This document shows positions 1-64,000 of a stretch of 64,000 nucleotides of DNA, one piece after another. The notes beneath the pieces are model-generated. The model worked only from the letters and a program-made list of their open reading frames with translations. It had not been told where the DNA came from and made no database searches. Origin of the DNA: Leucobacter weissii (GTDB lineage: Bacteria; Actinomycetota; Actinomycetes; Actinomycetales; Microbacteriaceae); assembly GCF_017565745.1 (NCBI RefSeq), contig NZ_JAGDYM010000003.1:1-64000 (forward strand), in the 5' to 3' direction. A program made the position numbers and the translations under genes. Positions within the stretch are counted from its first letter, which is position 1; every line of letters begins with the position of its first letter.

Positions 1-32
1 GGGTCACCTTTCTTGCTGTTTGCGCGGGGGGT

Positions 33-83
33 GGGGGGGGGGGGGGGGGGGGCCGCCCCCCCCCCCCCCCCCGGGGGGGGCCC
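33..83. repeat. G20/C17 homopolymer inverted repeat
   Basis: A run of 20 G (33-52) is followed by CCG, a run of 17 C (56-72), eight G (73-80) and CCC. The arms are fully complementary and could form a GC-only hairpin. It lies about 100 bp downstream of the end of the binding-protein gene and close to the window edge. It may be a contig-end or sequencing artefact, or a real slippage-prone tract. Positions 1-163 hold nothing else I recognise. Confidence 0.6.
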
Positions 84-163
84 GGATCCGCTGCCGCGGG
101 ACGGCGAGCGGATCCTGCCGGGTCATCGGCCTGGCGGCCTCTGACCATGAGCAGTGCCTATCG

Positions 164-191
164 GACCCGAAAGTCCGAGGATTTTCGGGTC
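164..191 (-). terminator. Rho-independent-like hairpin after the binding-protein gene
   Basis: The arms GACCCGAAA (164-172) and TTTCGGGTC (183-191) form a perfect 9-bp stem around a 10-nt loop. The stem overlaps the stop codon of the binding-protein gene read on the minus strand. There is no long U tract, which is usual for high-GC actinobacteria. If it terminates, this two-gene transcript ends without permease genes. Confidence 0.55.
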
Positions 192-1374
192 AGCCCTTCA
201 CGGTCTGCCAGGCATCCGTCCACTGCTGGAAGTTGGTGCAGGTGACGTCGGTGCGTCCGTCGATGCACTGCTCGATGGGCGTGGTCCAGAACCAGACCTT
301 CGAGAAGTACTCCTCGTCCTCCGCGTTGAAGAGCTCGCAGTGCTCCGCCGCCTCGTCGCTGGTGTCGCAGAACGCCGCATTGGCGGGGGCCATGCCGAAG
401 TTCATCGCGATCTGACCGTTCACCTCGGCGGCCGACGTGTAGTCCATCCACGCGTAGGCGCAGTTGGGGTTCTTCGACTTGGAGGAGAGCATCCACGCGT
501 CGGACCAGCCCGTCGACCCCTCGGAGGGCAGGAGGCCCTGCAGGCTCGGGTTCTCGGAGAGCTTGCGCAGCACCTCCCAGGAGGTGCCGACCACGACGTC
601 GCCCTGGTTGAACGCGGTGATCTGCTTCACCGGATCGGCCCAGTAGTCGCCGATGATGGCGTTCTGCTGCTTCAGCAGATCGACCGCGGCGGCGAGCTGC
701 GTCTCGTCGAGCGCGTAGGGGTTGGTGATCCCGAGATCCGGCTGGTGCGCCATCAGGTAGACCGCGGCGTCCGCGATGTAGATCGGCGCGTCGTAGGCGA
801 TGATCTTGCCCGCGTAGGGCGAATCCTCCTCCCACACCACGTCCCAGCTGGTCGGCGCCTCGGTCACCTCGTCCTCGTTGTACTGGAGGATGTTGGCGCC
901 GCGGCCGATCGGCACGCCGTAGGGCACGCCGTTGAGGGTGTCGTAGATCTGCCCCTGCATGCCCTCGACGATGTCGTCGCCGAAGTTCGGGATCAGCTCC
1001 TGGTTGAGCGGCTGCACGTCGCCGCCCACGATCAGCCGCAGGCTCGCGTCGCCGGAGGCCGAGACGAGATCGTAGTTGCCGGTGCGCATGAGCTGCACCA
1101 TCTCGTCGCTCGTGCCGGCGATCTTGCGGTTGACGGTGCAGCCGGTCTGCGCCGTGAACTCGTCGGACCAGGCCGGCTCGACGAAGCCGGACCAGGCCAC
1201 GATGTTGACCTCGCTCTCGTTCTCGCCGAGCTCCTCGATCATCGGGATCTCGGGCACGTCGATCTGCAGTGCGCCGGTTCCGCCCTCTTCGCCGCCGCCG
1301 TCGCTCGCGCAACCGGTCAGGGCGAGGGCGAGGGCCGCCGCCATCGCGGCAGGCGCCGCCATCTTCTTCATCAT
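190..1374 (-). CDS. Polyamine-type ABC transporter substrate-binding lipoprotein
   Basis: The 394-residue product begins with a lipoprotein signal: MMKK, a hydrophobic helix and a lipobox LALTGC, so Cys22 would be lipidated and the protein held on the outer face of the membrane. The mature part has the fold pattern of the PotD/SBP_bac_8 family, with VNIVAWSGFVEPAWSDEF early, a YGVPIGRGANILQYNED stretch, and WTTPIEQCIDGRTDV near the end. These proteins bind polyamines or related small cations and deliver them to an inner-membrane importer. The start is ATG at 1374, with AAGGAG six bases upstream. It lies 69 bp downstream of the ATPase gene and is probably co-transcribed. No permease gene follows before the window edge. 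The exact ligand is not decided by the sequence. Confidence 0.88.
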   Translation of the reverse strand: MMKKMAAPAAMAAALALALTGCASDGGGEEGGTGALQIDVPEIPMIEELGENESEVNIVAWSGFVEPAWSDEFTAQTGCTVNRKIAGTSDEMVQLMRTGNYDLVSASGDASLRLIVGGDVQPLNQELIPNFGDDIVEGMQGQIYDTLNGVPYGVPIGRGANILQYNEDEVTEAPTSWDVVWEEDSPYAGKIIAYDAPIYIADAAVYLMAHQPDLGITNPYALDETQLAAAVDLLKQQNAIIGDYWADPVKQITAFNQGDVVVGTSWEVLRKLSENPSLQGLLPSEGSTGWSDAWMLSSKSKNPNCAYAWMDYTSAAEVNGQIAMNFGMAPANAAFCDTSDEAAEHCELFNAEDEEYFSKVWFWTTPIEQCIDGRTDVTCTNFQQWTDAWQTVKG

Positions 1375-1443
1375 CTGCTACTCCTTTGTGTGATGGGTGT
1401 TGAGTCGGGTTCGGGGTGCGCCGGCCGCGCGCGGGGTGGGCGT

Positions 1444-2520
1444 TCAGCCGACGGGCACCTTGGCCTCGTCGGGCACGGCGGTCGCGTGGTCGCGCTGGAA
1501 GCGGAGGCTGACCCGGTCGCCGCGCCGCACGCTGGGCTCGGTGCGGGGGGTGTGCGTGTTCTGCTTCTCGGAGATGATGCGGAGGCCCATCTCCGTGTCG
1601 ACCAGGTAGCGGGTGTGGGCTCCCGCGTAGACGGTCTCGGCGACGGTGCCGGCGACGGCGACGGTCCCCGGCTCGACCCCCGCGGCGAGCTCGGCGAGGT
1701 GCACGCGCTCCGGGCGCAGGCTGTGGAGGCGCCCGTCGTCGAGCAGCTGCTGCGAGGCCTCGGGGGAGATCAGGTTGGTGACGCCGAGGAATCCGGCGAC
1801 GAACGCGGTCTGCGGGAACTCGTAGACCTCGCGGGGGCTGCCCACCTGCTCGATCTTGCCGCCGTTGAAGACCGCGACCCGGTCCGAGAGGGTCAGCGCC
1901 TCCTCCTGGTCATGGGTGACGAAGATGAAGGTGATGCCGACCTCGCGCTGGATCTGCTTCAGCTCGATCTGCATCTGCTCGCGCAGCTGCTTGTCGAGGG
2001 CGCCGAGGGGCTCGTCGAGCAGCAGCACCTTGGGGCGGAGGATCAGCGCGCGGGCGAGGGCGATGCGCTGCCGCTGGCCGCCCGAGAGCTGGGACGGCCG
2101 CCGACCGGCGACGTGGCCGAGTCTCACCTGCTCGAGCGCCGCGTCCACGAGGCGCCGCTTCTGCGCGCGGTCGATGCCGCGCACGGTGAGGCCGTAGGCC
2201 ACGTTCTCCGAGATCGAGAGGTGCGGGAAGAGCGCGTAGTCCTGGAAGACGGTGTTCACCTCGCGGTCGAACGGAGCCGCGCGGGTGACGTCGGCGCCGT
2301 GCAGCAGGATCTGACCGGAGGTCGGCTCCTCGAACCCTGCGATCATGCGCAGCACGGTGGTCTTGCCCGAGCCGGACGGGCCGAGCATCGAGAAGAACTC
2401 GCCCGGCTGGATGTCGATGTCGAGATCCTTCACCGCGGTGAGGTCGCCGAACTGCTTGCCGATCCCGCGCAGCGAGACTGCGGCGGTCGACGTGTCGGTC
2501 ATGGGGCTGTGCTGGGCCAT
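1444..2520 (-). CDS. Polyamine/spermidine-type ABC transporter ATP-binding protein (PotA-like)
   Basis: This 358-residue cytoplasmic ATPase energises import of the ligand captured by the neighbouring lipoprotein. Visible motifs in order are Walker [10 protein letters not shown] (near residue 50), the signature [15 protein letters not shown], Walker [13 protein letters not shown] and the switch histidine in [11 protein letters not shown]. After residue 240 comes a TOBE-type beta domain ([18 protein letters not shown]), as in the PotA/CysA/MalK class. Length is normal for the family. ATG at 2520 is preceded by GAGGAGAAG eight bases away. ATG at 2502 is an internal alternative. It is first in a minus-strand transcript that continues into the binding lipoprotein, and its promoter region contains an inverted repeat facing the divergent GntR gene. 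Confidence 0.92.
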
Positions 2521-2561
2521 GGTGACGTTCTTCTCCTCAACGGCGGTGTCGGAATTCCTGA

Positions 2562-2587
2562 AACATTAACATAGGGTGTTAGATGTT
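2562..2587. promoter_or_regulatory. Candidate operator in the potA-like/gntR divergent region
   Basis: AACATTAACA (2562-2571) and TGTTAGATGTT (2577-2587) form an inverted repeat with one extra base in the right arm. It is AT-rich in a GC-rich background and overlaps a possible minus-strand -10 (TATGTT, complement of 2568-2573) for the ATPase gene. The adjacent FadR-type regulator is the natural candidate ligand. The match to the usual FadR-subfamily operator is poor, so the assignment is inference. Confidence 0.4.
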
Positions 2588-2726
2588 TTGTTTCTGGGCG
2601 GCGAAATCCGCATCACGATTCGATTACGTCGCGTGACCCTCGCGGGCGGGACGCTCCGGATCGTCTCAGCCGCCCGCCGGGTCGACGTGACAGACTCGGA
2701 GGAAGACGACGGAAGGGAGCCGCTCG

Positions 2727-3572
2727 GTGTCGGACGTGATCGCGCTTCCCCAGGGCTCCGCGTCGAGCCGCCTCCGCACGGCCGCGTTCGCGCCGATCGG
2801 GGACGAGGGCCGCGCGGAGCTCGTCGAGGCGCGGCTCCTCCAGGCCATCTCCACGGGCGCCTTCATCGAAGGGGAGCGCCTGCCCAGCGAGAACGAGCTC
2901 TCCCAGCTGCTCGGCGTCGCGGTCGTGACGGTTCGCGAGGCGCTCGGATCGCTCCGGCACCGCGGGCTGATCGAGACGCGACGGGGCCGCGGGGGCGGCA
3001 GCTTCGTCAGCTCGAGCCCCGGGGTCGTCGAAGAGGTGAACGCGCGGAGGCTCATGGAGACCCCGCGCGTGGCGCTGGCCGATCTCGGAGTGCTCTACGA
3101 GGTGATCGCGGGAGCGTGCGCCGAGTACGCCTGCCTGCGCGCGACGGCGGATGAGCTGGAGGTGGTGCACCGGGTGCTGGTGGAGGCCAGGGAGCTGCCC
3201 GCGGGGCCGTGGCGCAGGCGCATCACCGACATGCAGCTCGAGCTCGCGTCGCTGAGCCAGTCCGTTCGCCTCACCTCGGAGCACGTGCGCATCCAGACGG
3301 AGTTCACGCCGCTGCTCGCGCTGCAGGACATCGACATCGCGCAGCGCCACTTCAGCCACGACGCCCTGCTCGAACAGATAGAGGCGACGCGAGCCGGCGA
3401 CGTCGAGGCGGCGCGCGCGGTGGTGCGGAGGAGCATCCGCGGTTCGGTGCGGTGGCTCGGCGATCTCCGCTCGGCGCTGAAGGCGCAGCCCGCGGGCGGC
3501 GATCTTCGTGCGACACTTGAAAGATACCGGGACACGGCTGTCGAGACGAGCATCACGGGGGAGGTCGCGTGA
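2727..3572 (+). CDS. GntR family transcriptional regulator, FadR subfamily
   Basis: The 281-residue protein has an N-terminal winged helix of the GntR type (GERLPSENELSQLLGVAVVT, then REALGSLRHRGLIETRRGRG; about residues 48-95) and an all-helical C-terminal FCD-like region (residues 115-265), which in this family binds a small carboxylate or metal and gates DNA binding. The start is GTG at 2727 with AAGGGAG upstream. The last bases overlap the start of the cache-domain gene (ATGA, 3569-3572), so the two are translationally coupled and likely act together. It is divergent from the polyamine-type ABC genes, which suggests it controls them or its own operon through the inverted repeat at 2562-2587. 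The effector is unknown. Confidence 0.85.
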   Translation: MSDVIALPQGSASSRLRTAAFAPIGDEGRAELVEARLLQAISTGAFIEGERLPSENELSQLLGVAVVTVREALGSLRHRGLIETRRGRGGGSFVSSSPGVVEEVNARRLMETPRVALADLGVLYEVIAGACAEYACLRATADELEVVHRVLVEARELPAGPWRRRITDMQLELASLSQSVRLTSEHVRIQTEFTPLLALQDIDIAQRHFSHDALLEQIEATRAGDVEAARAVVRRSIRGSVRWLGDLRSALKAQPAGGDLRATLERYRDTAVETSITGEVA

Positions 3573-4291
3573 TCCAGGAGACGAGCGTCCGATCGCGCGA
3601 TGAGCTGCTCGCCCGCGTCGACGAGTTCTTCGACGGCGTGTTCGCGCCGCTCGAGGCCTGGCTGCCGCGCCTCCGCGAGCAGCTCTCGGAACGGCTCGCG
3701 AGCGGTCCGCTGACCGGCACGCAGCTGGTGGCGCTCATCGCCTCCGACGTGCACGCCGTGCTGGAGACCGGGGACCGCGCGCTCTACGGCGCCGGCTACT
3801 GCGCGGACGACGAGGTCGTCGCGGAGGGGAATCCGCTCGCCTGGTGGCAGGGGCCGGATCGCAGCCTGCTGGCCTCGTCCACCTTCGGCCCCGGCCAGGC
3901 CGCCATCGACCTGAACCGGCTCGAGTGGTACCGCGTGCCGGCCGAGACGCACGAACGCCACGTCGCCGGGCCGTTCGTCGACTACCTGTGCTCGAATGAG
4001 ATCACGGTGACGTCCTCGCTGCCGGTGATGCTCGGGGACCGCTTCGCGGGGGTCGTCTGCGCGGACGTGCTGGTGGCCTCGCTGGAGGACCTCCTGCTGC
4101 CCGGGCTGGCTGCGCTGGGCGAGGCGACGCTCGTGAACGCGGGAGGCCGGGTCGTGATCTCCGCGGATCCGGACTACGAGACCGGAGACCGGTTCCTGAG
4201 CGGCGATCCCGACGACGGGCGGCCGGGCGACGGATCGCGGTTCGCGCGCTCCGAGCGCTACCCCTTCGCCCTGGTCGTGCCCGGGCGCTGA
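3569..4291 (+). CDS. Soluble cache-domain (PDC-like) sensor protein
   Basis: This 240-residue protein has no signal peptide or membrane segment. A helical N-terminal third (RDELLARVDEFFDGVFAPLE) is followed by a PAS-like cache module (GYCADDEVVAEGNPLAWWQG and the region to about residue 215, including LGDRFAGVVCADVLVASLE). Cache modules usually sense small molecules outside the cell. Here the module is free in the cytosol and its gene starts inside the stop codon of a GntR regulator gene, so it may provide an accessory ligand-binding function for that regulator. Relatives are often annotated only as cache domain-containing protein. No catalytic motif is visible. The GntR partnership is inferred from the four-base overlap. 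Confidence 0.7.
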   Translation: MIQETSVRSRDELLARVDEFFDGVFAPLEAWLPRLREQLSERLASGPLTGTQLVALIASDVHAVLETGDRALYGAGYCADDEVVAEGNPLAWWQGPDRSLLASSTFGPGQAAIDLNRLEWYRVPAETHERHVAGPFVDYLCSNEITVTSSLPVMLGDRFAGVVCADVLVASLEDLLLPGLAALGEATLVNAGGRVVISADPDYETGDRFLSGDPDDGRPGDGSRFARSERYPFALVVPGR

Positions 4292-4342
4292 GCCCGGCGC
4301 GGTCGTCTCCGCGTCTCCCAGCAATTTGCGACGAAACCGGAT

Positions 4343-4348
4343 TAAGCT
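4343..4348 (+). promoter_or_regulatory. -10 box of ccsB-like gene (leaderless type)
   Basis: TAAGCT ends eight bases before ATG 4357, a spacing at which transcription would begin at or next to the start codon. The pattern recurs before several other genes in this window and supports ATG 4357 over GTG 4351. Confidence 0.5.
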
Positions 4349-4356
4349 GAGTGGCC

Positions 4357-5361
4357 ATGCTGGAAACACTGGAAGAGTACTCCGTGCTCGCGCTGTATTC
4401 GGCGATGGTCGTCTATTCGCTGGCGTTCGTGTTCTACGCGGTCGATCTGGCGAATCGCAGCGGCGATTCCTCGGCGGCACTCGCGAACGGCGGGGCGCGG
4501 AAGCCCGCGGCCTCGACCGCGACCGGTGCGGCCGGCGGCGGGACGACCACGCTCGTCCGCCCGGCCGTCGGCTCCGCCGGCTCCGGCACCGTGCGGACGG
4601 CCCCCCGCAGCCGGGCGCTGCGCATCGGATTCTCCCTCACGGTGCTCGGCTTCCTCTTCCACCTCGCGGCCACGATCCTCCGCGGTATCGCGGCCGAGCG
4701 GGTGCCGTTCGCCAACATGTACGAGTTCGCGCTCACCGCGACCCTCTCGATCGTCGGCATCTTCCTGCTGGTGCAGTTCTTCGTCGACCTCCGCTTCCTC
4801 GGCGCGCTCGTCACCGGTCTGGCGGTGCTCTTCCTCGGCCTCACGAAGATCAACTTCTACGTCAGCATCGTGCCGCTCATGCCGGCGCTCGACTCGTACT
4901 GGCTGGTCATCCACATCCTCGTCGCGGTGCTCGCCGTCGGATTCCTCACCCTCTCCTTCGGGCTCTCGGTGCTGCAGCTGCTGCAGACGAGGCGCGAGAA
5001 CTTCGCCGGGAGCGGACCCGGGACGATGAGCTTCCTGGGCGGACTGCCGGATTCGAACCGGCTCGAGGATTTCGCCTACCGCATGGCGATCATCGGCTTC
5101 GTGTTCTGGAGCTTCACGCTCATCGCGGGCTCGATCTGGGCAGAGGCGGCCTGGAGCCGCTACTGGGGCTGGGACACCAAGGAGGTGTGGACGCTCGTGA
5201 TCTGGGTGCTCTACGCCGGCTTCATCCACGCGCGCGCCACGCGCGGCTGGCGCGGCACGCGCTCGGCGTGGCTGTCGATCGTCGCCTACGCCGCGGTCAT
5301 CTTCAACTTCGCGATCGTCAACGTCTTCTTCAAGGGCCTGCACGCCTACTCGGGGCTGTAG
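4357..5361 (+). CDS. ccsB: Cytochrome c biogenesis protein CcsB/ResC
   Basis: The 334-residue polytopic membrane protein carries the CcsB/CcsA signature: heme-handling loop WGWDTKEVWTLVIWVLY, conserved histidines (FHLAATILRG; VIHILVAVLAV; YAGFIHARA) and the C-terminal NFAIVNVFFKGLHAYSGL. With ResB it forms the system II synthase that exports heme and attaches it to apocytochrome c. About eight membrane helices are visible. A low-complexity Ala/Gly segment (residues 40-75) follows the first helix, as often in actinobacterial members. I chose ATG 4357 over GTG 4351 because TAAGCT lies eight bases upstream. The usual partners resA, ccdA and resB are not adjacent, so the gene has been separated from its normal operon. 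Confidence 0.92.
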   Translation: MLETLEEYSVLALYSAMVVYSLAFVFYAVDLANRSGDSSAALANGGARKPAASTATGAAGGGTTTLVRPAVGSAGSGTVRTAPRSRALRIGFSLTVLGFLFHLAATILRGIAAERVPFANMYEFALTATLSIVGIFLLVQFFVDLRFLGALVTGLAVLFLGLTKINFYVSIVPLMPALDSYWLVIHILVAVLAVGFLTLSFGLSVLQLLQTRRENFAGSGPGTMSFLGGLPDSNRLEDFAYRMAIIGFVFWSFTLIAGSIWAEAAWSRYWGWDTKEVWTLVIWVLYAGFIHARATRGWRGTRSAWLSIVAYAAVIFNFAIVNVFFKGLHAYSGL

Positions 5362-5380
5362 GGCGCGACGCGGCGCGCCC
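5361..5380. terminator. Bidirectional hairpin between ccsB and the response regulator gene
   Basis: GGGCGCG (5361-5367) and CGCGCCC (5374-5380) form a 7-bp GC stem with a 6-nt loop directly at the ccsB stop codon. It sits between convergent genes and could serve both strands. Confidence 0.45.
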
Positions 5381-5419
5381 CGCCGACCGCACGGGCGCCG
5401 AGGGCGACCCGGCCGGCGG

Positions 5420-6058
5420 TCAGGAGAGCACCCCGTTGCGGAGCGCCTGCGCCACGGCGGCGGCTCGGTCGCTCACCTCGAGCTTCTCGTAGATGTGCTG
5501 GAGGTGCGTCTTCACGGTGGCGACCGAGATGAAGAGCGACAGCGCGATCTGCTGCGACGAGTTCCCCTCGGCGGCGAGGCGCAGGATCTCGATCTCCCGG
5601 CTCGTGAGCGGCGGACGGGCGTCCTTGGTCTCCCGCAGGCGCAGCTCGTCTGCGATGATGTCCTGCGTGACCGTCGTCATGACCGTGCGTCCCTCGGCGA
5701 TCGCGGTGATGGTGTCGGCGATCTCCTGGGAGGAGGCGACCTTCTCCATGAAGCCGCGCGCCCCGAGCGAGAACGCCCGGAACACCGTCGCGCTGTCGAC
5801 GTAGGCGGTGAGTATGAGCACCCGCGTCGGGCATTCGCGGTCGCGCAGCTGCTCGAGCACGGCGAGTCCGTCCATACCGGGGAGTCGCAGGTCGAGCACG
5901 GCGACGTCGGGCTGCTCCCGCAGGATCATGGCGAGCGCGTGGCGGCCGTCGCCGCTCTGCCCGATCACGCTGAACTCCTCGGTCTCCGACCAGTTGCGCG
6001 CGAGGCCCTCGCGGTAGACGGGATGATCGTCGGCGATCACGATGCGGTAGGCGCTCAT
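5420..6058 (-). CDS. NarL/FixJ-type response regulator
   Basis: This 212-residue regulator has a receiver domain (YRIVIADDHPVYREGLARNW; phospho-acceptor Asp in DVAVLDLRLPGMDG near residue 55; Thr in ILTAYVD; Lys in MEKV) and a C-terminal LuxR-type helix-turn-helix (LTSREIEILRLAAEGNSSQQ, then VATVKTHLQHIYEKL; residues 145-205). Phosphorylation would promote DNA binding. The start ATG at 6058 overlaps the stop of the upstream kinase gene (6055-6058), so the two are coupled and almost certainly form a phosphorelay. The target genes are unknown. Confidence 0.92.
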   Translation of the reverse strand: MSAYRIVIADDHPVYREGLARNWSETEEFSVIGQSGDGRHALAMILREQPDVAVLDLRLPGMDGLAVLEQLRDRECPTRVLILTAYVDSATVFRAFSLGARGFMEKVASSQEIADTITAIAEGRTVMTTVTQDIIADELRLRETKDARPPLTSREIEILRLAAEGNSSQQIALSLFISVATVKTHLQHIYEKLEVSDRAAAVAQALRNGVLS

Positions 6059-7989
6059 GATCGCACCTGCACCGCGTTCACGAGCGTCGACTTCAGCAGA
6101 CGCATGTCGAAGGGCTTGGTGAGATAGGCGAAGGCGCCCCGCGAGCGCAGATCGGCCATGCGCGCCGGCGTGGCGTCCGCCGAGAGGATGATGATCGGAA
6201 TGCCGCGCAGCTCGCCGTCCTTGGCGAGCTCCGCGATCACCTCGGCGCCCGACATGTCGCGGAGGTTGAGATCCAGGAACACGGCGTGGGGCCTGACCCG
6301 GCGGATCAGGTCGAGTCCCTCGGATCCCGAGGCGGCGTTGTGCAGATCGCGGACCCCCATCCGGGTGAGCACTTCCTGGAGCAGCAGCAGGTTCGCGGGG
6401 GTGTCCTCGATCTGCACGACGCGGGCGGTCTCGAGGAGCCGCTCGTCGCCGGGCTCGTAGTCCGACTCCGCGATCGGCATCACCTGGGCGGCGTCGGCGT
6501 CGGCGATCGGAAGGTCGACGAAGAAGCTCGTTCCCTCCCCCGGGGCGGTGTGCAGCACGCCGATCCGGCCGCCCATCTCCTCCACGAGGGCCCGGCTGAG
6601 CGCCAGTCCGAGGCCGGAGCCCTCGATGCCCACGGCGTTGCTGAGCCGCTCGAACGGGGCGAACAGGGAGTCGATCTCCTCGGGGCGGATCCCGTTGCCC
6701 GTGTCGGTGATGAGGTAGCGCAGGGTGCCGTCCATCTGCTTCGTGCTGACCCGGATCGCGCCGTGCGGCCGATTGAACTTGATGGCGTTGCCGAGCAGGT
6801 TGAAGAACACCTGCTTGAGACGCTTCGGGTCGGCCTTCAGGCTGATGTCGATCGCTCCGTGGAGATCGCTCGCGATCTCGATGTCGTGCTGCTTGGCGAG
6901 CGGCCGGATGATCTCCAGCGCCTGATGGATGGGGATGCTCGCCGGGAGGTATTCGGTCGTGATGCCGGGGGCGCCGCTCTCGAGCCACGAGATGTCGAGC
7001 ACGTCGTTGACGAGGGTCAGCAGATGCTGCCCCGCTTCGAGGATGTACGAGACGTTCTGCCGGTGCTCGGGCGCGAGCTCGGACTCGCCGAGCAGCTGCG
7101 CGAAGCCGAGCACGGCGTTCAACGGGGTCCGGAGCTCGTGGCTCATGCGCGAGAGGAAGGCGCTCTTCGAGCGGTTCGCCCGTTCCGCCTCGTGCATGGC
7201 CTGGGTGGCAGCCGACTCCGCCCGCTTCCGAGCGGTGATGTCGGTGGAGATCGCGCCGAGGGCGTAGGGGACTCCGGAGTCGTCCAGCAGGGGGAACTTG
7301 ATGGACAGCCAGCGGCGATCCGCGTCCGGATCGGTCTCGCCCCCCATCTGCGAGAAGGGCTCCTCGACCTCCCGGGCGGTCTCGCTCTCGAGAACCGTGC
7401 GATCGTGCTCCTGGTACACGTCGGCACTCGTGGCGTCGAAGAGGTCGTGGTCGGTCTTGCCGAGGATCTCCGACGCCGGGCGGCCGAAGAGGGACGCGAA
7501 GTAGCGGTTGACGATGGTGTACTCCCCGCGGGGGTTCTTCACGTACATGAGCGCGGTCGAGTTGTCCGCCAGGTCCTGCAGCTGCCGCACCTGGGAGCGC
7601 AGATCCTGCCAGTCCGACTCGTTCTCGTCGAGTCGCTGGAACTCGGCCACGATCCGCCTCGGTCCCGATGATTCGTCGCGCTCCGGCATCTGCAGCACGA
7701 TGCGCAGGTAGCCGGTGCCCGCCTCGTCCGGCACCACGACCGACGCCGGCTCATCGGAGGCCGACATCCGCGCCACGACCCGGGTGATGCTGTCGAGAAG
7801 ACGAGGGATGGAGCGGCCGCTGCGAAGCCTGCTGTCGTCGAAGATCTCGGCGAACCGCCGATTGCCGGCGACGAAGCGCAGGCGGTTCTCATCGTCGTCC
7901 CGCAGCTCGAAGACGGCGATCGGCGTGGTGGCGAGGTTGAGCACCTCCAGGGCGAGCCCCTGCTCCGCTCCAGTGAACACCTGTGTCAT
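6055..7989 (-). CDS. Hybrid sensor histidine kinase with PAS and receiver domains
   Basis: The 644-residue kinase appears soluble, as no convincing membrane helix is seen. In order it has an N-terminal PAS-like region (residues 10-110), a clear PAS/PAC domain (about 140-270, with YVKNPRGEYTIVNRYFASLF), a HisKA dimerisation domain with His in SHELRTPLNAVLG (near 283), an ATPase domain with NLLGNAIKFN, DTGNGI and GSGLGLAL, and a C-terminal receiver with Asp in AVFLDLNL (near 573), ILSADAT and YLTKP. It would pass phosphate by an internal relay to the NarL-type regulator encoded next to it. I chose ATG 7989 because TACCCT lies seven bases upstream, indicating a leaderless message. The signal is probably intracellular. 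Confidence 0.9.
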   Translation of the reverse strand: MTQVFTGAEQGLALEVLNLATTPIAVFELRDDDENRLRFVAGNRRFAEIFDDSRLRSGRSIPRLLDSITRVVARMSASDEPASVVVPDEAGTGYLRIVLQMPERDESSGPRRIVAEFQRLDENESDWQDLRSQVRQLQDLADNSTALMYVKNPRGEYTIVNRYFASLFGRPASEILGKTDHDLFDATSADVYQEHDRTVLESETAREVEEPFSQMGGETDPDADRRWLSIKFPLLDDSGVPYALGAISTDITARKRAESAATQAMHEAERANRSKSAFLSRMSHELRTPLNAVLGFAQLLGESELAPEHRQNVSYILEAGQHLLTLVNDVLDISWLESGAPGITTEYLPASIPIHQALEIIRPLAKQHDIEIASDLHGAIDISLKADPKRLKQVFFNLLGNAIKFNRPHGAIRVSTKQMDGTLRYLITDTGNGIRPEEIDSLFAPFERLSNAVGIEGSGLGLALSRALVEEMGGRIGVLHTAPGEGTSFFVDLPIADADAAQVMPIAESDYEPGDERLLETARVVQIEDTPANLLLLQEVLTRMGVRDLHNAASGSEGLDLIRRVRPHAVFLDLNLRDMSGAEVIAELAKDGELRGIPIIILSADATPARMADLRSRGAFAYLTKPFDMRLLKSTLVNAVQVRS

Positions 7990-7996
7990 CCCCAAT

Positions 7997-8002
7997 AGGG
8001 TA
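7997..8002 (-). promoter_or_regulatory. -10 box of the histidine kinase gene (leaderless type)
   Basis: Read on the minus strand, TACCCT ends seven bases before ATG 7989. There is no room for a normal ribosome binding site at a useful distance, so the transcript probably starts at the initiation codon. Confidence 0.5.
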
Positions 8003-8028
8003 GCTCCCCGGGGCCGTGCCCGGGGAGC
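8003..8028 (-). terminator. Terminator hairpin after the hydantoinase B gene
   Basis: GCTCCCCGGG (8003-8012) and CCCGGGGAGC (8019-8028) make a perfect 10-bp stem with a 6-nt loop. It lies 12 bp beyond the hydantoinase B stop codon on the minus strand and just upstream of the kinase -10 box, separating the two transcripts. Confidence 0.7.
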
Positions 8029-8040
8029 CACCGGCGGTTC

Positions 8041-9813
8041 TCAGCGCCGCGGACCGCCCGCCCGCAGCTGCGCCGTCTCCGCCTCGTCCACGCGCAGTCC
8101 GACGTGGAGCTCCTCCTCCTCGAAGGCGACGCCGTAGACCTCGCGCGCCCGGTCGAACGAGACGAAGCCGGCGAGCACGTCGGCGCGGACCCGCTCCGGC
8201 TCGCGCTCGAACGGGGCGCCGTACCCTCCGCCGCCCGTCGAGTGCTGGCCGATCTCCTCGCCCGGCTGCAGCGTGAGCGAGCCGAGCGGCGCGATCGCCT
8301 GCTCGGCGCCCGCGGCGTCGCGCATGAAGGCCCGGCTGCCGGCGGCATCGAGCCCGTTCTGGGTGCCGCGCGGCGGGAACACGACGCAGTCGGTGACGTA
8401 GGCCGCCTCCATCGGATCCCATTTCGGGCCGAACCGCACGGTCGCGCCGGGGGCGCCGCGTCGGCGCCCCGCACCCTCCGAATCCCGGCGGATGCGCAGC
8501 TCGCCGACGCGGAACGGGTACTTCAGCTCGGCCAGCTCGATGCTGTCCCGGAACATGAGCCCGGCGGCCACCGCGAGTCCGTAGGTGACCCAGCCGTCGA
8601 TCTCGGCGTGGGCCGGTCCGCCCTGGGATCCGAGGAACACCTGGTTGACGTAGGGCTCGCCGTCGAAGCGCCGGTCGACGCCGGAGACGACCGAGAACCC
8701 GGGTCCGAGACCCGTCGCCCCCTCCGCCGCGCCGAACCCGGCCCAGGCGTCGGCCATGGCCTTCTGCGTGGTCACCGTGAGCCGGTCGCCCACGTTGGTC
8801 GTCGCCACGGAGGTGGAGTGGGGGAACCTCGGCGTGCCCACGATGCAGTTCTCGCGAAGGGTGAGATCGAGCCGCCGGAACGCGCCGGAGTTGGCCGGCA
8901 CGCCCGGTCGCAGCGAGTTGAACACCCCCGCCATGACGTTGCTGACCGTGCAGGCCTCCGACTCGTTGACCCCCGCGGGGATGCAGTCGATGTTCTCCGT
9001 CAGGTCGACGCCGATCCGGCCCGCCGCGGAGTCGACCTCGATCTTCACCGTGATCTCGATGCCGTCGGGGAGGATCCCCTCGACCGGGTCGTGGCGGCCG
9101 AAGCCGAGGGCCGAGCCGCTCGGCAGCTCGGAGATGGCCTGGATCATGCGCTGCTCGGAGTAGTCGAGCCAGTCGGCGATGAACTCCTTCACGACCGCTC
9201 GTCCGTAGCGGTCGCAGAGCTCCTTGAGCCTGGCCTCGGCGACGCGGGCCGCCCCGACCATCGCGAGGTAGTCGCCGTACCACTGATCCGGCACCCGGAT
9301 GCGCGAGCGGCACATGCGGATGATGTCCGCCACGTCCTCGCGATCCCTCTGGATGCGCACGCAGGGGAAGATGAGCGCTCCCTCCTGGTACACGTCCTTC
9401 GCGAACGGCATGTAGGTCGTCGGCTCGGAGTTGCCGATGTCGGCCTGATGCGCCTTGGCCAGCGCGGTGAACATGTGCTCGCCCTCGAAGAACACGGGCA
9501 CCAGGATGGTGTGGTCCGCCGCGTGGGAGTTGCCCCGGTAGGGGTCGTTGTGGAGGAAGGCGTCGCCGTCGGCGAGATCCGGATGCAGCGAGGTCATCGC
9601 ATCGGTCATCAGGTGGGCGCCGAAGATGTGGCAGGGCAGGCCCTCGGCCGAGGAGAGCAGCTCGTTCTCGCCGGTGGTGATGGCGCACGAGAAGTCGCGG
9701 GCCATGTTGAGCACGCCGCTGCGGCCGGTGCGCAGCAGGGTGTTCTCCATCTCCCGGACGATGCTGTCCAGGCGATTCGAGATGACGGCCATGAGAATCG
9801 GGTCGGTGCTCAT
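8041..9813 (-). CDS. Hydantoinase B/oxoprolinase family protein
   Basis: The 590-residue cytoplasmic protein matches the HyuB family (PF02538), the partner subunit in ATP-dependent opening of hydantoins, 5-oxoproline or related cyclic amides. Recognisable segments are the start ILMAVISNRLDSIVREMENT, TRTGRSGVLNMARDFSCAI-like residues 28-45, GDAFLHNDPYRGNSHAADHT and, near the C-terminus, STGGGGYGAPFEREPERV. Length is normal for the family. ATG 9813 lies inside the stop of the HyuA gene (9810-9813), so the subunits are made from one coupled message in stoichiometric amounts. A ribose-type ABC importer starts on the opposite strand just upstream of the operon and probably supplies the substrate. 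Whether the substrate is a hydantoin, oxoproline or another lactam cannot be told from sequence. Confidence 0.93.
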   Translation of the reverse strand: MSTDPILMAVISNRLDSIVREMENTLLRTGRSGVLNMARDFSCAITTGENELLSSAEGLPCHIFGAHLMTDAMTSLHPDLADGDAFLHNDPYRGNSHAADHTILVPVFFEGEHMFTALAKAHQADIGNSEPTTYMPFAKDVYQEGALIFPCVRIQRDREDVADIIRMCRSRIRVPDQWYGDYLAMVGAARVAEARLKELCDRYGRAVVKEFIADWLDYSEQRMIQAISELPSGSALGFGRHDPVEGILPDGIEITVKIEVDSAAGRIGVDLTENIDCIPAGVNESEACTVSNVMAGVFNSLRPGVPANSGAFRRLDLTLRENCIVGTPRFPHSTSVATTNVGDRLTVTTQKAMADAWAGFGAAEGATGLGPGFSVVSGVDRRFDGEPYVNQVFLGSQGGPAHAEIDGWVTYGLAVAAGLMFRDSIELAELKYPFRVGELRIRRDSEGAGRRRGAPGATVRFGPKWDPMEAAYVTDCVVFPPRGTQNGLDAAGSRAFMRDAAGAEQAIAPLGSLTLQPGEEIGQHSTGGGGYGAPFEREPERVRADVLAGFVSFDRAREVYGVAFEEEELHVGLRVDEAETAQLRAGGPRR

Positions 9814-11936
9814 CGCGCAGCCTCCTTCGTGTCCGCGAGCTCGCTCACGGTCTCGTTCACTCCAACGTTGATGATGTAGTCGCCGCTGTCGGCGACGACG
9901 AGTTCGGCCCCGGGGTCGAGCACCAGCGTGGTGGTCGGCTCGAGCACGATCCCCGGCCCCTCGATGCGCGCACCCGCGGCGAGGTGCTCGCCGCGGTAGA
10001 TGGGCGTGTCCGCGCGGTTGCCCATCGCGAACCCCACCTCTCGCACCCGCACCGGCGCGGGCGCCGCTCCGCCGGCCTCGCGGAGTGCGACCCTCGGGCG
10101 GTCGAGCTCGGCGGTGACGCGCTCCTTCCAGACGAGGAACTCCGGCCGCTGGCTCGGATCGTTCACCTGGAAGACGCGCAGGTGCTCGGCGTGGAAGGCC
10201 GCTTCGAGCTCGCGCAGCGCCGCCTCGTCCGCCAGGCCCCCCGGCGGCACCTCCACCTCGAGCTCCCACACCTGGCCGGGGTACCTCGCATCGACGGAGT
10301 AGCGCCGCCGCACCGCGTTGGGCTCGAGGCCGGCGATCTCGTCGAGGAACTCGGCGCCCTGCGCATCGAGATCCTCGATCGCGCTGCGCACCCCCGCGAA
10401 GTCGAACGCCGCGGCCGGCGTGAAGCAGCTCGCCGCGAAGTCGCTGATGACATCGGCGTTCAACGCCCCCGCCGCGGAGAGCGCGCCCGCCGTGCGCGGG
10501 AGCACGACGCGCCCGACGCCGAGCTCGCGGGCGATCTGGACGATGTTCACGCCGCTCGCACCGCCCCCGGCGACGATGGTCAGGCCGCGCGGGTCGAGCC
10601 CCTGCGAGATCGTCATCTCCCGGATCGCCGAGACGATGTTCTGGGTCGCGATGACGAGGGCGCCCTTGGCCGCCTGCTCGACGCCGAGACCCAGGCGGCG
10701 CGCCACCGGCTCGATCGCGGTGCGCGCGGCTTCGACGTCGAGGGCGAGCTTGCCCCCGATGAACCCCTCCGGATCGAAGTAGCCGAGGACGAGCGCGGCG
10801 TCGGTCACGGTCGGCAGTCCCCCGCCCCGCCCGTAGCAGGCCGGGCCCGGGTCCGCCCCGGCGCTCTCGGGGCCGACCCGCACGAGGCCCCCCTCGTCGA
10901 CGCTGATGATGGATCCGCCGCCCGCGCCGATCGAGCGGACGTCGACGGACTTGGTGCCGGTGATGTGCCCGGTCCACTTCTCCCCGAGCCAGGTGTCGAC
11001 GCTGTAGTGGATGTTTCCCGAGCTGACCAGGCCGACGTCGAAGGTGGTGCCTCCGGTGTCGCAGACGATGAGGTCGGGGGCGCTCTCGCCGAGGGTCGAC
11101 CGGCCCGCCTCCAACGCGGCGATCGGAGCCATGGACGGTCCGGAGCCGACGCTGTAGATCGGGCGGTCCACCATCCGGGTGAGCGGCCAGGACCCGCCGA
11201 AACTGGTCGAGAGCAGGAGGCGGCCCGCGAAGCCGGCCGCGTCGAGATCCTCGGCGAGCTCGCCGAGGAACTGCTGCATGAGGGGCTTCAGCGAGGCGTC
11301 GATGGCGGTGGACGAGGCCCGGCGGTACTCGCGCACGATCGGGTTGAGCTGGTGGCTCAGCGTGTAGCTGGCCTCGGGGAAGCGCTCCTCGAGCAGCTCC
11401 CCGACCCGCAGTTCATGCTCGGGGTTGACCGTCGACCAGAGCAGGGTGACGGCGACGGCCTCCGCGCCCTGCGCCCGAGCGCCCTCGATCGCGGCGATGA
11501 CGCTCTGCTCGTCGAGCGGGCGGTGCACGTCGCCGTCGCTGTCGATGCGTCCGCCGATCTCGTAGCTCAGATAGCGGGGCACGTAGGGCGGAGTATACTC
11601 GCGCGGCGAGAACGCCCCGCCGAGCCGGCCGCCCTCGCGGAGCAGCAGGATGTCGGGGAAGCCCTCGGTCGTGAAGAACGCCGTCCGGGCGGTCTTGTTC
11701 TCGACGATCGCGTTGGTCGACCGGGTCGTGCCGTAGGCGAAATGGGAGGAGGCGGCGAGCAGATCCCGCACCGTCAGGCCCAGCTCGGCCGAGATCTGCT
11801 GCAGCGCCTGCTCGATGCCCTCGAAGGCCCGCCGGTAGGTGGTGAGCGCCTTGCCGATGTGCAGGGCGCCCTCGTCATCGGCGACGACGACGTCGGTGAA
11901 GGTGCCGCCGGTGTCCACGGATACTCGATATGCCAT
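9810..11936 (-). CDS. Hydantoinase A/oxoprolinase family protein
   Basis: The 708-residue protein is the ATP-binding partner subunit of the HyuA/oxoprolinase family. The N-terminus carries VSVDTGGTFTDVVVADDEG, the phosphate-binding loop of the actin-like ATPase fold. ATRSTNAIVENKTARTAFFT, VCDTGGTTFDVGLV and SIGAGGGSIISVDEGGLVRV follow, with GPACYGRGGGLPTVTDA, in the order expected of the family. A long upstream reading frame in the same phase is rejected: family homology begins at ATG 11936 (MAYRVSVDTGGT). The gene is first in a minus-strand operon with HyuB and divergent from the ABC importer genes. The 287 bp between the divergent starts presumably hold both promoters. No dedicated regulator lies next to it. 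Confidence 0.93.
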   Translation of the reverse strand: MAYRVSVDTGGTFTDVVVADDEGALHIGKALTTYRRAFEGIEQALQQISAELGLTVRDLLAASSHFAYGTTRSTNAIVENKTARTAFFTTEGFPDILLLREGGRLGGAFSPREYTPPYVPRYLSYEIGGRIDSDGDVHRPLDEQSVIAAIEGARAQGAEAVAVTLLWSTVNPEHELRVGELLEERFPEASYTLSHQLNPIVREYRRASSTAIDASLKPLMQQFLGELAEDLDAAGFAGRLLLSTSFGGSWPLTRMVDRPIYSVGSGPSMAPIAALEAGRSTLGESAPDLIVCDTGGTTFDVGLVSSGNIHYSVDTWLGEKWTGHITGTKSVDVRSIGAGGGSIISVDEGGLVRVGPESAGADPGPACYGRGGGLPTVTDAALVLGYFDPEGFIGGKLALDVEAARTAIEPVARRLGLGVEQAAKGALVIATQNIVSAIREMTISQGLDPRGLTIVAGGGASGVNIVQIARELGVGRVVLPRTAGALSAAGALNADVISDFAASCFTPAAAFDFAGVRSAIEDLDAQGAEFLDEIAGLEPNAVRRRYSVDARYPGQVWELEVEVPPGGLADEAALRELEAAFHAEHLRVFQVNDPSQRPEFLVWKERVTAELDRPRVALREAGGAAPAPVRVREVGFAMGNRADTPIYRGEHLAAGARIEGPGIVLEPTTTLVLDPGAELVVADSGDYIINVGVNETVSELADTKEAAR

Positions 11937-12210
11937 ATGCGATCCTCGTCTCGGTGTCGTCTGCGATCGGACGGCTTCGCTCCGACCGTTGAAGCAGCCC
12001 GCCCGAAGCTGCTGAACCGCTCCGTTCGGACCTGGAACCATGCTTGCTCCCCGGCGGTCGGCGCGCATCGTCCCATCGGCTTGCCAAAGGGATGAGATCC
12101 GCCTCATTCCTTCGGTTGATTCTTCGCCGGCGGCATTCCGATCCTCCGCATTCTCCGCTTCACTCGGGTTCAGCGCGGCCCAGCGTGCCGCGCACCCGAT
12201 GCAACGAGGC

Positions 12211-12220
12211 AAGGAGAGAG
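12211..12220 (+). promoter_or_regulatory. Ribosome binding site fixing the ABC binding-protein start
   Basis: AAGGAGAGAG ends three bases before ATG 12224. It rules out the much longer upstream reading frame and places the signal peptide at the true N-terminus. The rest of the divergent 287-bp region (11937-12223) shows no clear operator to me. Confidence 0.7.
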
Positions 12221-12223
12221 CGC

Positions 12224-13369
12224 ATGCAGATTCGAAACGCACCCAAGGGTGTCGTCGCAGCGATGGCCGGGGCCGCGGCCATCGCGCTGACGTTCAGCGG
12301 ATGCACGTCGGGGGAGGCCGATGAGGAGCCGGGCGGCACCGCCGCCGGGGGCGACCAGGACTGCCTCGCCCAGGTGCAGCCGGCCGTCGACGAGGGGTTG
12401 CAGCCGAGCGCGCTCGTCGCGCCCGAGTCCCCGCTCGATCTGGACTCCCTCGCGGGCTCGAGCATCTGGCACCTCACCAACAGCCACAATCAGTTCTCGA
12501 CGGAGATGGCCGCCGGGGTCGAGGAGGCGGGCGAGGCGGCCGGCGTCGACGTGACCGTGTTCGACGGTCAGAACTCGACCAGCCGCTACAGCGAGGGCAT
12601 CAACCAGGCGATCGCCCAGGGTGCCGACGGCATCATCCTCATGGCGATCCAGCCGTCGGTGGTCGCCGAGGACCTCAAGGCGGCGGAGGCGGCGGGCATC
12701 CGAGTGCTGAGCACCCTCAACGGCGACCCGGATGAGCCGGTGGAGGCCGGGACCTTCGGCAACCTCACGGCCGACTACACCGCGGACGGCGAGCTGATGG
12801 CCAAGTGGGTGCTCGCCGACTCCGGCTGCACCGCGAACTCGGTGGTGATCCAGTCGAGCCCCGTCCACGTCTGGGATCTCGCCACGAAGGGCTTCGAGGC
12901 GGCCACCGAGGAGTTCTGCGCCGAGGCGTGCGGGGTCGAGGTCATCGACCTCGACCCGGCGAACATCGCCAATGATCTCGGCAACCAGCTGCAGACCAAG
13001 CTGCAGACCAATCCCGACATCGACTACGTGGTCCCCGTGTGGGACAGCGCGATCCCCCTCGTCTCGCCCGTGGTGGCCACCGCCGGGCGTCCGATCACGG
13101 TGTTCGCCCACGACGGCATCACGGAGAGCCTCCAGCTCATCTCCGAGGGCACCGATCAGCAGGGCACGCTCGCGATGGCGCCCTCCGGATGGATCGGCTG
13201 GGCGGCGTTCGACGAGGTCGCGCGGGCCATCCTCGGCGAGCCCTCCCCGGGCTACGTGATCCCCACCAGGCTGGTCACCCGGGAGAACGTGGGCGACGGG
13301 AGCCTCGCCTCGGTCTCGCCGGAGTACGTCGACTTCCAGTCCGCGTTCATCGACGCCTGGCAGGGCTGA
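12224..13369 (+). CDS. Ribose-type ABC transporter substrate-binding lipoprotein
   Basis: This 381-residue protein begins with a lipoprotein signal ending at the lipobox ALTFSGC, then a Gly/Glu-rich linker. The rest follows the periplasmic-binding-protein type 1 (Peripla_BP_4) pattern used for sugars and sugar-like ligands: SIWHLTNSHNQFSTEM, IAQGADGIILMAIQP and FAHDGITESLQLI. Several cysteines in the middle (DSGCTANS, EEFCAEACGVE) may form surface disulfides. It is the first gene of a complete importer (binding protein, permease, double ATPase) and divergent from a hydantoinase A/B operon, which suggests the ligand is the cyclic amide those enzymes open. A GC palindrome (13370-13383) just after the stop may reduce expression of the downstream genes relative to the binding protein. 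Confidence 0.9.
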   Translation: MQIRNAPKGVVAAMAGAAAIALTFSGCTSGEADEEPGGTAAGGDQDCLAQVQPAVDEGLQPSALVAPESPLDLDSLAGSSIWHLTNSHNQFSTEMAAGVEEAGEAAGVDVTVFDGQNSTSRYSEGINQAIAQGADGIILMAIQPSVVAEDLKAAEAAGIRVLSTLNGDPDEPVEAGTFGNLTADYTADGELMAKWVLADSGCTANSVVIQSSPVHVWDLATKGFEAATEEFCAEACGVEVIDLDPANIANDLGNQLQTKLQTNPDIDYVVPVWDSAIPLVSPVVATAGRPITVFAHDGITESLQLISEGTDQQGTLAMAPSGWIGWAAFDEVARAILGEPSPGYVIPTRLVTRENVGDGSLASVSPEYVDFQSAFIDAWQG

Positions 13370-13411
13370 GCGGCGCGCGCCGCCGATCCGGGCACGAGGA
13401 GGGGTCCCGAC

Positions 13412-14422
13412 ATGTCGACCGAACAGACGCACGCACCGACCGCTGCGGCGCAGGCCGCCGAGGCTCCGCCGCCGAGCGGCAGGAGGAGATGGAACCCGGC
13501 GAACTGGGTGCTCGTCCTGATCCTGCTGGGGCTCTTCCTCCTCTGCCTGGCCGCGATCCCGCAGTTCCGCTCCTGGGGGCTCATCGCCGGGATGCTGAAC
13601 TCGCAGTCGATCATCCTGCTCCTGGCGCTCGTCGCCACGGTCGTGCTGCGCAGCGGCGGCTTCGACCTCTCGATCGCCCAGACCATGGTGGCGAGCGCGG
13701 CCGTCACGATCGTGCTCTCGAAAGCCGGTCTTCCGCTGTTCGCGAGCATGCTCGTCGCGCTGCTGCTCGGGCTCGCCGTCGGCGCGCTGAACGCCTTCCT
13801 GGTGGTCAGGGTGGGGGTCGACTCCTTCGTCACGACGCTCGGCTCCTACTCCGCGCTGGCGGGGTTCTGCTACTTCGTCACCGGGTCCAGCATCATCTCC
13901 GGCGCCCCCGCCGAGCTCGTCGGGGTGGTGCGCGCGCCCATCCTCGGCATCCCCGCGGCGGCCTGGTTCGCCTGGGGGCTCGCCGTCGTGCTCTGGTACG
14001 TCTACGAGAAGACGCCGCTCGGGCGATATCTGCTCTTCATCGGCGGCAATCCGGCGGCGGCCCGACTCGCGGGGATCCGGGTCGAGCGCATCCGCGTGGG
14101 GGCCTATCTGGCCTCGGGCGTGCTGGCCGCGCTGGTCGGCCAGGTGTTCCTCGGCTGGTTCGGCTCGGTCGACCCCGGCGTCGGAGCGCAGTTCATGCTG
14201 CAGCCGCTGGCAGCGGCCTTCCTCGGCACGACGGCGATGGTCCTCGGGCGCTTCAACGCGTTCGGCACGCTGATCGCGGTGTACCTCCTGATCGTCGGCA
14301 TCACCGGCCTGCAGGTGCTCGGCGCCCCGACCTGGGTCACCAACGTCTTCTACGGCGTCGCGCTGATGGTCGCGGTCACGGCGGCGAAGATCGCCGACCG
14401 TCGGAGGAGGCGGGCGTCATGA
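13412..14422 (+). CDS. Ribose-type ABC transporter permease
   Basis: The 336-residue integral membrane protein belongs to the BPD_transp_2/RbsC family. After a hydrophilic Ala/Pro-rich N-terminus (residues 1-30) it has about nine or ten membrane helices. The conserved RSGGFDLSIAQTMV segment and the FIGGNPAAARLAGIRVERIR motif contact the ATPase. GAGGAGG lies nine bases before ATG 13412. The last four bases overlap the ATPase start (14419-14422). A single permease gene with a double-domain ATPase is the usual composition of this importer class, which would form a permease homodimer. Confidence 0.92.
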   Translation: MSTEQTHAPTAAAQAAEAPPPSGRRRWNPANWVLVLILLGLFLLCLAAIPQFRSWGLIAGMLNSQSIILLLALVATVVLRSGGFDLSIAQTMVASAAVTIVLSKAGLPLFASMLVALLLGLAVGALNAFLVVRVGVDSFVTTLGSYSALAGFCYFVTGSSIISGAPAELVGVVRAPILGIPAAAWFAWGLAVVLWYVYEKTPLGRYLLFIGGNPAAARLAGIRVERIRVGAYLASGVLAALVGQVFLGWFGSVDPGVGAQFMLQPLAAAFLGTTAMVLGRFNAFGTLIAVYLLIVGITGLQVLGAPTWVTNVFYGVALMVAVTAAKIADRRRRRAS

Positions 14423-15924
14423 CCGCTCCCGAGGCCGCTCTCGACGTCTCGCGCCTGACGATGCGCTTCGACGGCGTGACCGTGCTCGACGAGGTCTCGC
14501 TGCGCGTGCGGCCCGGCGAGGTCCACGCGCTGCTCGGCCTCAACGGATCGGGCAAGAGCACGCTCGTGAAGTGCCTGACCGGCGTGCACACCCCGGCGGC
14601 GGGGACGGTGTCGACCTTCGGGCGCGAACTGGATCTGCCCGTGCGCGACCCCGGCGCACACGGGATCGCGGTGGTGCATCAGGACGCGGGTTTCGTGCCC
14701 GGGATGACCGTGCTGGAGAATCTCGGCGCCAGCACCAGCTACGGAGCGCGGCTGCTCGGGCCGGTGCGCGTGGCGGCGGAGGCGGCGGGATACGAGGAGC
14801 TCTTCCGGCAGTTGGGGCTTCACGTCCCGCTGCACGCCAAGGTGGCCGAGCTGAGCGCCGCCGACATCGCGATGCTCGCGGTGGTGCGCGCGCTGCACGT
14901 GCTCGAGGCGGAGCACGGCGGGCGCGTCTTCATCCTCGACGAGCCGACGGCGACGCTCGGGCGCGCGGAGGCCGAGGTCGTGCTCGCGCTCATGCGCAGG
15001 ATCGCCGCGACCGGGGCCGGGGTCGTCTTCATCGGACACCGGCTCAAGGAGGTGTTCGCCGCCTGCGACCGGGCGACGATCCTCCGCGGCGGGCGCGTCG
15101 CCCACACCGGCCCGATCGACGAGCTCGATCACGGTCTCGTCGTGCAGCACATGCTCGGCGCGAGGGTGGCGAACTTCTTCCCCGATCCGCCCGAGCTCGC
15201 GGGAAGCGGCGTGGTGCTGCGCGCCAGGGAGCTCGGCGGCGGGGCAGTGTCCCGGCTCTCGCTCGAGGTGCGCGAGGGTGAGATCGTGGGGATCACGGGA
15301 TTGCTGGGCATGGGGCACGAGACCATCCCCGCGCTGCTCGCCGGGGAGATCGCCCCCGTCTCCGGGTCGCTCGAGATCGACGGGGCGGAGCGGCGCTTCC
15401 GGCATCCCGCCGACGCGATCCGGGCCGGTGTGGGCCGCCTTCCGGCCGACCGCCTGCGCGACGGCTGCTGGGCGGAGGGCACCGCCCGGGAGAATCTGAC
15501 CCTTCCGCTGCTCCCGCGCTTCTTCCGCGCGGGGCGGCTGCGGGGCCGCGCGGAGGCCGAGTACGCGCGCGAGCGGCTGCGGGAGGTGCGCCTGCACCCG
15601 GCCGATCCGGAGCGGACCATGGCCTCCTTCAGCGGCGGCAACCAGCAGAAGGTCGTCTTCGCGAAGTGGGACCAGCTCGACCCGCGCGTGTTCATCGTGC
15701 ACGAGCCGACGCAGGGCGTCGACCCGGCGGCCGGGCACGAACTGCTCGAGCGCGTCGTGGAGCGGGCCAGGAACGGGGCCGCCGTGGTCGTGGTGTCGGG
15801 CGATCACGAGCAGCTCGTCGAGATCTGCCACCGGGTGATCGTCATGGTGGACGGGGAGGTCGACGCCGAGATCCTGCGCGAGGATCTGAGCGAGGAGGCA
15901 CTGCTGCTGGCCTGCTCGAACTGA
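14419..15924 (+). CDS. Ribose-type ABC transporter ATP-binding protein with two nucleotide-binding domains
   Basis: The 501-residue ATPase has two fused ABC domains, as in RbsA/MglA. The first half has a good Walker A (LLGLNGSGKSTLVKC) and Walker B (VFILDEPTATLG), but its signature reads ELSAADIAML rather than LSGGQ. The second half has a Walker A position without the usual lysine (GLLGMGHETIP) and an intact signature FSGGNQQKVVFAKW with HEPTQGVDP. Asymmetric degeneration is known in this family; the first-half signature here looks further eroded than usual. ATG 14419 overlaps the permease stop, so the three genes form one operon. It ends only four bases before the convergent MarR gene, leaving no space for a terminator. 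Confidence 0.92.
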   Translation: MTAPEAALDVSRLTMRFDGVTVLDEVSLRVRPGEVHALLGLNGSGKSTLVKCLTGVHTPAAGTVSTFGRELDLPVRDPGAHGIAVVHQDAGFVPGMTVLENLGASTSYGARLLGPVRVAAEAAGYEELFRQLGLHVPLHAKVAELSAADIAMLAVVRALHVLEAEHGGRVFILDEPTATLGRAEAEVVLALMRRIAATGAGVVFIGHRLKEVFAACDRATILRGGRVAHTGPIDELDHGLVVQHMLGARVANFFPDPPELAGSGVVLRARELGGGAVSRLSLEVREGEIVGITGLLGMGHETIPALLAGEIAPVSGSLEIDGAERRFRHPADAIRAGVGRLPADRLRDGCWAEGTARENLTLPLLPRFFRAGRLRGRAEAEYARERLREVRLHPADPERTMASFSGGNQQKVVFAKWDQLDPRVFIVHEPTQGVDPAAGHELLERVVERARNGAAVVVVSGDHEQLVEICHRVIVMVDGEVDAEILREDLSEEALLLACSN

Positions 15925-15928
15925 CGGC

Positions 15929-16372
15929 TCACCCCGAGGCGTTGAAGCGCCGCAGCAGTTCGCGCAGCAGACCGAGATCCTCCTCGCTCCACTCCGCGAA
16001 GCGCCTGCGGTAGTCCTCGGCGATCCGGCGGTGGAGCTCGTGAAGCCGCTCACGGGCCTCGGGAGTGGTCGTCAGCAGCGCGGCGCGGCGATCCTCGGCC
16101 GAGGGCTCGGCGACCACGAGGCCGAGCCGTCGCAGCTTGCTCAGCTGCCGGCTCACCACCGCCTTGTCGGTGTGCTGGAGCTGCCGCAGCTGCGTAGCCG
16201 TGAGCGGCCCTTTGCGCTGGATCACCTGCAGCGTCATCATGTCCACGCCGCTGAGATCGGCGTGGATCTCCTCCGCGTAGCGGGCCCAGCGAACCCGTGC
16301 GAAGGCGAACGCCTGCGAGAACTCGCCGATGATCCCGGGGATCCCCGTCGCCTCGTTCGGGTCGTGCGTCAT
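15929..16372 (-). CDS. MarR family transcriptional regulator
   Basis: The 147-residue protein has the MarR winged-helix pattern: helices around RKGPLTATQLRQLQHTDKAV, recognition helix VVSRQLSKLRRLGLV and the wing AEPSAEDRRAALLTTT, flanked by dimerisation helices at both ends. It is read in the same direction as the upstream DHA2 transporter gene with 31 bp between them. MarR proteins commonly repress a co-encoded drug exporter and are released by the exported compound. Two copies of one inverted repeat overlie the transporter promoter, so this regulator probably controls its own operon. The final helix ends in EDLGLLRELLRRFNASG. Confidence 0.9.
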   Translation of the reverse strand: MTHDPNEATGIPGIIGEFSQAFAFARVRWARYAEEIHADLSGVDMMTLQVIQRKGPLTATQLRQLQHTDKAVVSRQLSKLRRLGLVVAEPSAEDRRAALLTTTPEARERLHELHRRIAEDYRRRFAEWSEEDLGLLRELLRRFNASG

Positions 16373-16403
16373 CCTGGGAGCCCTTCCCTCGTGCGCGGCG
16401 GGC

Positions 16404-18107
16404 TCATGACACCGCGGCTCCCGGCTGCGCCGGGCCCGATCCGCCCGCCTGCAGATCCGCGAGGCGCTGAGCGTTGTTCTTCGTGCCGAGGGGGGTGTTC
16501 GGCAGCAGTGCGATCGCGATGATCGCGAGGATCCCGAGCGGAGCGACCACGAAGAAGACGTCTCCGATGGCGTGCCCGTACGCCGCTTCGACCACGATCC
16601 TCAGCGCCTCGGGCAGCTCGGAGAGCTTCGGGATGGCGCCGCCGGCGAGACGGTCGGCGCCGGCCGCGGCGGCGGGATCGGTGCGCGCGAGCTCCGCGAG
16701 CCCCTCCCCGATGAAGTCCTCGACCTTGTGCGCCAGCAGGGTCCCCATCACCGACATGCCGGCGCTGCCCGCGAGGGTGCGGAAGAAGGTGACCGCCGAA
16801 CTCGCGGCGCCCATCTGCGTGGGCGCCACCGTGTTCTGCACGACCAGGACGAGGTTCTGCATGGTCATGCCGATGCCGCAGCCGAGGATCAGCATGGCAG
16901 CCCCCACGTACCAGTAGGCGGTGTCGTAGCGCAGCTGTCCCAGCATGAGCAGGCCCGCGAGCAGCGCGAAGGATCCGGCCACCATGTAGCCCTTCCACCT
17001 GCCGGTGCGGGTGATGAGCTGGCCGACCACCGTCGAGGAGACGAGGGTGCCCGCCACCATGGGCAGGGTGAGCAGGCTCGCCTCGATGACCGAGCGGCCG
17101 CGAGCGAGCTGCATGTACTGGCCGAGGTAGACCATGGTCGCGAACATCGCGACGCCGACGGCGAGGCTCGCGAGCACCGAGAGCGTGAAGGTGCGGTTCG
17201 CGAACAGGGTCAGGGGGAGCAGGGGCTCCTCGACCCGCAGCTCCACGAGGATCGCGGCCCCGAGGAGCACGACGCCGGCGCCGACCATGAGCGCCGTCTG
17301 CCACGACCACCAGTCGAAGGACGAGCCGGCCATCGTCACCCATATCAGCAGGCTCGAGAAGCCGGCGGAGATCAGGACCGCGCCCGCGTAGTCCACCCGG
17401 ATCCGGCGCTTCAGCGTGGGCAGCCGCAGGGTGAGCTGCAGCATGACGATGGCGGCCACCGCGACCGGGACGGCGACGTAGAAGTTCCAGCGCCACCCCA
17501 GGGTGTCGGTGAAGAGCCCGCCGATGAGCGGGCCGCCCACGGTCGCGACCGCCATGATCGCGCCCATCATGCCCATGTACTTGCCGCGCTCGAGCGGGCT
17601 CACCACCTCGGCCAGCACGATCTGGCCGAGCGCCCCGAGCCCGCCGACGCCGATCCCCTGGATGATGCGGAACGCGATCAGCCAGCTGGGATCCTGCGCG
17701 GTGCCGGCCAGCATCGACCCGACGGTGAAGACGACGAGCGCGGTCTGCAGCAGCATCTTCTTGCTGGTGAGGTCGGCGAGCTTGCCCCAGATGGGTGTCG
17801 AGATCGCCGAGGAGAGGGAGGTCGCGATCACCACCCAGGTGAACGCGGATTGCGTGCCGCCGAGATCGGCCATGATGATCGGCATCGAGGTGCCGACCAC
17901 GCTCATCGCCAGCATCGACACGAACATGCTCATGAAGATGCCCGTGAGCGCGAGGGTCTTGGCGCGGCCCTGCAGCAGCTCGCCGGTGGGCTGGGAGGAG
18001 CCGCCCCTGGCCGCGGGTGCGGCGGCGGTCGCGCCCGGCGTCGGCGTCGTGCGGGACGGCTTGGTCGGGTCGGGTGCGGTGGTGCGGTCGGGTGCGGTGC
18101 GTGGCAT
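16404..18107 (-). CDS. MFS transporter, DHA2 family (EmrB/QacA-like drug:H+ antiporter)
   Basis: The 567-residue membrane protein has 14 predicted helices, the DHA2 hallmark. Helix 1 is TGIFMSMFVSMLAMSVVGTS, motif A is GKLADLTSKKMLLQ and motif C-like residues are in GGPLIGGLFTDTLGWRWNFY. A hydrophilic Pro/Thr/Ala-rich N-terminus (about 55 residues) precedes helix 1. It would export drugs or other amphiphiles using the proton gradient. I chose ATG 18107: the longer frame to 18227 would start upstream of the expected transcript start, because the promoter occupies 18227-18255. No strong ribosome binding site precedes ATG 18107, so the exact start is uncertain. A MarR gene follows in the same transcript. 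Confidence 0.9.
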   Translation of the reverse strand: MPRTAPDRTTAPDPTKPSRTTPTPGATAAAPAARGGSSQPTGELLQGRAKTLALTGIFMSMFVSMLAMSVVGTSMPIIMADLGGTQSAFTWVVIATSLSSAISTPIWGKLADLTSKKMLLQTALVVFTVGSMLAGTAQDPSWLIAFRIIQGIGVGGLGALGQIVLAEVVSPLERGKYMGMMGAIMAVATVGGPLIGGLFTDTLGWRWNFYVAVPVAVAAIVMLQLTLRLPTLKRRIRVDYAGAVLISAGFSSLLIWVTMAGSSFDWWSWQTALMVGAGVVLLGAAILVELRVEEPLLPLTLFANRTFTLSVLASLAVGVAMFATMVYLGQYMQLARGRSVIEASLLTLPMVAGTLVSSTVVGQLITRTGRWKGYMVAGSFALLAGLLMLGQLRYDTAYWYVGAAMLILGCGIGMTMQNLVLVVQNTVAPTQMGAASSAVTFFRTLAGSAGMSVMGTLLAHKVEDFIGEGLAELARTDPAAAAGADRLAGGAIPKLSELPEALRIVVEAAYGHAIGDVFFVVAPLGILAIIAIALLPNTPLGTKNNAQRLADLQAGGSGPAQPGAAVS

Positions 18108-18212
18108 CTGCGGGAGGGGATCCTTCGTCGAGTCGGGGTCGAGCACGGGCGCGCGGAGCGGTCTCGGCCGGTGCGTCGGCCGGACGCGGCAGCGGTCTCC
18201 GCCCGCGCGAAA

Positions 18213-18228
18213 GTTGATCGTCGTCAAC
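18213..18228. promoter_or_regulatory. Candidate MarR operator, copy 1
   Basis: GTTGATCGTCGTCAAC is an inverted repeat GTTGA-N6-TCAAC. It covers the -10 side of the transporter promoter. A second copy lies 28 bp away, centre to centre. The MarR protein encoded in the same transcript is the likely ligand. Confidence 0.65.
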
Positions 18229-18255
18229 TATACCCATATGGTTGATTCTCGTCAA
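18227..18255 (-). promoter_or_regulatory. Promoter of the DHA2 transporter-marR operon
   Basis: On the minus strand, -35 TTGACG (complement of 18250-18255) and -10 TATAGT (complement of 18227-18232) are separated by exactly 17 bp, close to the sigma-70-type consensus. Both boxes overlap the two inverted repeats, the expected geometry for repression by occlusion. Confidence 0.7.
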
Positions 18256-18256
18256 C
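18241..18256. promoter_or_regulatory. Candidate MarR operator, copy 2
   Basis: GTTGATTCTCGTCAAC has the same GTTGA-N6-TCAAC arms as the copy at 18213-18228 and covers the -35 box of the transporter promoter. Confidence 0.65.
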
Positions 18257-18400
18257 TATGCGTAGGGTCGCGCCGCAGCTCCCGGCAGACCTCTCCGCCC
18301 GGACAGGCCTCGGCCGTTGGATCCCGCCGTCGGAGCGCGAATCTCCGGCCCGAGTCGCGGGCGCGGGGCGGGGATCCCCGCGCCGCGCAGCGAGGTACGA

Positions 18401-18406
18401 CAGAAT
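18401..18406 (+). promoter_or_regulatory. -10 box of purK (leaderless type)
   Basis: CAGAAT ends seven bases before ATG 18414. This favours ATG 18414 over the in-frame ATG at 18405 and the longer frame from 18258. Confidence 0.45.
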
Positions 18407-18413
18407 GGAGGGC

Positions 18414-19565
18414 ATGGCTGCAGGCGAGAACGGCATCATCCGAGTGGGCGTCATCGGCGGCGGGCAGCTCGCCCGCATGATGGTGCCGCCGGCGATCCAC
18501 CTCGGATTGCGCATCGGCGTGCTCGCCGAGAGCGCGGGGATGAGCGCGGAGCGCGCGGCCGACGCGGTCGGCGACTACCGCGACCCCGAGACCGTGTACG
18601 CCTTCGCCGAGACCGTCGACGTCGTCACCTTCGACCACGAGCACGTGCCGCAGCCGATCCTGCGCGAACTCGAGGCGCGCGGCGTCGCCGTGCACCCGCG
18701 CCCCGACGCGCTGCAGTACGCGCAGGACAAGATCCTGATGCGGCAGCGGCTCGACGCGCTCGGCGTGCCGGTGCCCGCCTGGGCTGCGGTCGCCGACGAG
18801 CGCGAGCTGCAGGAGTTCGTGGAGGCGCACGGCGGCCGCGCGGTCGTCAAGACGGCGCGCGGCGGCTACGACGGCAAGGGGGTGCGGGTGGTCTCGCGCG
18901 CCGACGAGGTGCGCGACTGGTTCACGGCGCTCGCCGAGGACGGGCGCGGCGGGCACCTGCTCGTCGAGGAGCTGGTCGACTTCACCCGGGAGCTCGCGCA
19001 GCTCGTCGCGCGCCGCCCCTCCGGCGAGACCCGCGCCTGGCCCCTCGTCGAGACCGTGCAGCGCGACGGCGTCTGCGCCGAGGTGATCGCTCCGGCCCCC
19101 TTCGACGATCCGGCGACCGCCGACGAGGCGGAGCGCATCGCCCGGGCGATCGCCGAGGGCGTCGGAGCGACCGGCGTGCTCGCCGTGGAGATGTTCGAGA
19201 CGCGGGACGGCCGCGTGCTGGTGAACGAGCTCGCGATGCGACCCCACAACTCCGGCCACTTCTCGATCGAGGGTTCCGTGACGAGCCAGTTCGAGCAGCA
19301 TCTGCGCGCCGTCGCCGACCTGCCGCTGGGCGACACGGCGATGACCGCGCCCGCGGCCGTGATGATCAACGTGCTGGGCGGCCCGACGGAGGGCCCCATG
19401 CCGGTGCGCTACGCGGAGGCGCTGGCCGCCCATCCCCGGGCCAAGGTGCACAGCTATGACAAGCTGCCGCGCCCGGGCCGCAAGGTCGGGCACGTCACGG
19501 TGACGGGTGAGGATCCCGCCGCGGTGCTCGCCGAGGCGCGCGCCGCCGCCGCGCTCTTCGACTGA
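18414..19565 (+). CDS. purK: 5-(carboxyamino)imidazole ribonucleotide synthase PurK
   Basis: The 383-residue ATP-grasp enzyme converts AIR, bicarbonate and ATP to N5-CAIR, the sixth step of de novo purine synthesis. The N-terminal domain begins IIRVGVIGGGQLARMM. The ATP-grasp core shows DKILMRQRLDALGVPVPAW, VVKTARGGYDGKGVRVV and the metal-binding EMFETRDGRVLVNELAMRP, followed by HNSGHFSIEGSVTSQFEQHL. Length is typical. purE follows 391 bp downstream on the same strand, but purE has its own -10 box and the gap holds a strong palindrome, so the two may be transcribed separately. Confidence 0.96.
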   Translation: MAAGENGIIRVGVIGGGQLARMMVPPAIHLGLRIGVLAESAGMSAERAADAVGDYRDPETVYAFAETVDVVTFDHEHVPQPILRELEARGVAVHPRPDALQYAQDKILMRQRLDALGVPVPAWAAVADERELQEFVEAHGGRAVVKTARGGYDGKGVRVVSRADEVRDWFTALAEDGRGGHLLVEELVDFTRELAQLVARRPSGETRAWPLVETVQRDGVCAEVIAPAPFDDPATADEAERIARAIAEGVGATGVLAVEMFETRDGRVLVNELAMRPHNSGHFSIEGSVTSQFEQHLRAVADLPLGDTAMTAPAAVMINVLGGPTEGPMPVRYAEALAAHPRAKVHSYDKLPRPGRKVGHVTVTGEDPAAVLAEARAAAALFD

Positions 19566-19617
19566 TCCTCCAGTCCCTTTCTCGTTCGGCGGATGCCCCG
19601 CCGCCGCGCGTCCCCCG

Positions 19618-19682
19618 CCTTCCTTCCTTCCTTCCTTCCTTCCCTTCCCTTCCCTTCCCTTCCCTCCTTCTCCCTCTTCCCT
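19618..19682 (+). repeat. Pure pyrimidine tract (CTTC and CCCTT tandem repeats)
   Basis: Sixty-five consecutive C/T bases lie on the + strand, made of tetranucleotide CTTC repeats followed by pentanucleotide CCCTT repeats. The tract sits between the purK stop and the palindrome at 19703-19751. The other side of that palindrome is purine-rich. No gene is seen from 19566 to 19956. Confidence 0.85.
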
Positions 19683-19702
19683 GTCTCCCGTCACCCATCG
19701 AG

Positions 19703-19751
19703 TGGACGCGAAGTGCCCCTTCGCGGCCGCTGAAAGGGCACTTCGCGTCCA
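19703..19751. repeat. Extragenic palindrome family, copy 1
   Basis: TGGACGCGAAGTGCCC (19703-19718) and GGGCACTTCGCGTCCA (19736-19751) form a perfect 16-bp stem around 17 nt. Closely related palindromes lie at 56694-56748 and 63136-63184. Copies 1 and 3 differ by a paired change (GGACG/CGTCC against GGACC/GGTCC) that keeps the stem. Confidence 0.85.
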
Positions 19752-19758
19752 ATGGTGG

Positions 19759-19945
19759 CGCGGGAGGCTGGGGAGCAGCGCGGGGTGGAGGAGAGCGCGA
19801 GGGCGGGGCTCGGGAGGCTGAGGAGCGGCGGGGCGCGGGGCGGGGCGCGGGAGGCGGGGAGCGCGCGGGGCGCAGGCGAGCGGGAGGCTGGGGAGCGGCG
19901 CGGGGCGGAGGCGAGCGCGGGGGAAGGCGGGGAGGGGTGCGGGGT
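19759..19945 (+). repeat. Purine-rich degenerate tandem repeats upstream of purE
   Basis: A G-rich region contains recurring GGGAGGCTGGGGAGC units (for example near 19760 and 19889) followed by similar GCGCGGGG-GGAGG segments spaced irregularly. It is the complementary-composition counterpart of the pyrimidine tract on the other side of the palindrome. Confidence 0.6.
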
Positions 19946-19950
19946 AGGAT
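19945..19950 (+). promoter_or_regulatory. -10 box of purE (leaderless type)
   Basis: TAGGAT ends six bases before ATG 19957, giving purE its own promoter independent of purK. Confidence 0.5.
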
Positions 19951-19956
19951 CGAGGC

Positions 19957-20475
<519 letters not shown>

Positions 20476-20586
20476 GCAGAGCGCGCCCGGACCCCTCCCC
20501 GTCGACGCGCGGACGAGTGTCCCGCGCCTTGAACGCGCTCCCCGGCCCGCGCGCTGCGCGGTTGCACGACAGCACGGCATCGCGTT

Positions 20587-20626
20587 GCGAGGCGACTCGC
20601 GGGCGCTCCCGCGCCCGACGCCTCGC
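20587..20626. terminator. Bidirectional nested hairpin between purE and a glycosyltransferase gene
   Basis: An outer stem GCGAGGCG (20587-20594)/CGCCTCGC (20619-20626) encloses an inner stem CGGGCGC (20600-20606)/GCGCCCG (20611-20617) with loop TCCC. It lies midway in the 255-bp gap between convergent genes. I see no coding sequence in that gap. Confidence 0.6.
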
Positions 20627-20730
20627 GGCGGCGCACGCGCTCGACGTGCCAGCGGCAGGCCTTCGCCGCTTCGCCTCGCGATGCGCCGACTCCGCACGCG
20701 ATTCAGGAAACGGATCTGCGGCGCGGGGCG

Positions 20731-21963
20731 CTAGATGTTCGCGTGCAGCTCCCACAGCGACATCGCGGTGCTCGTCCAGCTGAAGCTGCGGCTGCGATCG
20801 CCGGCGAGCACGCCGAGCCGCGCCCGCTCGGCGTCGTCGCGGATCAGCCGGGAGAGTTCGTGCGCGAACGCCGCCGCGTCGGGCGCCGGGACCCCCGCGT
20901 CGAGCGAGAGCTCCGCGGCCACCGGGCAGTCGGCGTGCAGCACCGGGACATTCGCTTCGAGCGCGCCGAGCACCTCGTAGCCGGCGCCGAGGAGCGCCTG
21001 GGGCAGCGCGAGCAGCGTCGCGCCCGAGAGCACGGTCCCGATGTCCGCCACCTCTCGCGGTCGCACGATGCGGACGCGGTGGCGCAGCGCCTCGGGGACG
21101 GCCGGGCCGGCATCGGCGTCTCGCGGCCCGCTCGGCTTGGCGGGCTCGCCAGACGCGGCGCCGTTCGCGGCTGCGGCGCCCGACCGCTCCGCGCCGGCTC
21201 GCGCCGTGTCCGCCGGTGCGCCATCGCCAGCGCTCTCGTTCTCGCCCTCGGCCACGGCGCAGGGCACGGAGCCCGAGAGCACGACGAGCGGTGGCAGCGA
21301 CTCGTCGGCCAGCAGCGCGTCGAACAGCCACTGGAGCCGGCCGGTCGCGTCGGCCGTCGCGGTGGTCGCGAGGTACCGCTCGGGCAGTCCGAGCGTCGCG
21401 CGGCGCGCGTCGGCGTCGGCGGGGCGCAGGTATCCGGAGGGCGCGGCGACGGGGACCACCTGCACGGCGAGGCCGCCTCCGAAGCGCTCCTGCAGGGCCG
21501 TCGCGGTCGCGTGGGTGGGGGTGACCAGCACGTCGGCGTATTTGACGGCGCGCTTCACGAAGCTCCGGTACTGCCGCGCGAGGGACGCGCCCATCGCCTC
21601 GGGCGCGAGCCAGCCGAGCGCGTGCGGGATGGTGACGGAGGTCTGCGAGCCGTCGTGATCGCCGCGTGCGCGCAGCGGCACCAGCGGGGTCAGCGCGTGC
21701 ACGAACTCGCCGTCGAGCGGCCGGGCGGTGAGGCTCGTCCGCCACAGGAACGGCAGGGTCGCCGCCCGGAGGGGGAGCTTCTCCACGCGCACGCGGGCGG
21801 AGGAGAAGAGGGGCGTCTCGTGCTCGGCGGCGATCAGCAGGCGCGCGCTGCAGCCGCGGGGCGCGGTCGCGGCGACGGCCCGCGTCAGCTCGTGGGTCGC
21901 TTCGGCGTGCGCCGCCGCGTCGGCGTCCGCGAACGGTTCTCCGATGAGGGTGAGCGTGGCCAC
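20731..21963 (-). CDS. Glycosyltransferase family 4-like protein
   Basis: This 410-residue protein looks like a GT-B glycosyltransferase. The N-terminal half contains VTIPHALGWLAPEAMGASLA and YADVLVTPTHATATALQERF. The C-terminal half has ATTATADATGRLQWLFDALL, the donor-site-like region PREVADIGTVLSGATLLALP and GAGYEVLGALEANVPVLHAD, which matches the family's conserved E-x7-E region. A low-complexity Ala/Gly/Glu insertion of about 55 residues (around 230-290) interrupts the C-terminal domain. The start is GTG 21963 with GAGGAGG three bases away; longer frames upstream lack homology. It is divergent from galE and likely acts in wall or capsule polysaccharide assembly. Donor and acceptor are unknown. 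Confidence 0.75.
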   Translation of the reverse strand: MATLTLIGEPFADADAAAHAEATHELTRAVAATAPRGCSARLLIAAEHETPLFSSARVRVEKLPLRAATLPFLWRTSLTARPLDGEFVHALTPLVPLRARGDHDGSQTSVTIPHALGWLAPEAMGASLARQYRSFVKRAVKYADVLVTPTHATATALQERFGGGLAVQVVPVAAPSGYLRPADADARRATLGLPERYLATTATADATGRLQWLFDALLADESLPPLVVLSGSVPCAVAEGENESAGDGAPADTARAGAERSGAAAANGAASGEPAKPSGPRDADAGPAVPEALRHRVRIVRPREVADIGTVLSGATLLALPQALLGAGYEVLGALEANVPVLHADCPVAAELSLDAGVPAPDAAAFAHELSRLIRDDAERARLGVLAGDRSRSFSWTSTAMSLWELHANI

Positions 21964-22125
21964 GATCCTCCTCAGTGTCTGCCGATCCGAATAGACCAAT
22001 ACTACGAAACTCTCAGGTTCCGAGACTGCGGGTTCCCCGAGACCGGCCCCGTCGCCCGCGTCGGGCGCGTGTGCGGATCGGCGCTGACATCGGCGGGTTT
22101 CAGTCCGGGCACAGCCCCGCCCCCA

Positions 22126-22131
22126 TACTCT
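22126..22131 (+). promoter_or_regulatory. -10 box of galE (leaderless type)
   Basis: TACTCT ends seven bases before ATG 22139, favouring this start over GTG 22133. Confidence 0.5.
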
Positions 22132-22138
22132 GGTGTGC

Positions 22139-23164
22139 ATGCGCGTACTCCTCACCGGCGGGGCCGGGTACATCGGCTCCCACACGGGACTGGCCCTCCT
22201 CGAGAGCGGGCACGAGGTCGTGGTGCTCGACGACTTCTCGAACAGCAGCATCGAGGCGGTGCGCAGGATCGAGGAGCTCACCGGCGCCGGGATCGTCGTG
22301 GTGGAGGCGGATCTGTCGGATCGCGCTGCGACATCGGCCGCGCTCGCCGCGGCGGGGGAGCGCGCGGAGTTCGAGGCGGCCGTCCATCTCGCGGGGCTCA
22401 AGGCCGTGGGCGAGTCGGTGGCCCAGCCGGGCCGGTACTATCGCGTCAACGTCGCGTCGACGTTGAACCTCCTCGATCTGCTGGAGGAGCGATCCGTGAC
22501 GAAGCTCGTGTTCAGCTCGAGCGCGACCGTCTACGGTCTTCCGCAGTACGTCCCGCAGGACGAGCGGCATCCGGTCGGGGTCGGCCTCGCCAATCCCTAC
22601 GGCCGTTCGAAGGCGATGAACGAGCAGATCATCCGCGACGTCCAGGCGGCGAGGCCGGAGCTCGAGGCGGTGCTCCTCCGCTACTTCAACCCGGTGGGAG
22701 CTCACGCCTCCGGCCGGATCGGCGAGGATCCCTCCGGGATCCCGGGCAACCTCATGCCGTTCATCGCGCAGGTGGCCGTGGGGGTCAGGGAGGAGCTCAG
22801 CGTGTTCGGCGACGGCTATCCGACGCCGGACGGCACCGGCGTGCGCGACTACATCCACGTGATGGATCTGGCCGAGGGGCACGTCGCCGCGCTGGAGGGG
22901 CTGACGCCCGGCGTCGAGGTCTACAATCTGGGCTCCGGCTCCGGCTCCAGCGTGCTCGAGGTGATCCGGGCGTTCGAGGCGGCCTCCGGGCGCACGATCC
23001 CGTACCGGATCGCTCCGCCGCGGCCCGGAGACGTGGCCGAGACCGTCGCGGATCCGTCGAAGGCGAACGCAGAGCTCGGATGGAGGACCAGGCGGAGCCT
23101 CGCCGAGGCCTGCCGCGACGTCTGGGCGTGGCAATCGGCGAATCCGAGGGGGTACGCCTCGTGA
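22139..23164 (+). CDS. galE: UDP-glucose 4-epimerase GalE
   Basis: The 341-residue short-chain dehydrogenase/reductase-fold enzyme interconverts UDP-glucose and UDP-galactose using bound NAD. The Rossmann motif GGAGYIGSHTG is at residues 7-17, the serine of the active site in FSSSATVYG, the Tyr-x3-Lys pair in NPYGRSKAMNEQI, and FNPVGAHASGRIGEDP follows. All are GalE hallmarks. The stop overlaps the start of the LCP gene by four bases (23161-23164), so the two are coupled. UDP-galactose would feed galactan synthesis together with the GlfT1-like and GlfT2-like transferases of this window; the mutase that makes UDP-galactofuranose is not in the window. Confidence 0.95.
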   Translation: MRVLLTGGAGYIGSHTGLALLESGHEVVVLDDFSNSSIEAVRRIEELTGAGIVVVEADLSDRAATSAALAAAGERAEFEAAVHLAGLKAVGESVAQPGRYYRVNVASTLNLLDLLEERSVTKLVFSSSATVYGLPQYVPQDERHPVGVGLANPYGRSKAMNEQIIRDVQAARPELEAVLLRYFNPVGAHASGRIGEDPSGIPGNLMPFIAQVAVGVREELSVFGDGYPTPDGTGVRDYIHVMDLAEGHVAALEGLTPGVEVYNLGSGSGSSVLEVIRAFEAASGRTIPYRIAPPRPGDVAETVADPSKANAELGWRTRRSLAEACRDVWAWQSANPRGYAS

Positions 23165-24534
23165 GCGTCGACCTCGAGCGCCCGCTGCGCCACCCCGACT
23201 CCGATTCGCCCCCGCTCATGAACAAGCGGGCGCGCTGGCTCGTGCTGCTCGGCTTCCTGCTCCCCGGCAGCGCCCAGCTGCTGGCGGGCAGCAGGAGGCT
23301 GGGGCGGTTCGGCGTCGCCGCGACCATCGTCCTGGTCCTGGGTCTGCTGCTGGCGCTCGCGGGGTTCCTCTGGGCGCGCGAGCTCACCCTGACCGTGTTC
23401 ACCAATCCGATCGCACTGCTCGCGGTGCAGGCGCTGATCGTCGGCTACGCGGTGCTCTGGCTCGTGATCGGCTTCGATACGCTGCGCCTCGCGAGGCTGG
23501 TGCGGCTGTCTCCGGGGTGGCGGGTGCCCGTCGCGATGCTGTCGGTGCTGCTCACGCTCGTGCCGGTGGCCGGGGCCGCCTGGGCGACGATGACGGTGGG
23601 CGCGGCCCGGGGGGCGATCAGCGACATCTTCGGCGACGGCGCGCCCGCGGTGGATCCGGTGGACGGGCGCTACAACATACTGCTCCTCGGCGCCGACGCG
23701 GGGGAGGATCGCGAGGGTCTGCGCCCCGACAGCATCTCGCTCGTCAGCGTCGACGCCGAGACCGGCCAGTCCGCCATCATCGGGCTGCCCCGGGAGCTCG
23801 AGAACATGCCGTTCCCGGAGGACTCGCCGATGCACGAGCTGCATCCGAGCGGTTTCGGGATCGACAACGGCTGCAACGTGGGCAACTGCTACCTCAACGG
23901 CGTGTACGCGGAGGTGGAGTTCTTCCAGCCGGAGCTCTATCCCGACGCCGAGTCGAGCGGATCCTCGCCCGGCATCGAGGCGACGAAGGACGCCGTCTCG
24001 GGGGCGACCGGGCTGGAGGTGCAGTTCTTCGTGCTGATCGACATGGCGGGCTTCGAGAAGCTGATCGACGCGCTGGGCGGCGTGACGGTCACGGTGGACG
24101 AGCGGCTGCCCATCGGCGGGGATCAGTGGGGCAACGGCGTCGAGGGCTACATCGAGCCGGGGGAGCAGCACCTGGACGGCTTCGACGCGCTCTGGTTCGC
24201 GCGCTCCCGCTACGGCTCGGCGACGGGGGACTACGCCCGGATGGAGCGGCAGCGACAGCTGCAGGCCGCGATCCTCGCGCAGATGAACCCGGGCAACGTG
24301 CTGCTCCGCTTCCAGGAGGTGGCGGGTGCGGGCAAGAGCCTGGTCGAGACGGACATCCCCGAGTCGATGCTGGGCCGCTTCGTCGACCTCGCGGCGAAGG
24401 CGCGGGAGCACACTCCCGTGACGCTCGACCTGACGCCGCCCGAGGTCGATCCCGCGATGCCCGACTACTCGGAGATCTACGGGATGGTGACCGAGGCCGT
24501 GGCCGAGGCCTCGCCGCAGCCGGAGGAGCGCTGA
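23161..24534 (+). CDS. LytR-CpsA-Psr (LCP) family wall polymer ligase
   Basis: The 457-residue protein starts with a short cytoplasmic segment, then hydrophobic helices (WLVLLGFLLPGSAQLLAGSR; TIVLVLGLLLALAGFLW; further helices to about residue 150). The outside part carries the LCP core from YNILLLGADAGEDREGLRPD, with IIGLPRELENMPFP, the long insertion typical of actinobacterial members (IDNGCNVGNCYLNGVYAE) and FARSRYGSATGDYARMERQR with the conserved arginines. LCP enzymes transfer lipid-linked glycans to peptidoglycan. The gene begins with GTG 23161 inside the galE stop, consistent with one operon for making and attaching a galactose-containing wall polymer. The helix number (about four) is higher than in simple LCP proteins. 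Confidence 0.9.
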   Translation: MSVDLERPLRHPDSDSPPLMNKRARWLVLLGFLLPGSAQLLAGSRRLGRFGVAATIVLVLGLLLALAGFLWARELTLTVFTNPIALLAVQALIVGYAVLWLVIGFDTLRLARLVRLSPGWRVPVAMLSVLLTLVPVAGAAWATMTVGAARGAISDIFGDGAPAVDPVDGRYNILLLGADAGEDREGLRPDSISLVSVDAETGQSAIIGLPRELENMPFPEDSPMHELHPSGFGIDNGCNVGNCYLNGVYAEVEFFQPELYPDAESSGSSPGIEATKDAVSGATGLEVQFFVLIDMAGFEKLIDALGGVTVTVDERLPIGGDQWGNGVEGYIEPGEQHLDGFDALWFARSRYGSATGDYARMERQRQLQAAILAQMNPGNVLLRFQEVAGAGKSLVETDIPESMLGRFVDLAAKAREHTPVTLDLTPPEVDPAMPDYSEIYGMVTEAVAEASPQPEER

Positions 24535-24570
24535 CCGGCCCCTCGGGATGACGCCGCACGGCGGCACCGT

Positions 24571-24576
24571 TAGACT
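24571..24576 (+). promoter_or_regulatory. -10 box of the acyltransferase gene (leaderless type)
   Basis: TAGACT ends eight bases before ATG 24585. Confidence 0.45.
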
Positions 24577-24584
24577 GGGCGGCG

Positions 24585-26585
24585 ATGTCTCGCACGCAGT
24601 ACGCAGGGGTGCTCCCTCCGGGGGACCGCCAGTCGTCTCGTCTGCCGGACTATCTCGCGGGCGTCCAGGGGCTCCGCACCCTGGCGGCCCTGCTCGTCGC
24701 CGTCTACCACATCTGGTTCAGCCGGGTCTCCGGCGGAGTGGACGTGTTCTTCGTGGTGGCGGGGTATTTCGCGGCCAAGTCGCTGATGCGTATGGGCGTC
24801 GCGGGCACCGTGCGCGAGCGGGTCGGCGGCCTGGTCGCCTACTGGATGCGCACGCTGCGCCGGGTCACCCCCTCGGCCGTCGTGGTGATCATCGGGACGG
24901 TGATCGCCGCCGTCCTCTTCATGCCCCGCAACGCCTGGGAATACGCGCTCCCGCACGGCTTCGCCGCCCTGTTCCACTTCGAGAACTGGCTGCTCATCTC
25001 CTCCGACGCCGACTATCTGCAGCAGGGACTCCGCGCCTCGCCGTTCCAGCAGTTCTGGGCGCTCTCGGTGCAGGTGCAGCTCTACCTGGCGGTTCCGCTC
25101 GTGCTGCTGCTCGCGGTGAGCCTCGCGGCCTGGCGCCGCTGGCCGGTTAAGGCGACCGCGCTCGTGCTGCTCGGGCTGGCCTTCGCCGCGTCGTTCGCGT
25201 TCTCCGTCTGGTACACGGCCGCGGATCAGGAGGCCGCCTACTTCAACACGGCCGCGCGGGCCTGGGAGTTCCTGGCGGGGGCGATCCTCTTCCTCGTGAT
25301 GACGCGCGGGCTCGCGGACCGGCGCCTCGCCGGTCTGCTCGGCTGGCTCGGCCTCGTCATGCTGGTGTCGCTCGGCGCCCTGCTCGACGTGTCGCGGCTG
25401 TTCCCCGGCTGGGTCGCGCTCGTCCCCGTGGCCGCGGCGATCCTCATCATGGTGAGCGCCGCCAGCGAGCGAGCGCCGTGGCCGCTGCGGGCCAAGCCGC
25501 TGGTCTGGTTCGGCGACGCCTCCTTCGCCTTCTACCTCTGGCACTGGCCCATCCTCGTGATGTACCGGTACCGCTTCGGCGAGCACGTCGGGATCCTCGG
25601 CGGTCTCCTCATCCTGCTGCTCTCGGCGGTGCTGGCCTATCTGACCACGCGGTTCGTCGAGCTTCCGCTGCGCAACTGGAAGCGCCTGGGCGCCTCCGCG
25701 GTGGCGACGCTGGTCGCGGTCGCGCTCGTCGCCGCGCCGGCTTTCGCCGCCCTGGCCACCTGGCAGCGGGTGTCGGAGGCGGAACTGCGCGCGGCCCAGC
25801 ACGAGGTGGAGACGGCGGTCATCGGCGGCGACATCCCGGTGGATCGTCTGGTGCCCGACTTCCTCCTCATCCGGGAGGATCAGCCGGACGTGTACCGCAA
25901 CGGCTGCCACCAGCGGCTCAGGGCCGAGGAGGTGATCGCCTGCGAGTCGGGCGTGATCGACGGCGCCCGTACCATCGCGGTGGTCGGCGGTTCGCACTCC
26001 GCCCAGTGGATCGACGTGGTGCGGCGGGCGGCCGAGCAGGTCGATGCCAGGGTGGTCTCGATGACGAAGAGCGCGTGCCTCTTCGGCGACCCCGACGAGG
26101 GGCAGGTGGGATCCGACCCGTCCTGCGCGGTCTGGGCCCGGGCCGTGCTCGACGAGCTGCTCGACTCGCCGCCGGATCTCGTGGTCACGATCGCCACGCG
26201 GAAGTCCGGCGACACCGACATCGTCGGCAGGAGCTACCGCTCGTATTTCGGCGTGCTCGCGGACGCCGGGATCCCGGTGGTCGGCATCCGCGAGAACCCG
26301 CGGTTCGCCTTCGACGTCCCGGACTGCATCGAGGCGGAGGGGCCCGAGGCGTGCGCCCGGCCGCGATCGGACTTCTACGCGAACGAGAAGCCGCACGACT
26401 TCTCCGAGTTCGCGGGCTTCGACTTCGTCGACGTCGCCCAGGATCTCTGCCCGGGCGAGACCTGCGCGGTGGTCGACGGCAACGTGATCGTCTACCGCGA
26501 CCGGCACCATCTCACCCGAACCTGGACGCTCCGCTTCGGGGATCGCGTCGAGCAGGCGATCCTGGATCGGCTCGGCGGATCCTGA
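24585..26585 (+). CDS. Membrane acyltransferase 3 with C-terminal SGNH domain (OafA-like)
   Basis: The 666-residue protein joins an acyltransferase-3 membrane domain (about residues 20-400, ten helices) to an extracytoplasmic SGNH hydrolase-like domain (about 430-666). The first domain has the family histidine in AVYHIWFSR and GGVDVFFVVAGYFAAKSL. The position usually reading S-x-x-E-x-Q-F-Y is ALSVQVQLYLAVPL here, with Gln for Glu. The second domain shows block I VVGGSHSAQW (near 465) and the catalytic Asp-x-x-His as YRDRHHLTRTW (near 639). Such fusions O-acetylate wall or capsule sugars: the membrane part brings an acyl group across and the SGNH part places it. Its location between an LCP ligase and a galactosyltransferase gene supports decoration of the same polymer. 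Confidence 0.88.
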   Translation: MSRTQYAGVLPPGDRQSSRLPDYLAGVQGLRTLAALLVAVYHIWFSRVSGGVDVFFVVAGYFAAKSLMRMGVAGTVRERVGGLVAYWMRTLRRVTPSAVVVIIGTVIAAVLFMPRNAWEYALPHGFAALFHFENWLLISSDADYLQQGLRASPFQQFWALSVQVQLYLAVPLVLLLAVSLAAWRRWPVKATALVLLGLAFAASFAFSVWYTAADQEAAYFNTAARAWEFLAGAILFLVMTRGLADRRLAGLLGWLGLVMLVSLGALLDVSRLFPGWVALVPVAAAILIMVSAASERAPWPLRAKPLVWFGDASFAFYLWHWPILVMYRYRFGEHVGILGGLLILLLSAVLAYLTTRFVELPLRNWKRLGASAVATLVAVALVAAPAFAALATWQRVSEAELRAAQHEVETAVIGGDIPVDRLVPDFLLIREDQPDVYRNGCHQRLRAEEVIACESGVIDGARTIAVVGGSHSAQWIDVVRRAAEQVDARVVSMTKSACLFGDPDEGQVGSDPSCAVWARAVLDELLDSPPDLVVTIATRKSGDTDIVGRSYRSYFGVLADAGIPVVGIRENPRFAFDVPDCIEAEGPEACARPRSDFYANEKPHDFSEFAGFDFVDVAQDLCPGETCAVVDGNVIVYRDRHHLTRTWTLRFGDRVEQAILDRLGGS

Positions 26586-26621
26586 TGCGCTGCGGCCGCG
26601 ACCTCCGATCCGTGCGGCCAC

Positions 26622-26627
26622 TACACT
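26622..26627 (+). promoter_or_regulatory. -10 box of the GlfT1-like gene (leaderless type)
   Basis: TACACT ends seven bases before GTG 26635. Confidence 0.5.
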
Positions 26628-26634
26628 TGCTGAC

Positions 26635-27633
26635 GTGACTGAACGGGGTACAGATGCGCGCGTGACCGCGGTGATGGTCGCCTACAACCGCCGGGCGCTG
26701 CTGGGCGAGGCGCTGGCGGCGCTGGCGGCGCAGACGCGGCCGGTGGATCGGCTGATCGTGGTCGACAACGCCTCCGAGGACGGCTCGGCGGAGTTCGCGG
26801 AGGAGCGGCTCGCGGACTGGGGCGAGCGGGCGAGGCTCATCAGGCTCTCCGAGAACACCGGGGGCGCCGGCGGCTTCGCCGTGGGCGTCGCGGCGGCGGT
26901 CGCCGACCCGCGCACCGACTGGGTGTGGGTGATGGACGACGACACGGTGCCCGGGCCGGAGGCGCTCGCCGGCGCCCTCGCCGCGCACGCGCGCTATCGC
27001 GAGACCGGCCCCGACAACCTCGCGGTGATGGGTTCGCGCGTGGTCTGGACCGACGGCGAGGACCACCCGATGAACACGCCCAAGGCCAAGATCGGGGCCG
27101 GCCGCGCGGAGCGCGAGCGCGCGGCGGCGGTCGGTGCGATGGAGATCCGCTCCATCTCGTTCGTGTCCGCGTTCCTCCGAGCCGCCCGCGTGCGCGAGCT
27201 GGGCCTGCCGATCGCCGACTACTTCCTCTGGAACGACGACTTCGAGTTCTCGGCGCGTCTGCTGCGCGGTGCCCGCGGCCTCTACGTGCCCGGCTCCGTG
27301 GTGACGCACAAGACGAGGATCCGCGGATCGAGCGACCAGGATCCCGGACCGCGCTTCTACTACGAGGTGCGCAACAAGCTGTGGGTGTTCCGCTTCAGCC
27401 GGGCGCTCCGCTGGTGGGAGTCGCTGCTGTACCAGGCCGCGTCGGCGCGCCGCTGGGCGCGCACGATGCGGGCCTCGGCGGATCGTGCGCAGCTGCGCGA
27501 CTGCCTGCGCCGGGGATGGCGCGACGGCCTCCGCACCCGCCCGCGCGCCAACGCGCGCGTGCTGGCGGGGGCGGGCGTGCCCGCGGACGCGCTGGACGTG
27601 GTCGAGCGCCTCGACGGGGCGCCGCGCGCCTGA
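26635..27633 (+). CDS. Glycosyltransferase family 2, GlfT1/rhamnosyltransferase-like
   Basis: This 332-residue GT-A enzyme has TAVMVAYNRRALLGEALAAL, IVVDNASEDGS, NTGGAGGFAVGVA and the metal-binding WVWVMDDDTVPGPEA, then NDDFEFSARLLRGA in the acceptor/catalytic region. The NTGGAGGF and MDDDT combination is typical of GlfT1-type galactofuranosyl initiators and of related rhamnosyltransferases in actinobacteria. No membrane helix is seen; it would act on lipid-linked acceptors at the inner face of the membrane. With the GlfT2-like enzyme at 52856-54721 and galE it suggests a galactan-type wall polymer. Choosing between galactofuranosyl and rhamnosyl transfer needs biochemistry. Confidence 0.85.
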   Translation: MTERGTDARVTAVMVAYNRRALLGEALAALAAQTRPVDRLIVVDNASEDGSAEFAEERLADWGERARLIRLSENTGGAGGFAVGVAAAVADPRTDWVWVMDDDTVPGPEALAGALAAHARYRETGPDNLAVMGSRVVWTDGEDHPMNTPKAKIGAGRAERERAAAVGAMEIRSISFVSAFLRAARVRELGLPIADYFLWNDDFEFSARLLRGARGLYVPGSVVTHKTRIRGSSDQDPGPRFYYEVRNKLWVFRFSRALRWWESLLYQAASARRWARTMRASADRAQLRDCLRRGWRDGLRTRPRANARVLAGAGVPADALDVVERLDGAPRA

Positions 27634-27698
27634 GCGGAGCGCTTCACCTGTCGTTGGCCTCTCGGCCATCTCCTATTCTCCTCCCCGCAATCGGGTCG

Positions 27699-27719
27699 TC
27701 ACCGAACGATCACCGAACG
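27699..27719 (+). promoter_or_regulatory. Candidate PHO box upstream of the nuclease/5'-nucleotidase gene
   Basis: TCACCGAACG occurs twice (27699-27708 and 27710-27719), repeating with an exact 11-bp period. The units resemble the GTTCACC-N4 direct repeats bound by PhoP in streptomycetes. A possible -10 (TAGCTT, 27735-27740) lies just downstream. The position fits activation of a phosphate-scavenging enzyme when phosphate is scarce. Confidence 0.5.
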
Positions 27720-27800
27720 GTTCCGCGGCGCCTCTAGCTTGGACCTCGCGTGCGCGGATTCCGCTGCCGCTCGACCGATCAGGGGAGCATGAGGATTCAC

Positions 27801-30800
27801 ATGTCTGAGCAATCATTCTCGGCGAGGTTCGGCAGGGGCCTGCTGGCCGCAGCCGCGGGCCTGGCCGTCGCCGTCACCGGCCTCGTCCCGGGGGCCACGG
27901 CAGCCAATGCGGCGACCGCGTGGGATGGCGTCGTCATCAACGAGGCCTACCTCAGCGGCGGCAGCGCCGGCGCGGCCTATACGAACAAGTTCGTCGAGCT
28001 CTACAACACGACGGATCGCGACATCAGCCTCACCGGCACGTCGCTGCAGTATCGCTCGGCGACGGGGTCCGGCAGCACCACCGGCGTGACCGCGCTGACG
28101 GGGACGATCAAGGCGAAGGGCTACTACCTCGTCCAGGGGGGCTCGAACGGAGCCAACGGCGCGGCGCTGCCGGCTCCCGACGCGTCCGGCAGCCTGAACC
28201 CCTCGGGCACCACCGGCACGGTACTCCTCGCCGTGGGCACCAGCGCGCTCACGATCCCGACCGGCAGCGTCGTCGGCGACGCGAACGTGGTGGACCTGCT
28301 CGGCTACGGAACCTCCAACACCTTCGAGGGGACGGTCGCGACCGCCCCCTCGGGCAACACCGATGTCCGGTCGAACAACCGCACCGACGGCGTCGACACC
28401 GATGACAACCGGAACGACTTCTCGCTCTCCGCGACGATCACCCCGCAGAACTCGGCCTCGACGGGCGGCGGCACCGACCCCACGGATCCGACCGATCCCG
28501 AGCCGGGCGCCGAGAAGACCATCGCCGAGATCCAGGGCACCGGAGCGACCTCGCCCGAGGTCGGCAACACGGTCACGACCAGAGGCGTCGTCACCGCGAG
28601 CTATGCGACCGGCGGCTTCAACGGCTTCTACATCCAGACCCCGGGCACCGGCGGCGACATCGACCTCGCCGCGCACACCGCGTCGGACGGGATCTTCGCC
28701 TACGGCGGCAACGCCGCGGGCACGGTCGCGGTCGGCGACTACGTGAAGGTCACCGGCGTGATCGCCGAATACCGGGCGAGCAGCGCCACCACCCCCGGCA
28801 CGTTGACCCAGATCCTTCCCGCGAACGCCGCCGCCGTCGAGAAGCTGACCGAGTCGGTCACGCCGCCGCAGCCCGCCAAGGTCGCGTTCCCGCGGAACGA
28901 AGCGCAGCGCGAGAGCCTCGAGGGCATGCTGATCGAGCCGCAGGGCGACTACACGGTCAGCAACACCTACTCCACCAACGCTTACGGAACGGTCGGCCTG
29001 GCCACCGGCACGAGTCCGCTCATCACCCCGACGGAGGCGGCGAAGCCGGGCACGCAGGCGTACCAGGACGTGGTGGCGGACAACGCCGCGCGCGGCGTCG
29101 TCCTGGACGACGGCGCGTCGACCAACTACGGACCTTCGGCATCGGCCGCCAACAAGGCGATTCCGCTGCCCTACCTCTCCAAGACCAAGCCGGTGCGCGT
29201 GGGTGCGAAGGTCGCCTTCACCAGGCCGGTGATCCTCGACTACCGCTTCGACGTGTGGGGCTTCCAACCGACCCAGCACATCACCGGGCAGACGCCCGAG
29301 GCGCAGCTGCCGGTTTCGTTCGAGAACACCCGCACCCCGAAACCGGAGGAGGTCGGCGGCGACCTCAAGCTCGCGACCTTCAACGTGCTCAACTACTTCA
29401 CCACCACCGGTGATCAGGTCTCGGGATGCTCGTTCTACAACGACCGCGACGGCAATCCGATCGCGGTCAACACCAACTGCGACGCGCGCGGTGCGGCCAA
29501 CGCCGTCAACCTCAAGCGCCAGGAGGACAAGATCGTCGCGGCGATCAACGGGCTCGGCGCCGACGTCGTCTCGCTCGAGGAGATCGAGAACTCGGTCAAG
29601 TTCGGCAAGGATCGCGACGACGCGCTCTCGAAGCTGGTCGCTGCGCTCAACGCGAAGGCCGGTCCGGGCACCTGGAGTTTCGTGCCGTCGCCCGCTGCGG
29701 CCGATCTCCCCGCGCCCAGCGCCGAGGACGTGATCCGCAACGCCTACATCTACCGCTCCGCGACGGCGGAGACGGTCGGCGGGTCGGTCGTGCTCACCGG
29801 CAACGCGGCGTTCTCGAACGCCCGCGAGCCGCTCGCCCAGGCCTTCAAAGCCAAGGGCGCGCCCGACGCGGCGAAGATCCTCGTGATCACCAACCACTTC
29901 AAGTCCAAGAGCGGGCCGCGCTCGGGATCGCCGGCACCGTCGCCGGAGAATCAGGACACGGGCGACGGTCAAGGCTACTGGAACGGCGACCGCAAGGCGC
30001 AGGCGACGGCGCTCGTCGCCTTCGCCGACGCGCAGAAGCAGGCGCACGGCACCGAGCGGGTGTTCCTGGTCGGCGATTTCAACGCCTACGCGAAGGAGGA
30101 TCCGATCGGGATCCTCGAAGCGGCCGGCTACGTGAATCAGGGCGCCAAGACGGGGAAGTACAGCTACTCCTTCAGCGGGCAGAGCGGATCTCTCGACGTG
30201 ATCTTCGCTTCGGAGCAGGCGGATGAGGCGGTCACGGGCGCCGACATCTGGAACATCAACGCCCCCGAGGCGATCGCGCTCGAGTACAGCCGGTACAACT
30301 ACAACGTCACCGACTTCTACGATGACTCGGCGTACCGCTCGAGCGACCACGATCCGGTGCTCGTCGGCGTGTCCAACGGCGAGGGCGAGGGCCCTTCCGA
30401 GACGGTGAAGCTCAACCTGCTGAACATCAACGATTTCCACGGCCGGATCGATAAGACCACCACGGTGCAGTTCGCCGGCACGATCGAGCAGCTCCGCAAG
30501 GCGGAGGGCGAGGACAACACGCTCTTCCTCTCCGACGGCGACAACATCGGCGCGTCGCTGTTCAACTCCTCCGTGCAGAAGGATCAGCCGACGATCGACG
30601 TGCTGAACGCGCTCGACCTGAAGGCCTCCGCGGTGGGCAACCACGAGTTCGACCTCGGCATGGACGATCTCACCGGTCGCGTGATCGGCGCCCCCGAGGC
30701 GCGGAACGCGAAGTGGGACTACCTCGGCGCGAACGTGTACCAGAAGGGCACCCAGAAGGCGGCGCTCAAGGAGTACTCGATCCAGGAGATCGACGGGCTC

Positions 30801-32933
30801 AAGGTGGCGATCATCGGCGCGGTGACGGCGGAGACGCCGACGCTCGTCGGCCCGGCCGGTGTGGCGGACCTCGAGTTCGGCGATCCGGTGGACGCAGTGA
30901 ACCGTGTCGCGGCGCAGCTCACGGACGGCAACGCCGAGAACGGCGAGGCGGACGTGCTGATCGCCGAGTACCACGAGGGTGCGAGCGCCGGCTTGAAGGA
31001 GGGCGCCACGCTCGACCAGGAACTCGCTCAGGGCGGTGTCTTCGCGAAGATCGTGAACGAGACCAGCCCGAAGGTGTCGGCGATCTTCACCGGCCACACC
31101 CACAAGGAGTACTCGTGGGACGGGCCCGTCAAGGGAAGCGACGCCAAGCGGGCGGTTCTGCAGACCGGCAACTACGGCGAGAACATCGGCCAGAACGTGC
31201 TGACGATCGACCGCGCGACGAAGAACGTCCTCTCCTACGAGGCCAAGAACGTCAAGCGGACCACCGCCGCCGAGGCGGATCTGGTCGCCGAGTTCCCGCG
31301 CGTGGCGCAGGTGAAGACGATCGTGGACGCGGCCCTCGCGTACGCGGCGACCGAGGGGCAGAAGCCCGTCGGCTCCGCGACGGCGGACATCACGACCGCA
31401 CACACGGGCGGCGCCTACGGGGTCGACGGCTACGGCGGAGCCGATGCCAAGCGCGACGATCGCGCCAACCAGTCCGCCTTGGGCAGTCTGGTCGCCGACT
31501 CCCTCGTCGAATCGTTGAAGGAGCCGCGTCTGGGCGGCGCCGAGATCGGCATCTCGAACCCGGGCGGCATGCGCGACGAGCTCCGCAAGGGCACGATCAC
31601 GTATGCCCAGGCGAATGCCGTGCTGCCGTTCGCGAACAACCTGTGGACTACCTCGCTCACCGGTGCGGATCTCAAGTCCGTGCTCGAGCAGCAGTGGCAG
31701 CGGGACGCGGCGGGCAATGTGCCCAGCCGTCCGTTCCTCGCGCTGAGCGTGTCGAAGAACGTGCGCTACACCTTCGACACCTCGAAGCCCGAGGGCGAGC
31801 GCATCACCGGCATCTGGGTGAGTGGCGCCCGCGTCACCGACACCGCGAAGTTCCGCGTGGCGGCGCCGTCGTTCCTGATCGAGGGCGGAGACAACTTCAC
31901 CGCTTTCAAGAAGGGGACCGACGCCCGCGACTCGGGTCTTGTGGATCGCGATGCCTGGATGGCCTACCTGACGGCGCATGAGAACGCCGCACCGGACTTC
32001 GCCAAGCGCGGTGTCGAGGTGCAGAATGTTCCGTCCGCGGCCGTACGGCAGGGGTCGGAGTTGTCGTTCCGGATCGGCGACGTCGACGGAGCGAACACGA
32101 AGACGAATGGCGGCCTGAACCTCACCTCGCTGGGGAGCCCCGACAACACCGCGGTGAAGGTGAGCTTCGCGGGGTCGTCGGTCGCTCCCGCGGAGGTGTC
32201 GCTCACCGACGGGAAGGCACTCGTAAAGGTGCCGGTGCCGTCCGACGTGTCCGGCGACGTCCTGGTGAAGGTCGTCGGTGCGGAGTCCGGCACCGAGGTC
32301 ACGATTCCGGTGACCGTGGAGCAGGCGCCGGTTGTGGAGCCGGAGCCGGTCGTGCCCGCGATCTCGGTGAAGTTCGCGCGTACGTCGCCACGCTACGGGC
32401 AGTCGAATACGGCGACGGTCACCGTCTCCGCCGACGGCGTACGCGCCTCGGGCGACGTCCAGGTGGCCTTCGACGGCAAGACGCTGGCGAAGAACGGCAG
32501 GCTTTCCGCCGGGAAGTACACCGTGACGCTGCCCAAGACGGTGAAGCCGGGCACCCGGTCGCTGGTCGCGAAGTTCCTTGGAACGAAGACCGTCGCAGCC
32601 GGGCAGGTCTCGAAGAAGCTGAAGGTCGCCAAGGGCAAGGCGTCCGTGTCTGCGAAGCTCGCGAAGTCGAAGATCACGCGCAAGCAGAGGGGCAAGGTGA
32701 CGGTCACGGCCAAGCTCTCGGACGCGTCGGGCGTGTACGCGACCGGGAAGCTGCGCGTCCTCAAGGGCAAGAAGGTGCTCAAGACGGTGAGTCTGAAGTC
32801 GTCGCAGAAGGGGAAGGTGCGCATCGCTTTGCCGAAGCTGAAGAAGGGCAAGCACGCGTTGCGGGTCCAACTGCAGGGCGGCCTCCTGATCTCCAAGGCG
32901 ACGTCGAAGCGGTTCACTCTTCGGGTGAGGTGA
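27801..32933 (+). CDS. Secreted ExeM/NucH-type nuclease fused to a 5'-nucleotidase
   Basis: The 1,710-residue exported protein has a signal peptide (residues 1-37, ending near ATAANAAT). Domains follow in order: lamin-tail domain (40-210); OB-fold region (237-350); endonuclease/exonuclease/phosphatase domain (520-850) with GDLKLATFNVLNYF, SLEEIENS, GDFNAYAKEDP and SSDHDPVLVG; 5'-nucleotidase metallophosphatase domain (869-1110) with NINDFHGR, SDGDNIGAS, GNHEFDLG and FTGHTHKEYSW; 5'-nucleotidase C-terminal domain (1189-1392) with ISNPGGMRDEL; Ig-like domains; and a Lys/Arg-rich tail module (1519-1710) ending KRFTLRVR. It would cut extracellular DNA or RNA and release phosphate from the nucleotides in one polypeptide. 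I chose ATG 27801, with AGGA six bases upstream, over ATG 27789. No LPXTG sorting signal is present. Confidence 0.92.
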   Translation: MSEQSFSARFGRGLLAAAAGLAVAVTGLVPGATAANAATAWDGVVINEAYLSGGSAGAAYTNKFVELYNTTDRDISLTGTSLQYRSATGSGSTTGVTALTGTIKAKGYYLVQGGSNGANGAALPAPDASGSLNPSGTTGTVLLAVGTSALTIPTGSVVGDANVVDLLGYGTSNTFEGTVATAPSGNTDVRSNNRTDGVDTDDNRNDFSLSATITPQNSASTGGGTDPTDPTDPEPGAEKTIAEIQGTGATSPEVGNTVTTRGVVTASYATGGFNGFYIQTPGTGGDIDLAAHTASDGIFAYGGNAAGTVAVGDYVKVTGVIAEYRASSATTPGTLTQILPANAAAVEKLTESVTPPQPAKVAFPRNEAQRESLEGMLIEPQGDYTVSNTYSTNAYGTVGLATGTSPLITPTEAAKPGTQAYQDVVADNAARGVVLDDGASTNYGPSASAANKAIPLPYLSKTKPVRVGAKVAFTRPVILDYRFDVWGFQPTQHITGQTPEAQLPVSFENTRTPKPEEVGGDLKLATFNVLNYFTTTGDQVSGCSFYNDRDGNPIAVNTNCDARGAANAVNLKRQEDKIVAAINGLGADVVSLEEIENSVKFGKDRDDALSKLVAALNAKAGPGTWSFVPSPAAADLPAPSAEDVIRNAYIYRSATAETVGGSVVLTGNAAFSNAREPLAQAFKAKGAPDAAKILVITNHFKSKSGPRSGSPAPSPENQDTGDGQGYWNGDRKAQATALVAFADAQKQAHGTERVFLVGDFNAYAKEDPIGILEAAGYVNQGAKTGKYSYSFSGQSGSLDVIFASEQADEAVTGADIWNINAPEAIALEYSRYNYNVTDFYDDSAYRSSDHDPVLVGVSNGEGEGPSETVKLNLLNINDFHGRIDKTTTVQFAGTIEQLRKAEGEDNTLFLSDGDNIGASLFNSSVQKDQPTIDVLNALDLKASAVGNHEFDLGMDDLTGRVIGAPEARNAKWDYLGANVYQKGTQKAALKEYSIQEIDGLKVAIIGAVTAETPTLVGPAGVADLEFGDPVDAVNRVAAQLTDGNAENGEADVLIAEYHEGASAGLKEGATLDQELAQGGVFAKIVNETSPKVSAIFTGHTHKEYSWDGPVKGSDAKRAVLQTGNYGENIGQNVLTIDRATKNVLSYEAKNVKRTTAAEADLVAEFPRVAQVKTIVDAALAYAATEGQKPVGSATADITTAHTGGAYGVDGYGGADAKRDDRANQSALGSLVADSLVESLKEPRLGGAEIGISNPGGMRDELRKGTITYAQANAVLPFANNLWTTSLTGADLKSVLEQQWQRDAAGNVPSRPFLALSVSKNVRYTFDTSKPEGERITGIWVSGARVTDTAKFRVAAPSFLIEGGDNFTAFKKGTDARDSGLVDRDAWMAYLTAHENAAPDFAKRGVEVQNVPSAAVRQGSELSFRIGDVDGANTKTNGGLNLTSLGSPDNTAVKVSFAGSSVAPAEVSLTDGKALVKVPVPSDVSGDVLVKVVGAESGTEVTIPVTVEQAPVVEPEPVVPAISVKFARTSPRYGQSNTATVTVSADGVRASGDVQVAFDGKTLAKNGRLSAGKYTVTLPKTVKPGTRSLVAKFLGTKTVAAGQVSKKLKVAKGKASVSAKLAKSKITRKQRGKVTVTAKLSDASGVYATGKLRVLKGKKVLKTVSLKSSQKGKVRIALPKLKKGKHALRVQLQGGLLISKATSKRFTLRVR

Positions 32934-32955
32934 CGTAGCGATCGGCTGTGAGGCA

Positions 32956-33002
32956 CGCCGGCGGCTCCGGAGTCCGTTCCACGGGATCCGGAGCCGCCGG
33001 CG
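32956..33002 (+). terminator. Terminator after the nuclease/5'-nucleotidase gene
   Basis: CGCCGGCGGCTCCGGA (32956-32971) and TCCGGAGCCGCCGGCG (32987-33002) give a perfect 16-bp stem with a 15-nt loop, 22 bp after the stop codon. Confidence 0.85.
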
Positions 33003-33027
33003 TTCCCGGTAGTGCGCGGGTACTGGG

Positions 33028-33033
33028 TAGGCT
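33028..33033 (+). promoter_or_regulatory. -10 box of the GT2 gene at 33040 (leaderless type)
   Basis: TAGGCT ends six bases before GTG 33040. Confidence 0.45.
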
Positions 33034-33039
33034 GGTGCG

Positions 33040-33909
33040 GTGGAGACTGGCGGGGCGCGGGAGCGCCGGGACGACGGGTTCTCGCTGCTGCTCCCCGTGT
33101 ACGCGGGCGACGACGCGGGGTTCCTGCGCCTCGCCTTCGCCAGCTCGGTGCTGGAGCAGAGCCAGCCGCCCGCGGAGGTCGTCATCGTGCAGGACGGCCC
33201 CGTGCCGGGGGACCTCGCCGAGGAGCTCCGACGCCTCGCCGAGGAGAGTCCGGTCCCGGTGCGGCTCGTCGTCCTGCCGGAGAACCGGGGTCTCTCCGAA
33301 GCGTTGAACGCGGGGCTCGCGGTCTGCGGCTACGAGGTCGTGGCGCGGATCGACGCCGACGACGTGTCGATGCCGGAGCGCTTCGAGCGGCAGTGGCGCC
33401 TGATCCGGGAGGGCTACGACCTGATCGGCACCGGCATGGCCGAGTTCGAGCGGGATCACGGGACTCCCGGCGACGTGCGCGTTCCCCCGGTCGGCGCCCG
33501 GCGCATCCGCGAGCACGCTCGCACCCACAACCCGTTCAACCACCCCACGATGATGTACCGCCTCGCCGCGGTGGAGCGCGTCGGAGGCTATCAGCCGCTC
33601 GGCAAGATGGAGGACTACTGGCTCGGCGTGCGGCTGATCGTGAGCGGCGCCCGCGTCGAGAACATTCCGGATCCCCTCGTCGGCTACCGCGTCGGCTCGG
33701 GAGCGTTCTCGCGGCGCGGCGGCTGGGCCGAGGCGCGCACCGAGTGGCGGCTGCAGAGCGAGATGCGCCGGATCGGGTTCATCACGACGGCTCAGTACCT
33801 GCGCAACGTGGTGATGAAGGGCGCGTACCGGCTGATGCCGGCGAGCCTCAAGCGGGTGCTGTTCCGCCGTTTCGTCGCGGGCGGCCTGCCGGGCGACCGG
33901 GCCGTGTGA
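33040..33909 (+). CDS. Glycosyltransferase family 2
   Basis: The 289-residue cytoplasmic GT-A enzyme has FSLLLPVYAGDDAGFLRLAF, EVVIVQDGPVPGDL, LPENRGLSEALNAGL and the nucleotide-sugar/metal motif VARIDADDVSMPERF, followed by HNPFNHPTMMYRLAAVERVG and the acceptor-side MEDYWLGVRLI. This arrangement is that of capsule and exopolysaccharide transferases of the AmsE type, which add galactose or related sugars to lipid-linked oligosaccharides. It stands alone between two exoprotein genes with its own promoter and a terminator on each side. The substrate is unknown. Confidence 0.85.
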   Translation: METGGARERRDDGFSLLLPVYAGDDAGFLRLAFASSVLEQSQPPAEVVIVQDGPVPGDLAEELRRLAEESPVPVRLVVLPENRGLSEALNAGLAVCGYEVVARIDADDVSMPERFERQWRLIREGYDLIGTGMAEFERDHGTPGDVRVPPVGARRIREHARTHNPFNHPTMMYRLAAVERVGGYQPLGKMEDYWLGVRLIVSGARVENIPDPLVGYRVGSGAFSRRGGWAEARTEWRLQSEMRRIGFITTAQYLRNVVMKGAYRLMPASLKRVLFRRFVAGGLPGDRAV

Positions 33910-33935
33910 GGTCTCCCGGGAGTCCGGGGTGCGGA

Positions 33936-33964
33936 TGCCGGGCTTGCGGGCGGCGAACCCGGCA
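33936..33964. terminator. Bidirectional hairpin between the GT2 and LGFP genes
   Basis: TGCCGGG (33936-33942) and CCCGGCA (33958-33964) pair around 15 nt in the 84-bp gap between convergent genes. Confidence 0.5.
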
Positions 33965-33993
33965 CTCGCGTCCCCGATCCGGGGCGCGCGTCC

Positions 33994-36213
33994 TCAGTCG
34001 CGCCGAGCGGCCGGGGTCTCCGCATCCTGGGGGAGGCTCTCGGGCGCCTCGGGCGCACCCGGCGCGGACACCTCCGCGGGATCCGGGGAGGTGTCGCTCG
34101 GCGCCTCCTCCGCGGGATCCTCGGCGGGTGCGACCGGGGCCTCGGGCGGCGTCTGCGCGGCGCGCGAGGCGGCGGCCTTGGCGAACCTCACCCCGCCGCT
34201 CTTCGTGTAGGTCGCGATCCCGCCCGAGAAGCGGATCTGGGACTTCGTCTTCGAGAGCTGGGTGAGGCCCGATGTCGGCCATCCCCAGGCTCCCCTCGGA
34301 CCGCCGGCGTTGAGATAGGCGCGCACGATGGGATCGAGCTTGAGCAGCACGGTCGCCTGGGGCCCGAAGAAGCGCACGTGCTTCGCGTAGCGCTGGTAGG
34401 AGCCGTCGGAGACCACGCGGGTGCTCTGCGTCGGGAAGCCGAGCGACGACTTCGCCTTGTAGCCGCCCTTCTTGCGCCAGTCGTTGTAGGCCGCCTTCGT
34501 CAGGAAGACGACGCCGGCCTTCTTGCTGTACACGGCGACGCCGTTCTGGAAGGTCAGACGGCTGCCCGCTCCGATCTTGGCGACGTTCTGCGTGGGCCAG
34601 CCCCAGGCTCCGCCCAGGCCGCCGGCCTTGCTGTAGGCGGAACGGTAGGCGCCGCTCGGCACGAACACGCTCGTTCCCGGCGAGGTCCGGTAGAGCACCC
34701 CGCGTTCGGTGTTGCGGTAGCTCCTCGTGCCGACCTCGACGCTCGGGCCGGTGAAGAAACCGAGGGTGGCATGGCCGCCCGCCCGCTGCCACTGGGCGGT
34801 CTCCGCGGCGGTGAGCCACTGGACGCGCCCTCCCGAGACCATCAGCGTGCCCTTCTGGAAGCGCTGACTGGCCGAGGTGCCGGTGGGGAAGAGCGCGGTC
34901 GCGTTCGGCCATCCGTAGGTGCTCTGGCCGCCGCCCGCGAGCCAGGCCCGGTAGACGGGCGCGGGTATGAACCGCACGCCCACGGTCGAGTTGGAGATCG
35001 CGGTGCCGCGCTGGAACTTCAGGTTGCGGTGGCCCGGGCTCGCGACGGTGCCCGCGATGAAGCCCCAGGAGCCCGCGGCGCCGCCCGCGGCGAGGTAGCG
35101 CGAGGCCCACCGGTCGGTCGTTCCGTCGTCGAAGACGCCGTACGCCTTGCGGAGCTTCTTCGAGTAGGTGATGACGCCGTTCTCGAAGCGCTGCTCGTAG
35201 CCGCCGCCGTTCTTCTTGATCGTCTTGCGCGGGCTGAGCGCGCCGCCGTAGGCGGCGCCGTTGCGCTGGTGCACGGTCTTGATCGCCCCGGTCACCTTGA
35301 TGCCGCTGCGCACCGACCCGAACCAGCTGTTCCAGTAGTTGTAGAAGTTCCGGTTGCCGTAGGAGGAGCAGCGATCGCCCGTGCCCCAGCCCGCTCTGAG
35401 CGCGGCCTGGTTGGGGCGATACGGCGTGTAGGTGTAGAGGGCCGCGGTGGCGTGGTTCTGGATCCTGACCCTGGAGGTTCCGCAGGATGCGTTCGGGTGC
35501 CACTGGACGTTGACGGTCGCGCCCCGCTGGAAGTTGTAGTTCTGGGGCTTGGCCCGATACTGCTTGAGCTGCCAGGCGCCCCAGTAGACCTGGTTGAAGA
35601 AGCCGAAGTACTTGCTGTTGCAGTTCGCCGAGTTGTTCGGCCCGCTGTCCGGGCAGGCATAGCCCATCGCGACGTTGAACTGGCGCACCGTCGGCCAGGA
35701 GTCGGTGACGAGGCTCTGCTCCTTCTCGAGCATCACCAGCAGCACCTTCGGGCTGATCCCGCAGGCCCGGCTGACCTTGGTGATGATCTGAGCGGCGCTC
35801 TCCTTCTTCGATCCCCGGTACGCCTTGCAGTTGCTGTTGGAGGCGCGGCTGCTCGTCTTCATCGTGAAGTTCCGCAGGCACGCCTTGGCGATCTTCGTGC
35901 TGCCCCAGGTCTTGCCCGCTTTGCGGCCGGAGTCTCCGATGGTGCATCGGCCGAGTCGCTTCTTCAGGAACGACTTCACCTGGGACGTGGTCATCGCGTT
36001 GCCCTTGTAGAAGAGCGCGTCGTCGATGATCCGGCCGGCGTTGAAGTTGGTGGCGCTCCAGGCCTGGGCCGGTGCCGCGGTGGCGGTCGTCTGGACGACG
36101 GACGTCAGGACGATCGCCAGAGCGGCGAACATCGCCACGGCGATCCTCCGGGCAGCGGATCCCTTGCGCAAAATCTCATCCTCAACGTCAGCTTGAAAGA
36201 TACCGTGGGGCAT
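33994..36213 (-). CDS. Secreted LGFP-repeat wall protein with lysozyme-like N-terminal region
   Basis: The 739-residue exported protein has a signal helix (IAVAMFAALAIVLTSVVQTT, cleavage near APAQA). Its N-terminal region (about 55-320) is the conserved unit beginning with an ALFYKGNAMTTSQVKSFLKK segment and including CGISPKVLLVMLEKEQSLVT, which resembles a goose-lysozyme/transglycosylase-like fold; several cysteines suggest disulfides. From about 350 to 680 it has LGFP-type repeats of roughly 50 residues (YGWPNATALFPTG, LGFFTGPSVEVG, WGWPTQNVAKIG, LGFPTQSTRVV, WGWPTSGLTQL). LGFP repeats anchor proteins to the actinobacterial wall or cover peptidoglycan. The tail (680-739) is Pro/Glu/Asp-rich and acidic, unlike the basic tails of its neighbours. 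ATG 36213 is preceded by GGTGGG; GTG 36228 is an alternative. Catalytic activity is uncertain. Confidence 0.82.
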   Translation of the reverse strand: MPHGIFQADVEDEILRKGSAARRIAVAMFAALAIVLTSVVQTTATAAPAQAWSATNFNAGRIIDDALFYKGNAMTTSQVKSFLKKRLGRCTIGDSGRKAGKTWGSTKIAKACLRNFTMKTSSRASNSNCKAYRGSKKESAAQIITKVSRACGISPKVLLVMLEKEQSLVTDSWPTVRQFNVAMGYACPDSGPNNSANCNSKYFGFFNQVYWGAWQLKQYRAKPQNYNFQRGATVNVQWHPNASCGTSRVRIQNHATAALYTYTPYRPNQAALRAGWGTGDRCSSYGNRNFYNYWNSWFGSVRSGIKVTGAIKTVHQRNGAAYGGALSPRKTIKKNGGGYEQRFENGVITYSKKLRKAYGVFDDGTTDRWASRYLAAGGAAGSWGFIAGTVASPGHRNLKFQRGTAISNSTVGVRFIPAPVYRAWLAGGGQSTYGWPNATALFPTGTSASQRFQKGTLMVSGGRVQWLTAAETAQWQRAGGHATLGFFTGPSVEVGTRSYRNTERGVLYRTSPGTSVFVPSGAYRSAYSKAGGLGGAWGWPTQNVAKIGAGSRLTFQNGVAVYSKKAGVVFLTKAAYNDWRKKGGYKAKSSLGFPTQSTRVVSDGSYQRYAKHVRFFGPQATVLLKLDPIVRAYLNAGGPRGAWGWPTSGLTQLSKTKSQIRFSGGIATYTKSGGVRFAKAAASRAAQTPPEAPVAPAEDPAEEAPSDTSPDPAEVSAPGAPEAPESLPQDAETPAARRD

Positions 36214-36469
36214 CCCACCATTCGACACTAGCGCCAACGGGATGGTATCGGAAGGTCCGAGAGCGGTCGCGGGGGCCGGAGCGAGCGCGGTTCCGGATCC
36301 GACGCACCGGTGGCGCCGGATCCGAACGCGTGCATTTCGCACAGGATGAGATCGCATCATTCGGGAGTCACGGGACCCCTCCGAGATGAGAAACGCCAGG
36401 GAGAGCAGGGGTTCTCCTCCTGGGCCGATGATCGGTCGCACCCGGCCGGATCGCCCCGGATCTCCCGCT
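36214..36469. other. Intergenic region between divergent LGFP and phosphatase genes
   Basis: The whole divergent gap is 380 bp (36214-36593). The left part contains a possible minus-strand -10 TAGTGT for the LGFP gene (complement of about 36226-36231) and two GGATCC-centred short repeats near 36294-36320. The right part holds the phased repeats listed separately. I see no coding sequence. Confidence 0.4.
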
Positions 36470-36502
36470 GTTTCCTTTTCGTTTACCTCTCGTTCGGACG
36501 AC
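36470..36502 (+). promoter_or_regulatory. Candidate PHO box upstream of the phosphatase gene
   Basis: Three adjoining 11-bp units each start with GTT: GTTTCCTTTTC, GTTTACCTCTC and GTTCGGACGAC. The first two fit the GTT-x-ACC type consensus of PhoP direct-repeat units best. They end about 90 bp before the phosphatase start. The gene product, a phosphatase, makes phosphate control plausible. Confidence 0.5.
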
Positions 36503-36593
36503 CTCAGTTTGCTTTCGCACGGTCTACGTTCCGGTCGTCTGCGCAGCTTCAGGGCAGGCGATCCCACTCGCCCAGATGGAGAAGATGCGCGTT

Positions 36594-39500
36594 ATGAAAC
36601 AGCATTCGACGTTGTTCTCGAACCGGCTGCGTTCCGCCGCCACCCGCTTGCTCGGAGTCGCCGCCGCCACCGCGGTCGCCGTGACGGCTCTGGTGCCGGC
36701 GGCGCCGGCGCTCGCCGACGAGATCGCCGACATCGCCACCGTTCCGGTGGCGGGCGACCTCAACCCGATCGACGTGAAGGTCGTCAGGGCTTCCGGAGCC
36801 CTCAAGAACACCATCGTCGAGGGCATCGCCGACGGCCTCGGGCGCCGCGGCCTCTACGAGCTGCCGGGGCTGACCTCCCCCGTCGCCGACCAGGAGGGCA
36901 ACGGGCTGAACGAGGCCTCCTACGGCGCGAACGACGTCGTCGGCACGCAGTGGAAGCCGAAGTACGGCTGGGACTACGAGACGGTGCTCGAGGAGCGGCC
37001 GGAGCGGCTGGAGGCCGTCGAGGGCGGGCTGCGGATCGGATCCGGCACCGACCGGATCCAGCGCGATGCGAACGGGCTCACGAGCACGACCGCGCTCAAC
37101 GACGCCGTGCTGAACCTCGAGGAGCTCAGCGATGACGCCGCAGCGGTGCTCGACCTCAAGGGCGACGACGCCGAGATCCTCACCGCCGACAGCATCGTGA
37201 CGACGGCCGAGTCGACGGGCGGTCTCGAACTCGAGCTGAGCACCGCGATCAACGGACTCACCCTCTTCGGCGAGCAGATCGACACGCCGGGCGGCGTGCT
37301 CGCGGAGCCGGTCACCCGGTCGAGCTCCATCGCGACCGACGACGTCGTCGCGCTGCTCCGCGGCCTCGGCGTCGATCCGGAGGACATCGACCAGTACGCG
37401 CCCATGGTCGGCAGCTCCAACCTCGCCGCCGAGCTCTTCGTGACCGCCTCCACCTCCGAGACCGGGGGCCTGGGGGTCGAGATCAAGGTCGAGGTCGATC
37501 TCGCCGCGGTCTCCGCCGGCGACGAGGAGACCCCGGCGGGCCTGCTCTTCGACGTCGAGCTGCACGCCGACAACACGCTGCTGGAGGCGACCTTCGGCGG
37601 CGCCGAGATCGCCGCCGAGCCGGTCGATCCCCCCACCGTCACCGAGCTGACGCCGCTGAGCGCCGTGGCCGGCGACCTCATCACCGTGCAGGGCACGGGC
37701 TTCCAGCCCGACGCCACCACCGTCACCGTGGGCGGGGTCCGCGCCACCGACGTGGCCGTGCTGGCCGACGGCACGACTCTGACCTTCCTGGTGCCGGCCG
37801 GTGCCGCCGGTGCCGATCTGCCCGTGATCGTGAAGACCCGCGGCGGCGAGGTCGAGGCAGGCGCGCTGACCGTCTCCGCGCCGATCACCATCACCGAGCA
37901 CCCGTCCAACCGCACGATCGAGGCCGGCGACGAGGCGCGGTTCACCGCCGCGGCCAGCGGCCACCCGGCCCCCTCCGTGCAGTGGCAGTTCCGCACCGCG
38001 CTCGGCGGCGCCTGGACCGACATCGACGGCCAGACCTTCCCCAGTGCGCTCACGGGCACCCTGGAACTGCCCGCCGAGGCGGCCTGGACCGGACTCCAGG
38101 TGCGCGCGCTCTTCAGCAACGGCGCGGGCCAGGAGGTCGCCAGCAACTCCGCGACGCTCACCGTGAACCAGCCCACCGTGCCCGTCGACAGCGATCTCGC
38201 AGCGCTCGCCTCGCCGGTCAAGGTCGGCGCCGTGGCCCTGATCCTCACCGGGCAGGCCAGCGGGGGCACCTTCGCGGGTCTCATCAACGGCGAGCTGAGC
38301 AAGGGCGTCGAGCTCGGCGAGCCGGGCCGCTTCGTCCTCACCGAGACGGGCACTCCGGCTCCGGGCCGGACCCTGCGCGCCACCTACCCGGCCGACAGCA
38401 GCGCGACCGGCTCCGGCATCGGCGACCTCGCCTCCGGAACCCGGTTCGGACCGGTCACGGTCGAGAACGTGCACGGCGCCGAGCGGATCACCTCGACGGC
38501 CACCGTCGAATCGTTCCTGCTGACCGACAAGGCGCTCGACGACAAGGGCCGCATCGGCTCCGTCGCCGAGGTCACCGACCTGATCGAGGCGACCCAGGTC
38601 ACCACCACGGTCACCGCGCCGGTCGATGAGAGCGCCCCCACCACGGCCGAGGCGCGCATCGGCTCGCTCAAGATCCTCGGCGAGCCCGTCACCGAGGCCG
38701 ACGGCCTCGTGGACGGCGTCATCGCGGAGCCGATCACCAAGACCTACGCCAAGGAGATCACCGACATCCCCGCCGTGCTCGAGGGGCTCGACGTCTCGAT
38801 CAGCGACTACTTCGAGGATCCCTCCGAGCTCGTCGGCAACGCGCGCGTGGTCGTCGAGATCACCGTCGAGCAGAAGACGGAGACCGAGACGGACACCGCC
38901 GCTGCCAGCGGACTGGTGGTCACCGGCAAGGTCGAGCTCGATCTGCTGCTCGAGCCGATCGGCACCGCGGCCGCGTTCGTCAAGCGCGTGGAGATCGCCT
39001 CCGACGGACTCGGCGAGGCCTTCAACACGGAGCTCGCGGCCACGGCGGTGGCTCGCAACGGCGCCAAACTGCCCGAGCCGGGCGACGGCAACGGCCCGGG
39101 CCCGGTCGACCCCGAACCGGAGGAGCCGGAAGAGCCCCTGCCCTTCCTCTCCTACAAGCCGGAGGCCGCACCCGACCGCGTGATCCTCAACCCGACGGCG
39201 ACGCCGTCCACCTCGCAGAACATCACCTGGCGCACGATCGACACCGTCACCTCGGGCACGGTCGAGTACTGGCCGACCGAGGCGGGCAGCGCTCAGAAGG
39301 CGACCGTCCAGGCGACGACCGGTGACGTGTACACCACGACGAGCAAGGAGGAGGGCGAGTACGACTCGCGCAAGCACTCCGCGACGCTCGAGGGGCTCGC
39401 CCCGGCCACCTCGTACACCTACCGCGTCGGCACCGAGTCCGAGGCGGGCGATCGCTGGAGCCCCGAGTACACCTTCCGCACCGGAGCCGCCCAGGCCGAG

Positions 39501-41876
39501 GCCTTCGACTTCGTCTACCTGGGCGACGCCCAGAACGACCTGCGGCGCCGCTGGGAGCCCGCGGTGAAGAAGGCCTTCGAACGGCTGGAGGACGCCGAGC
39601 TGGTGCTCCACGCCGGAGACCAGATCAACAACGCCGACAAGGACGACGAGTGGGGCGAGTGGTTCAACGGCCTCGCCGAGACCGGCGCCCAGGTGAACCA
39701 GGTGGTGGTCGCGGGCAACCACGAGTACCACAACGGCAACCTCGGCAAGACCTGGCGCCAGAGCTACACGGTGCCGCAGAACGGCCCCGTCGTCACGGCT
39801 GAGCCGGGCACCTGCGAGTACGTCTACCAGCGCAAGATGACCGCGTCGATGAAGGACATCGTCTACTACACCGACTACCAGGGCGTGCGCTTCGTCACCC
39901 TGGGCGGCACCACCCAGGCGGGCGATCTGCTGCCCTCCTCGGGCGACCTCGCCGGCGTCACCTGCTCCGAGGACTTCAACTTCCTCGACTACTGGTTCCA
40001 GATCCAGGCCGAGTGGCTGGACGGGGTGCTCGAGGAGAACCCCGGCCGGTGGTCGGTCGTCTCGATCCACCAGCCGATCTTCTCGACCTCCGAGGGCCGC
40101 GACAACACGCACCTGCGCAACCTGCTGCTGCCCACGATCGAGAAGCACAACGTCGACCTGGTGCTGCAGGGCCACGACCACACCTACGGCCGCGGGCATC
40201 TCGCCAGCAACAACGTCGAGGGCAAGAAGGGCCTGCAGGACGGCCCGGTCTACGTGGTCTCGGTGCTCGGCCCCAAGTCGTACAAGCTCGACACCTCCGA
40301 GAACAACGACTGGACCGAGAACGGCGCGGAGCGCGTGACCGCCTACGAGGGGGTCCGCACCTACCAGAACATCTCCGTCGCGGGGAACCGCCTCGAGTAC
40401 CAGGCCTACGAGTGGGAGTCGGGCAAGGTCGTCGACTCGTTCGAGATCTGCAAGACCCCCGAGGGCGCGAAGGTCGCCACGAAGACCGGCGCCTCCGACC
40501 TGCCCGAGGGCTGCGACGACCCGGTCAGCCTCGCCAACACCGATCTGCCGGAGGTGCTCGGCTCCGCCAAGGTCGGCGCCGCGCTCCAGGCCGATCGCGG
40601 CGCCTGGAACGAGTCCGGTCTGAGCTTCGCGTACCAGTGGCTGCGCGACGGCGCCGAGATCCAGGGCGCCACCGGTCGCTCCTACGAGGTGCAGCCGGCC
40701 GATCAGGGCTCCGTGCTGAGCGTGCGGGTCACCGCGAGCAAGGACGGCGCCGAGGTCAGCGCGGAGTCCGCCGGCACCGAGCCGGTGCGTCCGGGCACCT
40801 TCACCAACCTCACGCTCCCGACCCTGCGCGGCACCGTGAGCGTGGGGCAGACGCTGCGGAGCAACGGAGGCACCTGGAGCCAGGAGGCCGAGCTCGGCTA
40901 CCAGTGGCTCGCCGACGGCGCGCCGATCGCCGGGGCCACCGGGGAGACCCTGACGCTGACCCCCGCGCACCTGGGAGCCGAGATCACGGTGCTGGTCACG
41001 GCCACGGTCGAGGGATACCCCGCGCTCGAGGCCGAGTCCGCGCACAGCGGGCCGGTCGTCGCGGGTGCGCTGAGCAGCCTCGTGACCCCGCAGCTGGCCG
41101 GAACGGCGCGCGTGGGCGCCGAGCTGACCGCCACCCCCGGCGTCTGGAACGTCGCCGGTGCGGAGGTCGCCTACCAGTGGCTGCGCGACGGCCAGCCGAT
41201 CGCGACGGCCACCGAGGCGCGCTACGCGCTGACCGCGGAGGATCTCGGCACCCTGATCGGTGTGCGGGTGACCGCCTCGGCACAGGGCTACGCGGATCGC
41301 ATCGTGACGCTGCGCAGCGCGGACCTGGCGGTGCGCGGCGGCGTCGAGCTGAACCGTCAGCCCACCGTCTCCGGGACGGCGCGGGTCGGCAGCGCGCTGC
41401 GGGCGACCGCGGGCGAGTGGTCGGTCTCCCCCTCCGCGGTGCGCTACCAGTGGCTGCGGAACGGCAAGGCCATCGCCAAGGCGACCGGCGCGCGCTACGT
41501 CGCCACCGGCGCCGATGCGGGCAAGCGGATCTCGGTCCGCGTGACCGCGACGACCGCGGGGTACGAGACGGCGACGGCGACGAGCCCGGCCACCAAGACC
41601 GTGCAGAAGGGCAGCTTCAGGGCGAAGTCCCTGAAGATCACGGGCAAGGCCGCTCAGGGCCGTACCGTGAAGGCCGCCGTCAAGTGGTCGACCTCCGGCG
41701 TGCGCGCCACCTACGTGTGGAAGGTCGGCGGCAAGACCGTGCAGCGCGGCAGCAAGGTCGGCTACAGGATCAAGGCGAAGGACGCGGGCAAGCGCATCAC
41801 GGTGACCGTGAAGGGCGCCAAGACCGGGTTCGCCGCCGCGAGCAAGACCGCGAGCAAGAAGATCGCCAGGCGCTGA
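36594..41876 (+). CDS. Giant secreted purple-acid-phosphatase-like metallophosphoesterase with Ig repeats
   Basis: The 1,760-residue protein has a signal peptide (cleavage near APALADE). An unnamed module appears twice (about 60-340 and 540-850), separated by an IPT/TIG domain (348-430) and an Ig domain (433-525). A fibronectin-like domain (860-965) precedes the catalytic core (972-1250), which shows all five purple-acid-phosphatase blocks: YLGDAQND, HAGDQINN, VAGNHEY, SIHQP and GHDHTYGR. Five Ig-ladder repeats of about 90 residues follow (1314-1760), with YQWLRDG and VRVTA signatures, the last very Lys/Arg-rich. It would release phosphate from extracellular organic esters while attached to the wall. 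The start is ATG 36594 (GGAGAA 12 bases upstream); ATG 36585 and 36576 are possible. Confidence 0.88.
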   Translation: MKQHSTLFSNRLRSAATRLLGVAAATAVAVTALVPAAPALADEIADIATVPVAGDLNPIDVKVVRASGALKNTIVEGIADGLGRRGLYELPGLTSPVADQEGNGLNEASYGANDVVGTQWKPKYGWDYETVLEERPERLEAVEGGLRIGSGTDRIQRDANGLTSTTALNDAVLNLEELSDDAAAVLDLKGDDAEILTADSIVTTAESTGGLELELSTAINGLTLFGEQIDTPGGVLAEPVTRSSSIATDDVVALLRGLGVDPEDIDQYAPMVGSSNLAAELFVTASTSETGGLGVEIKVEVDLAAVSAGDEETPAGLLFDVELHADNTLLEATFGGAEIAAEPVDPPTVTELTPLSAVAGDLITVQGTGFQPDATTVTVGGVRATDVAVLADGTTLTFLVPAGAAGADLPVIVKTRGGEVEAGALTVSAPITITEHPSNRTIEAGDEARFTAAASGHPAPSVQWQFRTALGGAWTDIDGQTFPSALTGTLELPAEAAWTGLQVRALFSNGAGQEVASNSATLTVNQPTVPVDSDLAALASPVKVGAVALILTGQASGGTFAGLINGELSKGVELGEPGRFVLTETGTPAPGRTLRATYPADSSATGSGIGDLASGTRFGPVTVENVHGAERITSTATVESFLLTDKALDDKGRIGSVAEVTDLIEATQVTTTVTAPVDESAPTTAEARIGSLKILGEPVTEADGLVDGVIAEPITKTYAKEITDIPAVLEGLDVSISDYFEDPSELVGNARVVVEITVEQKTETETDTAAASGLVVTGKVELDLLLEPIGTAAAFVKRVEIASDGLGEAFNTELAATAVARNGAKLPEPGDGNGPGPVDPEPEEPEEPLPFLSYKPEAAPDRVILNPTATPSTSQNITWRTIDTVTSGTVEYWPTEAGSAQKATVQATTGDVYTTTSKEEGEYDSRKHSATLEGLAPATSYTYRVGTESEAGDRWSPEYTFRTGAAQAEAFDFVYLGDAQNDLRRRWEPAVKKAFERLEDAELVLHAGDQINNADKDDEWGEWFNGLAETGAQVNQVVVAGNHEYHNGNLGKTWRQSYTVPQNGPVVTAEPGTCEYVYQRKMTASMKDIVYYTDYQGVRFVTLGGTTQAGDLLPSSGDLAGVTCSEDFNFLDYWFQIQAEWLDGVLEENPGRWSVVSIHQPIFSTSEGRDNTHLRNLLLPTIEKHNVDLVLQGHDHTYGRGHLASNNVEGKKGLQDGPVYVVSVLGPKSYKLDTSENNDWTENGAERVTAYEGVRTYQNISVAGNRLEYQAYEWESGKVVDSFEICKTPEGAKVATKTGASDLPEGCDDPVSLANTDLPEVLGSAKVGAALQADRGAWNESGLSFAYQWLRDGAEIQGATGRSYEVQPADQGSVLSVRVTASKDGAEVSAESAGTEPVRPGTFTNLTLPTLRGTVSVGQTLRSNGGTWSQEAELGYQWLADGAPIAGATGETLTLTPAHLGAEITVLVTATVEGYPALEAESAHSGPVVAGALSSLVTPQLAGTARVGAELTATPGVWNVAGAEVAYQWLRDGQPIATATEARYALTAEDLGTLIGVRVTASAQGYADRIVTLRSADLAVRGGVELNRQPTVSGTARVGSALRATAGEWSVSPSAVRYQWLRNGKAIAKATGARYVATGADAGKRISVRVTATTAGYETATATSPATKTVQKGSFRAKSLKITGKAAQGRTVKAAVKWSTSGVRATYVWKVGGKTVQRGSKVGYRIKAKDAGKRITVTVKGAKTGFAAASKTASKKIARR

Positions 41877-41881
41877 TCCGC

Positions 41882-41913
41882 GAGCGGCCGGGAGCCTCGG
41901 CTCCCGGCCGCTC
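41882..41913 (+). terminator. Terminator after the phosphatase gene
   Basis: GAGCGGCCGGGAGCC (41882-41896) and GGCTCCCGGCCGCTC (41899-41913) are exactly complementary around TC, giving a very stable hairpin five bases after the stop. Only 56 bp remain before the next start codon, so the next gene may depend on read-through or on a promoter hidden in that gap. Confidence 0.85.
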
Positions 41914-41969
41914 GCCCGGCGCGCCGAAACCACCCAGGATCGACCCACCGTCACGACGAAAGAGTGGAC

Positions 41970-44900
41970 ATGACGTTCGAAACCCCCGCGCGATCCGCCG
42001 CCGAGCAGGCCGCGCACACGCAGCTTCCCCCGGCGCGCCGCGCTGGTCGGCGATCGCTGGCCGCCGCGCTGGTCGGCGCGCTCTCCCTCGGCTCCCTGGT
42101 GGCGTTCAGCCCGGTGACGGCCGACAGCAGCCAGGCCTCCACCGGCGGCACGGCCACCACCAAGCCCGTCACCGCGCGACTGGATCCCATCCTGCTCGAC
42201 GGCACGACGAGCGGCCAGCTGAACGGCAGGATCGACCTGCCCGTGCCGCTCGGCGATATCGGAGAGTACGAGCTGCCGGGCATCACGGCTCCCCAGCCCG
42301 ACGCGAGCGGCAACGCCACGGTCGAGAAGAGCTACCCGGCCGGACCGATCGACGGCGTGCTCACCGATCCCGAGGACGGCGAGGTCGACGAAGAGCCCGG
42401 TCGCGGCATCGACATCGGCGACAGCACCGACCGCATCGTGCGCACCCCCAGCGGGCTCGAGGCGCGCACCGAGCTCCGCGATGTCGTGGTCGACGTGAAC
42501 GGGCTCAACGACAAGGCCGGAACGGTCCTCGAGGTGGGCGAGATCGTCCGCGCGGATCGCGTGGACACCGTGGCCGTCGCGGGCGTCGGCGGGGGCACCT
42601 CCGTGAAGACCGAGGTCGCGGGCCTGACCCTGCTCGGCCAGGGCGTCGCCCTCGTCGAGGGCCGGCTGCCGTCGCCCGTCACGCGCACGCACACCGTGAA
42701 CCTCACCAAGAACGACTTCGTTCGGATCGCAGCCGCCCTCGGCATCGATCCCGAGGACGTGAGCGAGTACGAGGGCCTCATCAGCTCCGCGACCCTCAAT
42801 CTCACGCTGGCCGTCACGGTGAGCACCCCGGCGGCCGGCGGCCTGCTGGTCACCGCGAACATCAGCGGTACGGCCAAGGCCTCGGCGATCCTCGGGCTCG
42901 GCAGCGCCGATCTGCGCACGGGAGCCAACGATCGCATCCTCGACGCCACGTTCGCCGCCGCAGAGGTGTCGGCCCCGAGCGCCCTCCAGCCCGTCGCGGA
43001 GAGCCTGGACCCCGACACCGCTGAGCCCGGCGAGGCCGTCACCGTGCACGGCACCGGCTTCGTCGTCGGCGGCACGCGCGTGACCGTCGCCGGCACCGAC
43101 ACCGAGGTGCTGCGCGTCGATCCCGAGGGCCGGAGCGTCGAGTTCCGCCTGCCCGAGGGGCTCAGCGGAGGACGCTACCCCGTCCTGGTCGAGACCGTCG
43201 GAGGCTCCGTCGACGCGGGCGAGCTGACGGTCGACGCCGACGACACGGTGCCTCTCAGCATCACGGGCATCACGCCGGGCAGCGGCATCGGCGGATCCCA
43301 GGTGACGATCACCGGTTCCGGTCTCGTCCCCGGCGCCACCTCCGTGCGTCTCACCGACGCCGACGGCACGGTCCACCGGATCGGCGCCTCGCGCGTCAGC
43401 GTCGCGGAGAGCCGCGTCTCCGCCACCTTCCTGCTGCCCGACGCGGCGGCGACCGGCCAGGCGAGCGTCGTCGTCTCGGTGCCCGGCCAGACGGCCGATC
43501 CGGTGAACGTGACCGTGACGCCGTACGAGCTCTCCGACGTTCCCGCGAGCGGGGACGCCTGGGCGAAGGGGCTGCAGGGCAACCAGCAGAAGGTCTCGCT
43601 GACCGTCGACAACTCCTCGGCGATGACCTGGACCGCGCCGACGGTCATCAACCCGGCCGGTGAGGCCGGGCCCTACAGCGTGCTGAACGTCTCGCAGGGC
43701 GGCGTCGACACCACCGGCCACGGCAGCAACAGCGGAACCGAGGGCGGCTACACCGGCACGGTCACCCGCACGCTCGACGCGCTGAAGTCCGAAGTGCGCA
43801 GCGACGACTTCAAGCTCGATCTCCCGGCGCCCTGGAACTCGTTCTTCTCTCCGGCGGGCTCCGTCGTGCGGGCGAACAGCGTCTCCGCCTCCTCGACCGC
43901 GCGCACGGACGGCGGCCTCAGCAACCAGGTGGCGCTCGACAACCTCACCGTGCTCGGCAATCAGGTGCCGCTCGTCGACGGCAAGCTGACGCAGGCCCAC
44001 ACCTACGAGGTGCGGTACGACTCCAACGACCTGAAGAACCGCCAGGCGATGAACGGCGTGTTCTGGTCGGCGGCCGGAGGCGGTTACGACCGCCTCAAGT
44101 CGGAGACCTACGGCACCCTCTGGGTGACGGTGCGCCCGGCCGCCGAGACGGCCTCGGGCGGCGTCGCCTCCACGGCGGCCTTCGAGGTCACCGCCGAGAT
44201 CCAGTACCGCTACAACGGCGAGAACGGCGGCTTCCTCTCGACCCGCGCGCGTCACGGCTCAGGCAACAGCCGAGACGGCCAGCGCGTCACCTTTCTCGAC
44301 GCCAAGGTGGGCGAGGTGCGGGCGACGACACCGGCCGCCGTCGCTCCGGCGATCACGAGCGCGACGCCCTCCGACATCGAGGCCGGCACGCAGGTCTCGC
44401 TGCAGGGCCGCGGCTTCAGCGCAGACAGCGTCGTGCGCCTCGGCGGTCAGAGCATCGCACCGGATTCGATCTCGTCGAACGGCACCCAGCTCGCCTTCAC
44501 GGTGCCCGACCTCGGCACCGGGTACTACGCGGCGACCGTGCGCAACACGGGCGGCGACTCCAACGCGCGCACGCTCGCGTTCAGGGGCGCTCCCGTCTTC
44601 ACGCTGCAACCCGAGGCCACGGTCACGGGTCGCGCCGGGCAGAACGTCACGCTCAACGTGGCGGCCGATGGGGTGCCCGACGCGGACATCCAGTGGCAGC
44701 GGCTCGGCGAGCAGGGCTGGGAGGACATCCCGGACGAGACCGCCGCCGGCTACCGCTTCGGTCTGGAGGAGGAGGATCACGGCGCCCGCCTGCGCGCGGT
44801 CGCGAGCAACTCCGAGGGCAGCGCCTCGAGCACCGAGACCGAGATCTTCGTGCAGATTCCGCCCAGCATCGTGGAGCAGCCGGGCGACGCGTCCGTGACG

Positions 44901-47900
44901 GCGGGCGAGTCCGCGGTCTTCACGGTGCAGGCGGCCGGCCGTCCCACCCCGGACATCCAGTGGCAGCGCCGCACCTCCGAGGGCTGGGAGGACATCGCCG
45001 GCGAGACGGGCGCCCAGCTCTCCTTCGCCGCGACCTCGGCGGATCACGGCTCCGAGTTCCGGGCGAGGGTCAGCAACGCCGCCTCCGCCGTGTCCTCGCA
45101 GCCCGCGGGCCTCTCCGTGAGGTTCCAGCCCGAGATCACGCGTCAGCCGGGCGCCGTGCTCGTGGCGGACGGCAGCGCCGTCCAGATCGTCTCGGAGGCC
45201 GCCGGCAATCCCGCACCGTCCGTCGCGTGGCAGGTCCGCGCACCGGGCTCCTCGGAGTGGACCGCCATCGACCCGGCGGAGCACGCCTCCGCGTCGACCG
45301 GTCGCCTCGAGCTGACCGCCGGGGCCGCCTGGCACGGGGCCACGGTGCGCGCGGAGTACCGCAACGAGGTCGGTTCCGCGGTGTTCACCGACGAGGTCCC
45401 GATCGCGGTGCTGCCCGAGCTCTCCGTGCGGGGCACGGCCGATGTCGGCGATGAGCTGAGCATCGCAGGGCTCGGAGACCCCGAGACCGATCTCTGGGGC
45501 GCCGATGCCGGCATCTCGCTCGAGTACCAGTGGCTGCGCGACGGCGAGGAGATCGCCGGGGCCGACGCGATCGGGTACACCCTGAGCGCGGACGATCACC
45601 GGTCGGAGATCTCCGTCCGCGTCACGGCCGCGCGCAGCGGAGTCGATCCCCTCGTGGTGGTCGTCGGCCCGACCGGTCCCGTGATGGATCACTTCACCAG
45701 CACCGAGCCGCCCGCCATCAGCGGAACGGCCACGGTGGGGCACGACCTGACGGTCGACCCCGGGGCCTGGAGCATCGACGACGTCGAGCTGAGCTACGCC
45801 TGGTTCGCCGACGGCGTCAGGATCGACGGCGCCGACTCCGCGGAGCTGACGCTGCGCCCGGCCCAGTACGCGGCCAGGATCACGGCGCGCGTCGCGGCCG
45901 AGCGAGAGGGATACTACTCCGTCGCCGTGCTGAGCGACGCCACGGAGGCCGTGAGTGCGGGAGCGTTCGAGCACACCGCCGAACCGGAGATCACCGGCAC
46001 CGTCCGCGTGGGCGAGACCCTCTCCGCCTCGGCGGGCGAGTGGAGCGTCGACGGGACCGCGGCGAGCTACCAGTGGCTGCGGAACGGCGCGGAGATCGAC
46101 GGTGCGACCGGCCGCGACTACCTGCTGACGCCGCTCGACTTCGAGCAGCGGATCGGCGTCCGGGTCACCGCGACCGTCCACGGGTACGCCGACGCGCAGG
46201 CGGAGTCCTCCGATACGGCGGCCGTCGAGGCCGGTCATATCGCCGGAGTGGACGCCCCGAGCATCAGCGGCACGGCCCGGGTCGGCGAGTCGCTGCACGC
46301 CACCACGGGCACCTGGTCGGTGCCCGGCACCGCGTACCAGTACCAGTGGCTCGCGGGCGGCGAGGAGATCGAGGGGGCGACGGCCGCGGCCTACGCCCTG
46401 ACCGCCGCCGATCTGGGCAAGACGATCACCGTGCGGGTGACCGCGATCGCCACCGGCTACCGGCCGGAGCCGGCGGAGTCGGCCGCGACCGAGGAGATCG
46501 GCAAGGGCAGCTTCGCCAACACCGCGCTGCCGCAGCTGAGCGGCGCCGCGATCGTCGGCGAGACGCTCACCGTCAGCGCGGGCGAGTGGCAGGTGCCCGG
46601 CACCGACCACAGCGTGCAGTGGCTGCGCAACGGCGTCCCGATCGCGGGGGCCACGGGGTCGAGCTATCTGCTGACCGACCGCGACCACACGGCGGCCATC
46701 ACCGCCACGGTCACCGCGACCAAGGCCGGCTACCTCTCGGCGCGCGCCACCTCGGCGGCCAGCGACCCGGTCGCGAACGGGTCCTTCGCCAACACGGTGC
46801 TCCCGGCCGTCAGCGGCTCCGGTCGCGTGGGCGAGCCGCTCAGCGTCGATGCCGGGGAGTGGGGCGGGATCTCGCCGACGCTCGCCTTCCAGTGGTATCG
46901 CGGAGACGATGCGATCGCCGGGGCCGTCGACTCGGTCTACGAGCCCACTGCCGAGGATCGCGGTCAGACCCTCACGGTGCGGGTCGTCGCCACGGCCAAG
47001 GGCTACGCGGACACCGTCGTGACCGCGTCGGTCCCCGCGCAGGTCACCGAGGGCGTCATCGAGAACGAGACCGCGCCCGCGGTCGCGGGCGAGCTCGAGG
47101 TGGGCGGCACGCTCACCGCCGAGCCGGGCTCCTGGTCGCGGCACGGCGTGAGCGTCAGCTACCTCTGGTCCGTCGAGGGCAGCTCCGCGACCCATCGCGG
47201 ACGCGAGTACGTGCTGCGGCCCGCGGACGAGGGCCGGCGCGTCACCCTCACCGTGACCGCGAGCAAGATCGGCTACGCCGACGCCACCGAGACGGTGACG
47301 ATCGCGGGCGTCGTGAGCCCCGGCACGCTCTCGCTCGCCGCGGATCCCGTGCTGAGCGGCGATCCGGTGGTCGGGTCCGAGGTCACGGTCGCGCCCGGTC
47401 GCTGGGATCGCGCCGGTGTCGCCACCGCCTACCAGTGGCTGCGCGACGGCCGCCCGGTGGACGGAGCGACCGAGGCGACCTACACGATCCGCCCCGACGA
47501 CGTCGGCCGGGATCTCGCCGTGACCCTCACGGGCAGCGCCGCGGGCTACCGCTCGATCTCCGTCACCGTCGAGCTGGGCGAGGCGCCGCGCGCGGCCGAG
47601 CTGGCTGTCAGCACGCGGCCGAGCATCGGCGGCCGTGCCGTCGTCGGCGGCACCGTGACGGCGAACCCCGGGTCCTGGGCCGCGAACGGCGTCGCCGTGA
47701 GCGGGGTCGAGGTCTCCTACCAGTGGCTGCTGGGCGGCAGCGCCATCGCCGGAGCCACCTCGGCGAGCTACCAGGTGCCCGCCTCCGCGCGCGGCAAGCA
47801 GCTGTCGCTGCGGGTGACCGCGAGCAAGGACGGCCACGTCGCCGCGGGCGTGAACGTCGCCCCGCGCACGGTCGCCGCGGGGACCTTCGCGGCGCGCTCG

Positions 47901-48152
47901 GTGTCGCTGAAGGGGACGGCCCGCGCGGGCAAGACGCTGAAGGCGAGCGCCTCCTGGACGGTCGGCGGCGTCAAGAACCGCTATCGCTGGGTCGTCGGCG
48001 GCAAGACGGTCTCCAACGGCACCAAGTCCGGCTACAAGGTGAAGGCCAAGGACCGGGGCAAGAGGATCACGGTGACCGTGACCGGCACCAAGAGCGGCTA
48101 TGCCACGGCGACGGCGAAGACGAAGACGGTGAAGGTCTCGAAGAAGAAGTAG
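41970..48152 (+). CDS. Giant secreted Ig-ladder surface protein, paralogue of the phosphatase scaffold
   Basis: The 2,060-residue exported protein has a long signal peptide (basic stretch PARRAGRRSLAAALVGALSL, cleavage near residue 50). The N-terminal module (about 60-340) is related to those of the phosphatase protein (EYELPGITAPQPDASGN; LGIDPEDVSEYEGLI). Then come two IPT/TIG domains (344-520), a second related module (520-780), a third TIG (793-870), three Ig domains (874-1145) with IQWQRLGEQGWEDIPDE type sequences, and ten Ig-ladder repeats of about 90 residues (1148-2060), each with a YQWLRDG-like and a VRVTA-like segment. The last repeat is Lys/Arg-rich and ends KTVKVSKKK. No enzyme motif is visible, so it is probably an adhesin or structural surface fibre. 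ATG 41970 has AAAGAG upstream; GTG 41964 is an alternative. Confidence 0.85.
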   Translation: MTFETPARSAAEQAAHTQLPPARRAGRRSLAAALVGALSLGSLVAFSPVTADSSQASTGGTATTKPVTARLDPILLDGTTSGQLNGRIDLPVPLGDIGEYELPGITAPQPDASGNATVEKSYPAGPIDGVLTDPEDGEVDEEPGRGIDIGDSTDRIVRTPSGLEARTELRDVVVDVNGLNDKAGTVLEVGEIVRADRVDTVAVAGVGGGTSVKTEVAGLTLLGQGVALVEGRLPSPVTRTHTVNLTKNDFVRIAAALGIDPEDVSEYEGLISSATLNLTLAVTVSTPAAGGLLVTANISGTAKASAILGLGSADLRTGANDRILDATFAAAEVSAPSALQPVAESLDPDTAEPGEAVTVHGTGFVVGGTRVTVAGTDTEVLRVDPEGRSVEFRLPEGLSGGRYPVLVETVGGSVDAGELTVDADDTVPLSITGITPGSGIGGSQVTITGSGLVPGATSVRLTDADGTVHRIGASRVSVAESRVSATFLLPDAAATGQASVVVSVPGQTADPVNVTVTPYELSDVPASGDAWAKGLQGNQQKVSLTVDNSSAMTWTAPTVINPAGEAGPYSVLNVSQGGVDTTGHGSNSGTEGGYTGTVTRTLDALKSEVRSDDFKLDLPAPWNSFFSPAGSVVRANSVSASSTARTDGGLSNQVALDNLTVLGNQVPLVDGKLTQAHTYEVRYDSNDLKNRQAMNGVFWSAAGGGYDRLKSETYGTLWVTVRPAAETASGGVASTAAFEVTAEIQYRYNGENGGFLSTRARHGSGNSRDGQRVTFLDAKVGEVRATTPAAVAPAITSATPSDIEAGTQVSLQGRGFSADSVVRLGGQSIAPDSISSNGTQLAFTVPDLGTGYYAATVRNTGGDSNARTLAFRGAPVFTLQPEATVTGRAGQNVTLNVAADGVPDADIQWQRLGEQGWEDIPDETAAGYRFGLEEEDHGARLRAVASNSEGSASSTETEIFVQIPPSIVEQPGDASVTAGESAVFTVQAAGRPTPDIQWQRRTSEGWEDIAGETGAQLSFAATSADHGSEFRARVSNAASAVSSQPAGLSVRFQPEITRQPGAVLVADGSAVQIVSEAAGNPAPSVAWQVRAPGSSEWTAIDPAEHASASTGRLELTAGAAWHGATVRAEYRNEVGSAVFTDEVPIAVLPELSVRGTADVGDELSIAGLGDPETDLWGADAGISLEYQWLRDGEEIAGADAIGYTLSADDHRSEISVRVTAARSGVDPLVVVVGPTGPVMDHFTSTEPPAISGTATVGHDLTVDPGAWSIDDVELSYAWFADGVRIDGADSAELTLRPAQYAARITARVAAEREGYYSVAVLSDATEAVSAGAFEHTAEPEITGTVRVGETLSASAGEWSVDGTAASYQWLRNGAEIDGATGRDYLLTPLDFEQRIGVRVTATVHGYADAQAESSDTAAVEAGHIAGVDAPSISGTARVGESLHATTGTWSVPGTAYQYQWLAGGEEIEGATAAAYALTAADLGKTITVRVTAIATGYRPEPAESAATEEIGKGSFANTALPQLSGAAIVGETLTVSAGEWQVPGTDHSVQWLRNGVPIAGATGSSYLLTDRDHTAAITATVTATKAGYLSARATSAASDPVANGSFANTVLPAVSGSGRVGEPLSVDAGEWGGISPTLAFQWYRGDDAIAGAVDSVYEPTAEDRGQTLTVRVVATAKGYADTVVTASVPAQVTEGVIENETAPAVAGELEVGGTLTAEPGSWSRHGVSVSYLWSVEGSSATHRGREYVLRPADEGRRVTLTVTASKIGYADATETVTIAGVVSPGTLSLAADPVLSGDPVVGSEVTVAPGRWDRAGVATAYQWLRDGRPVDGATEATYTIRPDDVGRDLAVTLTGSAAGYRSISVTVELGEAPRAAELAVSTRPSIGGRAVVGGTVTANPGSWAANGVAVSGVEVSYQWLLGGSAIAGATSASYQVPASARGKQLSLRVTASKDGHVAAGVNVAPRTVAAGTFAARSVSLKGTARAGKTLKASASWTVGGVKNRYRWVVGGKTVSNGTKSGYKVKAKDRGKRITVTVTGTKSGYATATAKTKTVKVSKKK
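45412..48152 (+). repeat. Ten tandem ~90-codon Ig-ladder repeats
   Basis: Each unit runs from a P-x-I/L-S-G-x-A-x-V-G-x-x-L strand through G-x-W, YQWL-x-x-G-x-x-I-x-GAT and D-x-G-x-x-I-x-VRVTA to a GY-x-x segment. The protein units are clearly homologous but the DNA has diverged, so recent slippage is not evident except in the shared TACCAGTGGCTGCG core. Confidence 0.8.
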
Positions 48153-48166
48153 ACCTGCCGCGCGGG

Positions 48167-48205
48167 ACGGGGTCGGTGCGATCGTGAGATCGCAACCGGC
48201 CCCGT
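48167..48205 (+). terminator. Terminator after the Ig-ladder gene
   Basis: ACGGGGTCGGTGCGATC (48167-48183) pairs with GATCGCAACCGGCCCCGT (48188-48205) with small mismatches, 14 bp after the stop, followed by a T-containing stretch. Confidence 0.75.
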
Positions 48206-48236
48206 TCTCGTGTTTCTGAATCGTAGGAAAAAGGAA

Positions 48237-48265
48237 GACGAACCGCAGGTTGCCCATAGGTGAAC
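48237..48265 (-). promoter_or_regulatory. Candidate PHO box (reverse orientation) upstream of the lamin-tail protein gene
   Basis: On the minus strand GTTCACC (complement of 48259-48265) matches the PhoP repeat core exactly. Weaker matches follow at 11-bp steps (complements of 48248-48254 and 48237-48243). A -10-like ACTAGCGT lies downstream near 48312. The rest of the 255-bp gap has no gene. Confidence 0.35.
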
Positions 48266-48407
48266 AGTGGGCGAAGGGTGCCGCCCGAGTCCCCGCGGCG
48301 GGCGCGTGCGAACTAGCGTCGTCACCAGGTGCGCCCCGTCTCCGGAACGGTCCGCGGCGCTCCACTGCAAGCTCCCGACCAGCACCCGTTCACAGCGAGG
48401 AATGCCA

Positions 48408-51400
48408 ATGACGCCCAGAACCCCGGAAGCCGGACTCCGCGTCCACGGACGGACGACCCGCTTCGCCCGCAGTCTCGTGGCGGGGGTGACCGGACTCGCG
48501 CTCATCGCCTCGGGCTTCGCGGGCGCCTCCGCGGCCTCGGCCGTCACGCCGGCGCCGGCCTCCGGAGTCGTGCCGCAGAACGTCACCGAGTCGGACCGCG
48601 ACTCGATCCGGATCAACGAGGTCCGCTCGAATCCGAACCCCGACTTCGTCGAGCTCGTGAACATCGGCGACCAGCCGATCGACCTCAACGGCTGGCGCGT
48701 CGCCGACACCGATCACGCGGCGACCCCCATCGTCACCGCGACGCAGGTGATCGAGCCCGGCGGGTTCTACCAGTTCAATCCGGACGGCATCCCCGGCGGT
48801 TTCGGCCTGGGCAGCAGCGATCTGGTGAGCATCTACTCCCCGAGCGGCATCGATCCGGTCGACAGCTACTCCTGGACCTCGCACCGCAACCCCTCCTGGC
48901 AGCGCTGCGCGAACGGCACGGGCGCCTGGGCGCTCGCCTCCGCCTCCACCCCCGGCGCGGCCAACTCCTGCGCGCAGACCGCGTCGTCGACGGCGCTCGC
49001 GGTGAGCGGCGAGCTCGAGACCGGCAAGCCGATCACGCTCACCGCATCGCTGGCTCCGAGCACCGCGCTCGGCACGGTCGCCTTCAAGGACGGCGACACC
49101 GTGCTCGGCACCGCGCACTCGACCGCGGGACACGGCAGCCTCGAGACGACGCTGACGGCCGGGACGCACTCGATCACCGCCGAGTTCACCCCGATGTTCG
49201 CCGGCGACTTCAGCGCCTCGGCCTCGGCGGCGCAGACGGTCGAGATCGAGGACACCGGCGAGCAGCCCGGTGACCGCACCATCCAGATCGTCACCGCGCA
49301 GCCCGTCACGGCCGGCAGCGCATTCGATTTCACGGTCGCCGGCTTCTCCCCGAACGAGTCGTTCGAGCTTCGGCTGGCCGGTGACCCGGTCATCGGGCTC
49401 GGACAGTTCACCGCCGACGGCGCGGGAGGCTTCACCGGACAGGCCACCATTCCCGGATCCACCGCAGGAGGAGCGAAGACCGTCGAGGCGGTCGCCGCGA
49501 GCGGCAGCGCGAGCGCCCCGCTGCAGGTGACCGCGCTGCCGAACCTCACGCTGCAGTGGGACAACGCGACCGTCTTCGGCGCCGTCGTCGGAGCAGCGAA
49601 CAACCCGGTCGTCACCGGGCGGGTCGCCGGACTCGGCGACGCCTCGGCCACGACGGTCGAGGCCACCGCGGTCGGCAACGCCCAGGTCATCGCGACGAGC
49701 GACGTGACGGGGCAGATCGACGCCGACGGCGGCTTCGCGGTGAGGGTCGTGCCCCACGGCGTCGGCACGTCCTCGGTGACGCTGACCTTCACCGCCTCCG
49801 ACGGACGCACGACGACGGGGATCCTCACCTACCGGGTCTCGGCCGCGCTGCCCGCGGGCGCCACGGCCTACCACGGACTCGCGGACGCCTCCGCGGCGCA
49901 GGAGGTGGGAGACGGCTACCTCCTCGTCGCCGACGACGACACCAACGGGATCCGGCTCTACGGCCCGGACGGCGGACTGCCCGTGAAGACCTTCGACTTC
50001 TCGGCCTCCGGCACCAATCAGGTGCCCGCGCTGAAGTCGGGCGAGGAGTGGGATCTCGAGAGCTCGGCCCGCATCGGCGACACCATCTACTGGGTCGGCT
50101 CGATCGGCAACACCCGCAAGGGCAACATCCGGGCGGATCGGGATTCGGTCATCGCGACCAGGATCACCGGCTCCGGCGCCGACACCGTCCTGGAGTACGT
50201 CGCGCACAACCAGAACATCCGCCAGTCGCTGATCGGCTGGGACACGAGCGACGCCCACGGCTACGGCGCGAACTTCTTCGCACTCCAGGCGGGCACCCAG
50301 TCCGGCGTGAGCGTCACGAACAACCCGCGCGCGCTGAACGTCGAGGGCGCGGCGATCGCCCCGGACGGGCAGACGCTGTGGCTCGGGTTCCGCTCCCCGG
50401 TCGTGCGCCCGCAGGACGCGCCGAGCTGGAACCTGCAGAACAATCTGGCCGTGATCGCGGCCGTGACCGATGTCGCCGGACTCGTCGCCAGCGGTCGCAC
50501 GACCGCGGCGTCCGTCGCGCCGAAGCCGATCCTGCTCGACCTCGGCGGCCGCGCGATCCGCGACCTCACGCACACCGACGACGGCAAGTACCTCATCGCG
50601 GCCGGATCCTACGGCAACGACCGCGACTTCGCGATCTACGGCTGGGACGGCTCGGTCGACGCGAACGGACGGGCCACCAACCTGGTCCGTTCGGCCCAGA
50701 CCCCGGATCTGGCCGGCTGGGCGGGATCCTACGAGGCGCTGCCCGGCGCGTCCGGCCTGAGCGACGGCACGCAGATCAGGGTGCTGCAGGACGTGGGAAC
50801 CGTCGACCTCTACGGCGACGGCACCGAGGCGCAGGATCTCTCGCCGAAGAACGTGCAGAAGTTCCCCGTGCACGCCTACACGCTCGACTTCGGGGGCGCC
50901 TTCGAAGAGGCGCAGACGGTGCAGACCACGACCGGTCTCGCGGTCTCCGGCAATCGCTTCGCCGGACAGGAGCTGACCCTCACGGCCAGCGTGAGCCCCG
51001 CGGCCGCTGCGGGGTCGGTCGAGTTCCGCGACGGCGACCACGTCATCGGCAGCCAGGAGGTCGCCGGAGGCGCCGCGACGCTGAGGACGAGCGCGCTCGC
51101 GGCCGGGGAGCACTCGCTCACCGCCGTGTTCACGTCCTCCGACGAGGCGGCCTACCTGGGCTCCGCATCGGAGCCCGTGGCGCTCACGATCGGCCAGGAC
51201 CCGTTCACGATCCGGCTGAACGAGGTGAAGACGAACCCGAATCCCGACTTCGTGGAGCTGATCAACATCGGCGACCAGCCGATCGACATCAACGGCTGGC
51301 GCGTGAACGACTCGGACCACACGCCCACGCCGATCGCGACGGTGTCGACGATCATCGAGCCGGGCGGGTTCTACCAGTTCAACCCCGATGCGATTCCGGG

Positions 51401-52754
51401 CGGCTTCGGTCTGGGCGCGAATGATGCGGTGAAGATCTACCTGCCTGACGGCACGACGCTGGTCGACGAGTACTCGTGGACCAGCCACCGCAATCCGTCG
51501 TGGCAGCGGTGCCCCGCGGGCACGGGGGAGTGGGTGCTCTCCGCTGTGGCGACCCCGGGCGCCGCGAACCAGTGCCCGGCGGTGTCGACGGCCACGGTGC
51601 TCGAGGCGAGCGGCGAGCGGGTCGAGGGGGAGCCGCTGACGTTGACGGCGACGGTCGCCCCCGCTGACGCGGCCGGCGCCGTGGAGTTCCGCGACGGCGC
51701 CGCGGTGCTGGGCACGGAGACGGTGAGCGGAGGCGCGGCGTCGGTGACGACGACCTCGCTGACGGCCGGGGGCCACACGCTGACCGCGGTGTTCACGCCG
51801 GCGGATCCGGGAGCGTTCACCGCCTCCACCTCGGATCCGGTGTCCGTGGCGATCGCCGCCAAGCCCGCGGTGGACACGGTCACGCAGCTCGCGGTGAGCG
51901 GTGACCGCGTGGAGGGCGAGACGCTGTCGCTGACCGCGACGGTCACGCCGGCCGCCCCGGGCTCCGTGGAGTTCTTCAACGGCTCCGCGCTGCTGGGCTC
52001 GTCGGGGACGAGCGCCGGCGTCGCATCGGCCACGGCGACGCTGCCCGCGGGCACGCATCAGTTGCGCGCCGTGTTCGAGCCGGCGAACCCCGCGGCCTTC
52101 ACCGGCTCGACCTCCTCCGTCGTGAGCGTGACGGTGGCCGAGAAGCCGGTGGGGCCGGAGCCCGAGAAGGCGACTCCGCAGGTGTCGGTGACCGCGGCGA
52201 AGACGTCGCTCAGGTACGGTCAGGCGAACACCGCCTCCGTGACCGTGCGCGCCGACGGCGCGGCGGCCGCCGGCAAGGTGCGGGTCCTCTTCGCGGGCAC
52301 GAGCGTCGCGACCGTGGACCTCTCCGCCGCCGGAGCGGCCCGTGTGGCGCTGCCGAAGACGGTGAAGCCGGGGGCCCGTGCGCTGACGGCGGAGTACCTG
52401 GGCAGCGACACGGTCGCCGCGGGCCGGGCGCAGACGACGGTGCGGATCGCGAAGGCGGCGCCCGCCGTCTCGGCGAAGCTCGCGAAGAAGTCGGTGAAGC
52501 GGTCTCAGAAGGCCAGGGTCGCCGTGACCGTGAAGCTGCCGGGCGCCGGTGGCGTGCATGCGGCGGGCAAGGTGCGGGTGCTCGACGGGAAGAGGACCGT
52601 GAAGACGGTGACCCTGAAGGCGTCGCGCAAGGGCAAGATCTCGATCGCCCTGCCGAAGCTGAAGAAGGGCAGCCACAAGCTGCGCGTGGTCGTCCCGGCG
52701 ACCGCCACGCAGGCCCAGGCGCAGTCGAAGCGGCTCACCCTCCGCGTCCGGTAG
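48408..52754 (+). CDS. Giant secreted protein with two lamin-tail domains, a beta-propeller-like region and Ig repeats
   Basis: The 1,448-residue exported protein starts with a signal peptide (FARSLVAGVTGLALIASGFA; cleavage near ASAAS). Lamin-tail domain 1 (about 67-190; INEVRSNPNPDFVELVNIGD) is followed by an Ig domain, a beta-rich region and a propeller-like domain (485-832) rich in DGKYLIAAGSYGNDRDFAI-type blades and GAAIAPDGQTLWLGF. After another Ig domain, lamin-tail domain 2 (934-1056) repeats the first almost word for word (GGFYQFNPDAIPGGFGLG), then come two Ig domains and a Lys/Arg-rich tail (1255-1448) ending KRLTLRVR. That tail is clearly homologous to the tail of the nuclease/nucleotidase. 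The propeller may be an esterase or sensor, but no catalytic residues are identified. ATG 48408 has AGGA six bases upstream. Confidence 0.83.
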   Translation: MTPRTPEAGLRVHGRTTRFARSLVAGVTGLALIASGFAGASAASAVTPAPASGVVPQNVTESDRDSIRINEVRSNPNPDFVELVNIGDQPIDLNGWRVADTDHAATPIVTATQVIEPGGFYQFNPDGIPGGFGLGSSDLVSIYSPSGIDPVDSYSWTSHRNPSWQRCANGTGAWALASASTPGAANSCAQTASSTALAVSGELETGKPITLTASLAPSTALGTVAFKDGDTVLGTAHSTAGHGSLETTLTAGTHSITAEFTPMFAGDFSASASAAQTVEIEDTGEQPGDRTIQIVTAQPVTAGSAFDFTVAGFSPNESFELRLAGDPVIGLGQFTADGAGGFTGQATIPGSTAGGAKTVEAVAASGSASAPLQVTALPNLTLQWDNATVFGAVVGAANNPVVTGRVAGLGDASATTVEATAVGNAQVIATSDVTGQIDADGGFAVRVVPHGVGTSSVTLTFTASDGRTTTGILTYRVSAALPAGATAYHGLADASAAQEVGDGYLLVADDDTNGIRLYGPDGGLPVKTFDFSASGTNQVPALKSGEEWDLESSARIGDTIYWVGSIGNTRKGNIRADRDSVIATRITGSGADTVLEYVAHNQNIRQSLIGWDTSDAHGYGANFFALQAGTQSGVSVTNNPRALNVEGAAIAPDGQTLWLGFRSPVVRPQDAPSWNLQNNLAVIAAVTDVAGLVASGRTTAASVAPKPILLDLGGRAIRDLTHTDDGKYLIAAGSYGNDRDFAIYGWDGSVDANGRATNLVRSAQTPDLAGWAGSYEALPGASGLSDGTQIRVLQDVGTVDLYGDGTEAQDLSPKNVQKFPVHAYTLDFGGAFEEAQTVQTTTGLAVSGNRFAGQELTLTASVSPAAAAGSVEFRDGDHVIGSQEVAGGAATLRTSALAAGEHSLTAVFTSSDEAAYLGSASEPVALTIGQDPFTIRLNEVKTNPNPDFVELINIGDQPIDINGWRVNDSDHTPTPIATVSTIIEPGGFYQFNPDAIPGGFGLGANDAVKIYLPDGTTLVDEYSWTSHRNPSWQRCPAGTGEWVLSAVATPGAANQCPAVSTATVLEASGERVEGEPLTLTATVAPADAAGAVEFRDGAAVLGTETVSGGAASVTTTSLTAGGHTLTAVFTPADPGAFTASTSDPVSVAIAAKPAVDTVTQLAVSGDRVEGETLSLTATVTPAAPGSVEFFNGSALLGSSGTSAGVASATATLPAGTHQLRAVFEPANPAAFTGSTSSVVSVTVAEKPVGPEPEKATPQVSVTAAKTSLRYGQANTASVTVRADGAAAAGKVRVLFAGTSVATVDLSAAGAARVALPKTVKPGARALTAEYLGSDTVAAGRAQTTVRIAKAAPAVSAKLAKKSVKRSQKARVAVTVKLPGAGGVHAAGKVRVLDGKRTVKTVTLKASRKGKISIALPKLKKGSHKLRVVVPATATQAQAQSKRLTLRVR

Positions 52755-52769
52755 CCCCAGCGAGCTGAG

Positions 52770-52801
52770 CCGGGTGGCGGGGTTCCCGCCCCGTCACCCG
52801 G
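52770..52801 (+). terminator. Terminator after the lamin-tail protein gene
   Basis: CCGGGTGGCGGGG (52770-52782) pairs with CCCCGTCACCCGG (52789-52801) with one mismatch. A TAGGCT -10-like box (52802-52807) for the next gene starts directly after it. Confidence 0.75.
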
Positions 52802-52855
52802 TAGGCTTGGCTCGACCCTGACGCCGTGAGGGGCCGCTGTGAAAGGTCGTGAGCC

Positions 52856-54721
52856 GTGTCCACCACGCTGCAGAACGTCGTCTTCCCCGCGTCCGCGGAT
52901 CCCGAGGTTCTGCCCCTGTACGAGGAGACGGAGCCGACGCCCCGTGCGGATCGCTCGTTCTCGCGGCGGGGCACCGTGCTCGGCGCGGGCGATCGCGTCT
53001 CGTTCGCCAGCTACTTCAACGCCTTCCCGGCCTCCTACTGGCAGCGCTGGACCGTCGTGGAGCAGGTGTCGCTCGAGCTGCGCACGCGCGGCGCGGGCAG
53101 CGCCGTCCTCTACCGCAGCACCGCGGACGGCGTGCAGCAGCGGGTCGCCTCGCGCACGCTCGACGGCGAGGCGGTGACGCGCTTCGAGGTGCCGCTGACG
53201 CGCTTCGGCGATGGCGGCTGGCTCTGGTTCGAGCTGATCGCGGGAGACGAGGGGCTCGCCCTCGAGGGCGGCGAGTGGCGCACGGACGCCCCGCCGGTGA
53301 CCGATGGCAAGCTCAGCATCGGCATGACCACCTACAACAAGCCCGACTACTGCGTGGCGACGCTGCGCGGCCTCGCGGACGATCCCGCTCTGGCCGAGGT
53401 CGTCGACCGCGTCCTGCTCATCGACCAGGGCACGCGCAAGGTGCGCGACGAGCCCGGCTTCGACGCGGCCGCCGCGGAGCTCGGGGCGAAGCTCGCCGTG
53501 ATCGAGCAGGGCAACCTCGGCGGTTCGGGCGGGTTCGCGCGCGCCATGGCGGAAACCCTGCGCCTCGACGACACCGACTTCCTCCTCCTGCTCGACGACG
53601 ACATCGAGCTCGAGACCGAGAGCGCGCTGCGGGCGCTGCAGTTCGGGCGCTTCAGCCGCGAGCCCACCATCGTCGGCGGGCACATGTTCGATCTCCTCGA
53701 CAAGCCGGTCATGCACGCCTGGGCGGAGGTCGTGCGCCAGCGGGACTTCATGTGGCAGCCGTCGTTCCCCGAGCAGCGTCGGCACGACTTCCGGCGCGGC
53801 GCGCTGCGCGAGACGGGCTGGATGCACGCGCGCCTCGACGCCGACTACAACGGCTGGTGGATGTGCCTGATCCCCAAGCGGATCATCCAGACGATCGGCC
53901 TCGCGCTGCCGCTGTTCATCAAGTGGGACGACGCGGAGTACGGGCTGCGCGCGCGCGAGTACGGCTTCCGCACGGTGTCGCTGCCCGGCGTGGCGCTGTG
54001 GCACGTCGCCTGGCAGGACAAGGACGACACCCAGGACTGGCAGGCGTTCTTCCACGCGCGCAATCGCGTGGTGGTCGGCCTGCTCCACTCGCAGGAGCCC
54101 CGCGGCGGCGCGCTGGTGCAGTTCAACGGACGGCAGGACATCAAGAAGCTGTTCAACATGCAGTACTACGCGGTGCGCCTCTCGGTCGACGGGCTGGAGG
54201 CGGTGCTCGAGGGCCCCGACGCGCTGCACCGCAGCCTCGCGACGGCGATGCCCCGAGCCAGGGAGCTCGCCGCCGAGTACCCCGAGACGAGGGTCTACCT
54301 TCCGGACGATCCCGGGCTGCCCGCCGCGGAGCAGGGCCGTGCGCTGCCGCATCGCGGCCCGAAGCCGGCCGGCCCCGCGGGCTGGCGGCTCGCGCTCTTC
54401 ACACTGCGCACCGCGCTCGCCCAGGCGCTGCGCCGGGACGACGAGACGCGCCCGGCTCCGCCCGAGGTCGAATACGCCAAGCGGGACGCCTTCTGGTGGG
54501 TCGTCCCGCGGCACCGCAGCGTGATCGTCGGCACGGCGGACGGTGCGGGCAAGACGTGGTTCCGGCACGACCGCGCGAAGTTCCGGCGTCTCTGGCGGCA
54601 GAGCCGGCGCGCGTCGCGGCGGATCGAGCGCGAGTGGAACGACCTCGCGGCCCGGTACCGCAGTGCGCTGCCGCGCATCGTCTCGCCCGAGGAGTGGTGG
54701 AAGACCTTCGACGGGCGCTGA
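52856..54721 (+). CDS. glfT2: GlfT2-like galactofuranosyltransferase
   Basis: The 621-residue protein has the GlfT2 layout: an N-terminal beta-sandwich (about 1-155, LQNVVFPASADPEVLPLYEE), a GT-A domain (160-400) starting KLSIGMTTYNKPDYCVATL, with GNLGGSGGFARAM, the metal-binding FLLLLDDDIELE (near 245), the catalytic-region IKWDDAEYGLRAREYGF (near 355) and the divalent-metal histidine in LWHVAWQDKDD (near 382), and a helical C-terminal domain. In mycobacteria GlfT2 polymerises the galactofuran backbone from UDP-galactofuranose. The start is GTG 52856, 49 bp after a TAGGCT box. With galE, the GlfT1-like enzyme and the LCP ligase it implies a galactofuranose-containing wall polymer. UDP-galactopyranose mutase should exist elsewhere in the genome. 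Confidence 0.93.
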   Translation: MSTTLQNVVFPASADPEVLPLYEETEPTPRADRSFSRRGTVLGAGDRVSFASYFNAFPASYWQRWTVVEQVSLELRTRGAGSAVLYRSTADGVQQRVASRTLDGEAVTRFEVPLTRFGDGGWLWFELIAGDEGLALEGGEWRTDAPPVTDGKLSIGMTTYNKPDYCVATLRGLADDPALAEVVDRVLLIDQGTRKVRDEPGFDAAAAELGAKLAVIEQGNLGGSGGFARAMAETLRLDDTDFLLLLDDDIELETESALRALQFGRFSREPTIVGGHMFDLLDKPVMHAWAEVVRQRDFMWQPSFPEQRRHDFRRGALRETGWMHARLDADYNGWWMCLIPKRIIQTIGLALPLFIKWDDAEYGLRAREYGFRTVSLPGVALWHVAWQDKDDTQDWQAFFHARNRVVVGLLHSQEPRGGALVQFNGRQDIKKLFNMQYYAVRLSVDGLEAVLEGPDALHRSLATAMPRARELAAEYPETRVYLPDDPGLPAAEQGRALPHRGPKPAGPAGWRLALFTLRTALAQALRRDDETRPAPPEVEYAKRDAFWWVVPRHRSVIVGTADGAGKTWFRHDRAKFRRLWRQSRRASRRIEREWNDLAARYRSALPRIVSPEEWWKTFDGR

Positions 54722-54758
54722 GGCCACGCGGAGGGTCCGCGGCGCGACGGGTCGGGGC

Positions 54759-55580
54759 TCAGGGCCGCGCGGCTGCGGCCGGGCGGCGATCCTCCCGCTC
54801 GCGCCACTGGGCCAGATCCTCGGCGAGGGATCCGCTCCACCGGCCGGGGTCGGCGCGCTCGAGCAGCAGGTCGCCGGCCTCGTAGGCGTCTCGCAGCGCC
54901 GCGATCTCCGCTTCGTCGATGCCCTGACGGCGCAGACCGACCGCGTTCACACCGTGGATGCGCGCGGGCGAGCCGTAGGCGGTGACGTGCGGCGGCAGAT
55001 CCCTGGCCAGCGGCGTCCCCATGCCCACCATGCTGCCGGCGCCCACGAAGACGCGCTGGTGGATCGCGGCGTTCAGACCGAGGTTGGCGCGCGCGCCGAT
55101 CACGCAGTGGCCGCCGATGCTCACCCCGGCCGAGACGGTGGCGCCCGGCCCGAGCCTCACGTCGTGGGCGAGGTAGGCGCGGTTCAGGATCCAGGCGCCC
55201 GCACCGACCGTGGTGGGGCGATGGCTCCCCTGATGGATCACCGCGCCCTCGCGGATCACGGCACCGGTCTCGACGCGCACGCCCGCGTGGAGGAGGTCGC
55301 CCGGGCGGCCGTCGCGATCCTCCCAAGCGGCGTTCTGCGGCCGATCGCTCAGCTCCGGCGGCGCGCCCAGCTGCGCGCCCGCGCCGATGAAGACGTCGTC
55401 CTCGACCACGCACGGGCCGAGCAGCACGGCACCGGGGCCGATCCGCACGCGCGCGCCGAGCTCCACTCCGGCGCCGATCACGGCGTGCGGGCTGATCCGG
55501 CACCCGCCCTGGTCTCCTCCTGGCGCGCCCCGCCCGGGTCCGGTGCCGTCGTGCGGCTCGGCCGTCGTCGGCTCAGCCAT
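54759..55580 (-). CDS. LpxA-like left-handed beta-helix acyltransferase
   Basis: The 273-residue protein has hexapeptide repeats of a left-handed beta-helix (HAVIGAGVELGARVRIGPGA; VVEDDVFIGAGAQLG) and a C-terminal helical part closely following LpxA: YLAHDVRLG carries the histidine matching LpxA's catalytic His, then AAIHQRVFVGAGSMVGMGTP, DLPPHVTAYGSPARIHGVNA and GLRRQGI. LpxA transfers an acyl chain from acyl carrier protein to UDP-GlcNAc or UDP-GlcNAc3N for lipid A, which Gram-positives lack. Here the gene overlaps a Gfo/Idh/MocA dehydrogenase gene by 8 bp, and a DegT aminotransferase lies nearby, so acylation of a 3-amino sugar nucleotide is plausible. The N-terminal 25 residues are low complexity. 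Whether the acyl group is acetyl or longer is not known. Confidence 0.8.
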   Translation of the reverse strand: MAEPTTAEPHDGTGPGRGAPGGDQGGCRISPHAVIGAGVELGARVRIGPGAVLLGPCVVEDDVFIGAGAQLGAPPELSDRPQNAAWEDRDGRPGDLLHAGVRVETGAVIREGAVIHQGSHRPTTVGAGAWILNRAYLAHDVRLGPGATVSAGVSIGGHCVIGARANLGLNAAIHQRVFVGAGSMVGMGTPLARDLPPHVTAYGSPARIHGVNAVGLRRQGIDEAEIAALRDAYEAGDLLLERADPGRWSGSLAEDLAQWREREDRRPAAAARP

Positions 55581-56622
55581 CGTCGGGCCCCAGCGCGATC
55601 GTGCGGCCGCTCCGCGCCGACTCGACCGACGCCTCGCAGACGCTGAGCACGCGCAGCCCCTCGCGCAGGGTCACGGCCTCGCTGGTGCGCCCGAGCACGC
55701 GGTCCCGGAAGGCCTCGTGCTCGTTCTTCAGCGGCTCCCGCTTCTCGAAGGCGAAGCGGGTCATGGTGCCCTCGCTGACCCCGCGGAAGCTCGCGACCGC
55801 GTCCCAGTCGCTCGCCACGGTGCCGTTCTCGTAGAAGGTGAGATCCGCGGTGAGCGTGTCGGCGACGAAGGCGCCGCGCTCGCCGGTCACGACCGTGACC
55901 CGCTCCTTGAACGGGGTGAGCCAGTTGACCAGGTGGCTCGTGATGGTGCCGTCGGCGAGCTTGGCCGAGACGGCGACCATGTCCTCGTGCTCCCGCCCGC
56001 TGCGGAACGCCGTCTGCGCGCCGACCTCGACGTAGTCCGCGCCGGCGAGCCAGGCCGTGAGGTCGAAGTCGTGGCTGCCGAGATCCTTGACCACGCCGAC
56101 GTCGGCGATCCGGGACGGGAACGGCCCCTGGCGGCGGGTGTGGATCTGGTAGACCTCGCCGAGCTCGCCGGCCCGCAGCCGGCGCCGCAGCTCGATCAGC
56201 GCGGGGTTGAAGCGCTCGATGTGGCCGACCGCCCCCACGAGCCCGCGCGACTCGAAGGCGTCGACCAGCTTGCGCCCGGCCTCGATCGAGTGCGCCACCG
56301 GCTTCTCGATCAGCGCGTGCACCCCCGCCGCGGCGAGGGTGAGGCCGACCTCCTCGTGGAAGCGCGTCGGCACCGCCACGACGACGGCGTCCACGCCGTG
56401 GGAGATGAGGCCGTCGACGGAGTCGTAGAGCGGCAGCGCGCCGGCCAGCCCGTGCGGATCGCCCAGCGCGTCGGCGAGCGCCACCAGTTCCACGCCCTCG
56501 GTCTCACGCGCGACCCTCGCGTGGTGCCGCCCCATCATCCCGAGCCCGATCAGGCCGAGTCTGAGCGGCCTCGCTCGTGTTCGCGCTTGTGCCGGTGCCG
56601 GTGCCTGCGTCTTTGTCACCAT
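55573..56622 (-). CDS. Gfo/Idh/MocA family sugar-nucleotide dehydrogenase
   Basis: The 349-residue NAD(P)-dependent oxidoreductase has a Rossmann domain (RLGLIGLGMMGRHHARVA, residues 21-38), the substrate/nucleotide lysine in HALIEKPVAHS, VGAVGHIERFNPALIEL and the conserved DLGSHDFDLTAWL. Relatives in sugar pathways (WlbA/WbpB and GnnA) oxidise the 3-hydroxyl of a UDP-sugar so that a DegT-type enzyme can aminate it. It is first in the transcript with the LpxA-like gene, which it overlaps by 8 bp, and a DegT-type gene lies 3.7 kb away. GGAGGG precedes ATG 56622 by three bases. The basic Ala/Arg/Pro N-terminus (residues 1-18) is probably disordered. Confidence 0.87.
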   Translation of the reverse strand: MVTKTQAPAPAQARTRARPLRLGLIGLGMMGRHHARVARETEGVELVALADALGDPHGLAGALPLYDSVDGLISHGVDAVVVAVPTRFHEEVGLTLAAAGVHALIEKPVAHSIEAGRKLVDAFESRGLVGAVGHIERFNPALIELRRRLRAGELGEVYQIHTRRQGPFPSRIADVGVVKDLGSHDFDLTAWLAGADYVEVGAQTAFRSGREHEDMVAVSAKLADGTITSHLVNWLTPFKERVTVVTGERGAFVADTLTADLTFYENGTVASDWDAVASFRGVSEGTMTRFAFEKREPLKNEHEAFRDRVLGRTSEAVTLREGLRVLSVCEASVESARSGRTIALGPDDG

Positions 56623-56693
56623 GGACCCTCCGCGTGCGTGTTCGCACGGGACTCCGCGCGTGCATCCATGCTACTGGGCATGATCCCGCCGGC

Positions 56694-56748
56694 GAGTGGG
56701 CTCGAAGTGCCCCTTCCCCACGTGCGAAAGGGCACTTCGGGTCCACTC
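56694..56748. repeat. Extragenic palindrome family, copy 2
   Basis: GAGTGG-x3-CGAAGTGCCC-x-TTC (from 56694) pairs with GAA-x-GGGCACTTCG-x3-CCACTC (to 56748), with mismatches where the left arm reads GGGCTCG. The core CGAAGTGCCCCTT and the right arm AAAGGGCACTTCGGGTCCA are shared with copies 1 and 3. It lies in the 224-bp gap between two minus-strand genes. Confidence 0.8.
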
Positions 56749-56846
56749 GCGGCCGCGGGCGCGGGAAAGAGACCAGGGGGGCGGCGTGCCGGGCACGGGG
56801 GAGTGGGGGGAGGGGGCTCAGGGAAGGAGAGGGCCGGGAGCGGGGA

Positions 56847-58928
56847 TCAGCAGGCGACGCGGTAGAGGGTCGCGTCGCCCTCGCGGTCCACCGGTTCGAG
56901 CGCCGGCGAGGCGCCCACGTCGCGGAGGCCCGCGAAGCGCGCCGCCACCTCGGGTTTGTCGCTGACCAGGACGGGGCCGCGGAAGTCCAGCACGAACGCC
57001 ACGTCGAGTTCGCCGAGCAGGGCGCAGGCCGCCGGGCCGTCGAGGTCGCGCAAGTCGGCGGCGAGCGCCTCGGCCGCGTCGCCGAAGTTGCCGGAGAGGT
57101 GGGGGAACAGCACGTCGCGGCCCGCCAAGGAGGAGGCGAAGGCCGTGCCCGTCCACGGATCCCCCGCGATCAGCGCCCCGTCGGGCACCTGCTGGTCGAG
57201 CCGCTGCAGCAGGGCGTACTCGTCGGGGTCGAGCAGGGGCGACTCCTCCGAGATCGCGTGCTGATCCGAGATCCAGCCGCTCTGCTCCGCGAGGGCGTCG
57301 CCGCGCCCCCCGAAGAGCAGCAGGGCGATCACGGCCACGCCCCCGGCGGCGGGCAGGATCCGCCGCGCGGCGCTGCTCGGTCCGCCGAGGTCGCGGCGCC
57401 CCCCGCGGACGGCGTCCCCGGAGGTGCCCACGAGCGCGCGGAGGCCGTCCACCACGAGGTCGAACAGCAGTGCGGCCGCGACCCCGGCGAGCGGGAGCGC
57501 GATCACGGGCAGCAGCGCCGCGAGCCGCGCCGCGTCGCTGTACCAGCCGCCCGTGAGGAAGTCGCGGACCGGCCCGCTCAGGCCCGTCGCCGCCGCGTAG
57601 AGCACGAGGAGGATCGCGTACGAGCCGAGCAGCCAGCGGTGCCTGCGGAACGCGAGGAGCAGACCGGCGCCGCCGAGCACGAGCACCGTGGTGAACCAGG
57701 CGGTCGAGCCGAGCATCGGGGCGTTGCCGAGGGCGTCGAGCAGGGCGATCGCGGCATGGCCCTCGGCGCGGCGCTGCTCGGTGGTCGCGACCGTCGACCA
57801 CAGCAGCAGGATGCCGAGCCCCGCGGCGGCGAGGCCGGCCCAGCGCAGCAGCGCGGCGCGGCGCGTGAGCGTCGGCCCGTGCGCGAGTGCCGGCTGCCGC
57901 GACGTCCGGGCCCGGCGCAGCTCCAGGGCGGTGACCACGAGGAGCGGCACGATCAGCGCGGCGATCCCGAAGAGCGCGTTCGGGTGGGCGAGCGCGGCCG
58001 CCCCCGTGGCCGCCGCCGCCACCGTCCAGAGGGCGGCGGGGGGTGCGTCGAGGCCGAGCACCCGATGCACGGCGGCGCTCCCGCCCGGCCTCGGCCGCCG
58101 CATCCCGGGCCGGAGGGCGAGGTGCGCGGCGCCGAGGACGACCGGGACCAGCGCGGTGGCCAGGAAGTTGGGGGAGAGCACGCCCCAGGCGAGGAGCAGA
58201 TAGGGGAAGGCGGTGAAGGCCGCGGCGAGCGCCCCGCCGAGCAGCAGGTGGGCCGGGCGCCGGGCGAAGAACGGCGCGGCGAAGAAGAGGATCGCGACGG
58301 GCCACGCCCACGCCGCCACGGCGAGCGCCGTCGCGTTGCTCGCGACCGCGATCCCGGCCCCGGACAGCTGCGCGACGAGGGCGACCGTGGCGTGCCAGAG
58401 CGTCGGGTAGAACACGCTCTCCCGCTCGGGATTCGCGAGATTCATGTGCAGCGGCGAGGCGTCCCCGGTCTCGAGGATCTGCGCCACGGCGCCCAGATGG
58501 AAGACGCCGTCGTAGGTCTGCGACGGCAGGGTCGGATCGCCGATGGCGCGCACGAGCTCCTGGCCGATGACCGCCGCGGCGATCAGGAGCGCTCCGCCGA
58601 GCGCGAGCGCGGCGCGGCGCGGCGCGGGGCTCCGCCGCCCGGCGGAGACGGCCGCGGAAACGGCCGGCGCGGGGATCGCGAGCCGGAGCAGGGCGCAGAG
58701 CAGCGCCGCCGCACCGGCGACGCCGAGCACCGGCAGCACGCCCCAGGAGAGGCCGAGCAGCGGCGCGGCGAGCGCGGCCACGGCGATGGCGGCGAAGGAG
58801 GCCGCGACGGAGGCCGCGAGCAGCGCGAGACCGCGCAGGCGCAGCGCGAGGGCCGCGGGCAGGCCCGGAACCGTGATCAGCGCGATCGCGCTCAGCAGCG
58901 CCGGGACGGCGGCGATCCAGTGGTTCAC
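56847..58928 (-). CDS. Large polytopic membrane protein with extracytoplasmic C-terminal domain
   Basis: The 693-residue protein has about 12-14 membrane helices (residues 1-520), starting NHWIAAVPALLSAIALITVP, with an external loop around QTYDGVFHLGAVAQILETGD and ESVFYPTLWHATVALVAQL. The C-terminal part (about 540-693) is soluble and includes LLDPDEYALLQRLDQQVPDG and FPHLSGNFGDAAEALAADLR. This layout is that of actinobacterial DUF6541-like proteins and recalls GT-C glycosyltransferases, with the first external loop carrying acidic residues. It starts with GTG 58928 inside the stop of the DUF2304 gene (58925-58928), and a polyprenyl-phosphate-sugar-type GT2 comes just before, so it may use the lipid-linked sugar that GT2 makes. 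Function is inferred from context only. Confidence 0.75.
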   Translation of the reverse strand: MNHWIAAVPALLSAIALITVPGLPAALALRLRGLALLAASVAASFAAIAVAALAAPLLGLSWGVLPVLGVAGAAALLCALLRLAIPAPAVSAAVSAGRRSPAPRRAALALGGALLIAAAVIGQELVRAIGDPTLPSQTYDGVFHLGAVAQILETGDASPLHMNLANPERESVFYPTLWHATVALVAQLSGAGIAVASNATALAVAAWAWPVAILFFAAPFFARRPAHLLLGGALAAAFTAFPYLLLAWGVLSPNFLATALVPVVLGAAHLALRPGMRRPRPGGSAAVHRVLGLDAPPAALWTVAAAATGAAALAHPNALFGIAALIVPLLVVTALELRRARTSRQPALAHGPTLTRRAALLRWAGLAAAGLGILLLWSTVATTEQRRAEGHAAIALLDALGNAPMLGSTAWFTTVLVLGGAGLLLAFRRHRWLLGSYAILLVLYAAATGLSGPVRDFLTGGWYSDAARLAALLPVIALPLAGVAAALLFDLVVDGLRALVGTSGDAVRGGRRDLGGPSSAARRILPAAGGVAVIALLLFGGRGDALAEQSGWISDQHAISEESPLLDPDEYALLQRLDQQVPDGALIAGDPWTGTAFASSLAGRDVLFPHLSGNFGDAAEALAADLRDLDGPAACALLGELDVAFVLDFRGPVLVSDKPEVAARFAGLRDVGASPALEPVDREGDATLYRVAC

Positions 58929-59383
58929 AGGGAGCCCGGCTCTGGACGATCGCGACGCGGCGACCCAGGATCCTGTGCCGGATGATCCTGTGCTGTGCGA
59001 TCCTGTGCCGTGCGATCCTGCGCGACGGGATCCTCGGCCCCGCCGCCGCGCTCGCTCAGCCGCGCCTCCATCAGCGAGACGGCCCGCGCCAGCTCCGTCA
59101 CCCTGGCGTCGCTGCGCGCCTTCGACCGCACCGCGGCCACGCCGAAGAGCAGCGTCGCGATGATGAACACGTAGAGCAGCAGGTCGGCGCCGCGACCGAT
59201 CCCGAAGAAGTGCGCGACCGCCGTGAGCGCGCTCGGGAAGAGGATGGCGAGCACTGCGGCGAGGGCGAACAGCACGGCGAAGATGCGCTTCAGCGCGAGC
59301 GCTCGCTCGCCGGGCAGCAGCCGCAGGACCAGCAGCGCGGCGACGGCGACCCCGAGGATCAGGAGGAACTGGAAGAGCGTCAT
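58925..59383 (-). CDS. DUF2304 family small membrane protein
   Basis: The 152-residue protein has three hydrophobic segments (FLLILGVAVAALLVLRLL; RIFAVLFALAAVLAILFPSA; DLLLYVFIIATLLFGVAAV), matching the DUF2304 family. These proteins are commonly encoded beside a dolichol-phosphate-mannose-synthase-like GT2 and may help place or flip its lipid product. A short coiled-coil-like helix (RSKARSDARVTELARAVSLM) follows. The last 40 residues are a low-complexity AQDRT repeat coded by a 15-bp tandem repeat. ATG 59383 follows the GT2 stop by 6 bp, and the stop overlaps the next start, so three genes form a tight operon. Confidence 0.82.
   Translation of the reverse strand: MTLFQFLLILGVAVAALLVLRLLPGERALALKRIFAVLFALAAVLAILFPSALTAVAHFFGIGRGADLLLYVFIIATLLFGVAAVRSKARSDARVTELARAVSLMEARLSERGGGAEDPVAQDRTAQDRTAQDHPAQDPGSPRRDRPEPGSL
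58968..59032 (-). repeat. 15-bp in-frame tandem repeat in the DUF2304 gene
   Basis: About four imperfect copies of a 15-bp unit (+ strand GATCCTGTGCCGTGC) encode AQDRT-like pentapeptides in the C-terminal tail. The unit length preserves the reading frame. Confidence 0.75.
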
Positions 59384-59389
59384 CTGCGG

Positions 59390-60139
59390 CTACCTGATGA
59401 AGAGGTCGGTGAGGATGTTGACCGAGTTGAGCAGCGACTGCCCCTTGGCCCTGGAGTAGTCGGTGTAGAGGACCTCGACGGCCTGCTCCGCGTAGGGGAG
59501 CCGCGTGCGGCCCAGCTGCAGCACGATCTCGGTGCCGTGCGCCATGCGGTCCTGGCGCAGCCGCACCTGCCGCAGCGCGTCCGCGCGGATCACGCGCAGG
59601 CCGTTGTGCGCATCGGTGAGGCGGGTCCGGGTCGACCAGTTGGTCACCGTCGCGGCGGTCTTGAGCACGATCCGCTTCATGAGGCCCGGGCGCGTGCGAT
59701 CGTCGAGGAAGCGCGAGCCGAACACGATCGCCAGCTGCTCGACCCTGGCGCGCTCCACCATCGCGGCGGCGTCCTCCGGCCGGTGCTGGCCGTCGGCGTC
59801 GAAGGTGACGGCGTAGCCCGCGCCCCGTTCGAGGGCGTAGTCGAAGCCGGTCTGCAGCGCCGCGCCCTGGCCGAGGTTGATCGGGTGCGTCACCACGCGC
59901 GCGCCGGCCGCGCGTGCGAGCGCGCCGCCGCCGTCGTGCGATCCGTCGTCCACGCAGACGATGCGGGGGAAGAACGGCCGCAGCCCCGCGACGACCTCCG
60001 CGATGACGGGGGCCTCGTTGTAGAGCGGGATCACCACCCACGCATCGGCGCCGGCGGCCCCGTCGGCGGCGCGCGCCGGCGCTGCCGCTCCGGATGCGCC
60101 GGATGCGCCGGAGGCCGGAGTCGTGGAGGCCGCAGTCAT
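59390..60139 (-). CDS. Polyprenyl-phosphate glycosyltransferase, dolichol-phosphate-mannose-synthase-like GT2
   Basis: The 249-residue GT2 enzyme has VVIPLYNEAPVIAEVVAGLR, IVCVDDGSHDGGGALA, HPINLGQGAALQTGFDYAL and the metal-binding YAVTFDADGQHRPED, then FGSRFLDD and DAHNGLRVIRADAL. This pattern is that of enzymes charging polyprenyl phosphate with a hexose at the inner face of the membrane. No membrane helix is present in this short form. It heads an operon with the DUF2304 protein and the large membrane protein, a set that would make, flip and use a lipid-linked sugar. I chose ATG 60139 because CAGAAT lies six bases upstream; the Ala/Gly-rich residues 1-30 are low complexity. Confidence 0.88.
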   Translation of the reverse strand: MTAASTTPASGASGASGAAAPARAADGAAGADAWVVIPLYNEAPVIAEVVAGLRPFFPRIVCVDDGSHDGGGALARAAGARVVTHPINLGQGAALQTGFDYALERGAGYAVTFDADGQHRPEDAAAMVERARVEQLAIVFGSRFLDDRTRPGLMKRIVLKTAATVTNWSTRTRLTDAHNGLRVIRADALRQVRLRQDRMAHGTEIVLQLGRTRLPYAEQAVEVLYTDYSRAKGQSLLNSVNILTDLFIR

Positions 60140-60145
60140 GGAGCC

Positions 60146-60151
60146 ATTCTG
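60146..60151 (-). promoter_or_regulatory. -10 box of the polyprenyl-phosphate GT2 gene (leaderless type)
   Basis: On the minus strand CAGAAT ends six bases before ATG 60139. Confidence 0.4.
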
Positions 60152-60255
60152 GCAGACCGGGATCCCCCGGAGCCTGTGTCGCGCACCCGGAGTCCGTGTC
60201 TCCCGCGCCCCGCGCGCCGCCCCGCCCCGCGGGCGTGACCGTCCGGCGCTGCCGG

Positions 60256-60296
60256 TAGTCTCGTAGGGGATCGGCCCGTACCACCGGGCCAGGAGG
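60256..60296 (+). promoter_or_regulatory. Promoter and structured leader of the DegT-type aminotransferase gene
   Basis: TAGTCT (60256-60261) is a -10 candidate. The leader contains GGCCCG (60273-60278) paired with CGGGCC (60285-60290), immediately followed by AGGAGG (60291-60296). The small hairpin could affect access to the ribosome binding site. Confidence 0.35.
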
Positions 60297-60309
60297 CGAG
60301 AGGCGGCTG

Positions 60310-61422
60310 ATGGCATCGGAGTTCATTCCCGCGGCGAAGCCCATCATCGGCGAGGCGGAGCGCGAGGCCGTGGATCGGGTGCTGCGCTCGGGCATGATCG
60401 CTCAGGGCCCCGAGGTGGCGGCATTCGAACGGGAGTTCGCGGACCACTTCGCGGAGGGGCGCCCGACCGTCGCCGTGAACTCCGGCACGAGCGGCCTGCA
60501 CCTGGGCCTGCTCGCCGCGGGCGTCGGCCCGGGCGACGAGGTGATCGTGCCGTCGTTCACCTTCGCGGCGACGGGCAACGCCGTCGCGCTGACCGGAGCC
60601 TCCCCGGTGTTCGCCGACATCGAGCCCGACACCTTCACCCTCGACCCGGCCTCGGTGCGGGCGGCGATCACGCCCCGGACGACGGCGATCATGCCCGTGC
60701 ACCTCTACGGCCATCCCTTCCTCGCCGACGAGATCGCCGCGCTCGCCGCCGAGCACGGCCTGGCCGTCTACGAGGATGCGGCGCAGGCCCACGGCGCGAG
60801 CTGGCGCGGCCGGCCGGTGGGCGCGCTCGGCGATTTCGCGATGTTCAGCCTCTACCCGACCAAGAACATGACCTCCGGCGAGGGCGGCATGGTCGTGTGC
60901 GCTGACGAGGATCTCGCGCGTCGCGTGCGCCTGCTGCGCAATCAGGGCATGGAACGGCAGTACGAGAACGAGGTCGTCGGCTTCAACGCGCGGATGACCG
61001 ACATCCACGCGGCGATCGGCCGGGTGCAGCTCGGCCGGGTGGATGCCTGGACCGCCGCGCGGCGGCGCAACGCGGCAGCGCTCGACGCGGGCCTGAGGGG
61101 GATCGCGGGCGTCGCCGTGCCGCGCGTGCGCGAGGGCGCGGTGCACGTCTACCACCAGTACACCATCCGCGTGCCGGCCTCCGAGCGCGACCGGATCCGC
61201 GGCGCGCTGAAGGAGGAGCACGGCGTGGGGAGCGGCGTCTACTACCCGATCCCGAACCACCGCCTCCCGTCGCTCGCCCGCTTCGCGCCCGGCGTCGAAC
61301 TGCCCGAGACCGAGCGCGCGGCCGCCGAGGTGCTCTCGCTGCCCGTGCACCCCTCGCTCGGCGAGCCCGACATCGAGCGGATCGTCGCCGCGGTCGCCGC
61401 CGTGTCCCGAGCCGGCGCGTAG
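60310..61422 (+). CDS. DegT/DnrJ/EryC1/StrS family sugar aminotransferase
   Basis: The 370-residue PLP enzyme has VNSGTSGLHLGLLAAGVG, VIVPSFTFAATGNAVALTGA, HLYGHPFLADEIAALA and EDAAQAHGASWRG. The PLP-binding lysine is in SLYPTKNMTSGEGGMV (near residue 185), followed by NQGMERQYENEVVGFNARMT. Members aminate keto-sugar nucleotides such as the 3-keto UDP-sugars made by Gfo/Idh/MocA dehydrogenases. It is separated from the dehydrogenase and LpxA-like genes by the lipid-sugar operon but is a plausible partner (GnnB/WlbC role). A GT4 gene follows after 24 bp, probably in the same transcript. Confidence 0.92.
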   Translation: MASEFIPAAKPIIGEAEREAVDRVLRSGMIAQGPEVAAFEREFADHFAEGRPTVAVNSGTSGLHLGLLAAGVGPGDEVIVPSFTFAATGNAVALTGASPVFADIEPDTFTLDPASVRAAITPRTTAIMPVHLYGHPFLADEIAALAAEHGLAVYEDAAQAHGASWRGRPVGALGDFAMFSLYPTKNMTSGEGGMVVCADEDLARRVRLLRNQGMERQYENEVVGFNARMTDIHAAIGRVQLGRVDAWTAARRRNAAALDAGLRGIAGVAVPRVREGAVHVYHQYTIRVPASERDRIRGALKEEHGVGSGVYYPIPNHRLPSLARFAPGVELPETERAAAEVLSLPVHPSLGEPDIERIVAAVAAVSRAGA

Positions 61423-61446
61423 CCGAGCCCCGGGACGGGAGCCAGC

Positions 61447-62844
61447 GTGCGTGTCGCGATCGCCAGCCGCATCTTCGAGCCGGAGCCGGCCGCGGCCTCC
61501 TTCCGGCTCGCGGCGCTGGCGCGGGAGCTCTCGGCAGCCGGTCACGAGGTGACCGTGCTGACGGTTCGCCCGCCGGCCGCGCTCGCCGCGGCGGAGGATG
61601 ATGCCCGCGGCGGCGGGGCTGCCGGCGGTGGTGCCCGCGGTGGTGCACGCGGTGGGGGGGCTCGGCCCTACCGCGTGGCGCGCGCGCCCGTGCTGCGGGA
61701 TCGCAGCGGCTACGTGCGCGGCTACCTGCCGTACCTCAGCTTCGATCTGCCGCTCTTCTTCCGCATCCTGTGCGGGCCGAGGCGGGATCTGATCGTCGTG
61801 GAGCCGCCGCCCACCACCGGGTTCTTCGTGCGGATCGCCGCCGCGCTGCGGCGCACCCCCTACGCCTACTACGCGGCCGACATCTGGGCCGACGCCGCGG
61901 CGCAGACCGGCGCGCCGGGCTTGGTGGTGGGCGTGCTGCGGAGGGTCGAGCGCTTCGCGCTGCGCGGTGCGCGGGCGGTGCTGTCCGTCTCGGAGGGGGT
62001 GACCGCCCGGCTGGCCGAGCTCGGCATCGGCCCCGATCTCGGCGCCGGCTCGCGCGTCGAGACCGTCGGCAACGGGATCGACGTCGCGGCGTTCGCGGCG
62101 GGGCTGCGCGGTTCTGAGGAGCCGGGCGGCCCCGAGAGTCCGCGCGGCGCCGAGGATCCTGGCCGAGCCGCGGAGCCGGGTCGAGCGGAGGAGCCGGGTC
62201 GAGCGGAGGAGCCGGGTCGAGCGGAGGAGCCGGGCCGCGCCGTGGATCCGTCGCCGGCGCGGTCCTCGGCGGCGCAGCCGCCGACCTTCGTCTACGCGGG
62301 AACCGCGAGCGAGTGGCACGGCGCCGAGGTGTTCGTCAGGGCGATGCCGGAGGTGCTGCGGGCCGAACCGGCAGCGCGGTTGCGCTTCATCGGAGGGGGG
62401 TCCGAGCGCGGGGCGCTCGAGTCCCTGGCGGTCGAGCTCGACGTCGGCCGAGCGGTCTCGTTCGAGCCGGTGCTGCCGCCCGATCGGATCGCGCCGGTGC
62501 TCCGCGCGGCGTCGGCGGCGGTGGCGAGCGTCCGCCCCGGCACGGGCTACGACTTCGCCTTCCCCACCAAGCTCTACAGTGCCGCCGCCTGCGGCGCGCC
62601 GCTCATCTACGCGGGTCCGGGCCCGGCGGTGGCGTTCATGGCGGAGGAGGTCGACGGGCGCCCCGTCGGCGTCGCCTGCCCCCTCGACCCCGTCGCCGTC
62701 GCCCGGGCCATGATCGAGGCGGCCGAGGATCCGGCGTCGCCTGCGCGCCGCGCCCGCGTCGCGGAGTGGGCGGGCGAGCGGGTCGGTCTCGACCGCGTGG
62801 CGGCGCGCATCCGGGCGATCCTCGAGGCGCTCGTCCCGCGCTGA
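61447..62844 (+). CDS. Glycosyltransferase family 4 (WbuB-like)
   Basis: The 465-residue GT-B enzyme begins VRVAIASRIFEPEPAAASFR (GTG start) with LARELSAAGHEVTVLTVRPP. The N-terminal domain continues PTTGFFVRIAAALRRTPYAY and ends with SVSEGVTARLAELG and VETVGNGIDVAAF. The C-terminal domain has FVYAGTASEWHGAEVFVRAM, RLRFIGGGSERGALESLAVE and the donor-site region FPTKLYSAAACGAPLIYAGP. A 55-residue low-complexity insertion (about 220-275) built from GRAEEP units lies exactly between the two domains, and a Gly/Ala insertion (55-75) lies in the first. It probably adds an aminosugar to a wall or capsule glycan, given the aminotransferase gene 24 bp upstream. Confidence 0.88.
   Translation: MRVAIASRIFEPEPAAASFRLAALARELSAAGHEVTVLTVRPPAALAAAEDDARGGGAAGGGARGGARGGGARPYRVARAPVLRDRSGYVRGYLPYLSFDLPLFFRILCGPRRDLIVVEPPPTTGFFVRIAAALRRTPYAYYAADIWADAAAQTGAPGLVVGVLRRVERFALRGARAVLSVSEGVTARLAELGIGPDLGAGSRVETVGNGIDVAAFAAGLRGSEEPGGPESPRGAEDPGRAAEPGRAEEPGRAEEPGRAEEPGRAVDPSPARSSAAQPPTFVYAGTASEWHGAEVFVRAMPEVLRAEPAARLRFIGGGSERGALESLAVELDVGRAVSFEPVLPPDRIAPVLRAASAAVASVRPGTGYDFAFPTKLYSAAACGAPLIYAGPGPAVAFMAEEVDGRPVGVACPLDPVAVARAMIEAAEDPASPARRARVAEWAGERVGLDRVAARIRAILEALVPR
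62173..62238 (+). repeat. 18-bp in-frame tandem repeat in the GT4 gene
   Basis: About 3.7 copies of an 18-bp unit (GAGCCGGGTCGAGCGGAG) encode EPGRAE hexapeptides in the interdomain linker. Near-identity of the units points to recent slippage. Confidence 0.85.
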
Positions 62845-62847
62845 CGC

Positions 62848-63090
62848 TCCCGCTTTCGGCCCCGCTCTCCTGTTTCCGCTTTCGGCCCTCGTTCTCCTGT
62901 TTCCGCTTTCGGCCCTCGTTCTCCTGTTTCCGCTTTCGGCCCTCGTTCTCCCGTTTCCGTTTTCGGTCCTCGTTCTCCTAATTTCCGTTCTCGGTTCTCG
63001 TTCTCCTAATTTCCGCTTTTCGGCCCTCGCTCTCCCGTTCCGGCTTTCGGTCCTCGTTCTCCTGTTCCCGTCCTCGTGCTCCCGTCTCTA
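62848..63090 (+). repeat. 27-bp pyrimidine-rich tandem repeats
   Basis: The unit CTCCTGTTTCCGCTTTCGG plus CCCTCGTT (27 bp in total) occurs about eight times in the 432-bp gap after the GT4 gene. The first copies are nearly identical and later ones increasingly diverged. The gap between the convergent GT4 genes has no coding sequence; it holds these repeats, palindrome copy 3 and a G-rich segment (63195-63276). Confidence 0.85.
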
Positions 63091-63135
63091 TTTCCCGCTC
63101 GCCTGGTGCCCCGCCCCTGCGATCTCGCCTGCGAG

Positions 63136-63184
63136 TGGACCCGAAGTGCCCTTTCAGGTAGCAGCAAAGGGCACTTCGGGTCCA
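63136..63184. repeat. Extragenic palindrome family, copy 3
   Basis: TGGACCCGAAGTGCCCTTT (63136-63154) and AAAGGGCACTTCGGGTCCA (63166-63184) form a perfect 19-bp stem with an 11-nt loop. It is the best preserved of three copies in the window. It lies between convergent genes, so it could also serve as a terminator for either. Confidence 0.85.
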
Positions 63185-63276
63185 ATGCCGGGGCTTAACC
63201 CCGAGGATGGGGAGGCGCGGGCGCGGGCGCGCGCGGGCGGGCGGGCGGACGCGCGGGCGAGGGGAAGCGCGCCGGA

Positions 63277-64000
63277 TCAGCCGCGGGCGGCGATCCGCTC
63301 CACGAGCTCGCTCCACACCCGCGCCTGCACCTCGCCCGAGAGTTCGCGGGCGTGCTCGTGGGCGGCGCGCTTCCAGGCGTCGACCCGCTCGGGGGTGAGC
63401 TCGTCGAGCACGCGCGCGAGCGCCTCCGCCGTGAAGTCGTCGGCCGTCTCGCCGAAGCCGTAGCGCTCGATGAAGCGGGCCATCTCGGGCGAGGGGCCGA
63501 TGATCACGCCGAGCCGGGCCTGCACGAAGTCGAAGAACTTGTTGGGCAGGCACCATTCGAGGTTGAACGTGGTCGGGGCGATCAGGCTCAGTCCGACGTC
63601 GTAGCGGTGCAGGGTCCGCACGAGTTCCGCGTAGGGCACCGGATCGCGGAAGACGATCCGCGGGTCGCCCCCGGCGCGGGCCTTCAGCTCGTCCAGGTAG
63701 GCGCGGTTGTTCTGCATCAGGTACAGGTCCAGGGTCACCTCGGAGCGGGTGGCCAGCACCGCGTCGATCATCACCTCGAGCTTGCGCGCCGGCGCCGGCA
63801 GGCCGCTGTGCACCAGCTTGATCGGCGACGCGGTCGGAACGGGCGCGAGCTCGTGCCACGGCGTCGCGTTGATCGCGAGTTCGCCACGGAAGCCGTAGAC
63901 GCGCTCGTACTCGTCGAGGATCCCCTGGCCCACGCTCGTGACCCCGGCGACGCCCCGGCCGTCGGCTCCGCCGCCCCGGCCACCGGCGCCGCCCCGGCCG
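63277..64000 (-). CDS. Glycosyltransferase family 4, C-terminal part (5' end outside the window)
   Basis: The visible part is the C-terminal region of a GT-B enzyme: GQGILDEYERVYGFRGELAI closes the first domain. The second has KLVHSGLPAPARKLEVMIDA, VTLDLYLMQNNRAYLDELKA, VFRDPVPYAELVRTLHRYDV and the donor-site region CLPNKFFDFVQARLGVIIGP. The frame stays open to the window edge, so the start lies beyond 64000. GTG 63931 is only an internal codon, because the conserved region continues upstream of it. The last visible codons before the edge encode a Gly/Arg-rich low-complexity stretch, similar to the insertions in the other GT4 genes. Substrate unknown. Confidence 0.8.
   Translation of the reverse strand, partial: GRGGAGGRGGGADGRGVAGVTSVGQGILDEYERVYGFRGELAINATPWHELAPVPTASPIKLVHSGLPAPARKLEVMIDAVLATRSEVTLDLYLMQNNRAYLDELKARAGGDPRIVFRDPVPYAELVRTLHRYDVGLSLIAPTTFNLEWCLPNKFFDFVQARLGVIIGPSPEMARFIERYGFGETADDFTAEALARVLDELTPERVDAWKRAAHEHARELSGEVQARVWSELVERIAARG

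Follow-up and report, generated by a model that had tools for sequence, protein, structure and literature searches.

Gene content of the locus

The window analysed here is a stretch of 64,000 nucleotides from the actinobacterium Leucobacter weissii, and four genes on its forward strand encode giant proteins. The first product is a fusion of LTD, ExeM/NucH nuclease and 5'-nucleotidase (1727 aa, 27750-32933; NF033681 with 566 bits, PF02872, PF00932, PF16640), the second a purple acid phosphatase with TIG/Ig domains and YQW-type repeats (1766 aa, 36576-41876; PF16656, PF00149, PF01833), the third a TIG/Ig ladder protein with YQW-type repeats (2062 aa, 41964-48152) and the fourth a lamin-tail protein of the type LTD/Big_3_5/DUF3616 (1495 aa, 48267-52754; PF16640 with 231 bits, PF00932, PF12275). 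An LGFP-repeat (PF08310) protein is encoded on the reverse strand between the nuclease and phosphatase genes (33994-36567). Further neighbours, all on the forward strand, are genes for an AT3-SGNH acyltransferase (24585-26585; best NCBIfam hit SucT with 348.7 of 1275 bits, far under the cut-off), two family 2 glycosyltransferases (26635-27633 and 33040-33909) and a GlfT2-like galactofuranosyltransferase (52856-54721; PF17994, PF19320).

High net positive charge is confined to the terminal module or modules of these otherwise acidic proteins, whose bodies carry -3.8 to -7.8 per 100 aa. In the nuclease the terminal Big_3_5 module (32670-32930) has a net charge of +25 per 100 aa and ends in TLRVR directly before the stop codon; its penultimate module (32376-32615; PF16640 with 45.5 bits) has +12. 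The corresponding modules of the lamin-tail protein have +24 (52491-52751, again ending in TLRVR) and +8 (52188-52451). For the YQW-type repeats the terminal and penultimate values are +27 (41619-41873) and +11 (41355-41612) in the phosphatase and +25 (47889-48149) and +6 (47601-47882) in the Ig-ladder protein. The basic charge thus spans the last one to two modules, with the next-to-last intermediate at +6 to +12 per 100 aa.

The initial annotation had described the last modules of the nuclease and the lamin-tail protein as homologous and those of the other two proteins as a different but equally Lys/Arg-rich repeat, and this description holds: the former pair shares 59% identity in the alignment, the latter pair belongs to the YQW type with 47% and 51% identity in two alignments, and the net charge of the last 100 residues is +29 (nuclease), +25 (phosphatase), +23 (Ig-ladder) and +26 (lamin-tail). 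All four proteins lack an LPXTG-like motif, and a Kyte-Doolittle scan shows no hydrophobic segment at their C-termini, as had also been stated; the best mean hydropathy of 19 residues within the last 70 is 0.14-0.45, which gives no sortase-substrate end. The claimed lack of known wall-binding repeats is likewise borne out, as the Pfam hits with E up to 0.1 include no LysM, WXL, SH3/GW, SPOR, CW-7, PG-binding, CWB1/2, SLH or ChW domain in any of them (the non-covalent wall-binding domains checked are those of Table 1 of PMC5817068). The view that the module shared by the nuclease and the lamin-tail protein has no named family has to be abandoned, since the nuclease and the lamin-tail protein match Pfam PF16640 (Big_3_5) with whole-protein scores of 54.9 and 231.3 bits against a gathering score of 35.5, and their terminal modules belong to that fold family. 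The very last copies taken alone stay below this cut-off (31.2 bits in the nuclease and 32.0 in the lamin-tail protein). In the phosphatase and the Ig-ladder protein there is no match to PF16640 at E up to 0.1.

Basic tails across the genome

Searches with PF16640 and with the YQW type matched 52 ORFs of the same genome, which is available in 29 contigs. As many as 46 of these repeat ORFs have a tail of at least +17 and no C-terminal hydrophobic segment; in three the basic module lies elsewhere than at the C-terminus, and the other three lack a basic module and end in a membrane segment. With 46 of the 52 following the rule, a chance resemblance of the four proteins in the window is ruled out. 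Among gene-like ORFs, called by a GC3 rule that leaves out six of the 52, a charge of +17 is reached by 41 of 46 with these repeats versus 2 of 178 others in the same 470 kb. In the 41 basic-tailed ORFs of at least 500 aa the median is +26 for the tail and -5.6 per 100 aa for the body, and the body is positive in four. The last recognised module is also the most basic one in 15 of 16 ORFs with at least three modules and no C-terminal membrane segment. The ORFs of the YQW type were gathered with a model including basic terminal rows, plus a typed consensus; PF16640 is a charge-neutral model, and its ORF set alone is free of selection bias by basic rows. Of the 31 ORFs in this set, 29 obey the tail rule, and the remaining two end in a membrane segment. 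Besides the two repeat types, L074 with a tail of a third kind follows the same rule.

A crude scan for signal peptides was positive in 37 of the 46 basic-tailed ORFs. Domains were tallied for 49 of the 52 ORFs, 45 of them tail-bearing, as totals and not ORF by ORF, leaving out one very long and two membrane-tailed ORFs. The scanned ORFs include a nuclease, nucleotidases, a purple acid phosphatase, peptidases, a rhamnosidase and RCC1/FG-GAP proteins, and several of the 49 match NCBIfam "choice-of-anchor" models. A DNA-binding tail peculiar to the nuclease is ruled out, because many unrelated proteins have such a tail. The tail is generic across unrelated proteins, and its usual site is the exact C-terminus. 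We consider it rather probable that the recharged Ig-like terminal modules serve as a generic, non-covalent and mainly electrostatic means of retention on anionic wall polymers.

Occurrence in relatives and in other genomes

Among 80 relatives of the ExeM/NucH nuclease, 17 end in an LPXTG-like motif with a hydrophobic segment and three in SLH; for 47 no end was recognised. Five relatives were flagged as basic, and L187, L188 and L203 resemble the basic Ig-like ends. L151 reads as an out-of-frame translation and L140 has a Lys-Pro-Gly repeat. From 30 choice_anch_I loci six have LPXTG-like ends, 20 were classed as "other" (one of them visibly SLH-like and one probably in the wrong frame), three were flagged as "basic" and one is cut; the three "basic" loci look like wrong-frame GC-rich translations and were not counted. 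Since 47 of the 80 and 20 of the 30 ends are unrecognised, these enzymes do not always require an anchor. The TIGR03773 surface proteins, unlike the basic-tailed ORFs, mostly retain a C-terminal membrane segment (27 of 30 loci in the order); the other three are one locus cut at a contig end, one just below the threshold and one likely in the wrong frame. The two best TIGR03773 ORFs of the present genome (545 and 1279 aa) also keep it. Therefore these proteins do not support a case of anchor swapping. A third, more weakly matching ORF of the same cluster (722 aa) has a basic tail.

Similar tails recur among the predicted proteins of another family of the same order (f76). In three of its genomes all 21 ORFs from strong hits have a net charge of +11 to +35 in the last 100 residues, 20 reach at least +16, none has a C-terminal membrane segment and 18 have an acidic body. 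In the rest of the genus such tails are rare: the terminal Big model has 51 matches in the present genome, whereas none of 30 other genomes of the genus has more than five and 19 of them have none. In the 11 other genus genomes with a hit, six best loci end with +16 to +25 and no membrane segment, four end in a membrane segment with low charge and one is cut. Outside the present genome, 12 of the order's 29 best loci end with at least +16 and 14 lie below +12, and five of the family's 29 best YQW loci end with at least +16. The strong form is therefore patchy. The loci described in this section, those of the enzyme relatives, TIGR03773 and f76 included, are best or chosen hits and give occurrence, not frequency. 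As to a possible replacement of sortase anchors within the genus, PF00746, a weak model, has one match here and 0-8 in each of the 30 other genus genomes, which gives no clear contrast.

Charge reversal, fold and phylogeny of the modules

Internal Big_3_5 copies without strong positive charge have a mean of -3.9 per 100 aa, and the terminal copies +25.3 with only 1.4% Asp plus Glu. Lysine makes up 15-18% of terminal modules versus 1.0-1.5% of internal acidic or neutral ones. A charge shift above 0.2 is seen in 48 of the 83 columns of the YQW alignment and in 43 of the 81 of the Big alignment, and no column shifts by more than 0.2 in the opposite direction. The mean shift is 0.08-0.10 in core columns versus 0.39-0.47 elsewhere. 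The position rule, the charge reversal and the sparing of the core are thus visible in the sequences themselves.

The terminal YQW-type repeat of the phosphatase (41619-41873) is predicted to fold mainly into strands (mean pLDDT 89); with a mean pLDDT of 71.7 the model of the terminal Big module deserves only modest confidence. Searches by fold returned Ig-like and fibronectin-like structures of a generic kind, and no match reached E 0.001. When the PDB was searched with profiles, the YQW type led to T4 Hoc and the Big type to an S-layer protein, both as leads only.

In a repeat tree from all columns the terminal state changes five times for YQW and twice for Big modules. This tree is open to composition bias and was therefore redone on low-charge columns, where the terminal Big modules still group (seven changes versus a mean of 19.3 with shuffled labels). 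Part of the pattern is thus due to shared descent. This would suit a rival reading in which the proteins are freely released and the tail only aids solubility or folding of large acidic proteins or reflects the spread of one module by recombination without selection for binding; many relatives indeed have no recognised anchor. On the other hand, the terminal YQW modules group little (nine changes; the shuffles have a mean of 12.8 and a lowest value of nine), two repeat types and a third kind of tail obey one rule, and the lysine enrichment of the terminal modules is pronounced, so that we give this explanation a low probability and regard wall retention as the better account.

Membrane ends and basic modules in other positions

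A basic tail or basic module is present in 49 of 49 repeat ORFs without a C-terminal membrane segment versus none of the three with one. At the level of sequence the two are thus mutually exclusive in this genome. Two of the three membrane-tailed ORFs (L088 and L096) have LATSG and LARAG ahead of the helix. Some basic modules occupy other positions: a YQW module of +27 directly precedes a VanY peptidoglycan peptidase domain, and another of +22 directly precedes an M23 peptidoglycan peptidase domain. A CAP protein carries a C-terminal YQW module of +30. In L067 the basic module is not C-terminal, and no wall-enzyme domain was found in the domain tallies. A 386-aa ORF (C26:59695-59970), matched by the terminal-Big model alone and outside the 52, lacks a basic tail and carries its basic module in the N-terminal half, and reading its sequence revealed no wall-enzyme domain. 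The sequences thus show the module in unrelated predicted proteins, two of them with peptidoglycan peptidase domains.

The basic modules could also be adhesive tails for polyanions outside the cell (extracellular DNA, plant pectin, host glycosaminoglycans or mineral surfaces) and not for the own wall. Their diffuse positive charge without obvious specificity and carriers such as the nuclease, the nucleotidases and the phosphatase would suit this function, but their location directly before VanY and M23 domains, their use as a tag by unrelated proteins and their absence from the three membrane-tailed ORFs, which one would not expect of a pure adhesin, make it rather unlikely. Still less weight is given to the proposal that the C-terminal module acts as a signal for sorting, secretion or processing, read for example by a protease or an envelope machine, with charge as the code. 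The C-terminal position in 46 of 52 ORFs, whatever the repeat type, speaks for it, as does a 376-aa ORF with two basic repeats (C1:18693-19820) just before a sortase gene (C1:20986). However, the basic module is not C-terminal in the VanY, M23, L067 and 386-aa ORFs, the alignments of terminal modules contain no short invariant motif, and we know of no Gram-positive sorting or processing machine that reads a charged module of this kind. Retention on the own wall is the reading preferred here.

Comparison with known anchoring systems

Positively charged wall-binding regions are already known from lactobacillus S-layer proteins. According to PMC2571106, such a terminal region occurs in SA of L. 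acidophilus, CbsA of L. crispatus and SlpA of L. brevis and attaches to secondary wall polymers independently of sortase, SlpA using a polymer other than teichoic acid, and the other part of the L. brevis proteins has a low pI. The present proteins are similar in having a positive terminal region on a putatively secreted, otherwise acidic protein, with wall binding only predicted here, and they differ in that one or two recharged Ig-like modules occur on 46 ORFs of one genome and not in one S-layer family. The lactobacillus S-layer wall-binding domain gave no Pfam hit in the four window proteins at E up to 0.1. By analogy, the best explanation of the tails would be that they work like the basic regions of those S-layer proteins.

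With LPXTG-type sortase substrates (PF00746) the window proteins share the C-terminal anchor slot, used in this way by 17 of the 80 nuclease relatives, but they lack both the motif and the membrane segment, and therefore no covalent step is expected. Families named "choice-of-anchor" have a varying C-terminal anchor. Among the corresponding NCBIfam models choice_anch_I, M and D as well as TIGR03769/TIGR03773 are matched here, and a recharged Ig-like module as anchor is absent from the names of these models. The literature matches listed, with subscription papers mostly outside their coverage, contain no genome-wide basic anchor independent of repeat type.

Proposed mode of anchoring

Nearly every protein of the two Ig-like repeat types in this genome ends in a positive repeat, probably for sticking to the wall without sortase. 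In the proposed scheme ordinary bacterial Ig-like domains (Big_3_5 and YQW-type) would have had their non-core positions changed to Lys/Arg and been stripped of Asp/Glu. The protein would be secreted, with its one to two highly cationic C-terminal modules presumably emerging last, and these modules could then bind anionic wall polymers through many weak charge contacts while the acidic body may point outward. Candidate ligands are teichoic or teichuronic polymers or an acylated galactan, and the glycosyltransferase, GlfT2-like and acyltransferase genes around the four genes would be in keeping with retention at the wall. The sortase-independent wall anchor suggested in the initial annotation is partly supported and fits better than its rivals; as most relatives end in nothing recognised, some release into the medium may occur as well. 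A wider generalisation, which we put slightly below an even chance, is that anchoring is coded by charge: for a large share of the surface proteins with Ig-like repeats, the last repeat of whatever type would be "supercharged", and charge rather than fold or motif would form the anchor. Several lineages of actinobacteria would in parallel use it in place of sortase or SLH anchors.

If wall retention by charge is true, motif-based prediction (LPXTG, SLH, LysM etc.) would miss some 46 proteins in this organism and possibly further sets elsewhere. The tails would then represent a simple modular display tag and would allow a direct test of the extent to which very large proteins can be kept on a Gram-positive wall by charge alone.

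Four surface proteins with basic ends

By translation and domain scan, the nuclease protein (window 27750..32933, plus strand like the other three) is a fusion of LTD, ExeM/NucH nuclease and 5'-nucleotidase domains with two Big_3_5 modules (PF16640, here Big) at its end, and the lamin-tail protein (48267..52754) comprises two LTD and six Big_3_5 stretches. The phosphatase protein (36576..41876) combines a purple acid phosphatase with TIG domains, Ig domains and repeats of a second type, here called YQW, which are numerous, besides TIG and Ig domains, in the Ig-ladder protein (41964..48152). For these YQW repeats Pfam gives weak or generic Ig matches only and NCBIfam gives ZirU-family matches. 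The bodies of all four proteins are acidic (-3.8 to -7.8 per 100 residues), and the net charge of the last 100 residues is +29 (nuclease), +25 (phosphatase), +23 (ladder) and +26 (lamin-tail). The initial annotation described the first and last of these ends as homologous and Lys/Arg-rich and the other two as a different, equally basic repeat. Both descriptions hold, with terminal modules 59% identical in the former pair and 47-51% in the latter, whose repeat type differs from Big. It is also borne out that none of the four has an LPXTG-like motif or a hydrophobic segment in C-terminal scans, nor a known wall-binding repeat in a Pfam search.

A genome-wide rule

Within the own genome (GCF_017565745.1) a profile search with PF16640 found 92 matches, and YQW gave 57 with a typed consensus and 56 with a five-row alignment. 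From 35 stretches fetched around PF16640/YQW matches and sortase genes 52 repeat ORFs were read, 46 of which have a tail of at least +17 without a C-terminal hydrophobic segment. Three of the 52 (in stretches L088 and L096, and the 1279-aa ORF of L069) lack a basic module and end in a membrane segment, the helix being preceded by LATSG in L088 and LARAG in L096, which resemble sortase signals; another three (L071, L076 (+) and L067) carry a basic module elsewhere than in the tail. Among the 31 ORFs matched by the charge-neutral PF16640 model 29 are basic and two have a membrane segment. In a background sample of 224 gene-like ORFs from the same stretches and the window, tails of at least +17 occur in 41 of 46 ORFs with repeats versus 2 of 178 without. 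One of these two (L074, 1533-3746) adjoins two repeat ORFs whose last 100 residues, again basic, lie past what the repeat models recognise; a third kind of tail therefore obeys the rule. The charged-tail observation is confirmed and extended from four proteins to a genome-wide rule.

Some individual loci deserve mention. The three adjacent ORFs of L074 (C14:92000-105000) share this third kind of basic tail, which neither repeat model matches. Stretch L092 (C25:221000-240900) holds a cluster of four paralogous ORFs of 706-1113 aa with basic tails near-identical in three and similar in the fourth, and a 376-aa ORF carrying a pair of basic YQW repeats (C1:18693-19820) stands immediately before a sortase gene (C1:20986-21294). 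A 386-aa ORF (C26:59695-59970) is matched by the terminal-Big model alone, the PF16640 and YQW searches being silent; its basic Big-like module lies in the N-terminal half, ahead of an uncharacterised part, and it has no basic tail.

Origin of the charge

Mean charge per 100 residues is +28.0 in terminal versus -6.5 in internal acidic/neutral YQW modules, and +25.3 versus -3.9 in Big modules. From internal acidic/neutral to terminal modules the share of Lys goes up from 1.0-1.5% to 15-18% and that of Asp+Glu drops from 11-12% to 1.4-1.5%. A shift of more than 0.2 charge affects 48 of 83 YQW and 43 of 81 Big columns, with no opposite shift of that size; in the core columns of both alignments the shift is small, the core being set by letters and not by structure. 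What these alignments show in the terminal modules is an entire surface recharged, and not a motif for binding. The AlphaFold2 prediction is a domain made of strands in the case of the terminal YQW module (mean pLDDT 89) and a less certain domain for the terminal Big module (mean pLDDT 72). In trees based on low-charge columns terminal Big modules cluster (7 changes versus 19.3 with shuffled labels), which suggests shared descent; terminal YQW modules show scant clustering (9 changes versus 12.8, lowest shuffle 9), which suggests either repeated recharging or poor resolution.

Carrier proteins and gene neighbourhood

The domain tallies cover 49 ORFs out of the 52, among them 45 with a basic tail. 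The 25 leading families, out of 43 in one tally and 46 in the other, include nucleotidases, metallophosphatases, NAGPA, a rhamnosidase, RCC1 and FG-GAP proteins, M1, M14 and S8 peptidases, and NCBIfam choice-of-anchor models. A basic YQW module directly precedes the catalytic domain of a VanY carboxypeptidase and of an M23 peptidase and forms the C-terminal end of a CAP protein; in peptidoglycan-acting enzymes a wall-binding module is expected at such a position.

The four genes neighbour family 2 glycosyltransferases, a GlfT2-like galactofuranosyltransferase and an AT3-SGNH acyltransferase with SucT as best NCBIfam match, far below cut-off. Window 54759-61422 encodes an LpxA-like hexapeptide transferase, a UDP-GlcNAc 3-dehydrogenase-like Gfo/Idh/MocA protein and a DegT aminotransferase, possibly for 2,3-diamino sugar synthesis, adjoined by a PpgS-like glycosyltransferase (synthase); all these NCBIfam matches are below cut-offs. 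This neighbourhood fits a putative wall-glycopolymer cluster, whose product may be anionic. An LGFP-repeat protein is encoded between the nuclease and phosphatase genes (33994-36567, minus strand); LGFP repeats are distinct from the two types above and are common in surface proteins.

Ends of related proteins

Related proteins use several kinds of ends. The best 80 of 582 confirmed ExeM/NucH relatives from named genomes comprise 17 with an LPXTG-like motif plus hydrophobic segment, 6 with a hydrophobic segment without motif, 3 with SLH, 47 others, 2 cut and 5 flagged as basic, of which 3 are credible Ig-like ends. By eye, 14 of these 80 share a similar two-cysteine tail (C..P..P ... Y..C), seen in Arthrobacter and Pseudarthrobacter loci (e.g. 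L152, L158, L162, L170); being neither LPXTG nor basic, it is possibly a further anchor type. Several results count against the anchor reading. LPXTG-like motifs occur in 6 of 30 choice_anch_I relatives, and no credible basic tail was found in these 30 loci. Of 30 loci in the order that encode TIGR03773 surface proteins, 27 retain a membrane segment, as do the two best matches of the own genome (545 and 1279 aa); the many relatives with ends unrecognised by the scan were weighed against it as well. The cluster of these two, L069 (C2:13640-21893), also holds a 722-aa ORF that matches TIGR03773 less well and ends in the basic repeat, so both end types stand side by side there.

Occurrence in other genomes

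At 1e-9 the YQW model has matches in 109 of the 199 genomes searched in the family; the best 29 loci outside the own genome carry between -1 and +27 in the last 100 residues, five of them at least +16, and some of these proteins end in or contain what we take to be domains of the SLH, CWB2 or excalibur kind. With the terminal Big model the own genome gives 51 matches, whereas 30 further genomes of the genus give five at most apiece, 19 having none. Among the best Big loci of the 11 others six end at +16 to +25 without membrane segment, four combine low charge with a membrane segment and one is cut. A further point against the anchor reading is that PF00746 counts do not clearly set the own genome apart from its genus. 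In the order the terminal Big model hits 46 of 297 genomes at 1e-10; among the best 29 loci outside the own genome 12 reach at least +16, three lie at +12 to +15 and 14 are lower. Full ORFs read from strong Big matches (n=21) come from three genomes of one other family and were chosen, which means that they speak for recurrence, not frequency. Their last 100 residues have +11 to +35 (at least +16 in 20 of 21), 18 bodies are acidic and no C-terminal membrane segment was found among them. The proposed search in other actinobacteria finds the module recurring in another family of the order and rare in the rest of the genus.

Comparison with known anchors

Table 1 of a 2018 review on Gram-positive surface proteins contains no Ig-like or charge-only anchor domain, and the same review mentions that GAPDH and enolase bind lipoteichoic acid ionically (PMC5817068). 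Lactobacillus S-layer proteins are described as held to wall polymers by positively charged regions (PMC2571106). Our search of mainly open-access literature found no report of basic Ig-like tails serving as anchors. As the initial annotation presumed, the basic Ig-like tail belongs to no named anchor family. The annotation's proposal of a sortase-independent wall anchor, with retention and binding as predictions, gains from the genome-wide charge rule. The putative basic-tail anchor would resemble known electrostatic wall binding in its mode of action, and anchoring to the wall is, with moderate confidence, the most likely explanation of these tails.
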